A DNA stretch of 37,438 nt, taken from the IMG/VR virus record IMGVR_UViG_3300034012_001498, positions 1 through 37,438 of that record; one strand, given 5' to 3'. The translations under genes and the position numbers were made by a program. The notes beneath the pieces are model-generated. The model saw only the letters and a list, made by a program, of their open reading frames with translations, did not search any database and was not told the origin of the DNA. This DNA is from a virus. Of this stretch, positions 1 to 37,438 are shown one piece after another (the first letter of the stretch is position 1; each line of letters begins with the position of its first letter).

Positions 1-748
1 AATACGGCCATGCGTCGGGCTTTCCATTGCGAATCCCGCAAAAGAGCGGGATAGAACCGCACGACTGCTTTTTTAGGCGGTGCAAATGCACGCCGACCCA
101 GACGTTGCGCTTGTCCTTCATGTTCCCTAATAGCAACCAGTGTTCAAAATCGGGAACGGTGATGCCCATGTTCTCGTAGATCGCGAGTGGGCGCGTTGCG
201 TTGTTCTGCAACCCCATATAAACCTCGCGGCCGACCAAGTGCGTCTTGTGGCACTTACCCTGCTCCGACTCCCATTCCAGATACGGCTTTTGCCAGTGCT
301 GGTCTTGCGACAGAATCCACGAATATTCTTGATCGTCCTCGTCAATGCGGGGCACCGGAGAGCGCGGTGACATACCGATGCCCAAGCTATTGGGCGGAAT
401 CTTGACCAAGGCGATGCTGCTACGTCTGCCGTTGCAATATTCCAGCGGGTCGGTTGTGCCGCTTTTGATTATGCAGGCATCCAAGATATCGCGCTTATCA
501 TCATGCTCGGTAACAGCGCCAATGACCTCGAAGTATTGCAACTTGTAGCTTTCGGACCTGTTGTCCGTATTGCTCCGCTCGACCTCCAGCGTCACGCGAC
601 TCCATAGTGGGAACCTTTGATTTGCCGGGATCGGGTAGACGCGAATGAGGCCGACATCATCGGTCAACACGATAGCGCACATCGTCACGCTGCCGTCTCG
701 GCATCTGTTTGGCGCGCCGACTCCTAAAACAATTCCGGTTATCCTCAC
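1..748 (-). CDS. Hypothetical early protein, N-terminal 249 codons; continues across the window ends to 37395
   Basis: The start is GTG at 748, with GAGGAGG a few bases upstream, and it overlaps the TGA of the exonuclease gene by 4 nt (GTGA). The frame is open to base 1. If base 1 is joined to base 37438, it continues in frame for 14 more codons and stops at 37395, giving 263 aa. The N-terminus (MRITGIVLGVGAPNRC, then TMCAIVLTDDVGLIRVYPIP) resembles proteins I remember as dual OB-fold proteins of phages and defence islands. That similarity is only an impression. The middle is rich in Trp, Cys and charged residues, and no catalytic motif is obvious. It lies between a recombination nuclease and replication genes, so a nucleic-acid role is plausible but unproven. 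It has a perfect Shine-Dalgarno and uninterrupted frame, so I am confident it is a real gene and much less so about its function. Confidence 0.85.
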   Translation of the reverse strand, partial: MRITGIVLGVGAPNRCRDGSVTMCAIVLTDDVGLIRVYPIPANQRFPLWSRVTLEVERSNTDNRSESYKLQYFEVIGAVTEHDDKRDILDACIIKSGTTDPLEYCNGRRSSIALVKIPPNSLGIGMSPRSPVPRIDEDDQEYSWILSQDQHWQKPYLEWESEQGKCHKTHLVGREVYMGLQNNATRPLAIYENMGITVPDFEHWLLLGNMKDKRNVWVGVHLHRLKKQSCGSIPLFCGIRNGKPDAWPY

Positions 749-1587
749 GCCGCCCTCCTCTCCCGATACTCCTCCGGCCTCGGGTCATACCCCTTGCGAA
801 AGCGCCACACCGCGCACATCTGCGTGAAGGCGTGGTAAGCCTCCACCAGCCGCGCCTTGTCGTGCTTCACCACCTCGAGGCGCCCGGGTTCGGTGCTCGA
901 GATGAAGAGATTCGCCGCCAGCACGCGGTCGAGATACTCGGCCCCGTAGTGCGTTGCCGCGTAGGCCGCCAACTGCAACGTGTGCTCGTCATAGGCTTCG
1001 ACCTTCTCGTCGGGCTTGGTCTTCTTCGTCTTGAAGTCGAGGATGCCCATATTCGGCGCATCCACCGGCCCCCAGGTGAAGAGACTGTCCACCCTCCCGG
1101 CAAAGCCGTGGATTGGATTGACCAGAACAATCTCCGAGTGCGTCACGCGGATGCCCTTCTCCCGCATCCAGGTAATGACGGGTTTGACGTAGGGAATCAG
1201 ATCGGCCGGCGCTTCCTCCGCGCTGCCGCGCATCAGATTCTCGATGGCGGTGTGGATGCGGCTGCCGAGATCGGCCGCCTCGCCCACCTGGCTCATCGCG
1301 TGTTCGATGGCCCGATCGGCAAACCGATCCAGCGGCTCCTCGCCCTGCGGCGGCGGCACGTTGAGAGCCGCCTTGGCCGCTTCCCTCATTTTCCATTTGG
1401 TCAGTTGCGGTTTGTCCAGAATGCCGATGATCGTCGTGACCGACGGCAGCAGCCCCATCTTGCGCGCATCACGAATCGTCGTGGCGCGTGTTCCATCTCC
1501 GTCCTTGGTCGGCACCGTGTGGCACGGCTTGCCGTCCAGTGAATACCAATGACTCGACCCGAGGGTCGGCTTCGTTAGGATAGCCAT
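745..1587 (-). CDS. PD-(D/E)XK exonuclease, RecB/Cas4-like
   Basis: 280 aa. Probable phage recombination exonuclease of the PD-(D/E)XK superfamily, which resects DNA ends. Visible motifs are GSRIHTAIE (about 108-116), GFAGRVDSL with Asp167, GILDFKTKK with Asp184 and Lys186, and a QLAAYA motif with Gln205. This is the usual RecB-type order: a helix with His, then D, then D/E-x-K, then Q-x-x-x-Y. The N-terminal LPSVTTIIGILDKPQLTKWK segment is typical of phage members. The start has only a weak Shine-Dalgarno. It lies directly downstream of the SSB-like gene and is coupled to the next gene by a GTGA overlap, so it looks like part of a replication/recombination operon. No RecT/Erf annealing partner is evident, so the SSB-like neighbour may fill that role. 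Confidence 0.88.
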   Translation of the reverse strand: MAILTKPTLGSSHWYSLDGKPCHTVPTKDGDGTRATTIRDARKMGLLPSVTTIIGILDKPQLTKWKMREAAKAALNVPPPQGEEPLDRFADRAIEHAMSQVGEAADLGSRIHTAIENLMRGSAEEAPADLIPYVKPVITWMREKGIRVTHSEIVLVNPIHGFAGRVDSLFTWGPVDAPNMGILDFKTKKTKPDEKVEAYDEHTLQLAAYAATHYGAEYLDRVLAANLFISSTEPGRLEVVKHDKARLVEAYHAFTQMCAVWRFRKGYDPRPEEYRERRAA

Positions 1588-1667
1588 CGCAATCGTATGG
1601 GTTGCGGGGCGGAGGGGCTGCGGCTTCCCGTCGAAAGTTGGCCGCGTTGCCTCCCCGCCCCTATTTT
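1588..1667 (-). other. 80-nt spacer with GC-rich dyad
   Basis: Between the SSB-like gene and the exonuclease gene. On the minus strand GGGGCGG near the left end can pair with CCGCCCC about 45 nt later. There is no T-run, so this is not a convincing terminator. It is one of the few non-overlapping junctions in the early block. Confidence 0.35.
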
Positions 1668-2198
1668 TTAGAACGGGTCGTTTCCGTCCTTAACCGCACC
1701 CAACACCTCGAACTCGGAATCATCCGACTTCGCCGCCGATCCGCCGACATTGGCGAATGCGTTCACCGCCGGCACGTTGGCCTCGTAGCCCTCCAACACC
1801 GGGGCGATGCCCGTAATGTTGTTGTAGGTCTTTCCGTTGCGGGATTCCTCGGCCGTCACCGTGATCTGCGCCCCTTTGCCCTTGAGCTCCTCGGTGTCCA
1901 TGCCGGGCTTCGGGTTCTCGCCCGTCCAAGCTTTGAGGAACTTGGTCAGGTTGGCCTTCGGCCCGCCCGTGATCTTCATCTCGCGCGTGGCGATCTTGTG
2001 CAAATCGCCCTTCTTCGTCTTCACGCCGAAAACAAAGCGCGTCACGTCTACCTTCTCCATCTCCTCGCTCTGGTATTTCGGACGATCGACGCCGTAGCTG
2101 TCGATCACGTCCACGCAGACGGCGAGGTATGTTCCTGCCGGTGGTGGTTCTCCCAGCGCGCCGAGGCCGCTGCCCGTTGATTGTGGTATCTTAGCCAT
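1668..2198 (-). CDS. SSB-like DNA-binding protein with acidic-aromatic C-terminal tip
   Basis: 176 aa. The pattern 'PAGTYLAVCVDV...VTRFVFGV...LTKFLKAWTGE...LKGKGAQITVTAEE..NGKTYNNITGIAPV' matches OB-fold proteins used by many siphoviruses as single-strand binding or replication accessory proteins (DUF669-like). The C-terminus is disordered and acidic and ends KDGNDPF. This resembles the bacterial SSB tip (DDIPF) that recruits partner enzymes. The replicative helicase of this phage ends SNDPF. The start is preceded by AAAGGAGAAC and an ACACACATG segment shared with other early genes. It lies upstream of the RecB-like exonuclease and downstream of an Hjc-like nuclease. I am confident of the DNA-binding class and less so of the exact family. 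Confidence 0.75.
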   Translation of the reverse strand: MAKIPQSTGSGLGALGEPPPAGTYLAVCVDVIDSYGVDRPKYQSEEMEKVDVTRFVFGVKTKKGDLHKIATREMKITGGPKANLTKFLKAWTGENPKPGMDTEELKGKGAQITVTAEESRNGKTYNNITGIAPVLEGYEANVPAVNAFANVGGSAAKSDDSEFEVLGAVKDGNDPF

Positions 2199-2223
2199 GT
2201 GTGTTCTTGTTCTCCTTTGGTGC

Positions 2224-2616
2224 TTAGTTGTTCAGCGATCCGGCGCACCCGGCGGATTGCTGTTCTGCCCCACGGCGAAGTCGCTCGACCTCAGACCGCA
2301 GGGTTAAAATCTCTTTCCACATCGCCACGTAGTGGTGGGCGCAAACAAATGCGCACCACTTCCAGTTGTTGCGCTTCCAAAAGACCGCCGGCTGCAAGGC
2401 CGGATGCGCGTCCCGCTCGGCTTGGAGCAGATAGGACGGCGAGAAAGTTTCCGTGCGCTTCACCTCGACGTGACAGGGCAGATCGGTCACCACGTCAGGC
2501 GAGTCATTGCCGCCCGCAAACTGCTGCCCACGCCTAGCATCAAAGCCGCGCTCGCGTAGAAACTCGCAAAACTCGCGCTCGCCTCTCTTGCCCTTGTCGC
2601 GCGACATCTTGCTCAT
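2224..2616 (-). CDS. Hjc/VRR-like PD-(D/E)XK endonuclease (putative Holliday junction resolvase)
   Basis: 130 aa from the ATG at 2616 (MSKMSRDKGKRGEREF); that ATG overlaps the TGA of the upstream gene. Motifs are the N-terminal basic helix with Glu (GKRGEREFCEFL), then NDSPDVV (catalytic Asp) and CHVEVKRTE (E-x-K). This is the order of archaeal-type Hjc resolvases and phage VRR-NUC-like nucleases. The C-terminal part has RNNWKWCAFV and a short charged helix. It likely resolves branched DNA during replication or before packaging. A longer reading starting at 2670 is possible but would run through the upstream gene and lacks support. Confidence 0.75.
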   Translation of the reverse strand: MSKMSRDKGKRGEREFCEFLRERGFDARRGQQFAGGNDSPDVVTDLPCHVEVKRTETFSPSYLLQAERDAHPALQPAVFWKRNNWKWCAFVCAHHYVAMWKEILTLRSEVERLRRGAEQQSAGCAGSLNN

Positions 2617-2834
2617 ATGTTGGCCCACCCTCCATCGGCGCTCGCCTTGTCGTGGCACTTGTAGCTGCACAGCGCATCGCGCAGTCCTTCAATCTCCCGC
2701 TCCATCCGCTCAATCTGGTCACACGCATCGTCAATCATTTGCCCGATGACGCGCGGCGAAGGCTGTTCAAGGCTTTCGTCACCGCGCCGCCAGCGGTTCA
2801 AGGTGCGAAGGAAGTTAACGGTCTGGTTGCTCAT
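2613..2834 (-). CDS. Small hypothetical protein with C-terminal helix
   Basis: 73 aa, starting at the ATG at 2834 (MSNQTVNFLRTLNRWRRG), which overlaps the upstream TGA (ATGA). The segment IDDACDQIERMEREIEGLRDALCSY has a heptad pattern, so a short coiled coil is likely. Family not recognised. It is third in a run of overlapping small coiled-coil genes, which suggests the products may interact with each other. Upstream in-frame Met codons overlap the previous gene deeply and are not favoured. Confidence 0.65.
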   Translation of the reverse strand: MSNQTVNFLRTLNRWRRGDESLEQPSPRVIGQMIDDACDQIERMEREIEGLRDALCSYKCHDKASADGGWANI

Positions 2835-3061
2835 AGCTTGGCCCGCAAAATGTTTTGCTCCTCCCGCAACAGCGCGACCTCGGCGCGAAGCTCTTGGTTT
2901 TCTTGCTCTAGCCGAATGATCGACGCCGCCATTGAGTCCTCCGCAGACCAACAAGGCCCAAAGCCGATCTCGCCCACCGTAAAGTGTGCCAGGGCGGTTT
3001 GATTGCACCCCCCAAAAGTGCCCGCCCCGGCTTTCTGTAGGTTTCCCCCTTCAGAATTCAT
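2831..3061 (-). CDS. Small leucine-zipper-like protein
   Basis: 76 aa. The start at 3061 overlaps the previous stop (ATGA), and the stop overlaps the next start in the same way. The C-terminal third (RLEQENQELRAEVALLREEQ...) has Leu/Ile at heptad positions, a parallel coiled coil or zipper. The N-terminal half has GFGPCWSAEDS and no recognisable domain. Family not recognised. Its zipper could pair with the coiled-coil products on either side. Confidence 0.68.
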   Translation of the reverse strand: MNSEGGNLQKAGAGTFGGCNQTALAHFTVGEIGFGPCWSAEDSMAASIIRLEQENQELRAEVALLREEQNILRAKL

Positions 3062-3303
3062 AGACCCGCCTCCGCCTCCTGCCGCGCAATGTCTTGGCGG
3101 GCTGCTTCCTCACGGCGGCGAGCGATGCCGAGCACATCGTCCAGCACGGCAGTCATGCGCGCTCGCTGCTCTTTAAGCTCTTCGATCTGCTTGTCCTTCG
3201 CCACGATGATGGCAACCATGCGGTCGATCTGCTCGTCCTTTGCTGCCGACTCGGCCTTCGCTTGGTTGTAGTAGTCTTCGAGTTCCATGATCGCGCCGCT
3301 CAT
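3058..3303 (-). CDS. Small coiled-coil protein
   Basis: 81 aa, almost entirely charged helix (KDEQIDRMVAIIVAKDKQIEELKEQR). It is coupled by ATGA overlaps on both sides. An in-frame Met at residue 6 (MELEDYYNQ) is an alternative start. Function unknown. Long single-helix proteins in phage early operons are often accessory or inhibitory peptides. Confidence 0.68.
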   Translation of the reverse strand: MSGAIMELEDYYNQAKAESAAKDEQIDRMVAIIVAKDKQIEELKEQRARMTAVLDDVLGIARRREEAARQDIARQEAEAGL

Positions 3304-3698
3304 TTCGCGTGATGTTTAAGGATGCCCTTCCAGATGTCCTTGGCTGGCAGCTTGCAGCCAATTAGGTCGCACCAGTGCTGCCCTTGGCTCGGGTCGAGCC
3401 AAAACTCCCGCAGCCGCGCGTGTTCCAGCACGTCCTTCATGCAGGCAATCGTCATCGGTTCCCATCGCACATAGCCGTCGCGGATCGTGCGCTTGCGCGG
3501 CCATGCGCGTAGGTCGCCTTCGCGGGTAAAAAGTCCGTAGCGGGCTAGAATGGCCGTGTCTTCAATCGCCAGTTCCAACATCTGCCAAGCAACCAACTCC
3601 CACCCGCTGCGCTCTGGCGTTTTGCTGCCAGTTGCCGCGCTGTGGCGTCCGTTGTGAGAACGCGCACCGACGCCAAGCTCAAAAAGGTCGGCAATCAT
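3300..3698 (-). CDS. Hypothetical early protein
   Basis: 132 aa. The ATG at 3698 overlaps the preceding TGA, and the stop overlaps the next ATG. The sequence is rich in Trp (WELVAWQML, WPRKRTIRDGYVRWEPM, FWLDPSQGQHWCDLIGC) and looks globular and mixed alpha/beta. I do not recognise the family and see no catalytic motif or membrane segment. Position in the chain of coupled genes supports it as a real coding sequence. Confidence 0.65.
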   Translation of the reverse strand: MIADLFELGVGARSHNGRHSAATGSKTPERSGWELVAWQMLELAIEDTAILARYGLFTREGDLRAWPRKRTIRDGYVRWEPMTIACMKDVLEHARLREFWLDPSQGQHWCDLIGCKLPAKDIWKGILKHHAK

Positions 3699-3793
3699 TT
3701 CCAGTATTCGATTAACCAGATAACCGCGAAGCCGATGCCGACTAAAACTAGGGCCGCGACCACAGCTTCATCCGGAGGAAGATGCGGGTTCAT
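3695..3793 (-). CDS. 32-aa single-pass membrane peptide
   Basis: Short gene with ATG at 3793 overlapping the TGA of the upstream gene, and a stop overlapping the next ATG. The product has a polar N-terminus (MNPHLPPDEA), then one hydrophobic helix (VVAALVLVGIGFAVIWLI) and a short EYWK tail. It is predicted to be an inner-membrane micropeptide. Candidate roles are superinfection exclusion or membrane anchoring of neighbours. Both are speculation. A 75-aa reading from 3922 would cover the upstream gene in another frame and is less likely. Confidence 0.6.
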   Translation of the reverse strand: MNPHLPPDEAVVAALVLVGIGFAVIWLIEYWK

Positions 3794-3966
3794 CGGTTGG
3801 CTTCCATTTCGCGGGCCAGTTTGTCGATGCCGGCCCACGGGTCTGGTTTTGCTGGTTGCTCTGTGCTGATTTTCTCGCGCAGCTTGTCGAGCAGCCGTCC
3901 CAAAATATGCGGCGGCAGGCACGGTGCGGTTCCGTCATTGTCACGAATGGCGGGGGCGATGCTCAC
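3790..3966 (-). CDS. 58-aa hypothetical protein (GTG start)
   Basis: GTG at 3966 overlaps the TGA of the upstream membrane-protein gene (GTGA), and its stop overlaps the next ATG. The translation begins MSIAPAIRDNDGTAPCLPP and has a central amphipathic helix (HILGRLLDKLREKIS). It ends PWAGIDKLAREMEANR. No family recognised. Double coupling and helical composition argue that it is real although very short. Confidence 0.62.
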   Translation of the reverse strand: MSIAPAIRDNDGTAPCLPPHILGRLLDKLREKISTEQPAKPDPWAGIDKLAREMEANR

Positions 3967-4223
3967 GCCAGCACCTCCCCCGGCAGGCGCGAGTTAAGGT
4001 AGCGTTTTTTGCCGACCGAGCGCGGGTCGACCTTGCGGTAGGTCAGGCGGCGGCTTGGCTTTTGCTGGTTGACCGACTTGAGCAGCCCTTGGACGCGCTT
4101 GTCGGCCATTAGCCGCTCCGTGGTTTGTCCCGCGCGATGGCCGAAAGCGAATGCCGTCTGCCACAGCGCGGCGAGGATGGCGATGGCGAACAGCCCAGCG
4201 CCGATGATTTCAGTTAGTTCCAT
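3963..4223 (-). CDS. Small membrane-anchored basic protein
   Basis: 86 aa from the ATG at 4223, preceded by TAAGGAG at good spacing; the TAA is also the stop codon of the excisionase-like gene. The N-terminal 25 residues form one transmembrane helix (IIGAGLFAIAILAALWQTAFAFG). The rest is basic (QQKPSRRLTYRKVDPRSVGKKR) and would face the cytoplasm, where it could contact DNA or the membrane surface. Family not recognised. Its leader matches two other early genes (GGAGAAC then ACACACATG). Confidence 0.7.
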   Translation of the reverse strand: MELTEIIGAGLFAIAILAALWQTAFAFGHRAGQTTERLMADKRVQGLLKSVNQQKPSRRLTYRKVDPRSVGKKRYLNSRLPGEVLA

Positions 4224-4236
4224 GTGTGTGTTCTCC

Positions 4237-4437
4237 TTATCTGTTTGCTGAAGAGGCCCGCTTACTGCTCCACCACGCCTCGAAAGATGGTTTGATGATT
4301 TCCCAGCCGCCGCGTTTGCCGCGCGGCATACACGCCGCAAACTCGCCGCGATGCGCGAAGCGGCGGATCATGTAGACCGAATAGCCGGTCATCGCTGCGG
4401 CCTCCTCGGGGCGAATGATGTGGTCGGCGTTGCTCAT
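4237..4437 (-). CDS. Excisionase / AlpA-like winged HTH protein
   Basis: 66 aa from the ATG at 4437, which overlaps the stop of the RHH gene. The sequence 'IIRPEEAAAMTGYSVYMIRRFAHRGEFAACMPRGKRGGWEIIKPSFEAWW' is a MerR-type winged helix: helix-turn-helix (EEAAAMTGYSVYMIRRFAHRG), then a wing with basic RGKRGGW, then a final helix. Phage Xis proteins and AlpA regulators have this plan. It is the second gene of the leftward early operon, near the integrase, so excisionase/recombination directionality is the likeliest job, with transcription regulation as the alternative. Confidence 0.75.
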   Translation of the reverse strand: MSNADHIIRPEEAAAMTGYSVYMIRRFAHRGEFAACMPRGKRGGWEIIKPSFEAWWSSKRASSANR

Positions 4438-4598
4438 GTCGCTTCTCCGAGTTCTCTGGCGAGCATGGCGCGCACAAACGCTGAAAGGCTTAGACCTTTT
4501 TGAAATGCCGCCTTGCGCGCAGCGCGGATCATGTCGGGCGGCAGCGAGATGCCTGCGCTCTTCGCTCGCTTGCTTGGTGCGATGGATTTCCGTGCCAT
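4434..4598 (-). CDS. RHH transcription regulator, first gene of the leftward early operon
   Basis: 54 aa from ATG at 4598 (MARKSIAPSKRAKSAG). It is a ribbon-helix-helix (Arc/CopG-type) protein: a beta strand around SAGISLPPDM, then two helices (IRAARKAAFQKGL and LSAFVRAMLARELG). The block KSAGISLPxDMI is shared with the divergent plus-strand RHH gene at 4707, so the two are paralogues. There is no Shine-Dalgarno. The predicted -10 ends 7 nt before the ATG, so the mRNA may be leaderless. The gene heads the whole early block and overlaps the excisionase-like gene by ATGA. By position it plays the part Cro plays in lambda. An upstream in-frame start at 4625 (MVSLANSWRMARK) would lie upstream of the predicted -10. 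Confidence 0.8.
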   Translation of the reverse strand: MARKSIAPSKRAKSAGISLPPDMIRAARKAAFQKGLSLSAFVRAMLARELGEAT

Positions 4599-4605
4599 GC
4601 GCCAA

Positions 4606-4635
4606 GAATTAGCAAGACTTACCAAGCCTTGGCAA
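4606..4635 (-). promoter_or_regulatory. Predicted early-left promoter (PL)
   Basis: On the minus strand TTGCCA (4635-4630), an 18-nt spacer and TAATTC (4611-4606), followed after 7 nt by the ATG of the RHH gene. The -35 lies inside the palindromic operator. The match to sigma-70 is moderate. Confidence 0.55.
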
Positions 4636-4638
4636 GTC
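4616..4638. promoter_or_regulatory. Palindromic operator between the divergent RHH genes
   Basis: Arms GACTTACCAAG and CTTGGCAAGTC flank a central C. They are complementary at 10 of 11 positions. The core matches TTGCCAA-N-TTGG dyads at the integrase promoter and the accessory-operon promoter. RHH dimers or tetramers bind such short inverted repeats, so this is a probable autoregulatory operator. Confidence 0.7.
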
Positions 4639-4671
4639 GAAAAATGGGGTGTTCAGCCTATACCCCAAAAA

Positions 4672-4700
4672 TTGACAAGAATTGCCATTTCACCTACGTT
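4672..4700 (+). promoter_or_regulatory. Predicted rightward promoter for the plus-strand RHH gene
   Basis: TTGACA (4672-4677), a 17-nt spacer and TACGTT (4695-4700), only 6 nt before the ATG at 4707. The transcript would begin at or next to the ATG, as lambda cI does from PRM. A TTGCCA half-site lies in the spacer. Confidence 0.6.
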
Positions 4701-4706
4701 AAGCGC

Positions 4707-4937
4707 ATGGCTTACCCAAAGCAAAAGCCCGACAAGGTGTCCAAGTCGGCAGGAATTTCGCTGCCAAGCGACATGATCAAGTTGTCCAAGCGCGAGGCGG
4801 CAAAACAGGGCAAGACCATGAGCGCCGTGGCTCGCCAGTTATTTAAGGCGTGGCTAGAGCAGTCGGGCGAGAGCCTTGAGAGTTCGGCCAAGGCAAAGCT
4901 GTCCAAGGCCAAGAGTTCCGTAAAAAAGCGCCGTTAA
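4707..4937 (+). CDS. RHH transcription regulator, candidate lysogeny repressor
   Basis: 76 aa, and the only plus-strand gene in the early region. It has an N-terminal basic arm (MAYPKQKPDKVSK), then an RHH fold (SAGISLPSDMIKLSKREAAKQGKTMSAVARQLFKAWLEQ) and a Ser/Lys-rich tail (SSAKAKLSKAKSSVKKRR) that could add non-specific DNA contacts. It is a paralogue of the divergent RHH protein at 4434-4598. The transcript is predicted leaderless, from a TTGACA-N17-TACGTT promoter. Opposite orientation to the lytic operon, autoregulatory geometry and the lack of any CI-like gene make it the best candidate for the maintenance repressor. That role is an inference. The ATG at 4707 is preferred to upstream in-frame codons because those overlap the promoter. 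Confidence 0.78.
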   Translation: MAYPKQKPDKVSKSAGISLPSDMIKLSKREAAKQGKTMSAVARQLFKAWLEQSGESLESSAKAKLSKAKSSVKKRR

Positions 4938-5009
4938 GAGATAATATGTGGTTTTCATTCCCTTCCATTTGAGCATGGGGGGAAGGACATTTACTGACCA
5001 ACGCCCCGG
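4938..5009. other. Convergent intergenic region, nothing recognised
   Basis: 72 nt between the plus-strand RHH gene and the end of the minus-strand RHH gene. I see no clear hairpin with a T-run, and no ORF with a ribosome site. Confidence 0.4.
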
Positions 5010-5174
5010 CTATTTGGGTTTTCGTTTTTGGCAATCTACTTTCGGCGTGTGAGGGAGTGTGACACCTTGGTGCTTTTTTAATAGCCTGTCGATATATTCT
5101 GAGCGGGAAAGAGTGCCTCGTGCCTCGTCAATCAGCCGGGTGGTCTGCTCGTCAAGTTGGATCGTCTTTTTCAT
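5010..5174 (-). CDS. CopG-like RHH protein
   Basis: 54 aa from ATG at 5174. MKKTIQLDEQTTRLIDEARG then LSRSEYIDRLLKKHQ is a textbook ribbon-helix-helix: strand, helix, turn, helix with Ser-Arg-Ser-Glu-Tyr. The tail is basic (PKVDCQKRKPK). It overlaps the upstream RHH gene by 23 nt. It resembles antitoxin-type or plasmid copy-control regulators, but there is no adjacent toxin gene. It probably regulates the integrase region. Confidence 0.75.
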   Translation of the reverse strand: MKKTIQLDEQTTRLIDEARGTLSRSEYIDRLLKKHQGVTLPHTPKVDCQKRKPK

Positions 5175-5337
5175 GTTTGCGCCTTTCTCTGTTCCGTTCC
5201 GCCGCAATAAGGGTGCGAACGAAAGTCGAAAAATCATCGAGGCCGCGCCTGCGCGCCTCTGCCATTGCCCAGGCATAAAGCTCTTTCCCCACGGTGATCG
5301 TGGTGCGCTTCACGTTGGCCGCTCTTTGGTTAGGCAT
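5152..5337 (-). CDS. RHH protein directly downstream of the integrase
   Basis: 61 aa from ATG at 5337, 2 nt after the integrase stop, so probably co-transcribed with it. VKRTTITVGKELYAWAMAEARRRGLDDFSTFVRTLIAAER fits a ribbon-helix-helix: strand KRTTITV, helix, then DFSTFVRTLIAAE as second helix. It is the fourth RHH protein within 0.9 kb. Possible roles are regulating int expression or acting as an accessory factor at attP. Confidence 0.72.
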   Translation of the reverse strand: MPNQRAANVKRTTITVGKELYAWAMAEARRRGLDDFSTFVRTLIAAERNRERRKHEKDDPT

Positions 5338-5339
5338 TG

Positions 5340-6350
5340 CTATATCTTCCACCACGCCCGCCAATCGGCAAGGGCGGCTGGCACAGCATACACCTTCTGC
5401 ACCATCGCCGCCGAGGTATGCCCCATTTGGTAGGCCGTCAGCCCCGCGTTCTTGGCCCTGCTCAAATGGTAGGTGGCGAAACTGTGCCGCAGGGCATTGT
5501 CGGGCCATTCGGCCAGCACGGGCGCACAGGCCCGCCGTCGGTGCGTGTGCAGGGTTTCCGAGGCCACGGCGATAATCTTACCCGATTGCTTGGCAAGCCA
5601 CGTCTTGCGCCGTCGTAGCGGCTCGGTAAAGTCCACGATGCGCTGGTCGAATCCGCCCGAATCCTTCATTGCGCCGGGCGGGACGTGGATCTGCCCCGAT
5701 TTAGTATTTACGTGGCCCCACTCCATCCGCTCCACCTCCTCAGTCCGCAGCCCAGCAAAGCCCCCAAGCAGCAGCAAGGCGCGCACATGGTCGGGAAGCT
5801 CGAGCTTAAGCAGGGCCGACATTTGCCCTGGCGTAAGGATGTTTCGCCCTGGCTTAGTCTTGGGCGCGGGAACCGCTGTAATCGGATCGTGCGGGATAAG
5901 GCGGTTGCTGGCTAGGTAGCCAAAAAACATCCGCGCGTAGCGGAAATACATGGCTTGGGTATTGGTGTTGGCCGAGCGGCCCTTGATCCAGCGCCGCAGC
6001 GCCACGGCCTCGATGTCGCCCACTGCCCCGCTAAATGCTTTGCCGAATGCCTTCTCAAAGATGGCGAGCTTTTCCTCGTGGCTAGAGCTTTTCGGATCGG
6101 CCTCGTTTACGAACATTCGCAGCGCCGCCTTGACCGTCAGGCCATCGGGATTGTGAAGCGATTGCATCCCCTTCTCCGTCACTCTCGCGGTGAGTTTGGC
6201 CCCTTCCGACCAGGCTAATTCCTCGGATGGAAAGAAATGTCGCACCCTTTGGCCGTGGGCAAAGAAGTCGCAGCACCACGGGTTTGATTTGTTCCAAGCT
6301 GACTTTCGCACTCGGAATCTGACGGGGTTAATGTTGCGCCCCATTGCCAT
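5340..6350 (-). CDS. int: Tyrosine recombinase / phage integrase
   Basis: 336 aa from ATG at 6350 (MAMGRNINPV); a second ATG lies at 6344. It performs site-specific integration and excision at attP. The N-terminal arm-binding region (about 1-65) is followed by a SAM-like core-binding domain (about 70-160) and the catalytic domain. Catalytic residues are Arg202 (GLRTEE), Arg288 in NALRHSF, His311 (MGH) and Tyr321 (VYA). Box II has Asn285 where lambda Int has His. I recall NALRHSF as common in verrucomicrobial integrases, so this may be a lineage mark rather than a defect. The frame is open upstream to 6491, but that part reads through the tRNA fragment (GSNPTPSA) and is not coding. The promoter overlaps a TTGCCAA dyad. 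Confidence 0.93.
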   Translation of the reverse strand: MAMGRNINPVRFRVRKSAWNKSNPWCCDFFAHGQRVRHFFPSEELAWSEGAKLTARVTEKGMQSLHNPDGLTVKAALRMFVNEADPKSSSHEEKLAIFEKAFGKAFSGAVGDIEAVALRRWIKGRSANTNTQAMYFRYARMFFGYLASNRLIPHDPITAVPAPKTKPGRNILTPGQMSALLKLELPDHVRALLLLGGFAGLRTEEVERMEWGHVNTKSGQIHVPPGAMKDSGGFDQRIVDFTEPLRRRKTWLAKQSGKIIAVASETLHTHRRRACAPVLAEWPDNALRHSFATYHLSRAKNAGLTAYQMGHTSAAMVQKVYAVPAALADWRAWWKI

Positions 6351-6389
6351 AATTGCCAAAAACCTAGCCTTTATTGCCAACTTTGGCAA
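6344..6389. repeat. TTGCCA(A) repeats left of attP
   Basis: TTGCCA at 6344, TTGCCAA at 6353 and 6374, and the inverted copy TTGGCAA at 6383. With the copies at 6564-6586 they flank the attP core on both sides, as integrase arm-type sites do. The same core is in the RHH operator, so they could also be repressor sites. Confidence 0.6.
6361..6389 (-). promoter_or_regulatory. Predicted integrase promoter overlapping a TTGCCAA dyad
   Basis: Minus strand TTGCCA (6389-6384), 17-nt spacer and TAGGTT (6366-6361). The ATG follows 10 nt later. The -35 is half of the perfect dyad TTGCCAA-CT-TTGGCAA at 6374-6389. Confidence 0.5.
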
Positions 6390-6463
6390 ACGAAAAGCCG
6401 CGACAAGCAAGAACACTGGAGCGGCGTAAGTGTCTAAGCCTGTGCGGCTTTTACTCTGTAAAG

Positions 6464-6521
6464 TGGCGGAAGGGGTGGGATTCGAACCCACGGTTGGTTT
6501 AACCCAACGCTCGATTTCGAG
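6464..6521 (-). other. attP core: 3' part of a tRNA-Ser (anticodon CGA)
   Basis: Read on the minus strand, the segment runs from the anticodon loop (CTCGAAA, anticodon CGA) through TCGAG to a long variable arm (GTTGG...CCAAC). It then has a perfect T-arm (GTGGG TTCGAAT CCCAC), the acceptor 3' strand CCCTTCC, G and CCA. The 5' half is absent: the bases beyond 6521 do not pair with this 3' half. This is what an attP carrying the 3' end of a host tRNA gene looks like. It lies about 115 bp upstream of the integrase start. Integration would restore an intact host tRNA-Ser. Confidence 0.82.
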
Positions 6522-6563
6522 GGGAGGGTTCGCTGCTAGTGGTCAGGCACTTACAAAAGCCCT

Positions 6564-6586
6564 GCCAATGATTGCCAACATTGGCG
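6564..6586. repeat. TTGCCAA dyad right of attP
   Basis: GCCAATG (6564-6570) is inverted as CATTGGC (6579-6585). Inside it is TTGCCAA-CA-TTGGC (6572-6585). This matches the core of the RHH operator and the integrase-promoter dyad. Confidence 0.65.
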
Positions 6587-6599
6587 TTTTTTCTATGTC
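6572..6599 (+). promoter_or_regulatory. Predicted promoter of the plus-strand accessory operon
   Basis: TTGCCA (6572-6577), a 16-nt spacer and TATGTC (6594-6599). The GTG start of the first gene is at 6627. The -35 is again half of a TTGCCAA-N2-TTGG dyad, so the operon may share the phage repressor. Confidence 0.5.
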
Positions 6600-6604
6600 A
6601 CGCT

Positions 6605-6611
6605 TTGACAC
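6605..6611 (+). promoter_or_regulatory. TTGACAC element before the accessory operon
   Basis: The 7-mer found before many minus-strand late genes, here on the plus strand and 15 nt before the GTG at 6627. Confidence 0.5.
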
Positions 6612-6626
6612 CTCGTTCGCCCATGC

Positions 6627-7373
6627 GTGGCGACGATCACCCGAAAGTGGAAAAGATGGGTAGCCCTGACTTGTTCACATGGGTCCGACATCGACCCCAA
6701 AGCCCGCGAGGCCGCGCTGACTTTTATTGATCGCTGGAAACCCGAGCAGCGCCTGCACCTTGGCGATGCCATCGACTTAGCCTGTCTGCGAGCCGGTGCC
6801 AGGCGCGATCCTGATGAGCCAGACCGCGCTCAGTCGCTCATGGACGATTTGCTCTCTGGCCTTTCATTCCTACATGAGATCCGCCCGACTATCTATTTCC
6901 ACGGGAACCATGAGGCCCGCGCTGTCGCCCTAACTCACAGCGGCAACCAGATCGTCGCCTATGCCGCCTCTCAGGTGATGGCGAAGATGCACGACGGCCT
7001 CGCCAAATACAAAACCACGATCGTCCCCTATCGCGGCATTCTGCGGGAATCGGTCCGCCACTTAGGCGGCACAGCATTTCTCCACGGCGCTCTCTTCAAC
7101 GTCTCAGCCGCCCGCGACACGGCGGAAACCATCGGCACCCACTGCGTATTCGGCCACACGCACAGAATTGCCGTAGAAGCCGCTAGGACGCACGCAGACG
7201 CCATCGGCTACAACATCGGGTGCCTCACCCGTCTCGACATGGAATACGCGGCCTCGAGGCGCGCAACGTGCGCTTGGAGGCATGGCCTGGCTTATGGCGA
7301 ATATTTGCCTGACGGCACCGGCTGCACCGTGAACGTGCTGACGCTTTCCCCCCACTACCGCCTGCCCCTATGA
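6627..7373 (+). CDS. Calcineurin-like metallophosphoesterase
   Basis: 248 aa, GTG start. Metallophosphoesterase superfamily: LGDAID (Asp47), FHGNHEAR (Asn94, His95), a later His in FLHGALFN, and FGHTHR near residue 174. These order correctly as the di-metal ligands. The first motif, usually D-x-H, reads C-S-H here (CSH at 16-18), so one canonical Asp ligand appears replaced by Cys. The substrate is unknown. Phage relatives cleave nucleotides or phosphodiesters and are often carried as accessory genes. It is the first gene of a four-gene operon next to attP, opposite to the lytic genes, which suggests expression in the lysogen. Confidence 0.82.
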   Translation: MATITRKWKRWVALTCSHGSDIDPKAREAALTFIDRWKPEQRLHLGDAIDLACLRAGARRDPDEPDRAQSLMDDLLSGLSFLHEIRPTIYFHGNHEARAVALTHSGNQIVAYAASQVMAKMHDGLAKYKTTIVPYRGILRESVRHLGGTAFLHGALFNVSAARDTAETIGTHCVFGHTHRIAVEAARTHADAIGYNIGCLTRLDMEYAASRRATCAWRHGLAYGEYLPDGTGCTVNVLTLSPHYRLPL

Positions 7374-7636
7374 GCCGCAAACCCAAAGCAATCGGCTCAG
7401 ACGCCGACCTCGCCGCCTGGTGCGCTGCCTTAGCCGAGCCCTGCATTGCCGCCGAGGCCGTGCCCGCCGGCTGGTTCACGGTGGCCGATTTGGCCGACCA
7501 GACGCAGCGCAGGCCCGTCACGGTAAGCGGGCGAATGCGGGACTTCGTGCGCCAAGGCAAAGCCGAGATGCGCCGTTTCCGCATAATGACCGGGCGCGGC
7601 GTTTATCCCGTGCCGCATTATCGACTGCTACAATGA
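7370..7636 (+). CDS. Small winged-helix-like protein
   Basis: 88 aa. The ATG overlaps the stop of the phosphoesterase gene (ATGA). AGWFTVADLADQTQRRPVTVSGRMRDFVRQGKAEMRRFR reads as a helix-turn-helix: helix TVADLADQT, recognition helix VTVSGRMRDFVRQG, then a wing with MRRFRIMTGRGVYPVPHYRL. It is probably a DNA-binding regulator of the operon or phage. Exact family not recognised. Confidence 0.65.
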   Translation: MSRKPKAIGSDADLAAWCAALAEPCIAAEAVPAGWFTVADLADQTQRRPVTVSGRMRDFVRQGKAEMRRFRIMTGRGVYPVPHYRLLQ

Positions 7637-7971
7637 GCAAACGATTAGCAAAAAAGTCAGTCAAGCGCCCCACGCTGCGCTTCAAGCTAGACGGCGAGTG
7701 GTGGACGGTGCGCGTTGAGCGGCCCCCGGATCGGGAATTATGTGAGGGGTGCGTGGTCTACAAGAAACGAACCATTTACTTCCACCCGAAGGCCGTGAAA
7801 GACAACCTGCTCGGCATCGTCGCGCACGAGCTTGCCCATGTGAACTTCGTGTGCGCTGACGAAACCCATGTCCGCGACCATGAGCGGTTGGTTTCGGTTG
7901 TCGCGCGCTGGCTCGCCAATACCTTCTGCGATGGGAAGATCAGCATCGGCCAGCACAGGCGGGACAAATGA
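7633..7971 (+). CDS. HExxH zinc metallopeptidase-like protein
   Basis: 112 aa from ATG at 7633, coupled to the previous gene by ATGA. The zinc-peptidase motif HELAH sits in GIVAHELAHVNF near residue 60, followed by ETHVRDHERLVSVVARWL, where a third ligand (His or Glu) could lie. The N-terminus is basic (MSKRLAKKSVKRPTLRF). It resembles compact SprT/ImmA-like metallopeptidase domains. ImmA-type proteins cleave repressors, but here that is only a possibility. A longer reading from 7420 is another frame of the previous gene and is not favoured. Confidence 0.7.
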   Translation: MSKRLAKKSVKRPTLRFKLDGEWWTVRVERPPDRELCEGCVVYKKRTIYFHPKAVKDNLLGIVAHELAHVNFVCADETHVRDHERLVSVVARWLANTFCDGKISIGQHRRDK

Positions 7972-8120
7972 CCTTCTGGCCCCTCGTCATCACCACCGCC
8001 TGCTACTTGTGGACGGCCTACGGATTCTGGAGCCAAGGCCAGCCAGCCCTCGGAACTTGCTTTCTGTTCTATGCCTGCGCCAACGCGGGCTTCATGGCGA
8101 TTGCCTTGGGGTGGCGCTAA
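7968..8120 (+). CDS. 50-aa double-pass membrane peptide
   Basis: ATG at 7968 overlaps the preceding TGA. Translation starts MTFWPLVITTACYLWTAYGF, then WSQGQPALG as a turn, then TCFLFYACANAGFMAIALGW. This makes two hydrophobic helices of similar length in a hairpin. It is probably an inner-membrane protein. As last gene of the accessory operon next to the lysis region it could be an antiholin or an exclusion protein. This is inference only. Confidence 0.65.
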   Translation: MTFWPLVITTACYLWTAYGFWSQGQPALGTCFLFYACANAGFMAIALGWR

Positions 8121-8121
8121 T

Positions 8122-8143
8122 CCCATCGAATCCGATGGGTTTG
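8122..8143 (+). terminator. Probable terminator of the accessory operon
   Basis: CCCATCG (8122-8128), loop AATC, CGATGGG (8133-8139), then TTTG, starting 2 nt after the last stop codon. A second weaker stem (CCCGT...ACGGG) follows. The T-run is short. Confidence 0.6.
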
Positions 8144-8305
8144 CAATCCCGTCGAAATCCACGGGTTAAGGGCGGGGACAAATTGCCCCCTCCCCTGCAC
8201 TACTTGTTCACAACTAATGCGTTTTCTATCCGCATCGTCTGCAACGTGCATACGAATGACTGCTTTTTCGACACGTCCGAAAAACGTGTCGATGGCATCG
8301 ACGTA
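8144..8305. other. Convergent region with strong dyads
   Basis: Between the plus-strand operon and the end of the lysis operon. It holds CGACACGT...ACGTGTCG (8269-8291, 8-bp stem) and the palindrome GTCGATG-G-CATCGAC (8288-8302). On the minus strand the second dyad is followed by ACGTTTTT, so it can end the late transcript. No ORF with a ribosome site was found. Confidence 0.5.
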
Positions 8306-8446
8306 TTAGGCCATGAGCGTCAGCAAACGTCTGACCAAACGCCACAAGCTGAACTTCCCCGCAGGGAAACTCGGCGCGTGCCGCTCGACGTAGCCGACTG
8401 CTCCGTAAGGGCCATAGACAAGGCCGCTGTCGGTAGATCGGTGCAT
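8306..8446 (-). CDS. 46-aa hypothetical protein after the endolysin
   Basis: ATG at 8446 with a strong AAAGGAGG at 6-nt spacing. It is the last gene of the leftward late operon. The product begins MHRSTDSGLVYGPYGAVGYV and ends with a basic helix (FSLWRLVRRLLTLMA). Family not recognised. The ribosome site is among the best in the window, which supports a real gene. Confidence 0.65.
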   Translation of the reverse strand: MHRSTDSGLVYGPYGAVGYVERHAPSFPAGKFSLWRLVRRLLTLMA

Positions 8447-8495
8447 AGGTGTCCTCCTTTCATCTTCGTAATAACAAAAGCAATCGCCGTGCCGA

Positions 8496-9032
8496 TTAGG
8501 CGGGCAACTCAAAGTGCGGTCGATCCGTCTTGCCGCCGCGCCAGCGCCCGCCCCATACAAGGCCAAGCTGCTCGCCAATCTCGCCAGCGCGAGTGTAGTG
8601 CTTGGATTCCCAGACCACGTTCTTGCCGCTGAACAAAGCAATGTCGATGGCGCGGCCTGTGAGGTGTCGAGACTTTAGCGTCCAAGTCACCTTCGGCCCC
8701 GGAGCCGTGCGGCCTTTGGCATAAAGCGCGGCCTGTTGCGCTGGCGTCCTGCGGCCTTGGATGACCTTGAAAGTTAAGCCTTCGGCAGCGAGACGGCGCA
8801 AAAGCTCGCGGCCTAGCCGCTGAAGCTGTGGCTGAACGGTTGCCAAGTTTTTTTCACTTCTCGGATCGGCTTGCCACGCGGCGCTCGGCTTCGACTCCAC
8901 CACCTTTGTCGTGGTGCTCGGCGCGTGCGTCGAGGATGCTTTTGATACTGAGGAGGAGTTCTGCGAGGTCGGCAGTGGGCCATTTGGAGAGGCCGCGAAT
9001 AAACGACTGAACCATGTGATGAGTGCTTTCAT
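8496..9032 (-). CDS. Endolysin, M15 (VanY/CwlK-like) peptidase
   Basis: 178 aa. Cleaves peptide bonds of the peptidoglycan stem peptide at lysis. Residues 1-60 are a short hydrophobic/basic start followed by a Ser/Thr/Pro-rich linker. The M15 domain spans about 65-178: IQGRRTPAQQAALYAKGRT, then SRHLTGRAIDIAL with zinc ligands His123 and Asp130, and GKTDRPHFEL with His173. These are the ligands and order of L-alanyl-D-glutamate endolysins such as T5 Lys. No cleavable signal peptide is clear, so a holin would be needed. It starts 3 nt after the stop of the preceding small gene. Confidence 0.88.
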   Translation of the reverse strand: MKALITWFSRLFAASPNGPLPTSQNSSSVSKASSTHAPSTTTKVVESKPSAAWQADPRSEKNLATVQPQLQRLGRELLRRLAAEGLTFKVIQGRRTPAQQAALYAKGRTAPGPKVTWTLKSRHLTGRAIDIALFSGKNVVWESKHYTRAGEIGEQLGLVWGGRWRGGKTDRPHFELPA

Positions 9033-9035
9033 TTT

Positions 9036-9197
9036 CTAAAAGTCCGTCCCGCCCCGGACGCCGATGAATGTGATGCCTTTTTTGCACGTCCCTTTGACCA
9101 CGAGGCGGATCGAGGTGAAGAGGCGCGTGAAGAAGGGCCGCGTGTCAGATGGCGCGGGCTTGCGCGTGAACGCAGCGCGCAGCCACCACGCTTTCAC
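9036..9197 (-). CDS. 53-aa basic protein between lipoprotein and endolysin
   Basis: GTG at 9197 overlaps the lipoprotein stop (GTGA); the TAG at 9038-9036 is 3 nt before the endolysin ATG. The product begins MKAWWLRAAFTRKPAPSDTR and continues with PFFTRLFTSIRLVVKGTCKK and GITFIGVRGGTDF. It is strongly basic and aromatic. Family not recognised. It fills the only gap in the lysis operon and is doubly coupled, so it is probably translated. It might assist lysis. Confidence 0.6.
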   Translation of the reverse strand: MKAWWLRAAFTRKPAPSDTRPFFTRLFTSIRLVVKGTCKKGITFIGVRGGTDF

Positions 9198-9409
9198 GGC
9201 AGGACGATTTTGTCGGCAACCGCCGCCGCGTCAGTTTCCGACTTGCCCCAAGGACGCCAGAACATGACGAACCAAACCTTCTTGTCGAAGTCCGCGCCCC
9301 CAGACATTTGCCATCCGCTTTTTCCGAGCGAAAGGCTGTCGCCATTCATTTGAGGCATTGAGGCGCAACCCGTGGCGAGCAGCGCAAGCACTAGCGCGGC
9401 AAAGCGCAT
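9194..9409 (-). CDS. Small lipoprotein of the lysis cassette
   Basis: 71 aa from ATG at 9409, a few bases after the holin-like stop. It has a classic lipoprotein signal: MRFAALVLALLATGC with a lipobox ending at Cys15. The mature part has NGDSLSLGKSGWQMSGGADFD and WFVMFWRPWGKSE. A lipoprotein between holin and endolysin suggests an outer-membrane spanin subunit, comparable in place to lambda Rz1, but it is not Pro-rich and no inner-membrane Rz partner is evident. Superinfection exclusion is the alternative. Its presence implies a Gram-negative host. Confidence 0.72.
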   Translation of the reverse strand: MRFAALVLALLATGCASMPQMNGDSLSLGKSGWQMSGGADFDKKVWFVMFWRPWGKSETDAAAVADKIVLP

Positions 9410-9411
9410 TG

Positions 9412-9579
9412 TCACTTCTCCCGGCGAAAAACTTCGTAGAGCGAGATGGCAGCAATAGCGGCGGCGGCAATGGCGCTCCATTGCTCCGGGTCGAGTTTCC
9501 AGCCGACCGCCGCCGTGAGCGTAGCGAGTCCGGCCCATGTGCTGCGTTCTTTGAGTCTAGCGAGGATCGTGGTGACCAT
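9412..9579 (-). CDS. Putative holin (55 aa)
   Basis: ATG at 9579, preceded by GAGGGC and a TTGACAC element. Begins MVTTILARLKERSTWAGLA. Two hydrophobic segments, about 14-26 (TWAGLATLTAAVG) and 34-48 (SAIAAAAIAAISLYE), are separated by KLDPEQW, with a charged tail FRREK. The plan 'LKERSTWxGL...LxPEQ...A' is common in small phage holins. It is followed by a lipoprotein, a basic peptide and the endolysin, which fits a lysis cassette. It would form inner-membrane holes that release the endolysin. Confidence 0.78.
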   Translation of the reverse strand: MVTTILARLKERSTWAGLATLTAAVGWKLDPEQWSAIAAAAIAAISLYEVFRREK

Positions 9580-9591
9580 GCCCTCGGCGGG

Positions 9592-9598
9592 GTGTCAA
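9592..9598 (-). promoter_or_regulatory. TTGACAC element before the holin gene
   Basis: Followed after 12 nt (ending GAGGGC) by the ATG. The upstream gene stops with a separate TAG, so TTGACAC is not merely its stop codon. Confidence 0.6.
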
Positions 9599-9601
9599 AG
9601 C

Positions 9602-10132
9602 CTACCCAGCGAGGTCGGTGACGGCCTCCGCACTCGCCTCCGCAAAGCTCGCCTGCGGCACGCCGAAAGACTCCGCTGGTGCGGGTGTCGGGTTTGCGGC
9701 CCACGCAAGCATCACGCTTTCCAGCCATGTCTTGCAGGCCGACATCTTCGGGCCGAGGGGCTTGCCTGCTTGGAGGAGGGCCATTTCAAGGCGTTGCAAG
9801 GCGGCGATTTGGTAGGCCGAGAAATACTTGGCGACCACTTGCTCTGCCGTGAACGTCTCCACATACGGAGTTGGCGGCGGCGGGATCACATAGCCCTCAT
9901 CCACAGGCAGCGCGGCTTCGATGGCAGCTTTGACCGTGGCCTCGTCCAAGTCTTCCAGCACAGGGCCGTCAGTCGCCCACAGGGTCAATCGTGTCGGCCA
10001 GCCCACCTCGACCACCTCCACCTCGCCCGTCTCGCTGTCGCGTTGTAGCTGGTAGGACAGGCCGTGCCATGTCTTGCCGTCTATGCTGCGGGGTTCGGCT
10101 AAGAGGACGTTGTAGATGGTTTCGGTGTTCAT
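9602..10132 (-). CDS. Tail-end protein, fibre-associated, unknown
   Basis: 176 aa, starting 1 nt after the long fibre gene. MNTETIYNVLLAEPRSIDGKTW, a Pro-rich stretch (VIPPPPTPYVETF) and a helical C-terminal half rich in Ala (YQIAALQRLEMALLQAGK). It resembles small proteins next to fibres that act as fibre chaperones or caps, but I recognise no family. Last structural gene before lysis. Confidence 0.6.
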   Translation of the reverse strand: MNTETIYNVLLAEPRSIDGKTWHGLSYQLQRDSETGEVEVVEVGWPTRLTLWATDGPVLEDLDEATVKAAIEAALPVDEGYVIPPPPTPYVETFTAEQVVAKYFSAYQIAALQRLEMALLQAGKPLGPKMSACKTWLESVMLAWAANPTPAPAESFGVPQASFAEASAEAVTDLAG

Positions 10133-10133
10133 A

Positions 10134-12656
10134 TTACACTACGCGGTAGAAAGCGGTGGCCCGCCATTGGATCGTTTCGGAGGCCGCACCCGTGACTTCC
10201 AGTTGCAAGGCTTCGTTGGTATCGTCGGCGGTCAGCGCAAATGTCCACGATGGCGAGCCTGCGCTTTGGTCTGTGCCGAGAGTCTGCACGCTGCCGATGA
10301 GCGAGGTGTTGTTTGAGCCATCGCGGCGGATGCCGAGGAAGCGGCGGGCAACGAGCCATTTGTCCTGCGTGTCGGAGCGGCGGGCGACGAGCAAGATGTC
10401 TACGGCCAAGGCGGTGGAGGCGGCGATGGTGAAGCGCGAAGTGGCCGTTGCATCTAGATTGAGTATTAGCGGGGTGGCGTTGGTGGTTTGGCCGCCCCAG
10501 TAGACAGCGCCAAATGTGCGTGTAAGAAAAGATCCGCGAAGAGAATTATTAATTGATGCTCCGATAGAAACGGAGTCTGTTGCCGAAGATACGTTTAAGT
10601 AGCCAATGCTTATAGCAGCAAAACCCGAAGCATTGGCAGAGCGCCCCAAGGCCGTTGCATTTGTTGTGCTATTTGCTGAAAAACCCAAAGCAACAGAGTC
10701 ATTAGAAGCTGTAGTTGATCCGCCAATGGCTGCTGTTCCATTTGCTCCAGACGCTTGATGGCCCACTGCGGTGGCGTTCCCCGAAGTGCTTCTCGCGCCA
10801 TAACCCACACACACCGAGCTTGCATCCTTTGCAACGTGCGCGGCATTGTCGCGGCCAGACTGTATGTTAACCGAGTTTGTTCCGAGGGCGGTGGTTGTCG
10901 GAGCCAGCCCGACATAGAAAGCCCCACTTGGCCGCGAGAGCGGGTTGGCATAGACGAGCTTGCCGTTTGTATCGTCCCACTTAACAAACGGATCAGCCGA
11001 ATCGACAGTGCCGCCATCGTCGGCAACCAGATTGCTGCCCGACACGCTGAAGACATCGGCGGTGGTGCTATCAACGCCAGAGACACCGCCTGCCGCCGCC
11101 GCCCACTTCACTCCCAAAGTCTCAGCCGAATCGACTGTCAACACATGGCCGTTCGTGCCGCCCACGGGGAGCCTTGCCGCCGTATTATCGGCGCTGCCCA
11201 CGATGAGGTCGCCTTTGGCGTCCACGATGGTGGCTGGGATGCCCGCGCTGACGGTGGAAGACAACTCCCCCGCCGACAGCGAAAGGCCCGCGCCGATTTG
11301 GATTTCCTCGACGGCCCCTGTGCTGGCGGTCGTGCGGCCTAAAATTCTTGCGGTGGCTTGGGTGAGGCCCGATGCGGTGATGGAGCCAGAGGCGGCTGCG
11401 CCTGTTACGTCTGCGACGGCGTGGGTGTGGGTATCGACGGCAACAAGAATCCAATCTTCAGCGACAGACCTGTAGTTGAAACGAAGCTGTTGCCCAACCG
11501 CCGTAAGCGTTCCAATAGTTATGTTAGAAGGGTCATCAACGTATTTAATCGTGACTGTCGCGTTTACAAGATTAGTCGTTCTAAAAACAACAATGTCTCC
11601 GTTTTGAGACCCAGTGATTGGCAAAACAATATCGAAAGCACTGCCAAAATTACTGACATCAAATATGCGAGCGCGTCCTGCCGATAGCGTGGTTGCTCCA
11701 GTAATAGAACCTGTAGTAAACAACGACTGCGCCCCAATATCACTCGGAGCCAGCGCATCCGTGCCGCCTGTAGCGTGAGATGCTTTGTGGGCGAGGGTGC
11801 TGCTTGGCGTCCTCGCATCGCTCAACCGCGCATCGTCGCCAGCGCAAAAGCTCCCTGCCGCCGTGCCGAAAGAACCCGCCTCGATGACGCCGCTTGTGCC
11901 TGTTTTGAGCGGGAGGTTGGCGGTGGTGCCGACTTTGCCGTCGTTGGTTAGGTTGCCGTGGGTGTGGGAGGCGGCGGCAAATGCGGTGCTGTCTGCGGTG
12001 GCGGCGGTGCCAAGTCCGCTCACGCTGGTGTTAGGCACGCTGTCGCCAACGAAAAGGAACGTGCTTCGGGCGCGGCCCACAACCGTGGACAGCTTGGCTT
12101 TTTCTATTGAGCCATCCCAAGCGGACAGCCAAGGCCACGCAGCGTTGTCATCTTCGCTGGATTCAATGATGTTTTGCGTATTTGGCGAGCCATCCGTGAT
12201 ATGCCAGCGAAGACTCTGAAAGAAAACATAATGGCCCGTGGTTGTGCGATAGACCCGTTTGCTGTTAAGCGTGCTGTCGGGTATCGGGTAGTAAATCCCG
12301 TTGCCGTCTGCAAATTCGTAGGTGAAAAAAGCCGCCGAATCGTCGTTGCCGCTGGTGTCGATTTCGGAGCCGTCGAGAATAACGGTGCCCGTCTCGCCAT
12401 TGACCGAAGACACGCCCGACGCCGGGGCTGCGCCCCATTCGGGGGCCGTGCCGCCGCTGTTGACCTTTAGAATTTGGCCTGCCGTGCCGATGGGCAGGCG
12501 TTGCGCGGCTGAAGCGCCTTGATAGAGAGTGTCGCCTTGGGTGGTGAGCGTGCCCAGACCGCTGCCCGTTGCGCCTTGCGGGCCTTGTGGGCCTGCCGGG
12601 CCAGCCACTTCAAGCACGGTAGCGACTTGCTCGATGATTTCGATTGTGTCGCCCAT
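10134..12656 (-). CDS. Long tail fibre / receptor-binding protein with collagen-like and YadA-like repeats
   Basis: 840 aa. The N-terminus is followed by a short collagen-like run (GPAGPQGPQGATG, about 19-31). It then has fibre cassettes of the type 'GDTLYQG..AQRLPIGTAGQILKVNSGG' near 40 and 'KGDLIVGSADNTAARLPVGGTNGHVL' in the middle. Near 640-720 are YadA-head-like repeats (NATAVGHQASG, DSVALGFSANS, NATALGRSANA, DSVSIGASIN), which form trimeric beta-rolls. The C-terminal 120 residues form a separate domain. It is probably a trimeric fibre for host recognition. It follows small fibre-base proteins and precedes lysis. Repeats make recombination-driven host-range change plausible. Confidence 0.85.
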   Translation of the reverse strand: MGDTIEIIEQVATVLEVAGPAGPQGPQGATGSGLGTLTTQGDTLYQGASAAQRLPIGTAGQILKVNSGGTAPEWGAAPASGVSSVNGETGTVILDGSEIDTSGNDDSAAFFTYEFADGNGIYYPIPDSTLNSKRVYRTTTGHYVFFQSLRWHITDGSPNTQNIIESSEDDNAAWPWLSAWDGSIEKAKLSTVVGRARSTFLFVGDSVPNTSVSGLGTAATADSTAFAAASHTHGNLTNDGKVGTTANLPLKTGTSGVIEAGSFGTAAGSFCAGDDARLSDARTPSSTLAHKASHATGGTDALAPSDIGAQSLFTTGSITGATTLSAGRARIFDVSNFGSAFDIVLPITGSQNGDIVVFRTTNLVNATVTIKYVDDPSNITIGTLTAVGQQLRFNYRSVAEDWILVAVDTHTHAVADVTGAAASGSITASGLTQATARILGRTTASTGAVEEIQIGAGLSLSAGELSSTVSAGIPATIVDAKGDLIVGSADNTAARLPVGGTNGHVLTVDSAETLGVKWAAAAGGVSGVDSTTADVFSVSGSNLVADDGGTVDSADPFVKWDDTNGKLVYANPLSRPSGAFYVGLAPTTTALGTNSVNIQSGRDNAAHVAKDASSVCVGYGARSTSGNATAVGHQASGANGTAAIGGSTTASNDSVALGFSANSTTNATALGRSANASGFAAISIGYLNVSSATDSVSIGASINNSLRGSFLTRTFGAVYWGGQTTNATPLILNLDATATSRFTIAASTALAVDILLVARRSDTQDKWLVARRFLGIRRDGSNNTSLIGSVQTLGTDQSAGSPSWTFALTADDTNEALQLEVTGAASETIQWRATAFYRVV

Positions 12657-12657
12657 G

Positions 12658-13014
12658 TTAGCGAGTCACCTCCGGGGAAACTGTCAGCACGCCCTCAACA
12701 AGCCGCTTCACCAATCCGCCTGCGCTGACGAGTTCAAGATCGTAAACATAGCGCCCAGCGGCCAGAGCGGCGGTGTCTGTGGCCGTAATGGAAAGATCAA
12801 TCGTTCCAGCTGCGCCGCCAAGGGCAATGCGTCCGTTTTCTGTGGTAAGCGTTAGCGATGGCGAGGCGGCGCTGTAAGATGTGCGGGCCTGCATCCGCGC
12901 CGTGTAGCTCGTCAGGTTGACCAGCGCGGCGGGTGAGCCGCTTTTGTAGGTCATGCGTTGAGTCCAACTGCTTCCCTGCGGAATGGTGAGGTCGTGCGAG
13001 GCAACGGCGCTCAT
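12658..13014 (-). CDS. Baseplate/fibre-base protein (BppU-N-like)
   Basis: 118 aa from ATG at 13014, which overlaps the upstream TGA and follows GGAGGG. HDLTIPQGSSWTQRMTYKSG, VNLTSYTARMQARTSY, TENGRIALGGAAGTIDLSIT, GRYVYDLELVSAGG and VEGVLTVSPEVT form a beta-sandwich pattern common next to fibres, like the N-terminal domain of lactococcal-phage BppU. It likely attaches the fibre to the tail tip. Confidence 0.7.
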   Translation of the reverse strand: MSAVASHDLTIPQGSSWTQRMTYKSGSPAALVNLTSYTARMQARTSYSAASPSLTLTTENGRIALGGAAGTIDLSITATDTAALAAGRYVYDLELVSAGGLVKRLVEGVLTVSPEVTR

Positions 13015-13214
13015 TTTGTATTCCCTCCTCTGCGCCAATAATCTGCCTCAAGCCGCTCTACGCGCGGGGAGAGGGCGTCAAGAGTTTCGGCTTGGTTGCT
13101 GACTTCGGCCTGTAATGTCGCGGCCCACCAGACCACGGCAACAGTCTGGATGAGCAGCACCACGGCGAAAGAGGCCAGGGCAATGTTTACACTGCGGCGT
13201 TCGGAGTCGCTCAT
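13011..13214 (-). CDS. Small membrane protein with coiled-coil tail
   Basis: 67 aa; the ATG overlaps the upstream TGA. After MSDSERRS there is one transmembrane helix (NIALASFAVVLLIQTVAVVWWAATL), then a heptad helix (AETLDALSPRVERLEADYW). Such proteins occur in lysis or exclusion roles (spanin-like or holin-like). Its place among fibre genes, next to a signal-peptide protein, is unusual. Function unknown. Confidence 0.65.
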   Translation of the reverse strand: MSDSERRSVNIALASFAVVLLIQTVAVVWWAATLQAEVSNQAETLDALSPRVERLEADYWRRGGNTK

Positions 13215-13978
13215 TGCACTGACTGAAGAATGCCGTTGGAGAAAACGAGCGTGTTCGTGTTGGTCAACGCAACCGATCCGCTGAACGGGTGGTTGGTATT
13301 AGTCGATCCAGACAGCGCCCTCATCGCCGTGACGTTGCTAGTGTTGGTGAGGGCGGCGAGTGGGAGGCCGACGTTGGTGCGGACAACATTTGGCGCACCG
13401 AAGCTAACTGAGTCATCAAAATACCAAGCCCCCATAAATTCGCCGTTTACCACATTAATTGATCTAGAGCCCCCAACAATGGCCTCAAGCGTGACCTCAT
13501 TTGATGCCCCCAACCCAATCGCTGTCCGAAAATTCGTGACGTTTGTGTTGGTGAGCCACGTTGCGCCGAGGCCGACCGCACTCCGCGCATTGCTGGAGTT
13601 GGTCGAAGTCCACAAAGTGTTGAGGTTGGTGGAGAAGCCGAGCGATGCGCGGGTGGTGGCGGCGTTAGTTGTGTTGTTAAACGCCAAAGGAACGCTGGCA
13701 GTTAATTCAACATCGCTCCACTGAAATACTGAGCTTCCTAAGATTTCCAACTGCGCCTCTTCAAGATCGATAGATGCAGACCCGTAAGTGACAAAAGAGT
13801 TGCTAATCACCATATCGCCACCAAAATTTACAGGATTCGTAAACGTCAGCACATTCGTCCCCGTGTTGGCGACCACTTGGCCGTTGGTGGTATTAAAGCC
13901 CAGCGTCTTGATCGTCTGCCCGAAGCTGGTGGCCGCGCAGAGGATGGCGAGGACAATGATAAAGAGAAGGTGTTTCAT
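13211..13978 (-). CDS. Secreted or fibre-like Thr/Asn-rich repeat protein with signal peptide
   Basis: 255 aa, ATG at 13978. The N-terminus is a clear Sec signal peptide (basic start, hydrophobic FIIVLAILCAA, cleavage near ATSFGQ). The mature protein is rich in Asn/Thr with degenerate repeats such as TNSSNARSAVGLGATWLTN, TNVTNFRTAIGLGA and TSNVTAMRALSG, spaced about 20-40 residues. It looks like a beta-rich trimeric fibre. A signal peptide is unusual for a virion protein. Either the fibre is exported and displayed on the infected cell, or this is a captured host adhesin. No Cys is present after the signal, so it is not a lipoprotein. Confidence 0.72.
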   Translation of the reverse strand: MKHLLFIIVLAILCAATSFGQTIKTLGFNTTNGQVVANTGTNVLTFTNPVNFGGDMVISNSFVTYGSASIDLEEAQLEILGSSVFQWSDVELTASVPLAFNNTTNAATTRASLGFSTNLNTLWTSTNSSNARSAVGLGATWLTNTNVTNFRTAIGLGASNEVTLEAIVGGSRSINVVNGEFMGAWYFDDSVSFGAPNVVRTNVGLPLAALTNTSNVTAMRALSGSTNTNHPFSGSVALTNTNTLVFSNGILQSVQ

Positions 13979-13981
13979 GAG

Positions 13982-14512
13982 TCAGTTTCTAAGCGCGGAC
14001 AAAGCCCCGTCATCCCCAATGGAAATTGTCCAGGTGTAATTGGCCGAGGCTAGGTTGAAGGAGGAAAGCGTGGTGACGCTGGTCAGCACCGACTCGGTGC
14101 CACGGATCACATCGTTGTAGATGATGGCCGAACTCGGCAGGGTGCTGGAGGTGTTGCCGCTCTCCTGCCACTCAACCTCCACCTTGCAACTGACCGAGTC
14201 TTCCGTGTCGGCGGGGAACAACGCATCAATGTTGGCCGAGGTCATGTTGAGCGAAAACGTATAGACCGCGCTTGTGCCGGTGCCGGTTTTGACCCAGTTT
14301 CCCGCGTAGGCCAAAAAGTTTCCCGCGTAGGTGGATTTAAGTCCCATCTTACCGATCGCCCCGGCGGCCAGCTCAACCACGGCCCCATTGCGGACGAACT
14401 GCACCTCGACCGGCGTGTTGTCGCGGCGCGTGAAATAGAGCGTGGAAACCTCCTGCAACAGAGTTGGAGAAACCACGAAGGCTCGACTATCCAGAGAAAT
14501 ATATACGCGCAT
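13982..14512 (-). CDS. Tail protein, unknown
   Basis: 176 aa. MRVYISLDSRAFVVSP followed by beta-rich segments (VEVQFVRNGAVVELAAGAIGKMGLK, YTFSLNMTSANIDALFP, VSCKVEVEWQESGN) and a C-terminal ISIGDDGALSALRN. It resembles baseplate or fibre-connector proteins seen next to fibres in metagenomic siphoviruses, but I cannot name a family. It lies between the third glycosyltransferase-like gene and the fibre cluster. Confidence 0.6.
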   Translation of the reverse strand: MRVYISLDSRAFVVSPTLLQEVSTLYFTRRDNTPVEVQFVRNGAVVELAAGAIGKMGLKSTYAGNFLAYAGNWVKTGTGTSAVYTFSLNMTSANIDALFPADTEDSVSCKVEVEWQESGNTSSTLPSSAIIYNDVIRGTESVLTSVTTLSSFNLASANYTWTISIGDDGALSALRN

Positions 14513-14531
14513 GGCCTTGCCCTCGCCCTCT

Positions 14532-14538
14532 GTGTCAA
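14532..14538 (-). promoter_or_regulatory. TTGACAC element
   Basis: Lies between the stop of the glycosyltransferase-like gene (TGA at 14543-14545) and the ATG at 14512, 19 nt from the start. It is followed by two GAGGGC copies. Confidence 0.55.
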
Positions 14539-14542
14539 AGCG

Positions 14543-15565
14543 TCAGCATGGCATCCATGTCTGCTGCCGCTGGCGAAGGTGACCTCGGTATTCGCCCTCG
14601 GTTTCGTGATAGGCGCGGTGGTGGACGATCTTACCGTCTTTGTCGCGCTTCACATGGTCGGCGGCACAATGCGGGATGGCCGCGATCCGTAGGCCGGCGG
14701 GATGCCATCGGTGCCAGCACAGGAAAAGGTCTTGGGTTCCCCTGCCGTCGTAGCCTTCAAAAGTGGCAAGCGCCAGCGCCCGCGCGGACATGAGCGTGCA
14801 GCCCAGGCCGCACCAATCGCTCGGCACGATGGCCCCGCGCCCGATGCCGGGATAGGCAAAGTCCATCCAGCCGCGCCGCCGCCATCCGTGCTTGCCGCTG
14901 ACCTCAAAGACGTTGCCGTCTGGCGGGCATTTCTTGACCCGCTCTCGCAGGCGTCCGAGGCGCTTGCCCTCACGCTCGCCCACGGTCTTGTCTTTGCAGT
15001 CCTTCAGCCTTTCGCGGCAGGCTTCCAGCGCCCGCACAAGTCGCGGAGGCAGCCGGCGCTCCTTCTCGTTGAAATCCTCGGCAATCGGGTTCTGCGGCGT
15101 GCCGTTGCCCCCGAGAAAAAGCCCGTTCGGGTAGGTCACTGCGGCAATGTGGTAGAAAGGCGATCCGTCCTCAGTCGGCATGGCGAGCGCCCATTCCGCG
15201 ACCCGCAGGGCATCCGGCGGCACAAGGTTGTCCGATTCCACCGACCACAGCGCCGTGGCGCGGATCTTCCTCGCCAGGGCAAACGCGGCCCCCTGCAAGG
15301 CGGCAATCCGCATCTGGGCCTCGACCTTGTAATCCTTGCCCTCGGTCCCGCCGTCATCGAGCGGCAGGGTAATCGCGGCGATGCGCCACCCCTCGGGCAG
15401 TTCGTGGCGGGCGGCTTCGACTGCATTTTTGCCTTCCTCGCTTTCGTCCGTTGCCAGGATAAAATGCGCCTCCGCGTGGTGGCCGGCGGCGGCGGCGATG
15501 CGGCGAAGAAACTGCGGCCAAACGTGGAAATACGACTTGGTCGCGTATGTTGCTATGGCTACCAC
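14543..15565 (-). CDS. Glycosyltransferase-like protein (GT-A fold)
   Basis: 340 aa, GTG start. The start VAIATYATKSYFHVWPQFLRRI is typical of nucleotide-sugar binding Rossmann-like folds. ALWSVESDNLVPPDAL contains a DXD-like acidic motif (ESDN), and CTLMSARALALATFEGYDGRGTQDLFLCW resembles an acceptor-side segment of small GT-A enzymes. The substrate is unknown. It is the third glycosyltransferase-like gene of this phage and sits among fibre genes, so modification of virion or host surface glycans is plausible. The DXD motif is not canonical, so confidence is moderate. Confidence 0.65.
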   Translation of the reverse strand: MVAIATYATKSYFHVWPQFLRRIAAAAGHHAEAHFILATDESEEGKNAVEAARHELPEGWRIAAITLPLDDGGTEGKDYKVEAQMRIAALQGAAFALARKIRATALWSVESDNLVPPDALRVAEWALAMPTEDGSPFYHIAAVTYPNGLFLGGNGTPQNPIAEDFNEKERRLPPRLVRALEACRERLKDCKDKTVGEREGKRLGRLRERVKKCPPDGNVFEVSGKHGWRRRGWMDFAYPGIGRGAIVPSDWCGLGCTLMSARALALATFEGYDGRGTQDLFLCWHRWHPAGLRIAAIPHCAADHVKRDKDGKIVHHRAYHETEGEYRGHLRQRQQTWMPC

Positions 15566-15580
15566 TCGGCGGTGGCGGCT

Positions 15581-15587
15581 GTGTCAA
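15581..15587 (-). promoter_or_regulatory. TTGACAC element
   Basis: Contains the TGA stop of the Thr/Ser-rich tail gene and lies 15 nt before the GTG at 15565. Confidence 0.5.
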
Positions 15588-17200
15588 GGCATATAGGAAA
15601 AACTAGGCCATGTCGTTTCGTTGCGCGGCGCGGTCCAAACCGGAAAGTTTTCCGCGCCGTTCTGGAATGCAGGCTCTAGGTAGCTAATGGGATACCAGTA
15701 AGTGGTTTCCTTGGTCCCGATCCATGACTCATAGCTTCCGTCGAACCACGAAGTTTGGCCTTCTTGGTTTTTATACAGTCCGCGTTTTATGGCTATCTGG
15801 GCCGTTTCGCTTTGCCCCAGATTTCCGCCGAGCAGATTGGCCCTAATCCTTGCTGGCTGTGACCATGTCTCGCCATCGACTGTAACGACCGCGCTTATGG
15901 TTGTTAGTTCGCTCTGCGTTGCTGTTTGAGTTGTTGAACTGAAGGTTATGCTTCCGCTGTTTTGGGTTAGTCCTCTGGTATCCTCGGTGGTGATAGGAAG
16001 TATTGTAACAACATTCGGGAACCTCCCGTTGGTGGCTATGATTGGCCCGGCCAATCCAAATTCAACAGTTTCAAGGTCTGACACTGGAACAAACCCATTT
16101 CCAACATACTCAAAGCCAAGAGCGTCGCCTATCGCCACACCGTAAATGCCAAAGACCGTCATCGAGGGAACTGGCGCAATCTTGGAGCGAGCGCCCAAAA
16201 TTGGCCGAAACTCTGTGGTGTTTCCGTTACAAGAAGTTTCAAATTCAACATTGGCAATGCTGGTAGTGAATGATGTTGTCCCGTAAGAGTAATCCGTTTC
16301 TTCCCACGTTTCGCCGCCCGCGACATCGCTAAATGTGGCGGCAACTGTTGACTTGGTTATTGTTGCTCTTGTAACGGTATTTCCAAAATGGGAAAGAGCG
16401 GGCTGTTCGCTCAACACATAGTTTACTTCCCCCTCTGTTTTGCGAGGGCGTTCAAATGTTCGCAAAACAGATGAACCTGGCGCGGCAAACAAGAACTGGT
16501 TGGCTGTAACGCTGTAAATCGATGGCTCGCTGCCAGCAAAGGTTGTGCTTTCTGTGGAGTTGCTAGAGGCAATAAATTGGACATCCGACAGCGTAGCGTA
16601 AGAAAGGGCTATGGCTGAAGCATCTGCCGAAATAGTTGCCCTTGTCGTGGTAATGGCGTGGTCGGTTAGAGGCTCGCTGTATTGGGCACTGCCAGAGAGC
16701 GTGTAAAGAACTTCGTTGCTTTGCGCCTGGGCAATCGTATCGAAAACATGAAACACCCAGAACGCCGACTCCCCGTCAAATGTTGTTACTGCCGAAGTCT
16801 GTGTGTTTGGGCCTGCGGCTGATGTAAAAAAGGCAGAGCCCGCGCTTGGGGTTGTTACAAAGATCGTGTTGTCTTGGGTATCTACCGACGTCGTCCATTG
16901 CGATATTTGCAAAGCGGAGCTTGAGGACACCGCCAAGTTGCCGCCGGCCAAGGCGGTTGTTGTTGTTTGTTTTTGGCCGCTCGGCGCAAATATGGTTTCG
17001 CCAGAACCCGTTGTGGTCAATGTCACATAAACCAAGTTTGTGAAGTCGATCTGTTCGTAAGTGTTGGAAAACGTAAAATATGTCGTTGTTCCTGTCTGGT
17101 TTTGGGTTGTTCCTGCGCTGCTATAAAACGCTCCGTCTTGCGTGGACAATGAACAAACCTTCTCAAACTCCACTTCCCTAGCCGTAGTCCATACAATCAT
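15584..17200 (-). CDS. Thr/Ser-rich tail structural protein (putative shaft or fibre)
   Basis: 538 aa. Extremely rich in Thr and Ser, with repeated patterns 'TTTRATISADAS', 'TRATITKSTVAATFSD' and 'YSEPLTDHA', consistent with beta-solenoid or beta-sandwich repeats. It has no signal peptide. The C-terminus is aromatic (TTYWYPISYLEPAFQNG). The DNA is visibly more T-rich than its neighbours, which hints at separate ancestry. It lies between tail proteins and the third glycosyltransferase-like gene, so it might be its substrate (many Ser/Thr acceptors); that is inference. Confidence 0.6.
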   Translation of the reverse strand: MIVWTTAREVEFEKVCSLSTQDGAFYSSAGTTQNQTGTTTYFTFSNTYEQIDFTNLVYVTLTTTGSGETIFAPSGQKQTTTTALAGGNLAVSSSSALQISQWTTSVDTQDNTIFVTTPSAGSAFFTSAAGPNTQTSAVTTFDGESAFWVFHVFDTIAQAQSNEVLYTLSGSAQYSEPLTDHAITTTRATISADASAIALSYATLSDVQFIASSNSTESTTFAGSEPSIYSVTANQFLFAAPGSSVLRTFERPRKTEGEVNYVLSEQPALSHFGNTVTRATITKSTVAATFSDVAGGETWEETDYSYGTTSFTTSIANVEFETSCNGNTTEFRPILGARSKIAPVPSMTVFGIYGVAIGDALGFEYVGNGFVPVSDLETVEFGLAGPIIATNGRFPNVVTILPITTEDTRGLTQNSGSITFSSTTQTATQSELTTISAVVTVDGETWSQPARIRANLLGGNLGQSETAQIAIKRGLYKNQEGQTSWFDGSYESWIGTKETTYWYPISYLEPAFQNGAENFPVWTAPRNETTWPSFSYMP

Positions 17201-17211
17201 GGCGTTAAGAA

Positions 17212-17820
17212 CTAAGTTCCCAACTCATACCAAAGATCAAACGGGCTTTGTCCTGGCGCGGCAGCAGGCTCGGCGCTGGTGACTAGGCGCAGCCGCGGAT
17301 AGAGAAAGATTTCTCCGCCAATCAGATTGTAACTAGCCCCATTGATAAAGAGCCCAAACAAATACCCCACAGATTCTTGCACAGCAAATTTCTGCGGTGT
17401 CTGCTGCGATGGTGGTTCGCTCGTAATGGCAATGGAAATGCCCGTTATGTTTTTGCCATCGGTGGAAATCGTTGCCACGCCGTAGGCAAGCTCGTCTTCG
17501 CCCACGGTCCATTCATCGTCCCAGTTGTCGGCCAGAATGTTGCTGATTGTGCCGGGGATCACTTTCAATGTGTAGCTGCCTTCTTCCGCCTCCTCGACGT
17601 AGATGTCCCAAGGCTTCGGTTCGGTCGGCGTGCCCCCGCCCTTAAAGTTTGCCGCCAGCCCGATGTAAGTGGCATCCCCGGCCTGCCGCACCGTGATCCC
17701 GCGCTCGCCTCGAGGGCGGTTCTTTTTGATCTCCGATAAGATCGCGTTGAGCCGGTCCGCGCTCACCTCCTTGAGGAGCGGGCGGCTGGGCTGGAAGCGG
17801 ATGCTGTCGAATTGGGCCAC
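17212..17820 (-). CDS. Minor tail protein, unknown
   Basis: 202 aa, GTG start. Begins MAQFDSIRFQPSRPLLKEVSADRLNAI. The first five residues match the upstream neighbour (MAQFDTVGSG). The middle is beta-rich (DIYVEEAEEGSYTLKVIPGTISN) with a Trp/Asp-rich loop. Such proteins after the tape measure in siphoviruses belong to the tail tip. Family not recognised. Confidence 0.6.
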   Translation of the reverse strand: MAQFDSIRFQPSRPLLKEVSADRLNAILSEIKKNRPRGERGITVRQAGDATYIGLAANFKGGGTPTEPKPWDIYVEEAEEGSYTLKVIPGTISNILADNWDDEWTVGEDELAYGVATISTDGKNITGISIAITSEPPSQQTPQKFAVQESVGYLFGLFINGASYNLIGGEIFLYPRLRLVTSAEPAAAPGQSPFDLWYELGT

Positions 17821-17826
17821 GGTGGG

Positions 17827-18465
17827 TTAATCGTAGAGGAACTCGGCGGCCTCGGGCTGTTCCAGATAGGTGTATTCGCGGGTGACCTCGTATTTGTCCC
17901 CGACAGGCGTGGCGTTGATGCCGCTCAGAATCCATCGTCCGTTGCCGGGCCTACCAACGCCGCTCGGGTCATCCAAGGTGCAAAGTCCAGCCACGCTTGG
18001 CAGCGTGCTTTCTATCTCGGAGACGCGCGCAACCAACGCGGGGGCGATGTAGTATTCGATGCCGCGAATGAGGCACTGATACAGATTGTTTTGGTCTGCA
18101 TCATCAAATGATGGTTTGCGATTTGCTGGCGGTTTGTCCACCTCGCCTTGCACCGCGTTTACTTGGGTGGCGCTTAGAGTTTTGAATCTTGGGTGGTTAA
18201 TAATCGGCACCTCGCGGCTTCCGCCCATCAACTCAATCTTTTTCCCGTAAGCATTGTAGTTGGCGTCTCCCGCCCCTCCCTGCGTGTATTCAAAGACGCC
18301 GCGACGAACGCCGCCGGGCTCGGCGGTGATGCTGACGTTGGTGAGGCGTCCCGCGCCGCCGGGTGCCGTAGGGTTAGCCCCGCCCGTGGCGATTACTACC
18401 TTGCGGTCAATGCGCTTGTCGCCGCTGTCGATTATGCCGCTGCCGACTGTGTCGAATTGTGCCAT
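17827..18465 (-). CDS. Distal/minor tail protein, unknown
   Basis: 212 aa, directly downstream of the tape measure gene. Begins MAQFDTVGSGIIDSGDKRIDRKVV. Beta-rich with Gly (PTAPGGAGRLTNVSITAEPGGVRRG), then YEVTREYTYLEQPEAAEFLYD near the end. Gene position matches that of a distal tail protein or lambda gpM-like component. No motif confirms this. Confidence 0.6.
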   Translation of the reverse strand: MAQFDTVGSGIIDSGDKRIDRKVVIATGGANPTAPGGAGRLTNVSITAEPGGVRRGVFEYTQGGAGDANYNAYGKKIELMGGSREVPIINHPRFKTLSATQVNAVQGEVDKPPANRKPSFDDADQNNLYQCLIRGIEYYIAPALVARVSEIESTLPSVAGLCTLDDPSGVGRPGNGRWILSGINATPVGDKYEVTREYTYLEQPEAAEFLYD

Positions 18466-18469
18466 AGGT

Positions 18470-20260
18470 TTAGGAGTTGGTGTTTGCCAGGACGAGTGGT
18501 TCGCCTTTACTGAGAATTTCTTGAATCTTTTTAAGGACGCTTACAGCCTTGGCTGTCTCCGCTGCGGGGTCTTTTGCCTTGCGGGTGTCGAAAAACTCGT
18601 TGCTGGCAAAGCCGATGCGCTGGAAGGCGGATGCGCCTTGTGAGCCTTGGAAGCCCTGCTGGCCGTTCATGCTGTCGGACATCTGAATCAGCCGCGCGGC
18701 CTGCTGCGCGGCCTGCTCGGGCGAAAGCGCGCCAGCCGCGACTTGTGCATCGAAGGCGGCGAGTTGTGCGTCTAGCTGTGCTTGCTGCTCGCCGGGCGAC
18801 ATACCGGCGAATTGGCGGTCGGCAATTTGCTCTTCTATGCCTTTTATCACGCCCTCTCGGGTGGCCGCGATGCGTCCCTCCAGCGCCAAGATTCTTTGCG
18901 TGATGGCCTCGCGCTCGATCATGGCCTCGTTGCTGTAACGGCCAGCGCCCATCGCATCCTCGTCTAGCTTTGCCAGCTTGCCCTGCTCGCGGGCCAGCAA
19001 CTCGGAGTCGGACATTCCTTGCGTTGCTGCGGTTTCGGCATTGGCCGCGCGCATATCGGCAGCGCGGGCCGACACGGCGTTTTGCGCGGCGATCTGGCGC
19101 TCGTTTTCTGCGGTGATGGATTTTTCAAGGGCGGCGATGCGCCCCAAGGTTTTCTCGCGCTCGAGGGCCGCTTCGTTGGTAAAGCGGCCAGACTTCTGGG
19201 CCTCGGCATCAAGCGAGGCCAGCGCGGCCTGCTCTTTAGCCAGGCGTTGCTCGCTGGTCATGCCGGACTCGGCGTTCTGCTCGCGCATGGCGGCGGCGGC
19301 ATCGGCGGCGGCGCGGGATTTGATTTGTTCGGTGAGCCTAGCTTCAGCGGCCTGGCGTTCTTTGATAAGAGCGATGGCGCGTTCGGCATTTTCATTGCCG
19401 CCGCCTGTTGGGTCTAACGCTTGTCGCGCTTGGTCAATTTCCGCAGCGTTTTGCTGCTCGGTTTGCATTCTCCGAATAGCTTCAGGATTGCCCCCCGCGC
19501 CCAGCATGGCGTCGGCATTTGTTGCCTGTCTGGCAAGCGAGCCGATAAGCATTTCCCTGGCCTGTCTGCGGGCTTGTTCTGCTTGCGCGGTAAGCTCGGC
19601 AGACCCGCTCATGCCAAAAGGAGAAAGGGCGGTGTCGGCCAATCTTGCGCCTAGTTGTCCAGGGCGTCCTTGCGCGGCGTTTGCCACCGCCTCGCCAAAG
19701 CTGTCGCCAAAGGTTTCCTTGCGCGTTCTTTCCAGTTGGTCGGCAAGGGCGTTTAGCTGTTTGAATCCTGCGGTAGAACCGCCCGAAGACATTGCCGAAC
19801 CCGCTTGTTGTAGGGCGGGACCAAGTTGCTTGCTTATTTCTGCGGCTTGCTTGAAGGCGTTGCTGACTTCTTGGAACGCCAATGAGATAACTTTTCCTAC
19901 TGTTACAGCCACCCCTGCCAGCATGGCAAAGCGCCCCGCGAGGCCCATGATGCTGTTGCCGCTGTCTGCATTTGCCGCCTTCTCAGCCTGTGCCGCCGCC
20001 TCTCTCGCCTGCTTGCGCTTGGCTAGGTTGGCCTCGATCTGCTGCTCGGCTTTTTTGATGGCATCGTCGTAAAAGTCTTCAAAGGAAAATGGCTTGCCGC
20101 CTCCCGCTGCCTGCTGCGGTTGCATGGCGCGCGGCGCAGTGGTCGCCTGCGAAAACGTCCTTTTGACCTCCGAGGCCGTCTTCTTGGCATCGGACAGCAC
20201 CGACTGAAACCCTGTCTGGGTTTCATTCTGCGCTGTAATCCTGACTTTTACTTCACTCAT
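18470..20260 (-). CDS. Tape measure protein
   Basis: 596 aa. Sets tail length and is ejected with DNA. The N-terminus is a short coiled coil, a hydrophobic segment lies at about 104-129 (IMGLAGRFAMLAGVAVTVGKVISLAF), and the rest is Ala/Gln/Glu-rich helix. The C-terminal half has at least three tandem repeats starting at about 334 (MTSEQRLAKEQAALASLDAEA), 416 (MSDSELLAREQGKLAKLDEDA) and 487 (MSPGEQQAQLDAQLAAFDAQ), spaced 82 and 71 residues, with an earlier partial unit. At the usual 0.15 nm per residue the tail would be about 90 nm. It follows the chaperone-position gene by an 8-nt overlap. Confidence 0.88.
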   Translation of the reverse strand: MSEVKVRITAQNETQTGFQSVLSDAKKTASEVKRTFSQATTAPRAMQPQQAAGGGKPFSFEDFYDDAIKKAEQQIEANLAKRKQAREAAAQAEKAANADSGNSIMGLAGRFAMLAGVAVTVGKVISLAFQEVSNAFKQAAEISKQLGPALQQAGSAMSSGGSTAGFKQLNALADQLERTRKETFGDSFGEAVANAAQGRPGQLGARLADTALSPFGMSGSAELTAQAEQARRQAREMLIGSLARQATNADAMLGAGGNPEAIRRMQTEQQNAAEIDQARQALDPTGGGNENAERAIALIKERQAAEARLTEQIKSRAAADAAAAMREQNAESGMTSEQRLAKEQAALASLDAEAQKSGRFTNEAALEREKTLGRIAALEKSITAENERQIAAQNAVSARAADMRAANAETAATQGMSDSELLAREQGKLAKLDEDAMGAGRYSNEAMIEREAITQRILALEGRIAATREGVIKGIEEQIADRQFAGMSPGEQQAQLDAQLAAFDAQVAAGALSPEQAAQQAARLIQMSDSMNGQQGFQGSQGASAFQRIGFASNEFFDTRKAKDPAAETAKAVSVLKKIQEILSKGEPLVLANTNS

Positions 20261-20825
20261 TGGCTTGCGCCTCCTCTGCCGCTTGGCGGGCCTTGGCCCG
20301 AATGATGGAAACGCGCTCGCTGTCGCTTACGATGTCGAGCCGGTTGCCGCTTTCGTTTTCATACGAAGCTGCTTCATACCACGCCGCCATGCCTATCGGC
20401 GTGGCCCATGCCTGTTGCTCGCTCATGCCAAGGCGCATCAATCTGACCACGGTGTTAATTGTGCTAGGGATTTTAGAGGGTTCGCCGCGAGCCTCACCGG
20501 CCTTTTGCTGGCGCCTCCACATTTGCGGACCGGCACAATAGTCGGCCACATAGGTCTGCCACTTTGCGCATTCGTCTAGGAAATCCAGTTTGCCGCGCTT
20601 CCAGAGGCGGCAGCGCCAGGTGTCCATGTTGGGCAGCACAAGGGCGGGGCGGGCACATATCCAAGCGGCCATGCGTAGCTGGGCCTCGGTGCCTCGTTCG
20701 CCCCGATAGAAGGGTGATCCTACGGCCTCAAGCGTGAAAGCGTGCCCAAGAGAGAGCGGGCGCATCCGCAGCCCGCAAACGGTGTGCTCTGCGTTCAGGA
20801 ACGCTTCTGCGGCCAAGGCGTCCAT
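20253..20825 (-). CDS. Putative tail assembly chaperone
   Basis: 190 aa, between the major tail protein and the tape measure, the classic place of gpG/gpGT. Helical: LNAEHTVCGLRMRPLSLGHAFTLEAVGSPF (which resembles DUF-type tail chaperones), AAWICARPALVLPNM, and a C-terminal charged helix (SIIRAKARQAAEEAQANE). I see no slippery heptamer near the end, so a -1 frameshift product is not supported. Assignment is mainly by position. Confidence 0.65.
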   Translation of the reverse strand: MDALAAEAFLNAEHTVCGLRMRPLSLGHAFTLEAVGSPFYRGERGTEAQLRMAAWICARPALVLPNMDTWRCRLWKRGKLDFLDECAKWQTYVADYCAGPQMWRRQQKAGEARGEPSKIPSTINTVVRLMRLGMSEQQAWATPIGMAAWYEAASYENESGNRLDIVSDSERVSIIRAKARQAAEEAQANE

Positions 20826-20840
20826 ATTTCAGGACGCGGC

Positions 20841-21380
20841 CTAAGATCCGCCGAAGGAGACGCTCGTTGAGGTGGTGCGGACGAAATCGGTGTTGCTGAA
20901 ACGCTTTTCCTTGCGGATGACTCCGGAAGCCGCGCCCACAGCCAGACCATCGTTTGTGTAACTGATGCCGCGCACGGTGACCTTTTTTACATCGCCGAGG
21001 GTTTCGGAAACTTCGCTGCTAACCGTGTCGAAGGTTTTGCTGTCGAAGCTGAAGGTGCTGCCAACATTCGCACTGCCCAAAAACGTTGCGCTGCACTCCT
21101 GTTTCGGGTTGTAGAAGCGGGCTTTTTGAGGGGGTGCATTTGCAGATCCCGCCTCAATCACCACTTCGTCTACCGATGCCGTAATTGTGGCGTTGAGCAC
21201 TTCGTTGCCGTTGATTGTGCCAGCGCCAAAAGTGGCTTCAATTGTCTCGTCGGTCGTTTCAGTGCGCGTATATTTTAGGATGTTATCCTGAACCGCGCCG
21301 GTTTCGTCTTGAACGGCAAGATACTCATAAGATTTGCTGGTGGTTTTTCCACCACCGGTTGTGCCGTAGCTAATAGCCAT
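20841..21380 (-). CDS. Major tail (tube) protein
   Basis: 179 aa from ATG at 21380, preceded by GAGGGC and a TTGACAC element; a start 4 codons upstream is possible. Beta-rich: MAISYGTTGGGKTTSKSYEY, YTRTETTDETIEATFGAGT, FDTVSSEVSETLGDVKKVTVRGISYT. Size, Thr/Ser richness and place (after the tail terminator-like gene, before the chaperone) fit a tail tube subunit. Confidence 0.75.
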   Translation of the reverse strand: MAISYGTTGGGKTTSKSYEYLAVQDETGAVQDNILKYTRTETTDETIEATFGAGTINGNEVLNATITASVDEVVIEAGSANAPPQKARFYNPKQECSATFLGSANVGSTFSFDSKTFDTVSSEVSETLGDVKKVTVRGISYTNDGLAVGAASGVIRKEKRFSNTDFVRTTSTSVSFGGS

Positions 21381-21393
21381 GCCCTCTGGCACG

Positions 21394-21400
21394 GTGTCAA
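21394..21400 (-). promoter_or_regulatory. TTGACAC element before the major tail gene
   Basis: Followed by C and 12 nt ending GAGGGC, then ATG at 21380. The upstream gene ends earlier with its own TAG at 21411-21409. Confidence 0.6.
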
Positions 21401-21408
21401 CCTGACGG

Positions 21409-22290
21409 CTAGTTCACTTGGGCGTAGAGATTCAGGCCAAGAACGTCGGTAATGCGGTTGGAATCGCTGTCGCTGGAATGGTTGGCCTCGAGCAGGCCCG
21501 CCACGGTGATTTCGGAGGAGGTAAAGTCTTGCGCCAGTAGCGAGCGCAGGGCGTCCTGCACCTCGCGCACGGCGGCAACGTGGGCCGTTGAATCAATGCC
21601 GCCAGTGATAACGTGGACGGTGGCCTGCGCAATGTAGCGGTCAAGCTGCGGGAAGGGTTTGCTCGCGCCCTGACATGCGGCAACGATGCGGCTGGATGCG
21701 GCGGTTGCCTCGTTGTAATAGGGCTGCACTGCGTAAGCTGCGGTCACGGAGCCGGGCAACTCGGAGGCCAGATGCGCGGACAGGATCTGCTCGACCTCAT
21801 GCCGAATGCTGAAATCTTGCGGCGTGGCGTTGGTTTTACCGCTTTGGGCGTTGCCGATGCGGTCGCCTGCGACCACGGAAATGCGGATGCTGTCGCCCTG
21901 GTGGTTTGGCGATGTGTCGCTGGCGACCTCGGAAACGGCCCAGCCGTAGAGGGTGAAGGCCGACTGTGCGGTGTTTATGGCTACGATGCTGGCGTTCGTG
22001 TTCGTATCGTCCAGAATCCTCGCCAGCGCAGCTACGCGGTTCTTGTGCGTGGTCTGCCAGCCGGCCGTCTGGGAGGCCGCGCTGACCACGGCGAAGTCCA
22101 TGTTGATGCGCGAGGCATTGCGGACGCCGCCCTCAATCAGCTCCGCGCCGCTGGCCGTGATGATGAGACAAGGATAAGACAAGTCGGTCTCCGGGACGCC
22201 GTGGCGGATGCTGATGCCAGCCAGGGCGGTGCCGGTAATGAGGGCACTGACTCGGGTGGCGAAGGAGGATTCTAGCTCTCGGTGGATCAT
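21409..22290 (-). CDS. Tail terminator-like protein, apparently two fused domains
   Basis: 293 aa from ATG at 22290, coupled to the upstream gene by ATGA. Residues 1-150 (MIHRELESSFATRVSALITG ... GDSIRISVVAGDRIG) and about 160-293 (FSIRHEVEQILSAHLASELPG ... SNRITDVLGLNLYAQV) each follow the plan of a single tail terminator-type unit: helix, 'YPCLIITASG' strand or equivalent, helix rich in Ala/Leu, closing beta strand. Family members are usually about 130-150 aa, so this looks like a tandem fusion. It would cap the tail and join it to the head. Confidence 0.6.
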   Translation of the reverse strand: MIHRELESSFATRVSALITGTALAGISIRHGVPETDLSYPCLIITASGAELIEGGVRNASRINMDFAVVSAASQTAGWQTTHKNRVAALARILDDTNTNASIVAINTAQSAFTLYGWAVSEVASDTSPNHQGDSIRISVVAGDRIGNAQSGKTNATPQDFSIRHEVEQILSAHLASELPGSVTAAYAVQPYYNEATAASSRIVAACQGASKPFPQLDRYIAQATVHVITGGIDSTAHVAAVREVQDALRSLLAQDFTSSEITVAGLLEANHSSDSDSNRITDVLGLNLYAQVN

Positions 22291-23168
22291 TTGGTTGCGG
22301 CGATGGCTTCTTGGGTGCGCTTGGCGATGGCGGCTTCCATCGTGTTGAGCCGCGCGCCGACAAGCCAATCAACGGTTCCTTGAGGAAGCATCTTGCTGAT
22401 GTTTGGCGTGCTGTTGACCATCTCAACCCAATAAGGCGCAAACGGCCCTACGTTTCCCGGCGATGTCGCAAAAGATCCGTTATTCTTTTTGGTGGCCGCG
22501 TTCACATAGGGCGGCAAGGAAACGCCGAGGGCTTGAGCCGCGAAACGCCAGCCAGCCTTCATGCTGCCCACGCGCTTTTGCACCATTTCCAGATACTGTT
22601 TGTAAGCTGGTTTTCTAAGAACCACTTGCAGGAATTGCTCGCGCTTTACGCGGCCAGAACTGGTGCGGCGCGCTTTGTGCAGCATTTTGCTCGGCTCGTT
22701 GGCTATGTGAATGATTTGCCCGAGGCGATTGTCTCCAAGAGAGCTGATGTTTCGCGTTTGCCTGTAGCCCCTAACCTGTTTGCCGTTGCGGGTGTATCCC
22801 GAGACTTCAACTGATCCAGACACTTGCCCATTGAGCAGCTCTTTGGCTTTTTCGTAATCGCCAGTTTTGATGTATCGGTTGAAGGCCGTTGATGCACCCC
22901 GTGTTTTGCGGAGGATGTTTGTAATCGTTCCGCGCTGCGCGAACACTTTGGCGACATCGCGGGCCACGGCGTAATCGCCAATGTCTTTGCCGCCATCAAT
23001 CCCGCGCGGCGGCGTGAACTTTAGAAGGCTGGCGCTGTCGCCATTACGAACAAGAAGTCGAGCCTGCTGGTCAACAGTTTTGATAAGGCCGGCACTGAAA
23101 GCCTTTTGCAACCTGGGGAACAAATCTCCCAGCTCCCGAAAATCAATGGTGGCCGAAACAGCGGCCAT
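22287..23168 (-). CDS. Head-tail / minor tail protein (gpZ- or HK97-gp10-like)
   Basis: 293 aa. Begins MAAVSATIDFRELGDLFPRL, then basic segments (ARLLVRNGDSASLLKFTPPRG, RRTSSGRVKREQFLQVVLRKPAY) and NVGPFAPYWVEMVNSTPNI near the end. The 'LLVRNGDSASLLKFTPPRG' segment recalls HK97 gp10/lambda gpZ tail-completion proteins. It lies between the connector-like gene and the tail terminator-like gene, which supports this. Confidence 0.62.
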   Translation of the reverse strand: MAAVSATIDFRELGDLFPRLQKAFSAGLIKTVDQQARLLVRNGDSASLLKFTPPRGIDGGKDIGDYAVARDVAKVFAQRGTITNILRKTRGASTAFNRYIKTGDYEKAKELLNGQVSGSVEVSGYTRNGKQVRGYRQTRNISSLGDNRLGQIIHIANEPSKMLHKARRTSSGRVKREQFLQVVLRKPAYKQYLEMVQKRVGSMKAGWRFAAQALGVSLPPYVNAATKKNNGSFATSPGNVGPFAPYWVEMVNSTPNISKMLPQGTVDWLVGARLNTMEAAIAKRTQEAIAATK

Positions 23169-23170
23169 AA

Positions 23171-23479
23171 CTATTCGGCCAATCCGCCGGCAGTGATTTC
23201 AACAACCACCGCATCCTGCGACACGTTGAGAACTTGAAGCTCTTGCCCGCGAACGGTGACGCGGGACCACATGGCGGGGACGGTGGTGATGGCGCTGCGC
23301 TTGATGGCAAAACGCACCGAGCGAATTTGGCGCACGCCGCCCTCGGCCAGTTCGTCGCGCTCCTCGATCTCCCCGACCACGGCGCTGTAGTTGGTGCTGG
23401 CGATGGTGATTGTCTCGCCGCCTACGTCCAAAAGCGCGCCAATGCCGAGAATGTGCGCGTTATCTAGCTGAGTCGCCAT
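23171..23479 (-). CDS. Head-tail connector protein (FII-like)
   Basis: 102 aa. Small beta-rich protein: VGGETITIASTNYSAVVGEIEERDELAEGGVRQ, VRFAIKRSAITT and WSRVTVRGQELQVLNVSQDAVVVEITAG. This 'describe a value, then a ring-shaped beta fold' plan is typical of head-tail joining proteins like lambda gpFII or its relatives. It is preceded by TTGACTC, a variant of the TTGACAC element. Confidence 0.65.
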   Translation of the reverse strand: MATQLDNAHILGIGALLDVGGETITIASTNYSAVVGEIEERDELAEGGVRQIRSVRFAIKRSAITTVPAMWSRVTVRGQELQVLNVSQDAVVVEITAGGLAE

Positions 23480-23500
23480 GCCTCTGGCGGCGAGTCAAAC

Positions 23501-23818
23501 TTACTCGGCCACTACGTCGAGCGAGCCGCCGATGGTGAACTGCGAACCGTAGTTAACCGTGACTTCGTTGCTCGCGTTGAGTCCCGAAGTCGTTTTGCTC
23601 AAGGTCATTTTGGCCGGGCGGTCTTCTGCGGCGAGAGCGTTGTAATAGGAGTAGAAACGCTCGAGCATTCCGTAGATGATCTTCCGCGAGTCGCCGGTCG
23701 AGGCGTTGACCTCGGCGCTGGTCAGTTCAGCAAAAGCGGAAAGCGGCACCGTGAAGTTGGTGGCGGTGCTGGTGAAGGTGCTGCCGAAAATGAGCGTCGG
23801 GACGGACGAGAATGCCAT
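23501..23818 (-). CDS. Head/connector protein, unknown
   Basis: 105 aa. Thr/Ser-rich N-terminal beta region (PTLIFGSTFTSTATNFTVPLSAF), then DSRKIIYGMLERFYSYYNAL and a closing beta region (GSQFTIGGSLDVVAE). Resembles small structural proteins between head and tail; family not recognised. The start is 14 nt after a TTGACAC element that includes the stop of the upstream glycosyltransferase gene. Confidence 0.6.
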   Translation of the reverse strand: MAFSSVPTLIFGSTFTSTATNFTVPLSAFAELTSAEVNASTGDSRKIIYGMLERFYSYYNALAAEDRPAKMTLSKTTSGLNASNEVTVNYGSQFTIGGSLDVVAE

Positions 23819-23832
23819 AATAGCTTACAGCG

Positions 23833-23839
23833 GTGTCAA
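23833..23839 (-). promoter_or_regulatory. TTGACAC element
   Basis: Includes the TGA stop of the small glycosyltransferase gene and lies 14 nt before the ATG at 23818. Confidence 0.5.
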
Positions 23840-24399
23840 CAGCCGCAAGCAGGCTTGCTGCGGTAATCGTAAAGGTAGATCGGATGCTCTGCGGCCATCG
23901 CCTCGGTTTTGAGGTGGGGCAGGATCGCCAAAGCGTAGTCGTAGTCCTCGCCATAATCTCGGTCCCCAAATCGAGCCTTGAGGGCAATTTCCCGCCGCAC
24001 CGGGCAAAGGTGGTGCGGGGTGCGGTTGTTGCCGCTCCATGCGGTGTTTTTGCGGTATTTGAGCGAGTGGCGGAAGACGGGGTTTGGTGACCAGGGAACG
24101 CCGTCTCGCTTCAAATACATGGACAAGCCTACGCAGTCTGGCTGGCTTTGCAGGGCGCTCATGATGCAGGCAACGTAATTGGTGGCGACTAGGTCATCGT
24201 CATCCACAAAGACAATGTATTCGGCCCGCGCTTCTTCGATCATGCGCCTGCGCTTCGGGCCGATGCGGTCGCTGCCGGGGTCCACTACGATGCGGGCGGC
24301 GGGCTCGTCTTCGATTTGCGGGACCAAGACGGCCAAGAGTCGCGCCAGCGCCTGCGTGCGGGCGGCGGTCGTGGGGATGAGAATGTCGAGCGTTACCAT
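23836..24399 (-). CDS. Small GT2-family glycosyltransferase
   Basis: 187 aa. MVTLDILIPTTAARTQALARLL, IVVDPGSDRIGPKRRRMIEEA and AEYIVFVDDDDLVATNYV show the nucleotide-sugar domain of a GT-A (GT2) enzyme with a DxD-type acidic cluster (VDDDD). The family is usually longer, so this is a minimal catalytic domain. It overlaps the upstream two-domain enzyme by 7 nt and was probably acquired with it. The two could act in sequence on the same glycan. Confidence 0.82.
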   Translation of the reverse strand: MVTLDILIPTTAARTQALARLLAVLVPQIEDEPAARIVVDPGSDRIGPKRRRMIEEARAEYIVFVDDDDLVATNYVACIMSALQSQPDCVGLSMYLKRDGVPWSPNPVFRHSLKYRKNTAWSGNNRTPHHLCPVRREIALKARFGDRDYGEDYDYALAILPHLKTEAMAAEHPIYLYDYRSKPACGC

Positions 24400-26108
24400 C
24401 CCTTCGCCACGGCGTCAGCGTTGCGGCGAGCAAAGACCTCGCGGCCTCGGGCATTCGCCTCTGGGTTTTGCTGCCGGCGGTAGGCTTCGTCGGACTCCGC
24501 GCCAGTGAATGCCGGGTGGTCGTGGTAAAGCTGAATGTGCCGCCCGTTGAGAACCTTGGTGTCGCGGTAAGCTCGGAAGCTATATTCCGTATCCGACCAG
24601 TAGCCGTCGTATTCAGGGCAGAGCAACCACTCGCGCCCGAGCCACCATCGCCAGTTGTAGCACATCGCGACCATAAGCGGGTCGCCTTCTGCGCGGAATC
24701 CGTCGTGCAAGTGCAGCACTGCCGGCGCATCCATGTTGCCGTCGAAGGCGCGGACAATCAGCTCGTCCCAGCCGTGCGGCACATACAAATCGTCTTGCAG
24801 CATGAGGAAAATCTTTGCGCCTGATTCGGCGGCGGCGCGGGCGGCTGCGTTGTAATTCGCCACGGCAGAGGCGTGTCCCTCGGGAACCGATTGAGAGACG
24901 GCGTGCGGATAGTGCCGTAATGCCTCTACAACCGCGCTGTCGCCTTCGTTCACGCCGAAGTAATAGGCAACCTGGTCGGGCTTTGCGGCCCTTGCTAGGG
25001 CCATTTCGCGCACGGCAATCGCTTTTTCTGGGCGGCAAGTCGGATGGCCGATGGCGATGCGGACCTTGTTGCGTTTGTGATACGCCTTGCGGATGCGAGC
25101 GGCATCGTCAGGTTTGCCGCTTTTAGCCAGGGCAAGGCACTTCAGGTCATGCGCTCGCCATCCGTAGAGTGAGGCATCGTGCGTCCAGCTTGCCTCGTTT
25201 GGTTCTTCCTGCGCTTCCATTGCCTTAACATAGGCCAACGCTTTGTTAGCGGACCCGCGCGCTAGGTGGGCCTTCGCAAGTTCGGCGTAGCCTTCGCGCC
25301 GATGCGGCATAAGGCGCACGGCCTCGAGGAGCGGGCGCTCGGAACCTTCGATGTCTTTGATCCAGCGGCCAATCATTTGGTAGGCCGAAAACTTTTCCTC
25401 GTCGCCCAGATCGTCGCGGCCTGTGGCAACCACGGCGGCAGCCATCGCTTTCGGGATGTCTTGCGCCATCTCGCACTCGCGGAACAAAAACCACCATTCG
25501 CGGCCCGTGCGCTCGGCCTCGGGAATGGCCTCGAGGATGCGCCGGTTGCGGACCACGCTGGCACGCTTGTTGTTGGCCGGCATATGGACAACTTGCAATT
25601 CCATTGCCCATGAGAGCTTGGCTTCGGGGTCATGCTCAACGTCTTCATGCACCGCATTGACCCACTTGCGATAATGCTTCTTGCTGACCAGACGGGCGCG
25701 GCGGGCGTAGCTGCCCGATGCGTCCACGATGTAGGGCGCATAGATCACATCGCCCTGGGCGTCACCGCCCTCGCGGATTAGGCGCAGGACGGCTTCGGCG
25801 GTGGGCGAGAGCAGATCGTCACAATCGGCCCACATAAACCAGTCGGTGTCCTCGGGTGCCAGCGCCCAGCTTTGCGTGCGGGCGGCTGCGAAGTTATCGA
25901 CGTGCTCCCATTGCCTATCGGGCGCATTCCAGTATTCGCCTGTGATACAGCCGCGCTCTTTGGCGATGTCGAGCGTCCTGTCGGGCGATTGGTTGCCAAT
26001 GGCGCGAACAACCGAAACGGAATCAAAGTGCGCTTGGAAGCTGTCCAAGAAGCGGCCAATCATGGCCTCTTCGTTGCCCGCAATTATGCCGAGATGTATT
26101 TTTGCCAC
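24393..26108 (-). CDS. Two-domain glycosyltransferase (GT2-like N- and C-domains)
   Basis: 571 aa from GTG at 26108 (MAKIHLGIIAGNEEAMIG); the ORF continues upstream to 26192 but through two terminator hairpins, so the GTG is preferred. The N-terminal GT-A domain has FMWADCDD (about 92-98) as the DXD site. A helical, TPR-like middle (REGYAELAKAHLARGSANKALAYVKAME) precedes a second GT-A domain with IFLMLQDDLYVPHGWDELIV and GYWSDTEYSFRAY. Two catalytic units suggest it builds a disaccharide. It sits right after the major capsid gene, an unusual place, so capsid or tail protein glycosylation is possible. There is no Shine-Dalgarno at the GTG. Confidence 0.85.
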   Translation of the reverse strand: MAKIHLGIIAGNEEAMIGRFLDSFQAHFDSVSVVRAIGNQSPDRTLDIAKERGCITGEYWNAPDRQWEHVDNFAAARTQSWALAPEDTDWFMWADCDDLLSPTAEAVLRLIREGGDAQGDVIYAPYIVDASGSYARRARLVSKKHYRKWVNAVHEDVEHDPEAKLSWAMELQVVHMPANNKRASVVRNRRILEAIPEAERTGREWWFLFRECEMAQDIPKAMAAAVVATGRDDLGDEEKFSAYQMIGRWIKDIEGSERPLLEAVRLMPHRREGYAELAKAHLARGSANKALAYVKAMEAQEEPNEASWTHDASLYGWRAHDLKCLALAKSGKPDDAARIRKAYHKRNKVRIAIGHPTCRPEKAIAVREMALARAAKPDQVAYYFGVNEGDSAVVEALRHYPHAVSQSVPEGHASAVANYNAAARAAAESGAKIFLMLQDDLYVPHGWDELIVRAFDGNMDAPAVLHLHDGFRAEGDPLMVAMCYNWRWWLGREWLLCPEYDGYWSDTEYSFRAYRDTKVLNGRHIQLYHDHPAFTGAESDEAYRRQQNPEANARGREVFARRNADAVAKGW

Positions 26109-26111
26109 GCT

Positions 26112-26152
26112 AAAAAAAGGAAGGGCCACGGCGAGTGGAACCGTGACCCCTT
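26112..26152 (-). terminator. Rho-independent terminator after the major capsid gene
   Basis: On the minus strand AAGGGGTCACGG, loop, CCGTGGCCCTT, CC and seven T. The stem is 11 bp with one bulge, and the T-run ends 3 nt before the GTG of the glycosyltransferase. This would limit downstream expression. Confidence 0.82.
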
Positions 26153-26173
26153 GGGTCGAAACCCTAAGTGAAA

Positions 26174-26203
26174 CTCCCGGCGGGCCACTCAATCCGCCGG
26201 GAG
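26174..26203 (-). terminator. Second hairpin after the major capsid gene
   Basis: Perfect 10-bp stem CTCCCGGCGG / CCGCCGGGAG with a 10-nt loop, followed by TTTCACTT. It lies 16 nt after the capsid stop codon. With the terminator at 26112 it forms a tandem pair. Confidence 0.7.
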
Positions 26204-26219
26204 GATGAACACACGAGCC

Positions 26220-27068
26220 TTAGATAATGAGGGCGCAGGTGCCGCTGGTGAGGCCAGCCGCGCTTCCCATCATACACTCCACGGACGCCGTAACGGTGCG
26301 GGTCGCTTGCGATGCGGTGATGTTATACATCACGCTGATGCCGAGCGAGTCGATGGTCACAACGTCGGAGACGTAGAGCAGATTAGCAACCGCCGGATCA
26401 ATGACCGGTAAGGCCGAGGCCACGGCGATGGCTTCGGGGCAGATCGCAAAGCCGTCGAGGCCCGAGACTGCACCGCTGAAGCTGTTGGCGTAGTAGATGC
26501 CCTGGTCGAATCCGTAGGCTCCGTTCTGGAGCGGCAGGAAGTCGGCGTTGGTCGGGATCAACTTGCTGTAGATTTCGGGCGTGACAACCAGCCCCTTGCG
26601 GTCGCTCTTGCTGATCGAGCTCCAGAGAGTCGCCAGATGGCCGCTGCCGGGGGTGATGGTCGTGGTCGTGACAACCGCCGCACCGAAATTGACGGTTGTG
26701 ATCGGAGTGATCGCAACCGAGAACAATTTGTCGGCCAGAGCGTTGAGGTTGATACGAACCAAGTTCTCCAGACGATGACCCAGAGCGAGGTCGGCCTGTG
26801 TGATGCCGAAGAACTGGCTGTAGTGATCGAGCGTCACGGTCGCCTTGCCAACGGTAACGTCGGAGGCGGGAGTGAAATCGGTCGGGTTGGTCGCCGTGGC
26901 GCTGGTGGCCGTGACGAGGGGCACCTGAATGGTGTCCTTGGGTTTGCGGACTTCAGAACTGAAATCCGTGCTCATGATGCGAAGCGGGGCCAACCGGTTG
27001 GCGAGCACCGTCTGCACCTGTTCAGAGATCGTCGCTACGACGAGTGCTGAATCGAATACGTTTGCCAT
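26220..27068 (-). CDS. Major capsid protein
   Basis: 282 aa. Forms the icosahedral shell. MANVFDSALVVATISEQVQTVLANRL followed by VRKPKDTIQVPLVT, VGKATVTLDHYSQFFGITQADLALGHRLENLVRINLNALADKLFSVAIT (a long spine-like helix) and GLVVTPEIYSKLIPT near the middle. This plan matches HK97-fold coat proteins in general. It follows the protease/scaffold gene and is followed by strong terminators. The leader is AT-rich (CCTAAAAACCTAATAAT) and lacks a Shine-Dalgarno. Confidence 0.85.
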   Translation of the reverse strand: MANVFDSALVVATISEQVQTVLANRLAPLRIMSTDFSSEVRKPKDTIQVPLVTATSATATNPTDFTPASDVTVGKATVTLDHYSQFFGITQADLALGHRLENLVRINLNALADKLFSVAITPITTVNFGAAVVTTTTITPGSGHLATLWSSISKSDRKGLVVTPEIYSKLIPTNADFLPLQNGAYGFDQGIYYANSFSGAVSGLDGFAICPEAIAVASALPVIDPAVANLLYVSDVVTIDSLGISVMYNITASQATRTVTASVECMMGSAAGLTSGTCALII

Positions 27069-27117
27069 ATTATTAGGTTTTTAGGTTTGTTGTTGGTTTT
27101 TCGTCGGGGGTTGGCCC

Positions 27118-27519
27118 TTAGAAATTCTTGGCGTTGCGGGCGCGCAGGATTGCGGCCTTGTTCGCGGAAAAGAGTTGCGCCACGCGCTTCCAGTCCTTGG
27201 CCTCGGAAGCGGCCTTGAACTGCTCGACGGGGTCTTCGGAAGCGGCACCGTTGCTGGACACGGCCTCGCTGCCCTTGGCGGCGAGAGCGATTTCCAACTC
27301 AGCAACCTTGGCCGACAGCGCGGAAAGCTCGGCGCTCTCAACAGCGGTCGCGGCCTCCTCGGCTTTCACTTCCTCGGCCTCAACGGCGGGAGCTTCGGCG
27401 GGTTCGGATTTGTCGGCGGCGATGGCCGAAATGACTTCCTCAAGTTTTGCAGAAAGAGCCTCGAAGGCGGCTTTGGCATCAAACTGAGCCTCGTTGTTTT
27501 CGATAGACACGTCGGTCAT
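27118..27519 (-). CDS. Possible nested scaffold protein (internal start, in frame)
   Basis: 133 aa from ATG at 27519 (MTDVSIENNEAQFDAKAAFE). It would be the scaffold half of the protease gene, made on its own as lambda Nu3 is from C. Support: GGAGGGC lies directly before the ATG, and TTGACAC lies 13 nt upstream. The GAGGGC and spacing are identical to the signals of the gpW-like and major tail genes. In this copy TTGAC is read in frame as Val-Asp rather than as a stop. Confidence 0.6.
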   Translation of the reverse strand: MTDVSIENNEAQFDAKAAFEALSAKLEEVISAIAADKSEPAEAPAVEAEEVKAEEAATAVESAELSALSAKVAELEIALAAKGSEAVSSNGAASEDPVEQFKAASEAKDWKRVAQLFSANKAAILRARNAKNF

Positions 27520-28002
27520 GCCCTCCGCGCTGGTGTCAACTGGATGCTTGAAATCTTTGTGCATCCGATCCAACGGCTCGGTGCCGGCGCGGAACACGCC
27601 CTCGCGGTTCGCAGCGGGACGGCTAACGAGGTCTACGGAAACCAGATTTTCGACGCGGGCAAAACGGCGGTCGCCCACTTCTTCGGGCTTGCCACTGAAG
27701 GCCATGCTGAATCCAACGCGGCCAGGCGCTTTAGAAAGAATCTCCGCGTAAAACTCGGCCTGCGGGTGAGCCGAAAGCAGTTCCAAATCGGCGCGCAGTT
27801 GGTCTTCCTCGATGCGGAAGTTGCTGAGAAGGCCGATGAGCGAATCAATCGACTCGTCGTGATCCACGAAAACCTTGACCGGGGAACCGGCCACGCCAGC
27901 CTGCTCCGCTTGAAGTAGGGTGGTATCGTCCACGAACATTTCGTGGCCTAGCGCAGGGCCGACTGTTGCTACGCTGATTCCTTCAAACTTGAGTGCCGCC
28001 AT
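27118..28002 (-). CDS. Capsid maturation protease fused to scaffold
   Basis: 294 aa. The first 150 residues form a prohead protease: VFVDHDESIDSLIGLLSNFRI (His48 as catalytic base), APGRVGFSMAFSG (Ser99 as nucleophile) and VDLVSRPAANREGVF. From about 162 the sequence is acidic, Ala/Glu-rich coiled coil (KLEEVISAIAADKSEPAEAP ... ELSALSAKVAELEIALAAK), typical of scaffold, ending with a basic tail (AAILRARNAKNF). Fused protease-scaffolds are known; lambda makes a separate scaffold (Nu3) from an internal start. Here Met162 follows GGAGGGC and a TTGACAC element. Confidence 0.85.
   Translation of the reverse strand: MAALKFEGISVATVGPALGHEMFVDDTTLLQAEQAGVAGSPVKVFVDHDESIDSLIGLLSNFRIEEDQLRADLELLSAHPQAEFYAEILSKAPGRVGFSMAFSGKPEEVGDRRFARVENLVSVDLVSRPAANREGVFRAGTEPLDRMHKDFKHPVDTSAEGMTDVSIENNEAQFDAKAAFEALSAKLEEVISAIAADKSEPAEAPAVEAEEVKAEEAATAVESAELSALSAKVAELEIALAAKGSEAVSSNGAASEDPVEQFKAASEAKDWKRVAQLFSANKAAILRARNAKNF
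27533..27539 (-). promoter_or_regulatory. TTGACAC element inside the protease gene
   Basis: The only minus-strand copy inside an open frame. It lies 13 nt before the internal ATG at 27519. Confidence 0.6.
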
Positions 28003-28019
28003 ACTTGGGCGGCGTCATG

Positions 28020-29540
28020 TCAAGCGTCGGGCTTCTTCTCGGTCTTCTTGCGCCTGTAGATGCGCTTCTTTTTGCGGGCGCGTTCTGAAAACTCTGCGGC
28101 TTGCGGCTCGGGGGTGGAGGCGGGCGGAGTTGAACCGCCGTCCCCTGCGGGGAGCACAGGGTCGATAACCGTCGCCCCCTCATTGCGCTCGACGCCGACA
28201 ATGATGCCGAGCTCGTTGGCAAACTGGCGCTCGGCGGCGATTTCCTGCATGGCCGTCTTCCAATCCAAGCCCTGCTCGCCAAAGAAGTCGGCCAGGGTCA
28301 TCAAGCCCGCTTTCACATCGTCGCGCCGAGCGGTGGCCTCGCGCCCCACGTCCACGGTGATGCTGCGCGGAGTCTGCCAATGCACGCTGCGCCAGTTCGG
28401 ATTCTGCGGCAGTTCGCGGCGGCGCATGGCGTTGGCAATCGCGTAGTTCCAGAGCTTGCCAAGGAAGGAGGAGATAAGAACGTCTTGCCGGGCGGCAAAG
28501 GCGCGGGCGGCTTTTTGAATAATGAAACGCTGGGCCACGCCACCAACAGCGGAGGTGTCCCAGATAAATTCGTAAGGCAGGCCGAGGCCGAGGGCGGCGG
28601 CGCGGATGTATTGCTCGAGGTGCGCGTCCAACTTCTCGTTGGGGCGGTTCATCATAAACGACTCGATGCGCTCGGTCGCCTTGAGGCGCGGGATCATGCC
28701 GCCGCCGAAAACCGTTTCGCGGGTCAGGCTTTCGCCCGTGCTCTTGGACAAGTCGCCAAAGAATCCTTCGGCCCCCACCCCGCCCTGCGCGTTCTGCACT
28801 ACCAAGCCGATGCTGCTGCCGATCTTGGCGGCCTGCATCTCGAAACGCAGAAGTTCGTCGCGGTCGAGGAGGTTGTTGAGCGCCACGGCCACGGCGGGAT
28901 AACCGCGCACTTGGTCGGGGCGTTCGGGTTCGTAGACGTGAAGCATCAGATCCGCCTGGATGCGGCGGCTGGTGCGGTTGCTGAAGGTGTCGCCCTCGAC
29001 CACATGGTAAGCGAGCGGACGCGCAAAGCGGTCGAGACTTACGCCGTCAATGATCTGGTCGGCCTTGTCGGGCGGGTTGGCTACGCGGTGCGACTCGACC
29101 ACTTGAACGGCGGGCATCCCGTCGCGTTTGTTGGTCAGGATGCAAAAGATTTCGCCGTCACGGTCAATGGCTTCGGAGACGAGCATTTGCAGCCGGCGCA
29201 TATCGTGGCGCTCGCTAATTTCGGGCGACTTGCTCCAGTTATCCCACCACGCTTCGGCGGCATCATCCCACGCGGGATCGCCGCTGTTGGCCTGCGGAGC
29301 GATGGCCGAGCCGACCGAGTAGGTCGCCTTGTCGCGGATGGCCGAGCGGACGATGGCGTTGTTGTAGAAAAGTTTGCGCGAAAGGCCGAGCAGGCGAACG
29401 CGGTCGCCATTGGAAATGTCCACCTTGCTGTCCTGCGCCTGCGACTGCACCCATGCGCGTTCTTCCGGTCGCCAGTTGGCGGCTTCGACCATGCGGGAAA
29501 AGCCGAATTGCTTGGCGAGTTTGTCGATCAGTGTTGCCAT
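28020..29540 (-). CDS. Portal protein, lambda gpB family
   Basis: 506 aa. Forms the dodecameric portal for DNA entry and exit. GDRVRLLGLSRKLFYNNAIVRSAIRDKATYSVGS, VSEAIDRDGEIFCIL, QVVESHRVANPPDK, MLHVYEPERPDQVRGYP and LPYEFIWDTS are typical of phage portals of the gpB type (PF05136). The C-terminus is basic (FSERARKKKRIYRRKKTEKK). It overlaps nothing but starts 1 nt after the gpW-like stop. Gene order is TerL-gpW-portal-protease-capsid. Confidence 0.88.
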   Translation of the reverse strand: MATLIDKLAKQFGFSRMVEAANWRPEERAWVQSQAQDSKVDISNGDRVRLLGLSRKLFYNNAIVRSAIRDKATYSVGSAIAPQANSGDPAWDDAAEAWWDNWSKSPEISERHDMRRLQMLVSEAIDRDGEIFCILTNKRDGMPAVQVVESHRVANPPDKADQIIDGVSLDRFARPLAYHVVEGDTFSNRTSRRIQADLMLHVYEPERPDQVRGYPAVAVALNNLLDRDELLRFEMQAAKIGSSIGLVVQNAQGGVGAEGFFGDLSKSTGESLTRETVFGGGMIPRLKATERIESFMMNRPNEKLDAHLEQYIRAAALGLGLPYEFIWDTSAVGGVAQRFIIQKAARAFAARQDVLISSFLGKLWNYAIANAMRRRELPQNPNWRSVHWQTPRSITVDVGREATARRDDVKAGLMTLADFFGEQGLDWKTAMQEIAAERQFANELGIIVGVERNEGATVIDPVLPAGDGGSTPPASTPEPQAAEFSERARKKKRIYRRKKTEKKPDA

Positions 29541-29541
29541 G

Positions 29542-29802
29542 TCAGTAGACCCCGTATTGGGCGCGGCTGCATCTGTTGTTGCCGATCTTGCCTGCGTTGA
29601 TGGCGAGGGCCGTCTCGATGAGGCCGAGCATTTCCCAGGCGTTGTAGGTTTGCTGAAGCGTTACGGAGCGCCCGCCCACGCTGCTTGACACGACGAATGC
29701 CTGTGACGCGCCTCCCGCGACGATCTGCGATTTGCAGGCCGTCTTTAAGTCGGACAGTTCCTCAGAAGAAAAGCATGAGGCGAGAATCGCCGCGTCGGTC
29801 AT
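29542..29802 (-). CDS. gpW-like head-tail joining protein
   Basis: 86 aa. Lies between the terminase large subunit and portal, as lambda gpW does. LASCFSSEELSDLKTACKSQIVAGG, a beta hairpin (FVVSSSVGGRSVTLQ) and QTYNAWEMLGLIETALA follow the helix-hairpin-helix plan of gpW (68 aa), a little longer. It is needed to stabilise DNA-filled heads. The start is preceded by GAGGGC and TTGACAC. Confidence 0.75.
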   Translation of the reverse strand: MTDAAILASCFSSEELSDLKTACKSQIVAGGASQAFVVSSSVGGRSVTLQQTYNAWEMLGLIETALAINAGKIGNNRCSRAQYGVY

Positions 29803-29815
29803 GCCCTCGTTGCTT

Positions 29816-29822
29816 GTGTCAA
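29816..29822 (-). promoter_or_regulatory. TTGACAC element before the gpW-like gene
   Basis: Includes the terminase stop TGA (29821-29819). It is 13 nt before ATG 29802, with GAGGGC next to the ATG. Confidence 0.55.
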
Positions 29823-31561
29823 GGGGTGGCGTTTTGTGCGCGGAAGGCCGACAAGAAGCAATCCATGTAAACCAGCGCCATTTTTTCGCAGTCGGCCAAG
29901 TGGTTCGGGCCGAATCTCTGCCACTTCTTTTCGTCCTTATCGTCTACCAGCGCCTCGTTTTGCATCTGCGAAACGTAGTCCTTGGCTAAGTCTCGCGGCA
30001 GATACCACGGCACGCGGCCATCCCTGAGAACATCGTGGTAAAGCCGCTCCTGCCAGAGCAGGGCGTCGAAGCGCATTTGGCGGATGGTGCGGGTGCCGTC
30101 GATCTGAAGCTCGCCCGTCTCCCACGGTTTCAAAGACGAGTTGTGCTTCTTGGTTCGGCCAAAGGCCGCGCAGAATTTGCCGGCGGTCCCGAAGACAAAG
30201 TTGTAAACCCCCGATGTGGCCTTGGCCGCATACCCCGCGTCCACAATGCCCCAGTTGCAATTAAGCTCGCGGAACTTCTCTGACAACCCGCTCCACCCCA
30301 AGGCAGACCCGTATTGCACCAGATAGCTACTCCCGTCTTCGTTGAGTTGGCGAACCAACCACCACAATTCGGTTTGCTGCACGTCCACGGCCATGAGTCG
30401 GGCCAGCACCCCGTCACTCGGCGGTTGCCCCAGCAGATACTTGGGCGAGGCGTCGATGCGCTCGCGGATCATGGCGGTCGTAATGCGTGAGCCGTCCATC
30501 TTCCAGGGCAAGGCCAACTCTCGGTTAAAGAAATCCTGCAAGCCCCCGGCAGTCTCGCGGTCCTGCAAAAACTTGACGGCCAAGTCCGACCATTTGCGCC
30601 AAGGCGAATAAAGCGACGAAAGGTAATAGCTTCTGCGCCCGGCCTCGGCGGCGAAGTCTGTGGCCTGCCATTTCCCGCGCTCCAACATCTCGCGCTTGTC
30701 GGGCTCGGCATGGGCGTGGCCGCACTTGGGGCAAACGCACCGGGCGGTTTCCGCCACGGTCTGCATATTCCAGCCGTTCTCTTGCTGGGCCGACTCGTCC
30801 CATTTGATGTTTTCCCACTCCAAGGCCCACGCCTCGCCGCACCCCAAGCAAGGCACAAAGTATTTCCTTTGGTCGCCCTTCAGCCATTCCGTCCAAATCG
30901 CGCCGTTCTCATAGGTCGGCGTCGAGGTGCAAACGATCAGGTGATTCGGAAAGGTTGTCGTGCGCGCCTCGGCAAGCTGGATCGGGCTGGCCTCTTTGCC
31001 AGACTGCGCGGCGAACTTGTCCATTTCGTCCATCATCAAGAGCGAGATGGAACGGCTTGAAAGGTTGGCCGGGCTATTGGACCCGACAAAGTAAACGCTC
31101 ATGCCCCTGAAGTGCTGCTCGAGGATGGTCAGATCGTCGGCGTTGTCGGGCTTGTGAGCCTTGAGCGCGTCCGAGCTATCGACCATTGGCAGCCACCGCG
31201 ACTTGGAGAACGAGCGCGCTAGGTGCGCGGACGGCATGACCCAGAGCGCGGGCGCTGGGTTCTGGTCAAGGCGGTAGGCCATCCCGGCAAGGATCGCCGT
31301 GGTCTTGGCCGTCTGAGCCGCCCACACCAGCGACAACCGCCTCACCGACTCGTCACCGAAACACTCCAAGACCTCGCGGATGTAAGGCGTCTCCCGCGTC
31401 CGATACGGCCCGTGCAAGTGCGCCGTGTTGCCGATGGACAAGTTGCCCTCGGCCCACTCGACCACTCCTTGTTTCGGCGGCGGTTGTGCCCTGCGAGCAA
31501 TGGCCGCGCCTACATCGTCGGCGGTCAGGCTGCTTTTAACTTGTCCGAAAAAATCTGACAC
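29819..31561 (-). CDS. Terminase large subunit, lambda gpA family
   Basis: 580 aa, GTG start within the TerS gene. Packages DNA into proheads and cuts it. ATPase: degenerate Walker A AAQTAKTT (about 81-88), Walker B LLMMDE (Asp178, Glu179), with SSRSISLLMMDEMDKFAAQSGKE. A zinc-binding insertion has CLGCG (238-242) and CVCPKCGH (275-282). Nuclease: LMAVDVQQTELWW (Asp393) and WGIVDAGYAAK. These are the hallmarks of gpA-type (PF05876) terminases, which generally use cos sites. It overlaps TerS by 37 nt. Confidence 0.92.
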   Translation of the reverse strand: MSDFFGQVKSSLTADDVGAAIARRAQPPPKQGVVEWAEGNLSIGNTAHLHGPYRTRETPYIREVLECFGDESVRRLSLVWAAQTAKTTAILAGMAYRLDQNPAPALWVMPSAHLARSFSKSRWLPMVDSSDALKAHKPDNADDLTILEQHFRGMSVYFVGSNSPANLSSRSISLLMMDEMDKFAAQSGKEASPIQLAEARTTTFPNHLIVCTSTPTYENGAIWTEWLKGDQRKYFVPCLGCGEAWALEWENIKWDESAQQENGWNMQTVAETARCVCPKCGHAHAEPDKREMLERGKWQATDFAAEAGRRSYYLSSLYSPWRKWSDLAVKFLQDRETAGGLQDFFNRELALPWKMDGSRITTAMIRERIDASPKYLLGQPPSDGVLARLMAVDVQQTELWWLVRQLNEDGSSYLVQYGSALGWSGLSEKFRELNCNWGIVDAGYAAKATSGVYNFVFGTAGKFCAAFGRTKKHNSSLKPWETGELQIDGTRTIRQMRFDALLWQERLYHDVLRDGRVPWYLPRDLAKDYVSQMQNEALVDDKDEKKWQRFGPNHLADCEKMALVYMDCFLSAFRAQNATP

Positions 31562-32037
31562 GCATCAGCAACCAGTTTGCCGGCGTCGGGGTAATCCCTG
31601 TGCAGGCGTTTAAGGCACGAATCAAACGCCGCATCAAATGCGGACAACACAGCCGACTTTTCCATGAGAGCGCCGACCCGTTTCTGAAATTCCAAGAACT
31701 CGCCCTCGGCAAACGAGGCGTCTTTGCAAGAAAGCGAGTAAGCCTTTTGAAGCTCGCAGGCTTCGCGCACCTGACCGGCCTCGGCGGCTCCCTGCCAGAG
31801 AGCGTAGTTCTTGCCAACCATCATGTGGGCCTGCTCGACGCGACCCTCTGCCGTGTTGTCTCTGGGCGAATCGGCCGGCGATACCGCCAGCCGGGCGCGG
31901 CGGTTGCCCGTCACGTTGGACTCATACCACGCGACGGCGTTCTCTAATGTGTCTAGCGGGCAGCCCTTCTTCTTGAGTTGGCTAACCCTGCCGATGGTGA
32001 TGGCCTTGGCCTGGGCGAGTTGTTGCGCGACGGTCAT
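31525..32037 (-). CDS. Terminase small subunit (TerS, Nu1-like)
   Basis: 170 aa. DNA-recognition subunit of the packaging motor. The N-terminus has an HTH-like stretch (AQAKAITIGRVSQLKKKGCPLDTLENAVAWYE), and the rest is helical (oligomerisation and TerL-contact), ending CQIFSDKLKAA. Overlap with TerL and a position next to the probable cos region fit. The start follows TTGACTC, a variant of the late TTGACAC element. Confidence 0.8.
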   Translation of the reverse strand: MTVAQQLAQAKAITIGRVSQLKKKGCPLDTLENAVAWYESNVTGNRRARLAVSPADSPRDNTAEGRVEQAHMMVGKNYALWQGAAEAGQVREACELQKAYSLSCKDASFAEGEFLEFQKRVGALMEKSAVLSAFDAAFDSCLKRLHRDYPDAGKLVADACQIFSDKLKAA

Positions 32038-32040
32038 TCT

Positions 32041-32259
32041 TTAGACCGCGCGGAGTCAACTTTAGTTTATTGCGACTGTCTCAGTATCAGAAGGTGATAT
32101 TGAGACGATAGGGGTGGGTGGTATACTATAGAACGAGCAAACGCGCTAAATTTGGGGGCATTTTCCCGTAGTCGCAGGCTCCTCGGGGTCAGATCTCCAA
32201 AGAGATTCCTTTCGCAAATCTCAACAACGGCCAATGTTGCATACACTTATTGAGATTGC
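32041..32259. other. Candidate cos / packaging region with (A/G)TCTCA repeats
   Basis: 219 nt without a gene between HNH and TerS. It holds an imperfect 12-bp inverted repeat GTCTCAGTATCA (32078-32089) / TGATATTGAGAC (32095-32106), ATCTC/GAGAT (32193-32206) and AATCTCAA (32217-32224) / TTGAGATT (32250-32257). TTGAGA-N16-TATACT (32100-32127) also reads as a plus-strand promoter. Repeated TCTCA half-sites next to terminase recall terminase-binding R sites. Confidence 0.6.
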
Positions 32260-32991
32260 TCACAGGCGCCGAGCCCCCTTGCTCAAGTTCTCCTTGGCCC
32301 AAAGAGGTTGAAGGTTTGTGTAATGAGCAGCAACAAGAAGTTGTTGGCGGTCAGTTAAATCAAACCAAGCAATCGGCCTAATGTGGTCAATGTGCCATGC
32401 CCCGTGGTTTAGCCAATGCATACCCTGCTTAAACTTAGCCTCGATGTGTTTCTTTGCATGGTCAAACGTGCAGCCCAATATCTCGCAATAATCACCAGCG
32501 GCTTTGCCTGCCCGCTTGATGCGTTGAACTTGTGACCTAATAGCAATCGTGGCCTTCCACTGCTCTGATCCTCTTTGCCTGCCGCGCCTCACTGCCTCTG
32601 CTTGGTTTCTTTGGGAAGTCGTGGGCAACCAAAGGCCAAGCCTCTTCCTGAACCTTGGCACCGTATCGCGCGCTTTGCCGGCCCATCCGACTAATCGCGC
32701 TGATTCTTTTGGCATCAGCATGGCTTTGGCGTGGCAAGTAAGGCATGGCCGCATGGGATAAATTGATCTTCTCCAAGACTGCTCTTGGCCCTCGGTATTA
32801 CATAGTCGGGGCAAGCCGAGTCTTTTTCTCCACTTTGAAACCGTGCCTGACGGCATAGACAACAATTCGCCAGAATAGCTTTGTCCGATGCCAATCATTG
32901 CGTGACAAGTGACGCAGGATTTAAGCCGCTCAAACTCTGGGCTGGGGTTAGCCCCACGGAATTGACACCCCCGAAGACTCGGTGTTTGCAC
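32260..32991 (-). CDS. HNH endonuclease with two CxxC modules
   Basis: 243 aa. The HNH domain at about 168-240 has GCTFDHAKKHIEAKFKQGM, GAWHIDHIRP (His200, Asp202, His203) and YTNLQPLWAKEN (Asn226, Asn235). The N-terminus has two modules, each a CxxCH (CVTCH near 26-30, CLTCH near 83-87) followed by an HTH-like helix (SGTVSKWRKRLGL, RDTVPRFRKRLGL). These look like duplicated DNA-binding units. HNH nucleases beside terminase assist cos cleavage in HK97-like phages; a mobile homing role is the alternative. GTG start inside an inverted repeat. Confidence 0.85.
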   Translation of the reverse strand: MQTPSLRGCQFRGANPSPEFERLKSCVTCHAMIGIGQSYSGELLSMPSGTVSKWRKRLGLPRLCNTEGQEQSWRRSIYPMRPCLTCHAKAMLMPKESARLVGWAGKARDTVPRFRKRLGLWLPTTSQRNQAEAVRRGRQRGSEQWKATIAIRSQVQRIKRAGKAAGDYCEILGCTFDHAKKHIEAKFKQGMHWLNHGAWHIDHIRPIAWFDLTDRQQLLVAAHYTNLQPLWAKENLSKGARRL

Positions 32992-33010
32992 ACCGCGCGC
33001 CGGGTGTCAA
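32962..33010. repeat. Inverted TTGACACCC pair around the HNH start
   Basis: TTGACACCC (32962-32970) and GGGTGTCAA (33002-33010) form a perfect 9-bp inverted repeat with a 31-nt loop that contains the GTG at 32991. The 33004-33010 copy is the TTGACAC element 12 nt before that start. Confidence 0.55.
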
Positions 33011-33042
33011 AGCGGGATACATCGCTGCGGCCCCGGCGCATC

Positions 33043-33633
33043 CTATTGCTCCTCGGAGTGCATCTGCCCCGTAAGTGCCAGAAGCCTTCGCTCGTAAGCA
33101 TAGATAGCATCGCGCACCGGCTTGACCACACGCAGCGTCTCCACCACTTGGGCCTCGCTCATCTTGTCGGGCGGTAGCTTGACCAGCAACTGCGAGAACC
33201 AACGCCTCGCATCGTAGACCCAGCCCGCCGCGATGTCGCGCACCTCGATGTCGGCGTGCTCGTCTTGCTTGGGGGCATCGCCCTCGCCGGTCGCCTCGGT
33301 GTTCGCTGCGGCCTGTGCCTGAACGCTGGCCCTGTCCTCGATCATCTTAAAGCCAGGCAAGAACAACTGGTCAGGGTGATAGTGGGCATGATGCCGAATG
33401 TATCTCTCAGCAACCGCCGTGCTAATGGTCACATTCTCCCGCAGCCAATGCTGGAACGCCGGCCCGATGGTGTCGCGGGCGCTGGTCAGCGCCATGCCCA
33501 CCTCGTTTGCCATTGCCCCAATCTCCTTCGCCGTGTCCTTCACCCCATCCACTAGGGCCATGATGGCCGCGTGTTTGGCGTTGATGTCCTCGGCTAGCGC
33601 CTGCGCTGCCGCCTTCTCAATCTGGTTGCTCAT
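33043..33633 (-). CDS. DUF3102-like protein
   Basis: 196 aa from ATG at 33633. KEIGAMANEVGMALTSARDTIGPAFQHWLRENVTISTAVAERYIRHH fits the 'how it senses and stops' region of DUF3102-like proteins, with a predicted HTH-like unit. The C-terminal half is helical (IYAYERRLLALTGQMHSEEQ). A role in DNA binding or partition is possible. The start lies 16 nt inside the upstream gene and follows AGGAGAAC with ACACACATG. It is the last early gene before the HNH/packaging block. Confidence 0.65.
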   Translation of the reverse strand: MSNQIEKAAAQALAEDINAKHAAIMALVDGVKDTAKEIGAMANEVGMALTSARDTIGPAFQHWLRENVTISTAVAERYIRHHAHYHPDQLFLPGFKMIEDRASVQAQAAANTEATGEGDAPKQDEHADIEVRDIAAGWVYDARRWFSQLLVKLPPDKMSEAQVVETLRVVKPVRDAIYAYERRLLALTGQMHSEEQ

Positions 33634-34135
33634 GTGTGTTCTCCTCTTCGTGTCGTTTTGTCCAAGAGCGATGCGCGGCCTTGCGGGAACTCTCCCGCGC
33701 CGCGTCACTCTTTTGAAAGTTGTTGTGCCCCTTGAGCCCCAGCTTGTCCTGCATCTCGATGACGGCCTTGGACAGCGCGGCCCTCGTGACCCCGATCTTC
33801 CGCGCCAGTTCCGAATAGCTATGCGCCAAAGTTATGGACGTATCGCCGGCCGCGAGCAGGAAGGCGTAATAACGCAACGTCTTGTTGCCTCGCGGTTCAT
33901 TCAGATAGGTCAGGATGGGAATGAGCATTTTGCTCGCCGCGTCCCGTGCCTCGCGCATCTGGTATTCGGCCATGAGCAGGACGAGCGCCTTGTGCTGCCA
34001 TTCAACCAGGTCGAGCTCGTCGGCCCACTCGTCGGCCAGTGTGTCGATCTCGCCCGCCATGTCGGGGCGGTAGCTGGTTTCCAGCTTGTCTAAGGGGTTT
34101 TCGCCCATTGAGGTCCAGCGTCGAATGTCAATCAT
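33617..34135 (-). CDS. HTH protein, putative regulator
   Basis: 172 aa. After a charged N-terminal part there is a helical core (EWQHKALVLLMAEYQMREARDAASKML) and an HTH (TLAHSYSELARKIGVTRAALSKAVIEMQDKLGL, about 100-135). The C-terminus is basic (ARESSRKAAHRSWTKRH). Possibly a late-gene activator, since it lies near the junction of early and late blocks. Family not recognised. Confidence 0.6.
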   Translation of the reverse strand: MIDIRRWTSMGENPLDKLETSYRPDMAGEIDTLADEWADELDLVEWQHKALVLLMAEYQMREARDAASKMLIPILTYLNEPRGNKTLRYYAFLLAAGDTSITLAHSYSELARKIGVTRAALSKAVIEMQDKLGLKGHNNFQKSDAARESSRKAAHRSWTKRHEEENTHEQPD

Positions 34136-34302
34136 CTGCGGTTCCTCCGTCTGCTTGTTTTTGCCATAAGTCTGCGCCGTTTGGCCTTGGCCCGGTCGCG
34201 CTTGGCCTTAGTGCGCTTGCGCGCCAATCGCGGCCCGACCGGGCGCACAGGGCTTCGCCCGTAATGCTGGGCGGCTTCGTCCATTGTTTTGGGAATGCTC
34301 AC
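34132..34302 (-). CDS. 56-aa highly basic protein
   Basis: GTG at 34302 overlaps the previous TGA; its TGA overlaps the next ATG. Begins MSIPKTMDEAAQHYGRSPVR and ends with a run of Arg/Lys (KAKRDRAKAKRRRLMAKTSR then RRNRR). It should bind nucleic acid. No family recognised. Coupling on both sides supports translation. Confidence 0.6.
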   Translation of the reverse strand: MSIPKTMDEAAQHYGRSPVRPVGPRLARKRTKAKRDRAKAKRRRLMAKTSRRRNRR

Positions 34303-34493
34303 CCCACCCTCCCGTCCGCCAACCGCAACACCACCCCATCAGGCCAAGTCTCAACCGACTTGGCCTCAAAAAGAACAGCCGCATCAGCCGCCTCTTGGCC
34401 CACAGCCGCGATCAGCCATTCGGCCGGGTGGCCGTAGCTCAAGATGGGTCGGCCTGTTCGTAGTTCGGCCAGTCTCATTTTCCTTTTTTTCAT
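34299..34493 (-). CDS. 64-aa hypothetical protein
   Basis: ATG at 34493 overlaps the stop of a 32-aa upstream ORF. MKKRKMRLAELRTGRPILSY, then WLIAAVGQEAADAAVLFEA and a beta end (VVLRLADGRVG). Family not recognised. Coupled to the basic protein downstream by GTGA. Confidence 0.6.
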   Translation of the reverse strand: MKKRKMRLAELRTGRPILSYGHPAEWLIAAVGQEAADAAVLFEAKSVETWPDGVVLRLADGRVG

Positions 34494-34588
34494 CGTCTGT
34501 TGTTCGGTTGTGCGATGGCCCCTTCAGACCTTGGGCGGACGGGACGTAAGGCACGTCCGTCCTTGGTCTTTCGGGCGCTCGCATACAT
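34490..34588 (-). CDS. 32-aa leader peptide ORF with strong ribosome site
   Basis: ATG at 34588, AAGGAG 8 nt upstream, TGA overlapping the next ATG. The product is basic (MYASARKTKDGRALRPVRPR). It may be a leader that sets translation of the downstream gene. A 66-aa reading from 34584 in another frame would cover the neighbour and is less likely. Confidence 0.45.
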   Translation of the reverse strand: MYASARKTKDGRALRPVRPRSEGAIAQPNNRR

Positions 34589-34614
34589 ACACACTCTCCT
34601 TAAGGGTGTGTATG
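34586..34614 (-). promoter_or_regulatory. Hairpin with the Shine-Dalgarno in its loop
   Basis: CATACACAC (34586-34594 on the plus strand) and GTGTGTATG (34606-34614) are a perfect 9-bp inverted repeat. In the mRNA the loop shows AAGGAG and the 3' arm contains the ATG at 34588. This could expose the ribosome site while holding the start codon. Confidence 0.55.
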
Positions 34615-34628
34615 CGGGCAAAAGTGTC

Positions 34629-35861
34629 TCAAAACGGGTCATTTGATCCTTTGCTATCGGCCGTCTTCAGCCGCCAAATCGGGCTCTGATTCGGGCCAGT
34701 TTCCACGGCCTCAACGCCCACCTCGGCCAATGTCTGCGGCTGCCGATCAATCGACGCCTGCCAAGCCCTGACCATGCCGTCGGTCGGGAACTTGCCACCG
34801 GCCTTGATCGCCGCCGTGATGGCCGACTTGCGCGGCAGACTACCCCCATTGGCTACCAGCGCCGCCCGCACCGCCTCGGCCCGCTCGGGCGCCTTGCTTA
34901 TCGCCGCCTTGCCCGCCTGCCGCAGCTTGCCCGGGTCGAGCTCATCGCGCGGGTTGAGCACCGGGGCGGCCCACTCAAAGACCGTGGACGGTATCGGCGC
35001 GAACTCCCGCAAGCTCGCCTCCAAGACAAAGCAATTCTCCTCCTCGTGCGGCGTGAAGGTCACGATGGCGTCCGGGTCGCGCGCCATGACGCCGCTGCCC
35101 GAGATCCGGTCCATAGCCTCCTTGCCCGCCTGGTTGCCCTTGCTGAAGTGCGCAGCAAAGGCAATCGCCGCCCCACACTCGTCGGCAAACTGCTCGAGCT
35201 CGAGCATCAGCCCGGCCATGTCGCCGGCCGCATTCTCGTCCCGCCCGCCATAGGTCTTGTAAATCGGGTCCAGCACGATCAGCCGCAGCCCACCCGGGAC
35301 TTCTGCCAGGCGTTTGCGCGCCGCCGACAGCATGATGGTCAGGTCGTAGCACTTGCCGCGCAGATTCCACGTCAGAAAACGCTCATGCACCTCGGCCGGC
35401 AGCCGGTCATCCTCCGCGATCCCGCGAAACGTGGCGATCCACTCGGCGCGGCGCGCGGCCGTCGAGCCGTCGAGCTCGAGGTTCACATAAAGCACCGCCC
35501 CCTGCTCGCACTTGAATTTGCCGAGCCAATAGCCCCCCGACGCCACGGCCAGCGCCAGATCGAGCAGCGTCCACGTCTTACCCATCTTGGACGAACCGCC
35601 GATCACCAGCTTCCGCCGTTGCCGCAGAATGGCCCCATCCTCGCCGCCATCCGGCCCGCAGATGAGCAGCCCCGGGGTCTGCGCCTTCAGCGCGAAAAGC
35701 TCGTTGCCCTTCAGCCAAGGCGGCAACGCATCCGAATCCGGCGCGTCATCGGCCACCTCGAGCTTGTGGACATTGGCCGGCTCGGCGGCCGCCGCATCCA
35801 TGTGTTCGGTTTCCTTGAAGGCTTGAAAGCCTGCCGGTTGTGCTTTGTGAACATTACGCAT
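34629..35861 (-). CDS. RecA-fold replicative helicase (RepA-like, AAA_25)
   Basis: 410 aa from ATG at 35861, overlapping the primase stop by 8 nt. DNA unwinding at replication forks. Walker A VIGGSSKMGKT (86-96), NLELDGS, Walker B LRLIVLDPIYK (Asp198), and AHFSKGNQAGKEAMDRISGSGVMARDPDAIV (236-267), which matches the RepA-type sensor region. The C-terminal third is a DNA-binding-like helical domain, and the last residues are SNDPF, like the tip of the phage SSB-like protein. A longer reading from 36383 is another frame of the primase. Confidence 0.88.
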   Translation of the reverse strand: MRNVHKAQPAGFQAFKETEHMDAAAAEPANVHKLEVADDAPDSDALPPWLKGNELFALKAQTPGLLICGPDGGEDGAILRQRRKLVIGGSSKMGKTWTLLDLALAVASGGYWLGKFKCEQGAVLYVNLELDGSTAARRAEWIATFRGIAEDDRLPAEVHERFLTWNLRGKCYDLTIMLSAARKRLAEVPGGLRLIVLDPIYKTYGGRDENAAGDMAGLMLELEQFADECGAAIAFAAHFSKGNQAGKEAMDRISGSGVMARDPDAIVTFTPHEEENCFVLEASLREFAPIPSTVFEWAAPVLNPRDELDPGKLRQAGKAAISKAPERAEAVRAALVANGGSLPRKSAITAAIKAGGKFPTDGMVRAWQASIDRQPQTLAEVGVEAVETGPNQSPIWRLKTADSKGSNDPF

Positions 35862-36750
35862 CGAAAAACTCCACTCGTTGAATTGTCCCGTTCTCCCGCT
35901 GCCCGTTCGGCATCCGCACGAACTGCGACTTGAGCCAAGTCTTCGGGTCGCCGCCCAGGCGGACGGCCTCCTCCATAAATTTCCGGTCACCGGCCTCGTC
36001 CGTCGCCCGATACCAGCCATGCAGCGACTTGCTGCCGCTGAAGACCACCATCCGCAAATCGCGGAACTCCGAGAGCCAGATGTGCCGCGCCGCCTGCTCG
36101 TCAGGCGTGGCACCGTCATCGAACTCCACCACGATGTTTTGCCGCGGCCCCGTGTTGTCCAGAGTGTGCGCGGAAAGCTCGCCGTCCGACTTGCGCTTGC
36201 CTTCGAGGGCCGACATCGCATTCGGCACGACGAACTCCCACATCCGCAACTGCCCGGCAAAAGCCGACATCGCCGCCGTCTCGAACTTCGCCACCCCGAG
36301 CCCCACGCAGGCCAGCACCTCGCTGCCGCCCAGCAATGAGCCAAGGAACCACTCCGGCGCGGTCTTCTCCATCTCCGCAGCATCCAGCGCCGACGCCTCC
36401 CGCAACTTCTCCAGCGACCACTCCCGCCGCTTCGACAGCCGGCGGCACTCCGCTTGCAACGTCTTATTCGGCACCGGCCACGGCCGCACCCGGGCGGTGC
36501 CCGTGCTCGGCGTCACTTCATAGGCATATTGGATAGCCGACAGGATCTCGCGGTCAGGCGTGAACCGCCCGCCATTGTCCTCGCGCACCGCATCCACCAT
36601 CCGCCGGATGATGTGATAGGCGCGGGCGTGGCCGATCCCGTCATCGCGCAGCATACACGCCCAAGCATAGATCTGGCCGTGCAAGCTGGACGCCTGCCGC
36701 TTGCGCTTGTTCGGGTTGCGGCACCAAGCGAGGAATTTGCTGTCGGTCAT
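35854..36750 (-). CDS. AEP-superfamily primase (PrimPol-like)
   Basis: 298 aa from ATG at 36750, coupled to the previous gene by ATGA. The C-terminal half carries the archaeo-eukaryotic primase signature: NIVVEFDDG (Glu209, Asp211), VVFSGSKSLHGWYRA (Ser238 to His244) and FVRMPNGQRENGTIQRVEFF (Arg279, Arg285). It would make primers for the adjacent helicase. The N-terminal half has a basic region (RNPNKRKRQASSLHGQIYAWA) that may help bind template. No zinc motif is visible. Confidence 0.82.
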   Translation of the reverse strand: MTDSKFLAWCRNPNKRKRQASSLHGQIYAWACMLRDDGIGHARAYHIIRRMVDAVREDNGGRFTPDREILSAIQYAYEVTPSTGTARVRPWPVPNKTLQAECRRLSKRREWSLEKLREASALDAAEMEKTAPEWFLGSLLGGSEVLACVGLGVAKFETAAMSAFAGQLRMWEFVVPNAMSALEGKRKSDGELSAHTLDNTGPRQNIVVEFDDGATPDEQAARHIWLSEFRDLRMVVFSGSKSLHGWYRATDEAGDRKFMEEAVRLGGDPKTWLKSQFVRMPNGQRENGTIQRVEFFDA

Positions 36751-36998
36751 TGTGCGTCCCTCCGCATCACGGCCCGCCCAAAGCGCCACCAGCGCCGAAA
36801 CTCCTCGCGGCTCATCTGCCCGGCTTGAAACAGCCAACGGGCAAAACACATCATTTGAGTCGCCATAGACCAGCCGGAGGTTTCCGGCATATTGCGGTAA
36901 AGAAAGACCTGCCGAGGCCAATCGGCCAACCGCCTACGCCAATAAGGGAACAGGCGCTCTTCAGGGTGCGCCGTAAGTAGCTCGAGTTGCTGACTCAC
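36747..36998 (-). CDS. Hypothetical protein (83 aa)
   Basis: GTG at 36998 overlaps the previous TGA. Aromatic and basic (ERLFPYWRRRLADWPRQVFLYRNM, REEFRRWWRFGRAVMRR). Family not recognised. Its stop overlaps the start of the primase gene, so it may be a replication accessory. Confidence 0.6.
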   Translation of the reverse strand: MSQQLELLTAHPEERLFPYWRRRLADWPRQVFLYRNMPETSGWSMATQMMCFARWLFQAGQMSREEFRRWWRFGRAVMRRDAQ

Positions 36999-37198
36999 GC
37001 CGCCTCCTTCCGATTCCAGTTGGCCAACAACTCATCCCGCAGTTGCCGCGCTTGGTTCACGTCCTTCGTGCCGAGCGGCCGGCGGATGCGTTGCTTGGTG
37101 TAATCCTCGCGGTGCTCCACCACGTTCAGCCACCACGTCCCGTTGTTGAGCCACAGGTGATGGTTCGGGTTCTTGTTTGGGCGGATGGACAGGCTCAT
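36995..37198 (-). CDS. Stand-alone integrase-type arm-binding domain protein
   Basis: 67 aa from ATG at 37198, overlapping the DUF551 gene stop. HHLWLNNGTWWLNVVEHREDY, RIRRPLGTKDVNQARQLRDEL matches the three-stranded DNA-binding domain at the N-terminus of tyrosine recombinases (W-x-hydrophobic, then 'LGTxDxxxARxxRDELLA'). There is no catalytic domain. It could compete for or assist binding at integrase arm sites, or act as a small regulator. Confidence 0.6.
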   Translation of the reverse strand: MSLSIRPNKNPNHHLWLNNGTWWLNVVEHREDYTKQRIRRPLGTKDVNQARQLRDELLANWNRKEAA

Positions 37199-37398
37199 TC
37201 CGGCACCTCCGGCAGTTCCATCCAATGCGTGATGACCGAATCGATCTCCTCGGAGGTGTGCGCGTTGCTCCAACCGATCTTGAAGTCCTCGCACCACTCC
37301 GACTGGTAGACGGCGATGAAATGCGCCTCGCCATCCGTCGCCAGCACGCAACGCGGGTTGCTCGGCAGCTCCTTGTCGGCGGGTATCCAGTTTGTCAC
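37195..37398 (-). CDS. DUF551 protein
   Basis: 67 aa, GTG start. NWIPADKELPSNPRCVLATD ... THWMELPEVPE is the DUF551 signature (W-x-P...LP... THWMPLPEPP), common in phages of unknown function. It overlaps the gene that crosses the window ends by 4 nt (GTGA). Confidence 0.82.
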   Translation of the reverse strand: MTNWIPADKELPSNPRCVLATDGEAHFIAVYQSEWCEDFKIGWSNAHTSEEIDSVITHWMELPEVPE

Positions 37399-37438
37399 GG
37401 CTGGGAGCAGTAGAGTTGGATGAGGCCATCGCCGTGGC
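37395..37438 (-). CDS. C-terminal 14 codons of the gene at 1-748 (circular join)
   Basis: In the frame set by joining 37438 to 1, this reads CHGDGLIQLYCSQP and stops at TGA (37397-37395). With the 748 nt of the other end the total is exactly 792 nt, a multiple of three. Confidence 0.75.
   Translation of the reverse strand, partial: HGDGLIQLYCSQP

Follow-up and report, generated by a model that had tools for sequence, protein, structure and literature searches.

The CI/Cro region of phage lambda combines divergent promoters and shared operators with a repressor gene that points toward the integrase and with Cro as the first early gene, and it is exchanged between phages as a module. In P22, a separate C2/Cro-type switch, immC, exists alongside Arc (53 aa) and Mnt (82 aa), the two small ribbon-helix-helix (RHH) repressors of the immI region. 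The arc/mnt pair governs the antirepressor gene ant, which is located in a moron of the late operon (PMC2629481). The small RHH protein F55 of the archaeal fusellovirus SSV1 acts as a CI-like keeper of lysogeny and binds to tandem repeats in the early promoters as well as in its own promoter (PMC5569661). Akkermansia phage Chantilly, by its integrase (24% identity) the closest isolated phage to the virus described here, is of the temperate type and has a Verrucomicrobiota host; its record annotates a long 'transcriptional repressor' (789-nt CDS).

The window, i.e., the whole stretch of DNA that was analyzed, has a length of 37,438 bp and contains the complete IMG/VR record. Two divergent genes in it, here termed RHH-A and RHH-B (positions 4434 to 4937), probably constitute the immunity switch of a temperate Verrucomicrobiota phage, in which two RHH paralogues would read one operator. 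The arrangement appears lambda-like in its divergent promoters with putatively shared operators beside the integrase gene and in the position of one partner as the first early gene, and it resembles P22 immI in pairing two small RHH proteins, whose sizes match those of Arc and Mnt, with one operator region; moreover, P22 Arc is the best structural match of RHH-A. Unlike in lambda, RHH proteins replace both the HTH repressor and the HTH Cro protein, and some relatives have tandem genes without a divergent one. Unlike in P22, the pair is found next to the integrase gene and on the early promoter, its operators are arrays of 10-bp boxes, and no ant-type gene was identified downstream of the pair, where the early operon follows. 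SSV1 F55 differs in being a single regulator that works at an archaeal promoter through an 8–11 bp repeat, ATAGATAG(AGT), and has no RHH partner in the role of Cro; beyond the fold, no homology to the RHH pair of the window is known.

The RHH gene pair and its surroundings

A sequence-only reading of this DNA had described two divergently transcribed RHH paralogues with the common motif KSAGISLPxDMI, and this description proved correct. The genes are separated by a spacer of 108 nt (4599–4706; Table 1), and we regard their products as paralogues because a profile comparison matched them with 98.7% probability and 40% identity over 53 columns. RHH-A is conserved in 33 viral loci, and RHH-B is its partner in the relatives. 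In Foldseek searches with RHH-A, chains of the Arc repressor came out best (TM 0.63, rmsd 1.1 over 37 residues, E ~0.4), and a PHROG match is named 'Arc-like repressor' (E 0.039). RHH-B matched Pfam RHH_1 with an E-value of 0.0034, its search against PDB profiles returned mostly RHH proteins (ParG, SvtR, CdbA, Arc, and CopG), and its closest solved structures are StnY, Arc, CdbA, and other RHH proteins. AlphaFold monomer models place helices at residues 21–33 and 38–53 after an extended N-terminal stretch. The layout of the RHH (MetJ/Arc) superfamily, a strand and two helices in a core of about 45 aa, is thus present, while the RHH_1 scores of 17.7 and 15.2 bits remain under the curated Pfam cut-off of 20.5. 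Weak single E-values are usual for folds of 45 residues, and we assign RHH-A and RHH-B to the RHH proteins because the matches are consistent, although each E-value is weak when taken singly. A start of RHH-B at 4644, which would yield a protein of 97 aa, was rejected, since the extension would span an invariant promoter and the L009 group does not preserve its reading frame.

Table 1. Features of the RHH locus and its surroundings, in order of position within the window.
Feature	Position	Strand	Basis
HTH_17/excisionase-like gene, second in early operon, directly behind RHH-A	4237–4437	−	Pfam HTH_17, PHROG
RHH-A, 54 aa, first gene of leftward early operon	4434–4598	−	ORF, Foldseek, PHROG
Operator array over PA, CTTGCCAAGG-CTTGGTAAGT-CTTGCTAATT-CTTGGCGC	4599–4636	−	lag-10 autocorrelation, genome scan
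Promoter PA, TTGCCA(4635–4630)-N18-TAATTC(4611–4606)-N7-ATG(4598)	4606–4635	−	sequence
Conserved element between PA and PB, TGGGGT-N11-ACCCCA	4645–4667		kept across unrelated RHH cassettes
Two boxes over PB −35, AATGGCAATT-CTTGTCAATT	4670–4689	−	fourth-ranked two-box site in genome; conserved
Promoter PB, TTGACA(4672–4677)-N17-TACGTT(4695–4700)-N6-ATG(4707)	4672–4700	+	sequence
RHH-B, 76 aa, lone gene	4707–4937	+	ORF, Pfam RHH_1, PDB profile matches
RHH2, 54 aa, small RHH-like, integrase operon	5010–5174	−	pattern only
RHH1, 61 aa, small RHH-like, behind integrase	5152–5337	−	pattern only
Tyrosine integrase, 336 aa	5340–6350	−	Phage_integrase 5.8e-7, PHROG 1 1.6e-28
attP core, 3' part of tRNA-Ser(CGA)	6461–6520	−	sequence comparison

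Nearly all genes of the record are located on the minus strand, including those for terminase, portal, tail, and other late-type proteins as well as for primase/helicase, exonuclease, and Holliday-junction resolvase. A large glycosyltransferase gene (24393–26129; PHROG 13126) is situated amid the structural genes, and an isolated ORF of 67 aa near the end of the record (36998–37198) matches DUF6538 below the cut-off (E 3.9e-5). The early operon runs leftward from 4598 and diverges at the spacer from RHH-B, a single rightward gene that is convergent with the integrase gene and the two small RHH-like genes, RHH1 and RHH2. Homologues of RHH1 and RHH2 occur in relatives, and no Pfam support was found for either protein. 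The second product of the early operon matched Pfam HTH_17 above the cut-off and a PHROG for excisionase (E 2e-4). The only other rightward genes (6627–8120) lie immediately next to attP and encode a metallophosphoesterase, a small winged-helix-like protein, a metallopeptidase-like protein, and a membrane protein. The attP core is 88% identical to a tRNA-Ser(CGA) gene that adjoins a related integrase gene in a Verrucomicrobia MAG. The integrase and the position of attP in the 3' end of tRNA-Ser indicate a phage of the temperate type, and the RHH pair, which sits between integrase and early operon, occupies the place expected for the immunity region of such a phage. Host-side relatives are almost all Verrucomicrobiota MAGs, and the genome contigs that gave matches belong to Verrucomicrobiota or close PVC lineages, with the exception of one partial match over 35 residues labelled Deltaproteobacteria. 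The related MAGs thus point to a host among the Verrucomicrobiota.

The same reading had noted that no CI/Cro-type gene accompanies the integrase gene. This was confirmed, and a CI-type gene was not found anywhere in the record: the CI, Cro, HTH_3, and S24 families were all absent from the best 25 of the 48 Pfam families matched at E ≤ 0.01 by the 63 predicted proteins. A weak match to HTH_Crp_2 (E 0.005 in the joint scan, 0.075 when rescanned) concerns a protein encoded at 7370–7633 in the rightward operon beyond attP, and it is unlikely that this protein acts as the repressor. From the original idea of a switch made of two RHH proteins only, the RHH pair and the lack of a CI-type gene can be retained, but RHH1, RHH2, and the HTH_17 gene had been overlooked.

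Promoters and operator boxes in the spacer

As originally predicted, the −10 elements of PA and PB end 7 and 6 nt, respectively, before the ATG codons. A simple promoter scan of the sequence reported neither PA nor PB because it demanded at least four of six matches per hexamer. Both promoters are nevertheless recognizable in the 11 phages that could be aligned: PB retains TTGACA, a spacing of 17 nt, the −10 element TACGTT (once TAGGTT), six further nucleotides, and [AG]TG, while PA retains TTG-C-A, a spacing of 18 nt, TA at −10, seven further nucleotides, and ATG. A 19-nt core in the −35 region of PB, CAATTCTTGTCAATTTTTG, is invariant in all 11 phages. Spacer length, box array, and leaderless geometry thus persist in the eleven phages with a type I cassette (see below for cassette types). 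According to a published mark (PMC3160421), leaderless bacterial genes carry the sequence TANNNT some 12 bp ahead of their start. Measured against this mark, TACGTT of PB is an exact match at 12, whereas the weak −10 element of PA, TAATTC, is positioned at 13, lacks the final T, and fits only loosely. The absence of a Shine-Dalgarno sequence, which had been put forward as a sign of leaderless transcripts, is real for both genes and yet uninformative, because 36 of the 56 predicted genes of the genome are without a Shine-Dalgarno-like match; some Verrucomicrobia have been described as scarce in such sequences (PMC10783764). With this conserved promoter spacing, the transcripts of RHH-A and RHH-B may be leaderless.

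The PA array consists of three full boxes and one partial box of the type CTTGnnAAG with a spacing of 10 bp and extends from the −35 element down to the start codon of the first early gene, so that the order upstream of RHH-A is CTTGCCAAGG-CTTGGTAAGT-CTTGCTAATT-CTTGGCGC-ATG. At lag 10, the identity amounts to 0.62, a value that was reached in none of 2000 shuffles. The lag-10 array is present in seven representative phages, in six of which it is significant even when any lag is allowed (P ≤ 0.004); the seventh, L014, gave P 0.0055 for lag 10 and P 0.06 for any lag. In more distant RHH-A groups, lag 10 is the best or near-best lag, mostly without significance. The palindrome reported earlier over the −35 element of one promoter (4616–4626/4628–4638) exists, with 10 of 11 positions paired, but it represents two adjacent boxes of the longer 10-bp array, and on its own it is only moderately unlikely, given that 9 of 500 spacer shuffles reached it.

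When the whole genome was scanned with a box matrix, the top two-box sites (27.6 to 17.8 bits) were those over PA and PB, with the PA array as the strongest two-box array of the genome; since the matrix was trained on the PA and PB boxes, their rank is circular, whereas the scarcity of comparable sites elsewhere is not. The best two-box site in the remainder of the 37-kb genome reached 14.6 bits at 6561 in the attP region, and all others stayed below 10 bits. This weaker match at 6561 was also the only result of the search for a further RHH site in the integrase region. The boxes AATGGCAATT-CTTGTCAATT over the −35 element of PB are probably an autoregulatory or cross-regulatory site. By analogy with Arc and CopG, the 10-bp phasing would align neighboring dimers along one face of the DNA helix and would suit cooperative binding of RHH proteins.

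The element TGGGGT-N11-ACCCCA behaves differently from the boxes in that it does not change with the cassette. Most relatives (L005–L013, L015, L018, L042, L054, L076, L078, L079, and L081), irrespective of their RHH cassette, have an element of this type about 55–72 bp ahead of the start of the first early RHH gene; in type II, it is reversed. Binding by the HTH_17 protein was dropped as an explanation, as the element is kept in phages without HTH_17. The LexA motif of Verrucomicrobia is TGTTC-N4-GAACA; control of the early promoter by LexA was likewise discarded, the element fitting this motif by a half site only.

Exchange of RHH cassettes among related phages

Sixty viral loci with the integrase were found, and further loci were found with RHH-A and RHH-B. 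Relatives with integrases of 70–90% identity carry unrelated RHH pairs, either divergent or tandem, in the same slot, which we define as the region between the integrase gene and the HTH_17 gene. The slot contains the RHH-A/RHH-B pair and its relatives in type I, another divergent pair in type II (L018, L023, L024, L032, and L034), and two co-oriented RHH-like genes in type III (L016, L022, L026, L028, L030, and L037), whereby the proteins of types II and III were called RHH on their pattern alone and gave neither a Pfam match nor an RHH structure in PDB profile searches. In type II loci, integrases and HTH_17 proteins are each 74–89% identical to those of the window phage. In the tandem type III, the two genes are separated by a promoter-like sequence, TTGAGC-N17-TAGAAA. 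More distant phages and the MAGs L076, L078, L079, and L081 have additional pairs, either divergent or tandem. One of ten RHH type proteins is encoded in 45 of the 47 viral loci that have both integrase and HTH_17 genes (window included); the remaining two are L051, which has a further RHH pair, and L029, which ends before the slot. Unrelated pairs occupy the same slot between flanking genes of 82–90% identity, and when the DNA of the window was compared with that of L018, it aligned on both sides of the slot and not inside. Immunity regions of lambdoid phages are exchanged in the same way. L016, L022, L023, L024, L028, and L030 have their integrase gene in inverted orientation with respect to the switch, and the attP core lies between the two; the homologues of RHH1 and RHH2 are found upstream of the switch in type III relatives, where the integrase gene is inverted.

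Early promoters aligned by RHH type share a (g)TAGG...CACCCC-like element on the upstream side, a stretch rich in A and T, and a TTGxCx −35 element, followed by a symmetric sequence near the start codon that differs by RHH type. The operator thus changes with the RHH type, while the −35 and upstream elements are constant. It consists of the 10-bp boxes in type I, ACCAGTA repeats in type II, GCCGTCTGACGGC with GGTGGTAGAAACACCACC in type III, GGTTTTAGTAACC in type VI, GGTGTCnGACACC in type VII, GGTGGTTATACACC in type VIII, and GGGTTTATTAAACCC in type IX; in type IV (L042 and L050), an identical box, ACCAGTAATAC, is found at both gene starts. Among the MAGs, the spacer of L081 has GTGCACC boxes and that of L078 has 10-bp ATTGCTACCA repeats at the early promoter.

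Partners within a cassette are alike in the residues expected to read DNA. Strand positions were taken as those of Arc residues 9, 11, and 13, anchored in the HMMER alignment of RHH-A with Arc, and the other cassettes were aligned by eye. In that alignment, the Arc contacts Q9, N11, and R13 correspond to S14, G16, and S18 of RHH-A, and RHH-B has all three. With one cassette per family, the strand contacts of partners scored 81, whereas shuffling the partners gave 21 on average (P 0.0006), and partners are identical at 16 of 27 strand contacts as opposed to 32 of 126 positions in helix A. Since helix A likewise shows more similarity than expected by chance (P 0.002), common ancestry of the partners accounts for part of the likeness in the strands.

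A model of the switch and its alternatives

An immunity switch made of RHH proteins only appears well supported by comparison, because the pair is swapped as a unit together with its operators, because the strands of the partners are alike, and because no CI-like gene was found among the 63 predicted proteins. In the lysogen, RHH-B produced from its own leaderless promoter PB would bind cooperatively to the 10-bp boxes over PA and would thereby silence the early operon, i.e., RHH-A, the Xis-like gene, and the genes for recombination and replication, while the box pair over the −35 element of PB would allow RHH-B to regulate its own gene. During lytic growth, RHH-A as the first product of PA would bind to the same boxes, shut off PB, and later temper PA in a Cro-like manner. 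The assignment of RHH-B as the lysogenic repressor (CI/Mnt-like) and of RHH-A as its Cro/Arc-like partner follows from position: RHH-B is presumed to be the repressor because it is a lone gene facing the integrase with a strong promoter that is not buried in boxes, and a Cro-like role is presumed for RHH-A because it heads the early operon and lies under the array. Tandem cassettes without a divergent gene indicate that CI/Cro logic is not general in its divergent form. The lambda-like layout would be one version of a broader design of RHH pairs, and tandem pairs must have another mode of action, possibly one that relies on a heteromer or on staggered promoters.

RHH proteins such as Arc and CopG are obligate dimers with paired strands, and RHH-A and RHH-B are paralogous over the whole RHH core. 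It is conceivable, if rather doubtful, that the two proteins form heterodimers in which one poisons the other as an antirepressor, so that titration would matter more than competition for the operator. This would suit the tandem cassettes, which co-produce both partners and fit a heteromer better than competition; in the divergent cassettes, however, separate promoters and array sites are conserved and would suffice for competition.

We consider it unlikely that the pair is merely an accessory autoregulator of early genes comparable to arc/mnt, with lysogeny maintained by an unrecognized repressor, e.g., RHH1/RHH2, the HTH_17 protein, or an unannotated protein. The P22 immI module with its two RHH repressors does control an antirepressor and not the main immunity (PMC2629481), and candidates for a second repressor can be named, as two further RHH-like genes adjoin the integrase gene, a weak HTH_Crp_2 match exists at 7370–7633 (E 0.075), and most of the proteins encoded in the record are functionally unassigned. 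Yet neither an ant gene nor a second repressor region was found in the record, the pair would control the first early promoter itself, and it is precisely the RHH module that is exchanged while the integrase/Xis genes on either side are near-identical. In addition, RHH1 and RHH2 are absent behind the integrase gene in L007 and L008, and the L126 and L137 groups keep the RHH pair without HTH_17. A partition or copy-number module (ParG/CopG-like) or an antitoxin remnant is highly improbable, for although the sequence neighbors include ParG, CopG, and FitA/VapB-type antitoxins, no gene for ParA, a replication initiator, or a toxin adjoins the pair, integrase and attP point to an integrating phage, and the boxes cover the promoter of the early operon.

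Beyond the single locus, we incline with some reserve to the view that a group of temperate Verrucomicrobiota phages has replaced CI/Cro by exchangeable RHH pairs, of which at least eight dissimilar ones with their own operators would be combined with one conserved early promoter and a leaderless start and would form separate immunity groups. The annotated repressor of Chantilly shows that phages of Verrucomicrobiota do not all follow the RHH design. The literature that was searched contained no description of RHH pairs serving tailed phages as their main, exchangeable immunity module, nor of RHH pairs as immunity modules in Verrucomicrobiota phages, which is no proof of novelty. As RHH-A and RHH-B have no S24 autocleavage domain, induction of the prophage, whether by DNA damage or by other stress, must differ from that in lambda. 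If the RHH-only switch described here is true, proteins that read DNA with a strand would make the main immunity decision in a group of tailed phages, and the CI/Cro design would have a second, independent solution in bacteria. With its one promoter frame and many natural pairs of protein and operator, this phage group would offer a ready set for learning the recognition code of RHH proteins.

Follow-up and report, generated by a model that had tools for sequence, protein, structure and literature searches.

In the stretch of viral DNA analysed here (IMG/VR record IMGVR_UViG_3300034012_001498; all 37,438 nt, hereafter the window), a short repeat with the core TTGAC recurs ahead of late genes, and it is probably a phage-specific element that controls translation initiation on the late mRNA. 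We favour an mRNA signal over a stoperator because the distance to the start codon is fixed at 19–23 nt, leaders tend to pair with the coding sequence that follows them, and a nested in-frame start also carries the repeat. Simple rules served to call sites and starts, some of which will have arisen by chance, and related sequences are not independent. In the features listed below, the names protease and scaffold come from gene order (27118–28002 has no family match in PHROGs or Pfam), and the names capsid, connector and small terminase come from weak matches.

33617–34135, minus strand: gene with weak helix-turn-helix (HTH) matches, a candidate regulator, directly ahead of the late operon
32962–33010, no strand assigned: inverted repeat TTGACACC ... 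GGTGTCAA, holding the TTGACAC copies at 33004 (minus) and 32962 (plus)
32053–32059, minus strand: TTGACTC, 22 nt 5' of ATG 32037 of a terminase-small-like gene (weak PHROG match)
32026–32052, minus strand: predicted hairpin whose loop contains the start codon
29816–29822, minus strand: TTGACAC, 20 nt 5' of ATG 29802 of a small gene (29542–29802) between TerL and portal
28017–28023, minus strand: TTGACAT, 21 nt 5' of ATG 28002 of the protease-like gene
27995–28013, minus strand: possible hairpin GCCGCC-CAAGTAT-GGCGGC at start codon 28002, read by eye
27533–27539, minus strand: TTGACAC, 20 nt 5' of the nested in-frame ATG 27519, inside ORF 27118–28002
23833–23839, minus strand: TTGACAC, 21 nt 5' of ATG 23818
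23492–23498, minus strand: TTGACTC, 19 nt 5' of ATG 23479 of a connector-like gene (weak Pfam match)
21394–21400, minus strand: TTGACAC, 20 nt 5' of ATG 21380
21377–21394, minus strand: predicted 7-bp hairpin spanning the start codon
15581–15587, minus strand: TTGACAC, 22 nt 5' of GTG 15565 of a 340-aa gene; alike in G714 and G715
14532–14538, minus strand: TTGACAC, 26 nt 5' of ATG 14512, with an in-frame AAG at the usual −20 place
9592–9598, minus strand: TTGACAC, 19 nt 5' of ATG 9579 of a 55-aa ORF (about 9412–9579)
6605–6611, plus strand: TTGACAC, 22 nt 5' of GTG 6627 of a metallophosphoesterase-like gene; a weaker case

TTGACAC occurs 11 times in the window, eight times on the late (minus) strand; dinucleotide shuffles contain 3.53 copies on average, and none of 100 reached 11. 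A preliminary description of this DNA had listed ten copies, all with correct coordinates and strands, and overlooked the eleventh (29685, plus). The variants TTGACAT and TTGACTC that it placed ahead of 28002, 23479 and 32037 are present, and its claim that each listed copy except 32962 precedes a start codon in the same orientation holds for most, with 33004 doubtful and 6605 weaker. Measured from the first T, the start codon follows at 20 nt (29816, 27533, 21394), 21 nt (23833), 22 nt (15581), 19 nt (9592) or 26 nt (14532). The count check proposed in that description gave a divided answer: TTGACAC exceeds the dinucleotide shuffles, but its raw count shows no excess over a synonymous-codon null. 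When synonymous codons were shuffled and intergenic DNA was kept, TTGACAC was observed 8 times against 7.2 expected, and TTGAC 33 times against 43.2. Under this null, motif-bearing starts number 5.0 on average (maximum 8) against 9 of 32 observed, and the average stays at 5.0 because intergenic copies are retained. TTGAC lies at −19 to −23 of 8 of 31 curated minus-strand starts, two of which (27519 and 21380) were picked with the motif in view; dropping the nested start and taking the longer start 21392 gives 6 of 30. At random minus-strand ATG/GTG triplets the same positions carry TTGAC 0.36 times on average, with a maximum of 4 in 5000 draws. The enrichment of TTGAC in the window is thus positional and not one of raw count.

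The copy at 33004 lies 19 nt 5' of a GTG that opens a 243-aa ORF, yet it pairs with the copy at 32962 as an inverted repeat and is therefore doubtful as a start-linked site. The GTGTCAA arm of this repeat was not found at that place in group A loci, and the inverted repeat is probably unrelated to the start element. An antisense RNA carrying GTGTCAA was also considered and rejected, since the repeat has no counterpart at that place in group A loci, where most matches to GTGTCAA share a single coding position of the small gene and seven others lie elsewhere.

Alignment of starts in related phages, which the preliminary description had proposed, revealed that orthologous starts retain the motif while their flanks diverge. 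Among the matches listed, the TTGACAC of the small gene 29542–29802 stands at −20 in distinct relatives down to 70% protein identity, and relatives at 33–40% identity have TTGAC near −19; the 55-aa ORF at about 9412–9579 recurs together with its motif in G714 and G715. A positional scan of 2225 first-ATG starts in 80 viral sequences, many of them closely related, found TTGAC at −20 (117 starts), −21 (62) and −22 (47), and TTGAC at −20 was the top upstream 5-mer. The element recurs in distant lineages and in Verrucomicrobiota prophages, with a distance of 19–23 nt in every group studied, a consensus of gUUGACAc in which UUGAC is invariant, and, in 12 phage or prophage sequences, a preference of the sites for the late strand. 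In IMG/VR, TTGACAC-N7-GAGGGCATG is present in 76 stretches, and a version with N8-9 in one. Among the loci listed for 14-base signal and control patterns, the other sites of the signal loci, which include relatives of groups A and B, have TTGAC 65 times at −19 to −23 and 115 times at 28 other positions; the figures for the control loci are 10 and 89. Within the same genomes, TTGAC precedes 36 of 450 starts in prophage stretches versus 7 of 1829 host starts. The element is phage-specific, with no enrichment ahead of the sampled host genes; these host genomes belong to the same phylum as L080, a Limisphaerales MAG, and we infer the host of the window itself. In phage P8625, and in 22,726 of the 31,347 bases of Akkermansia phage Moulinsart, none of the counted first starts has TTGAC at −19 to −23.

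Across lineages the element marks the same late genes and spares TerL, portal and major capsid. The slot between TerL and portal carries it in 11 of 11 cases, the connector family in all six genomes that have the family, and the protease/scaffold ORF in 6 of 6, where G714 has the nested start alone on record, with 4 of 5 in group D's own cluster, in contrast to TerL (1/12), portal (1/12) and capsid (0/10). Within ORF 27118–28002, ATG 27519 follows the motif at 27533 in frame, and a motif ahead of a nested in-frame start in the protease-like gene recurs in all four groups, A to D. This ATG, in a place where a nested scaffold start is expected, is the putative scaffold start.

Pairing between a leader and its own first codons is stronger than that with permuted partners (z 7.2 at 121 thinned sites; z 5.3–7.1 across four thinning levels), whereas 300 non-motif control starts gave z 0.5. 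A later set of 45 sites gave z 3.8; of the 17 signal loci that had at least two sites, it drew on 13, omitted four that were group A/B-like, and retained L389 though this locus does not match these phages. In group B taken by itself, pairing is not in excess (z −0.2). Similar sites were thinned before the pairing, spacing and stop-codon analyses. For group D, the spacing, stop-codon and main pairing sets are limited to prophage stretches whose late strand had been assigned, so that sites first recorded under L162–L174 dropped out, and one hairpin analysis used group D unfiltered by strand. Sequestration of the start codon in a predicted hairpin likewise exceeds controls, though not at every site and not in group B alone; many motif copies have no evident hairpin, and structure is not universal. 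At start 28002, relatives alter both the sequence and the register of the hairpin and retain the stem. A cis partner for UUGAC was rejected, with no excess of GTCAA within about 100 nt.

The preliminary description had likened the array to the stoperators of mycobacteriophage L5 and proposed that it silences late transcription in the lysogen. The sites are indeed start-linked, in one orientation, phage-specific and conserved in relatives, and their likeness to cluster A stoperators is real; the silencing role is not supported, as spacing, the unmatched L5 consensus, pairing and the nested start point to an mRNA signal. A phage repressor that binds one-orientation TTGACAC sites on DNA and blocks late transcription is in our view unlikely, although an integrase is present and an HTH-like protein is common to groups A–D. 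Cluster A stoperators have the 13-bp consensus GGTGGMTGTCAAG. In phage D29 the computed sense strand, CTTGACAGCCACC, contains TTGACA, one orientation with respect to transcription prevails, and of 30 sites with at most 2 mismatches, 5 end 12–14 nt 5' of a start; the remainder lie at scattered distances or overlap starts, whereas the start distance is tighter here. With up to 3 mismatches, GGTGGMTGTCAAG has 24 matches in the window, and no TTGACAC copy is among them (the shuffle mean is 16.7, and 4 of 100 shuffles reach 24). A repressor model would not account for leader–coding pairing or for the nested start; hairpins were compared on the verrucophage side only. A DNA-binding role may exist in addition to the mRNA role.

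Apart from late-operon genes, the family of 33617–34135 is the only one that was found in all four groups, A to D. Its product has weak matches to DNA-binding HTH domains and an AlphaFold model with a mean pLDDT of 71 and a pTM of 0.42; a comparison with the PDB gave no match at E ≤ 0.001 (best E 0.3).

Other known start-region signals fit less well. Sigma70 promoters have a −35 TTGACA with the −10 box about 17 bp downstream, ahead of the gene; TTGACAC lies too near the starts to be a −35, as the preliminary description had noted, since by simple arithmetic the −10 would fall inside the gene. Shine-Dalgarno sequences are complementary to the 16S 3' end and lie about 5–10 nt ahead of the start. 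TTGAC lies near −20 and has no complement in the 16S tails among the matches listed, which read CCTCCTTTCTAAGGAG or close variants (at least 152 of 288 genomes with any match). An extended anti-Shine-Dalgarno GUCAA is absent from these tails and was rejected. Direct binding of UUGAC to the host 30S subunit in place of a Shine-Dalgarno sequence, with no further factor, would accord with the exact spacing and the marked nested start; we consider it quite improbable, given the lack of GUCAA in those tails and the sampled host genes in the same genomes, which do not use UUGAC. A phage or host ribonuclease that trims late mRNA before each start into short-leader messages would suit the fixed distance and the hairpin adjoining the invariant pentamer; we regard it as very unlikely. 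An Rfam tmRNA match at 28112–28179, absent when the stretch is searched alone at the gathering threshold, is regarded as an artefact.

The TGA inside TTGAC could make the repeat a by-product of translational coupling or stop-codon reuse, and among thinned sites it does close the ORF before it in 16 of 48 cases in group A, 9 of 30 in B and 9 of 37 in D. In group C it does so at none of six; most sites use another stop, have none nearby or sit within an ORF, and reuse leaves TT, C and the spacing unexplained. Sites without a TGA-ended upstream ORF mostly refute this reading, which is extremely unlikely, and the earlier view that stop-codon use alone falls short is borne out.

In kind, the element resembles the start-associated sequences (SAS) of mycobacteriophages, and it differs from them in sequence, position and structure. 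The cluster K SAS, GGGATAGGAGCCC, contains AGGAG and typically lies 3–7 bp before the starts of non-structural genes (PMC3203893). SAS and ESAS are, in the excerpted account, short, asymmetric, mostly in one orientation, start-linked, and absent or rare in the host, with a proposed role in translation initiation; RNA pairing of the ESAS inverted repeats was not supported there (Pope 2011, PMC3203893). UUGAC, unlike SAS as excerpted, lies near −20 (TTGAC at −19 to −23, not 3–7 bp), mainly ahead of late structural genes and with leader–coding hairpins, and GGGATAGGAGCCC has 6 matches in the window at up to 3 mismatches against a shuffle mean of 10.1. Phage Mu offers a parallel in which a phage protein, Com, opens a start held in a stem: acting on mom, it recognises CC(N)2-3GAG within the loop of a hairpin, and the start codon lies in the stem with the recognition site close by on the 5' side (PMC6483171). 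Matches to the Com zinc ribbon (PF10122) were found in none of eight records or genomes and in none of 14 control genomes, the search having no working positive control. T4 RegA likewise is a single phage protein that works on numerous phage mRNAs at their start regions; its sites are rich in A+U, lack structure and either overlap AUG or lie next to it, and the excerpted source describes no fixed −20 element of the UUGAC kind (PMC3014915).

For the translation element that we favour, the sequence shows UUGAC 19–23 nt ahead of the start codons of a recurring late-gene set, and a leader that tends to pair with the first codons, at times also with itself, which places the start codon within a stem or next to one. 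Such a hairpin may keep marked starts closed or weak, and a putative reader of UUGAC, 5' of the hairpin, would set the timing and strength of their use; this reader would most likely be a phage-encoded RNA-binding protein, or else a ribosome that a phage factor has modified. This control would leave out the genes that lack the element, the major capsid gene foremost, and would tune the proportions of virion proteins, among them the free scaffold made from the nested start. It is possible, and we put it forward only tentatively, that lambda-like phages of the whole phylum share a UUGAC translational regulon in which one phage factor, reading UUGAC beside start hairpins and without Shine-Dalgarno sequences, turns on about ten late genes or sets their ratios; this would also cover the nested start yielding free scaffold protein.

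TTGAC provides a recognisable gene-start signal for uncultured verrucophages, one that helps to call starts and nested genes and to link contigs to the host phylum. If the mechanism is true, these phages would have a phage-wide mode of translation start without Shine-Dalgarno pairing, and the role of phage start-associated repeats would become directly testable by reporter.

The window, a 37,438-nt viral record of IMG/VR, encodes an integrase; its late operon, on the minus strand, includes TerL, portal and a weakly matched capsid gene. No close nucleotide match to bases 1-25,000 was found in the annotated phage collection. Because the closest named TerL matches (~30% identity) include Akkermansia phage Moulinsart, and because a scan of named genomes for relatives returned only a Limisphaerales metagenome-assembled genome (MAG), we infer a host within the Verrucomicrobiota. 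ARAGORN found no complete tRNA in the window. An Rfam tmRNA match (28112-28179, minus strand, 52 bits) is taken as an artefact, going unreported when that stretch is searched alone at the gathering threshold. The following features are discussed here or were noted by eye.

4672, plus strand: TTGACA-N17-TACGTT near the integrase region, a plausible sigma70 promoter (by eye)
6460-6525, minus strand: 3' part of a serine-type tRNA gene adjoining the integrase (by eye), probably the attachment site; it could reveal the identity of the host
14518-14538, minus strand: motif of gene 13982-14512, with GAGGGC-AAG where the start usually falls and ATG two codons on; an altered start is possible
23836-26192: glycosyltransferase-like genes within the head-tail operon
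32962-33010: an inverted repeat (TTGACACC/GGTGTCAA) that precedes, by eye, an HNH-like ORF; its GTGTCAA arm was not found at the same place in loci of group A, the lineage nearest the window
33617-34135: helix-turn-helix (HTH)-like gene

TTGACAC, described previously as a stoperator-like array, occurs 11 times in the window, a copy number that proved unremarkable under a synonymous-codon shuffle. It is the place of the copies, not their number, that stands out. Counted from its first T to the start codon, TTGAC lies at -19 to -23 in 8 of 31 curated minus-strand starts vs 0.36 for random start triplets; two of the eight were picked with the motif in view, and 6/30 remain once these are removed.

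Alignment of starts in relatives, proposed as a check in the preliminary description, bore out conservation: orthologous starts keep the TTGAC distance while the surrounding bases vary. Across 79 IMG/VR loci gathered via TerL, many closely related to one another, and the window, no upstream 5-mer of first-ATG starts is as strong as TTGAC at -20: of 2225 starts, 117, 62 and 47 carry TTGAC at -20, -21 and -22, respectively (246 in total at -19 to -23). TTGACAC-N7-GAGGGCATG was found in 76 stretches of the viral collection, some sharing a contig, and the N8-9 version in one. The motif extends to group B (L059-L068; TerL 42-43% identity) and group C (L070-L079; 38-39%); L063, L069, L077 and L078 are members of group A. 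Of the 13 distinct group C sites, 12 lie at exactly -20.

When 387 genomes of the phylum were searched for portal, 54 had matches; of the 15 loci fetched, most carry TTGAC at the usual distance before a start, and chance may account for a few of these. In five of these genomes, the motif precedes 36 of 450 starts in prophage-bearing 40-kb stretches vs 7 of 1829 in other chromosomal stretches (-19 to -23). Three genomes from the order of the Limisphaerales MAG gave 11/2199, and five other phages, including two verrucophages, 1/548. In these samples the motif goes with the phage, not the host.

Within 12 phage and prophage sequences, motif sites fall mainly on the late strand and favour particular genes.

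Motif occurrence by gene family (protease and scaffold named from gene order; capsid, connector and small terminase from weak matches)
Small gene between TerL and portal: 11/11 (three sequence clusters assigned by coordinates)
Connector: 6/6
120-aa family: 5/5
Terminase-small-like: 6/8
Protease/scaffold ORF: 6/6 (in G714, a locus whose protease start is off the record, the match is the nested start)
Protease/scaffold ORF, separate cluster of group D (Verrucomicrobiota prophages): 4/5
TerL: 1/12
Portal: 1/12
Major capsid: 0/10

The remaining families are mixed or motif-free; the TerL-portal slot of prophage D398 likewise has a motif site. Within the protease-like gene, an in-frame ATG at 27519 is preceded by the copy at 27533. 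This nested arrangement recurs in seven of the 12 sequences, spanning groups A-D (the window, G715, G707, G711, G712, D646 and D535), in all of which Val-Asp codons coincide with the motif; D448 has one extra in-frame site elsewhere, which may be chance. The nested start fits translation, because an in-frame internal start requires a start signal, not a promoter or stop codon.

Within the same phages, motif starts more often have a strong stem around the start codon than non-motif starts do.

Strong stems around the start codon, motif starts and others
Group A: 33% of 49; 7% of 259
Group B: 13% of 30; 6% of 69
Group C: 38% of 8; 7% of 28
Group D: 19% of 69; 7% of 178

Leaders also pair with their own coding starts more than with permuted ones (z 7.2, all 121 sites; 5.3-7.1 across four thinning levels), with z of 4.1, 2.6 and 5.4 in groups A, C and D. 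No excess was found in group B (z -0.2), and 300 non-motif starts gave z 0.5. For 45 sites collected later, in loci fetched by a 14-base seed, z was 3.8; 12 of these 13 loci proved related to the Verrucomicrobiota phages. By eye, orthologous stems differ in sequence and register yet remain, for example at the protease start.

The likeness to stoperators is real in that the stoperator-like sites of phage D29 (30 with ≤2 mismatches) have CTTGACAGCCACC as their sense-strand consensus and some lie just before starts: five end 12-14 nt before one, and the rest are scattered except four overlapping an annotated start (TTG by coordinates). It does not extend to spacing, consensus or structure, in which the window motif differs. 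Nearest in kind are the start-associated sequences found in cluster K phages, for which the authors suggest a role in translation initiation and leave the mechanism open (PMC3203893); another source describes their function as still awaiting experiments (PMC12699233). Our search of a paper library for TTGAC as a conserved start-codon motif in phage found no paper. In verrucophage P8625, TTGACA lies exactly 36 nt before the ATG at 5448, 10772, 15594 and 22442, three of the four copies being followed by a GTATCC...GGATAC-like hairpin, which appears to be an arrangement of another sort, promoter-like or leaderless; the P8625 genome paper nowhere uses the terms ribosome binding, Shine-Dalgarno, promoter or upstream. 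Moulinsart has GGGGAATA- or GGGATATAG-like strings ahead of several starts, perhaps another start signal.

Of the families lying outside the late operon, only that of the HTH-like gene is common to all four groups in this comparison (9/12 sequences). Searched for in 14 records, it turned up in three but not in Moulinsart, P8625 or nine others, most of these nine being fragments. Its predicted HTH suggests DNA binding, as would suit the repressor previously proposed to act on DNA sites and silence late transcription in the lysogen; we give that view low weight, since the fixed distance to the start codon and the leader-coding pairing point instead to a motif acting on the mRNA, at initiation. 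For such action on the mRNA we infer every step beyond the cis element: the start would be closed or weak, adjoining an invariant UUGAC, and a phage factor, for which the HTH-like gene is the best if weak candidate, would read UUGAC.
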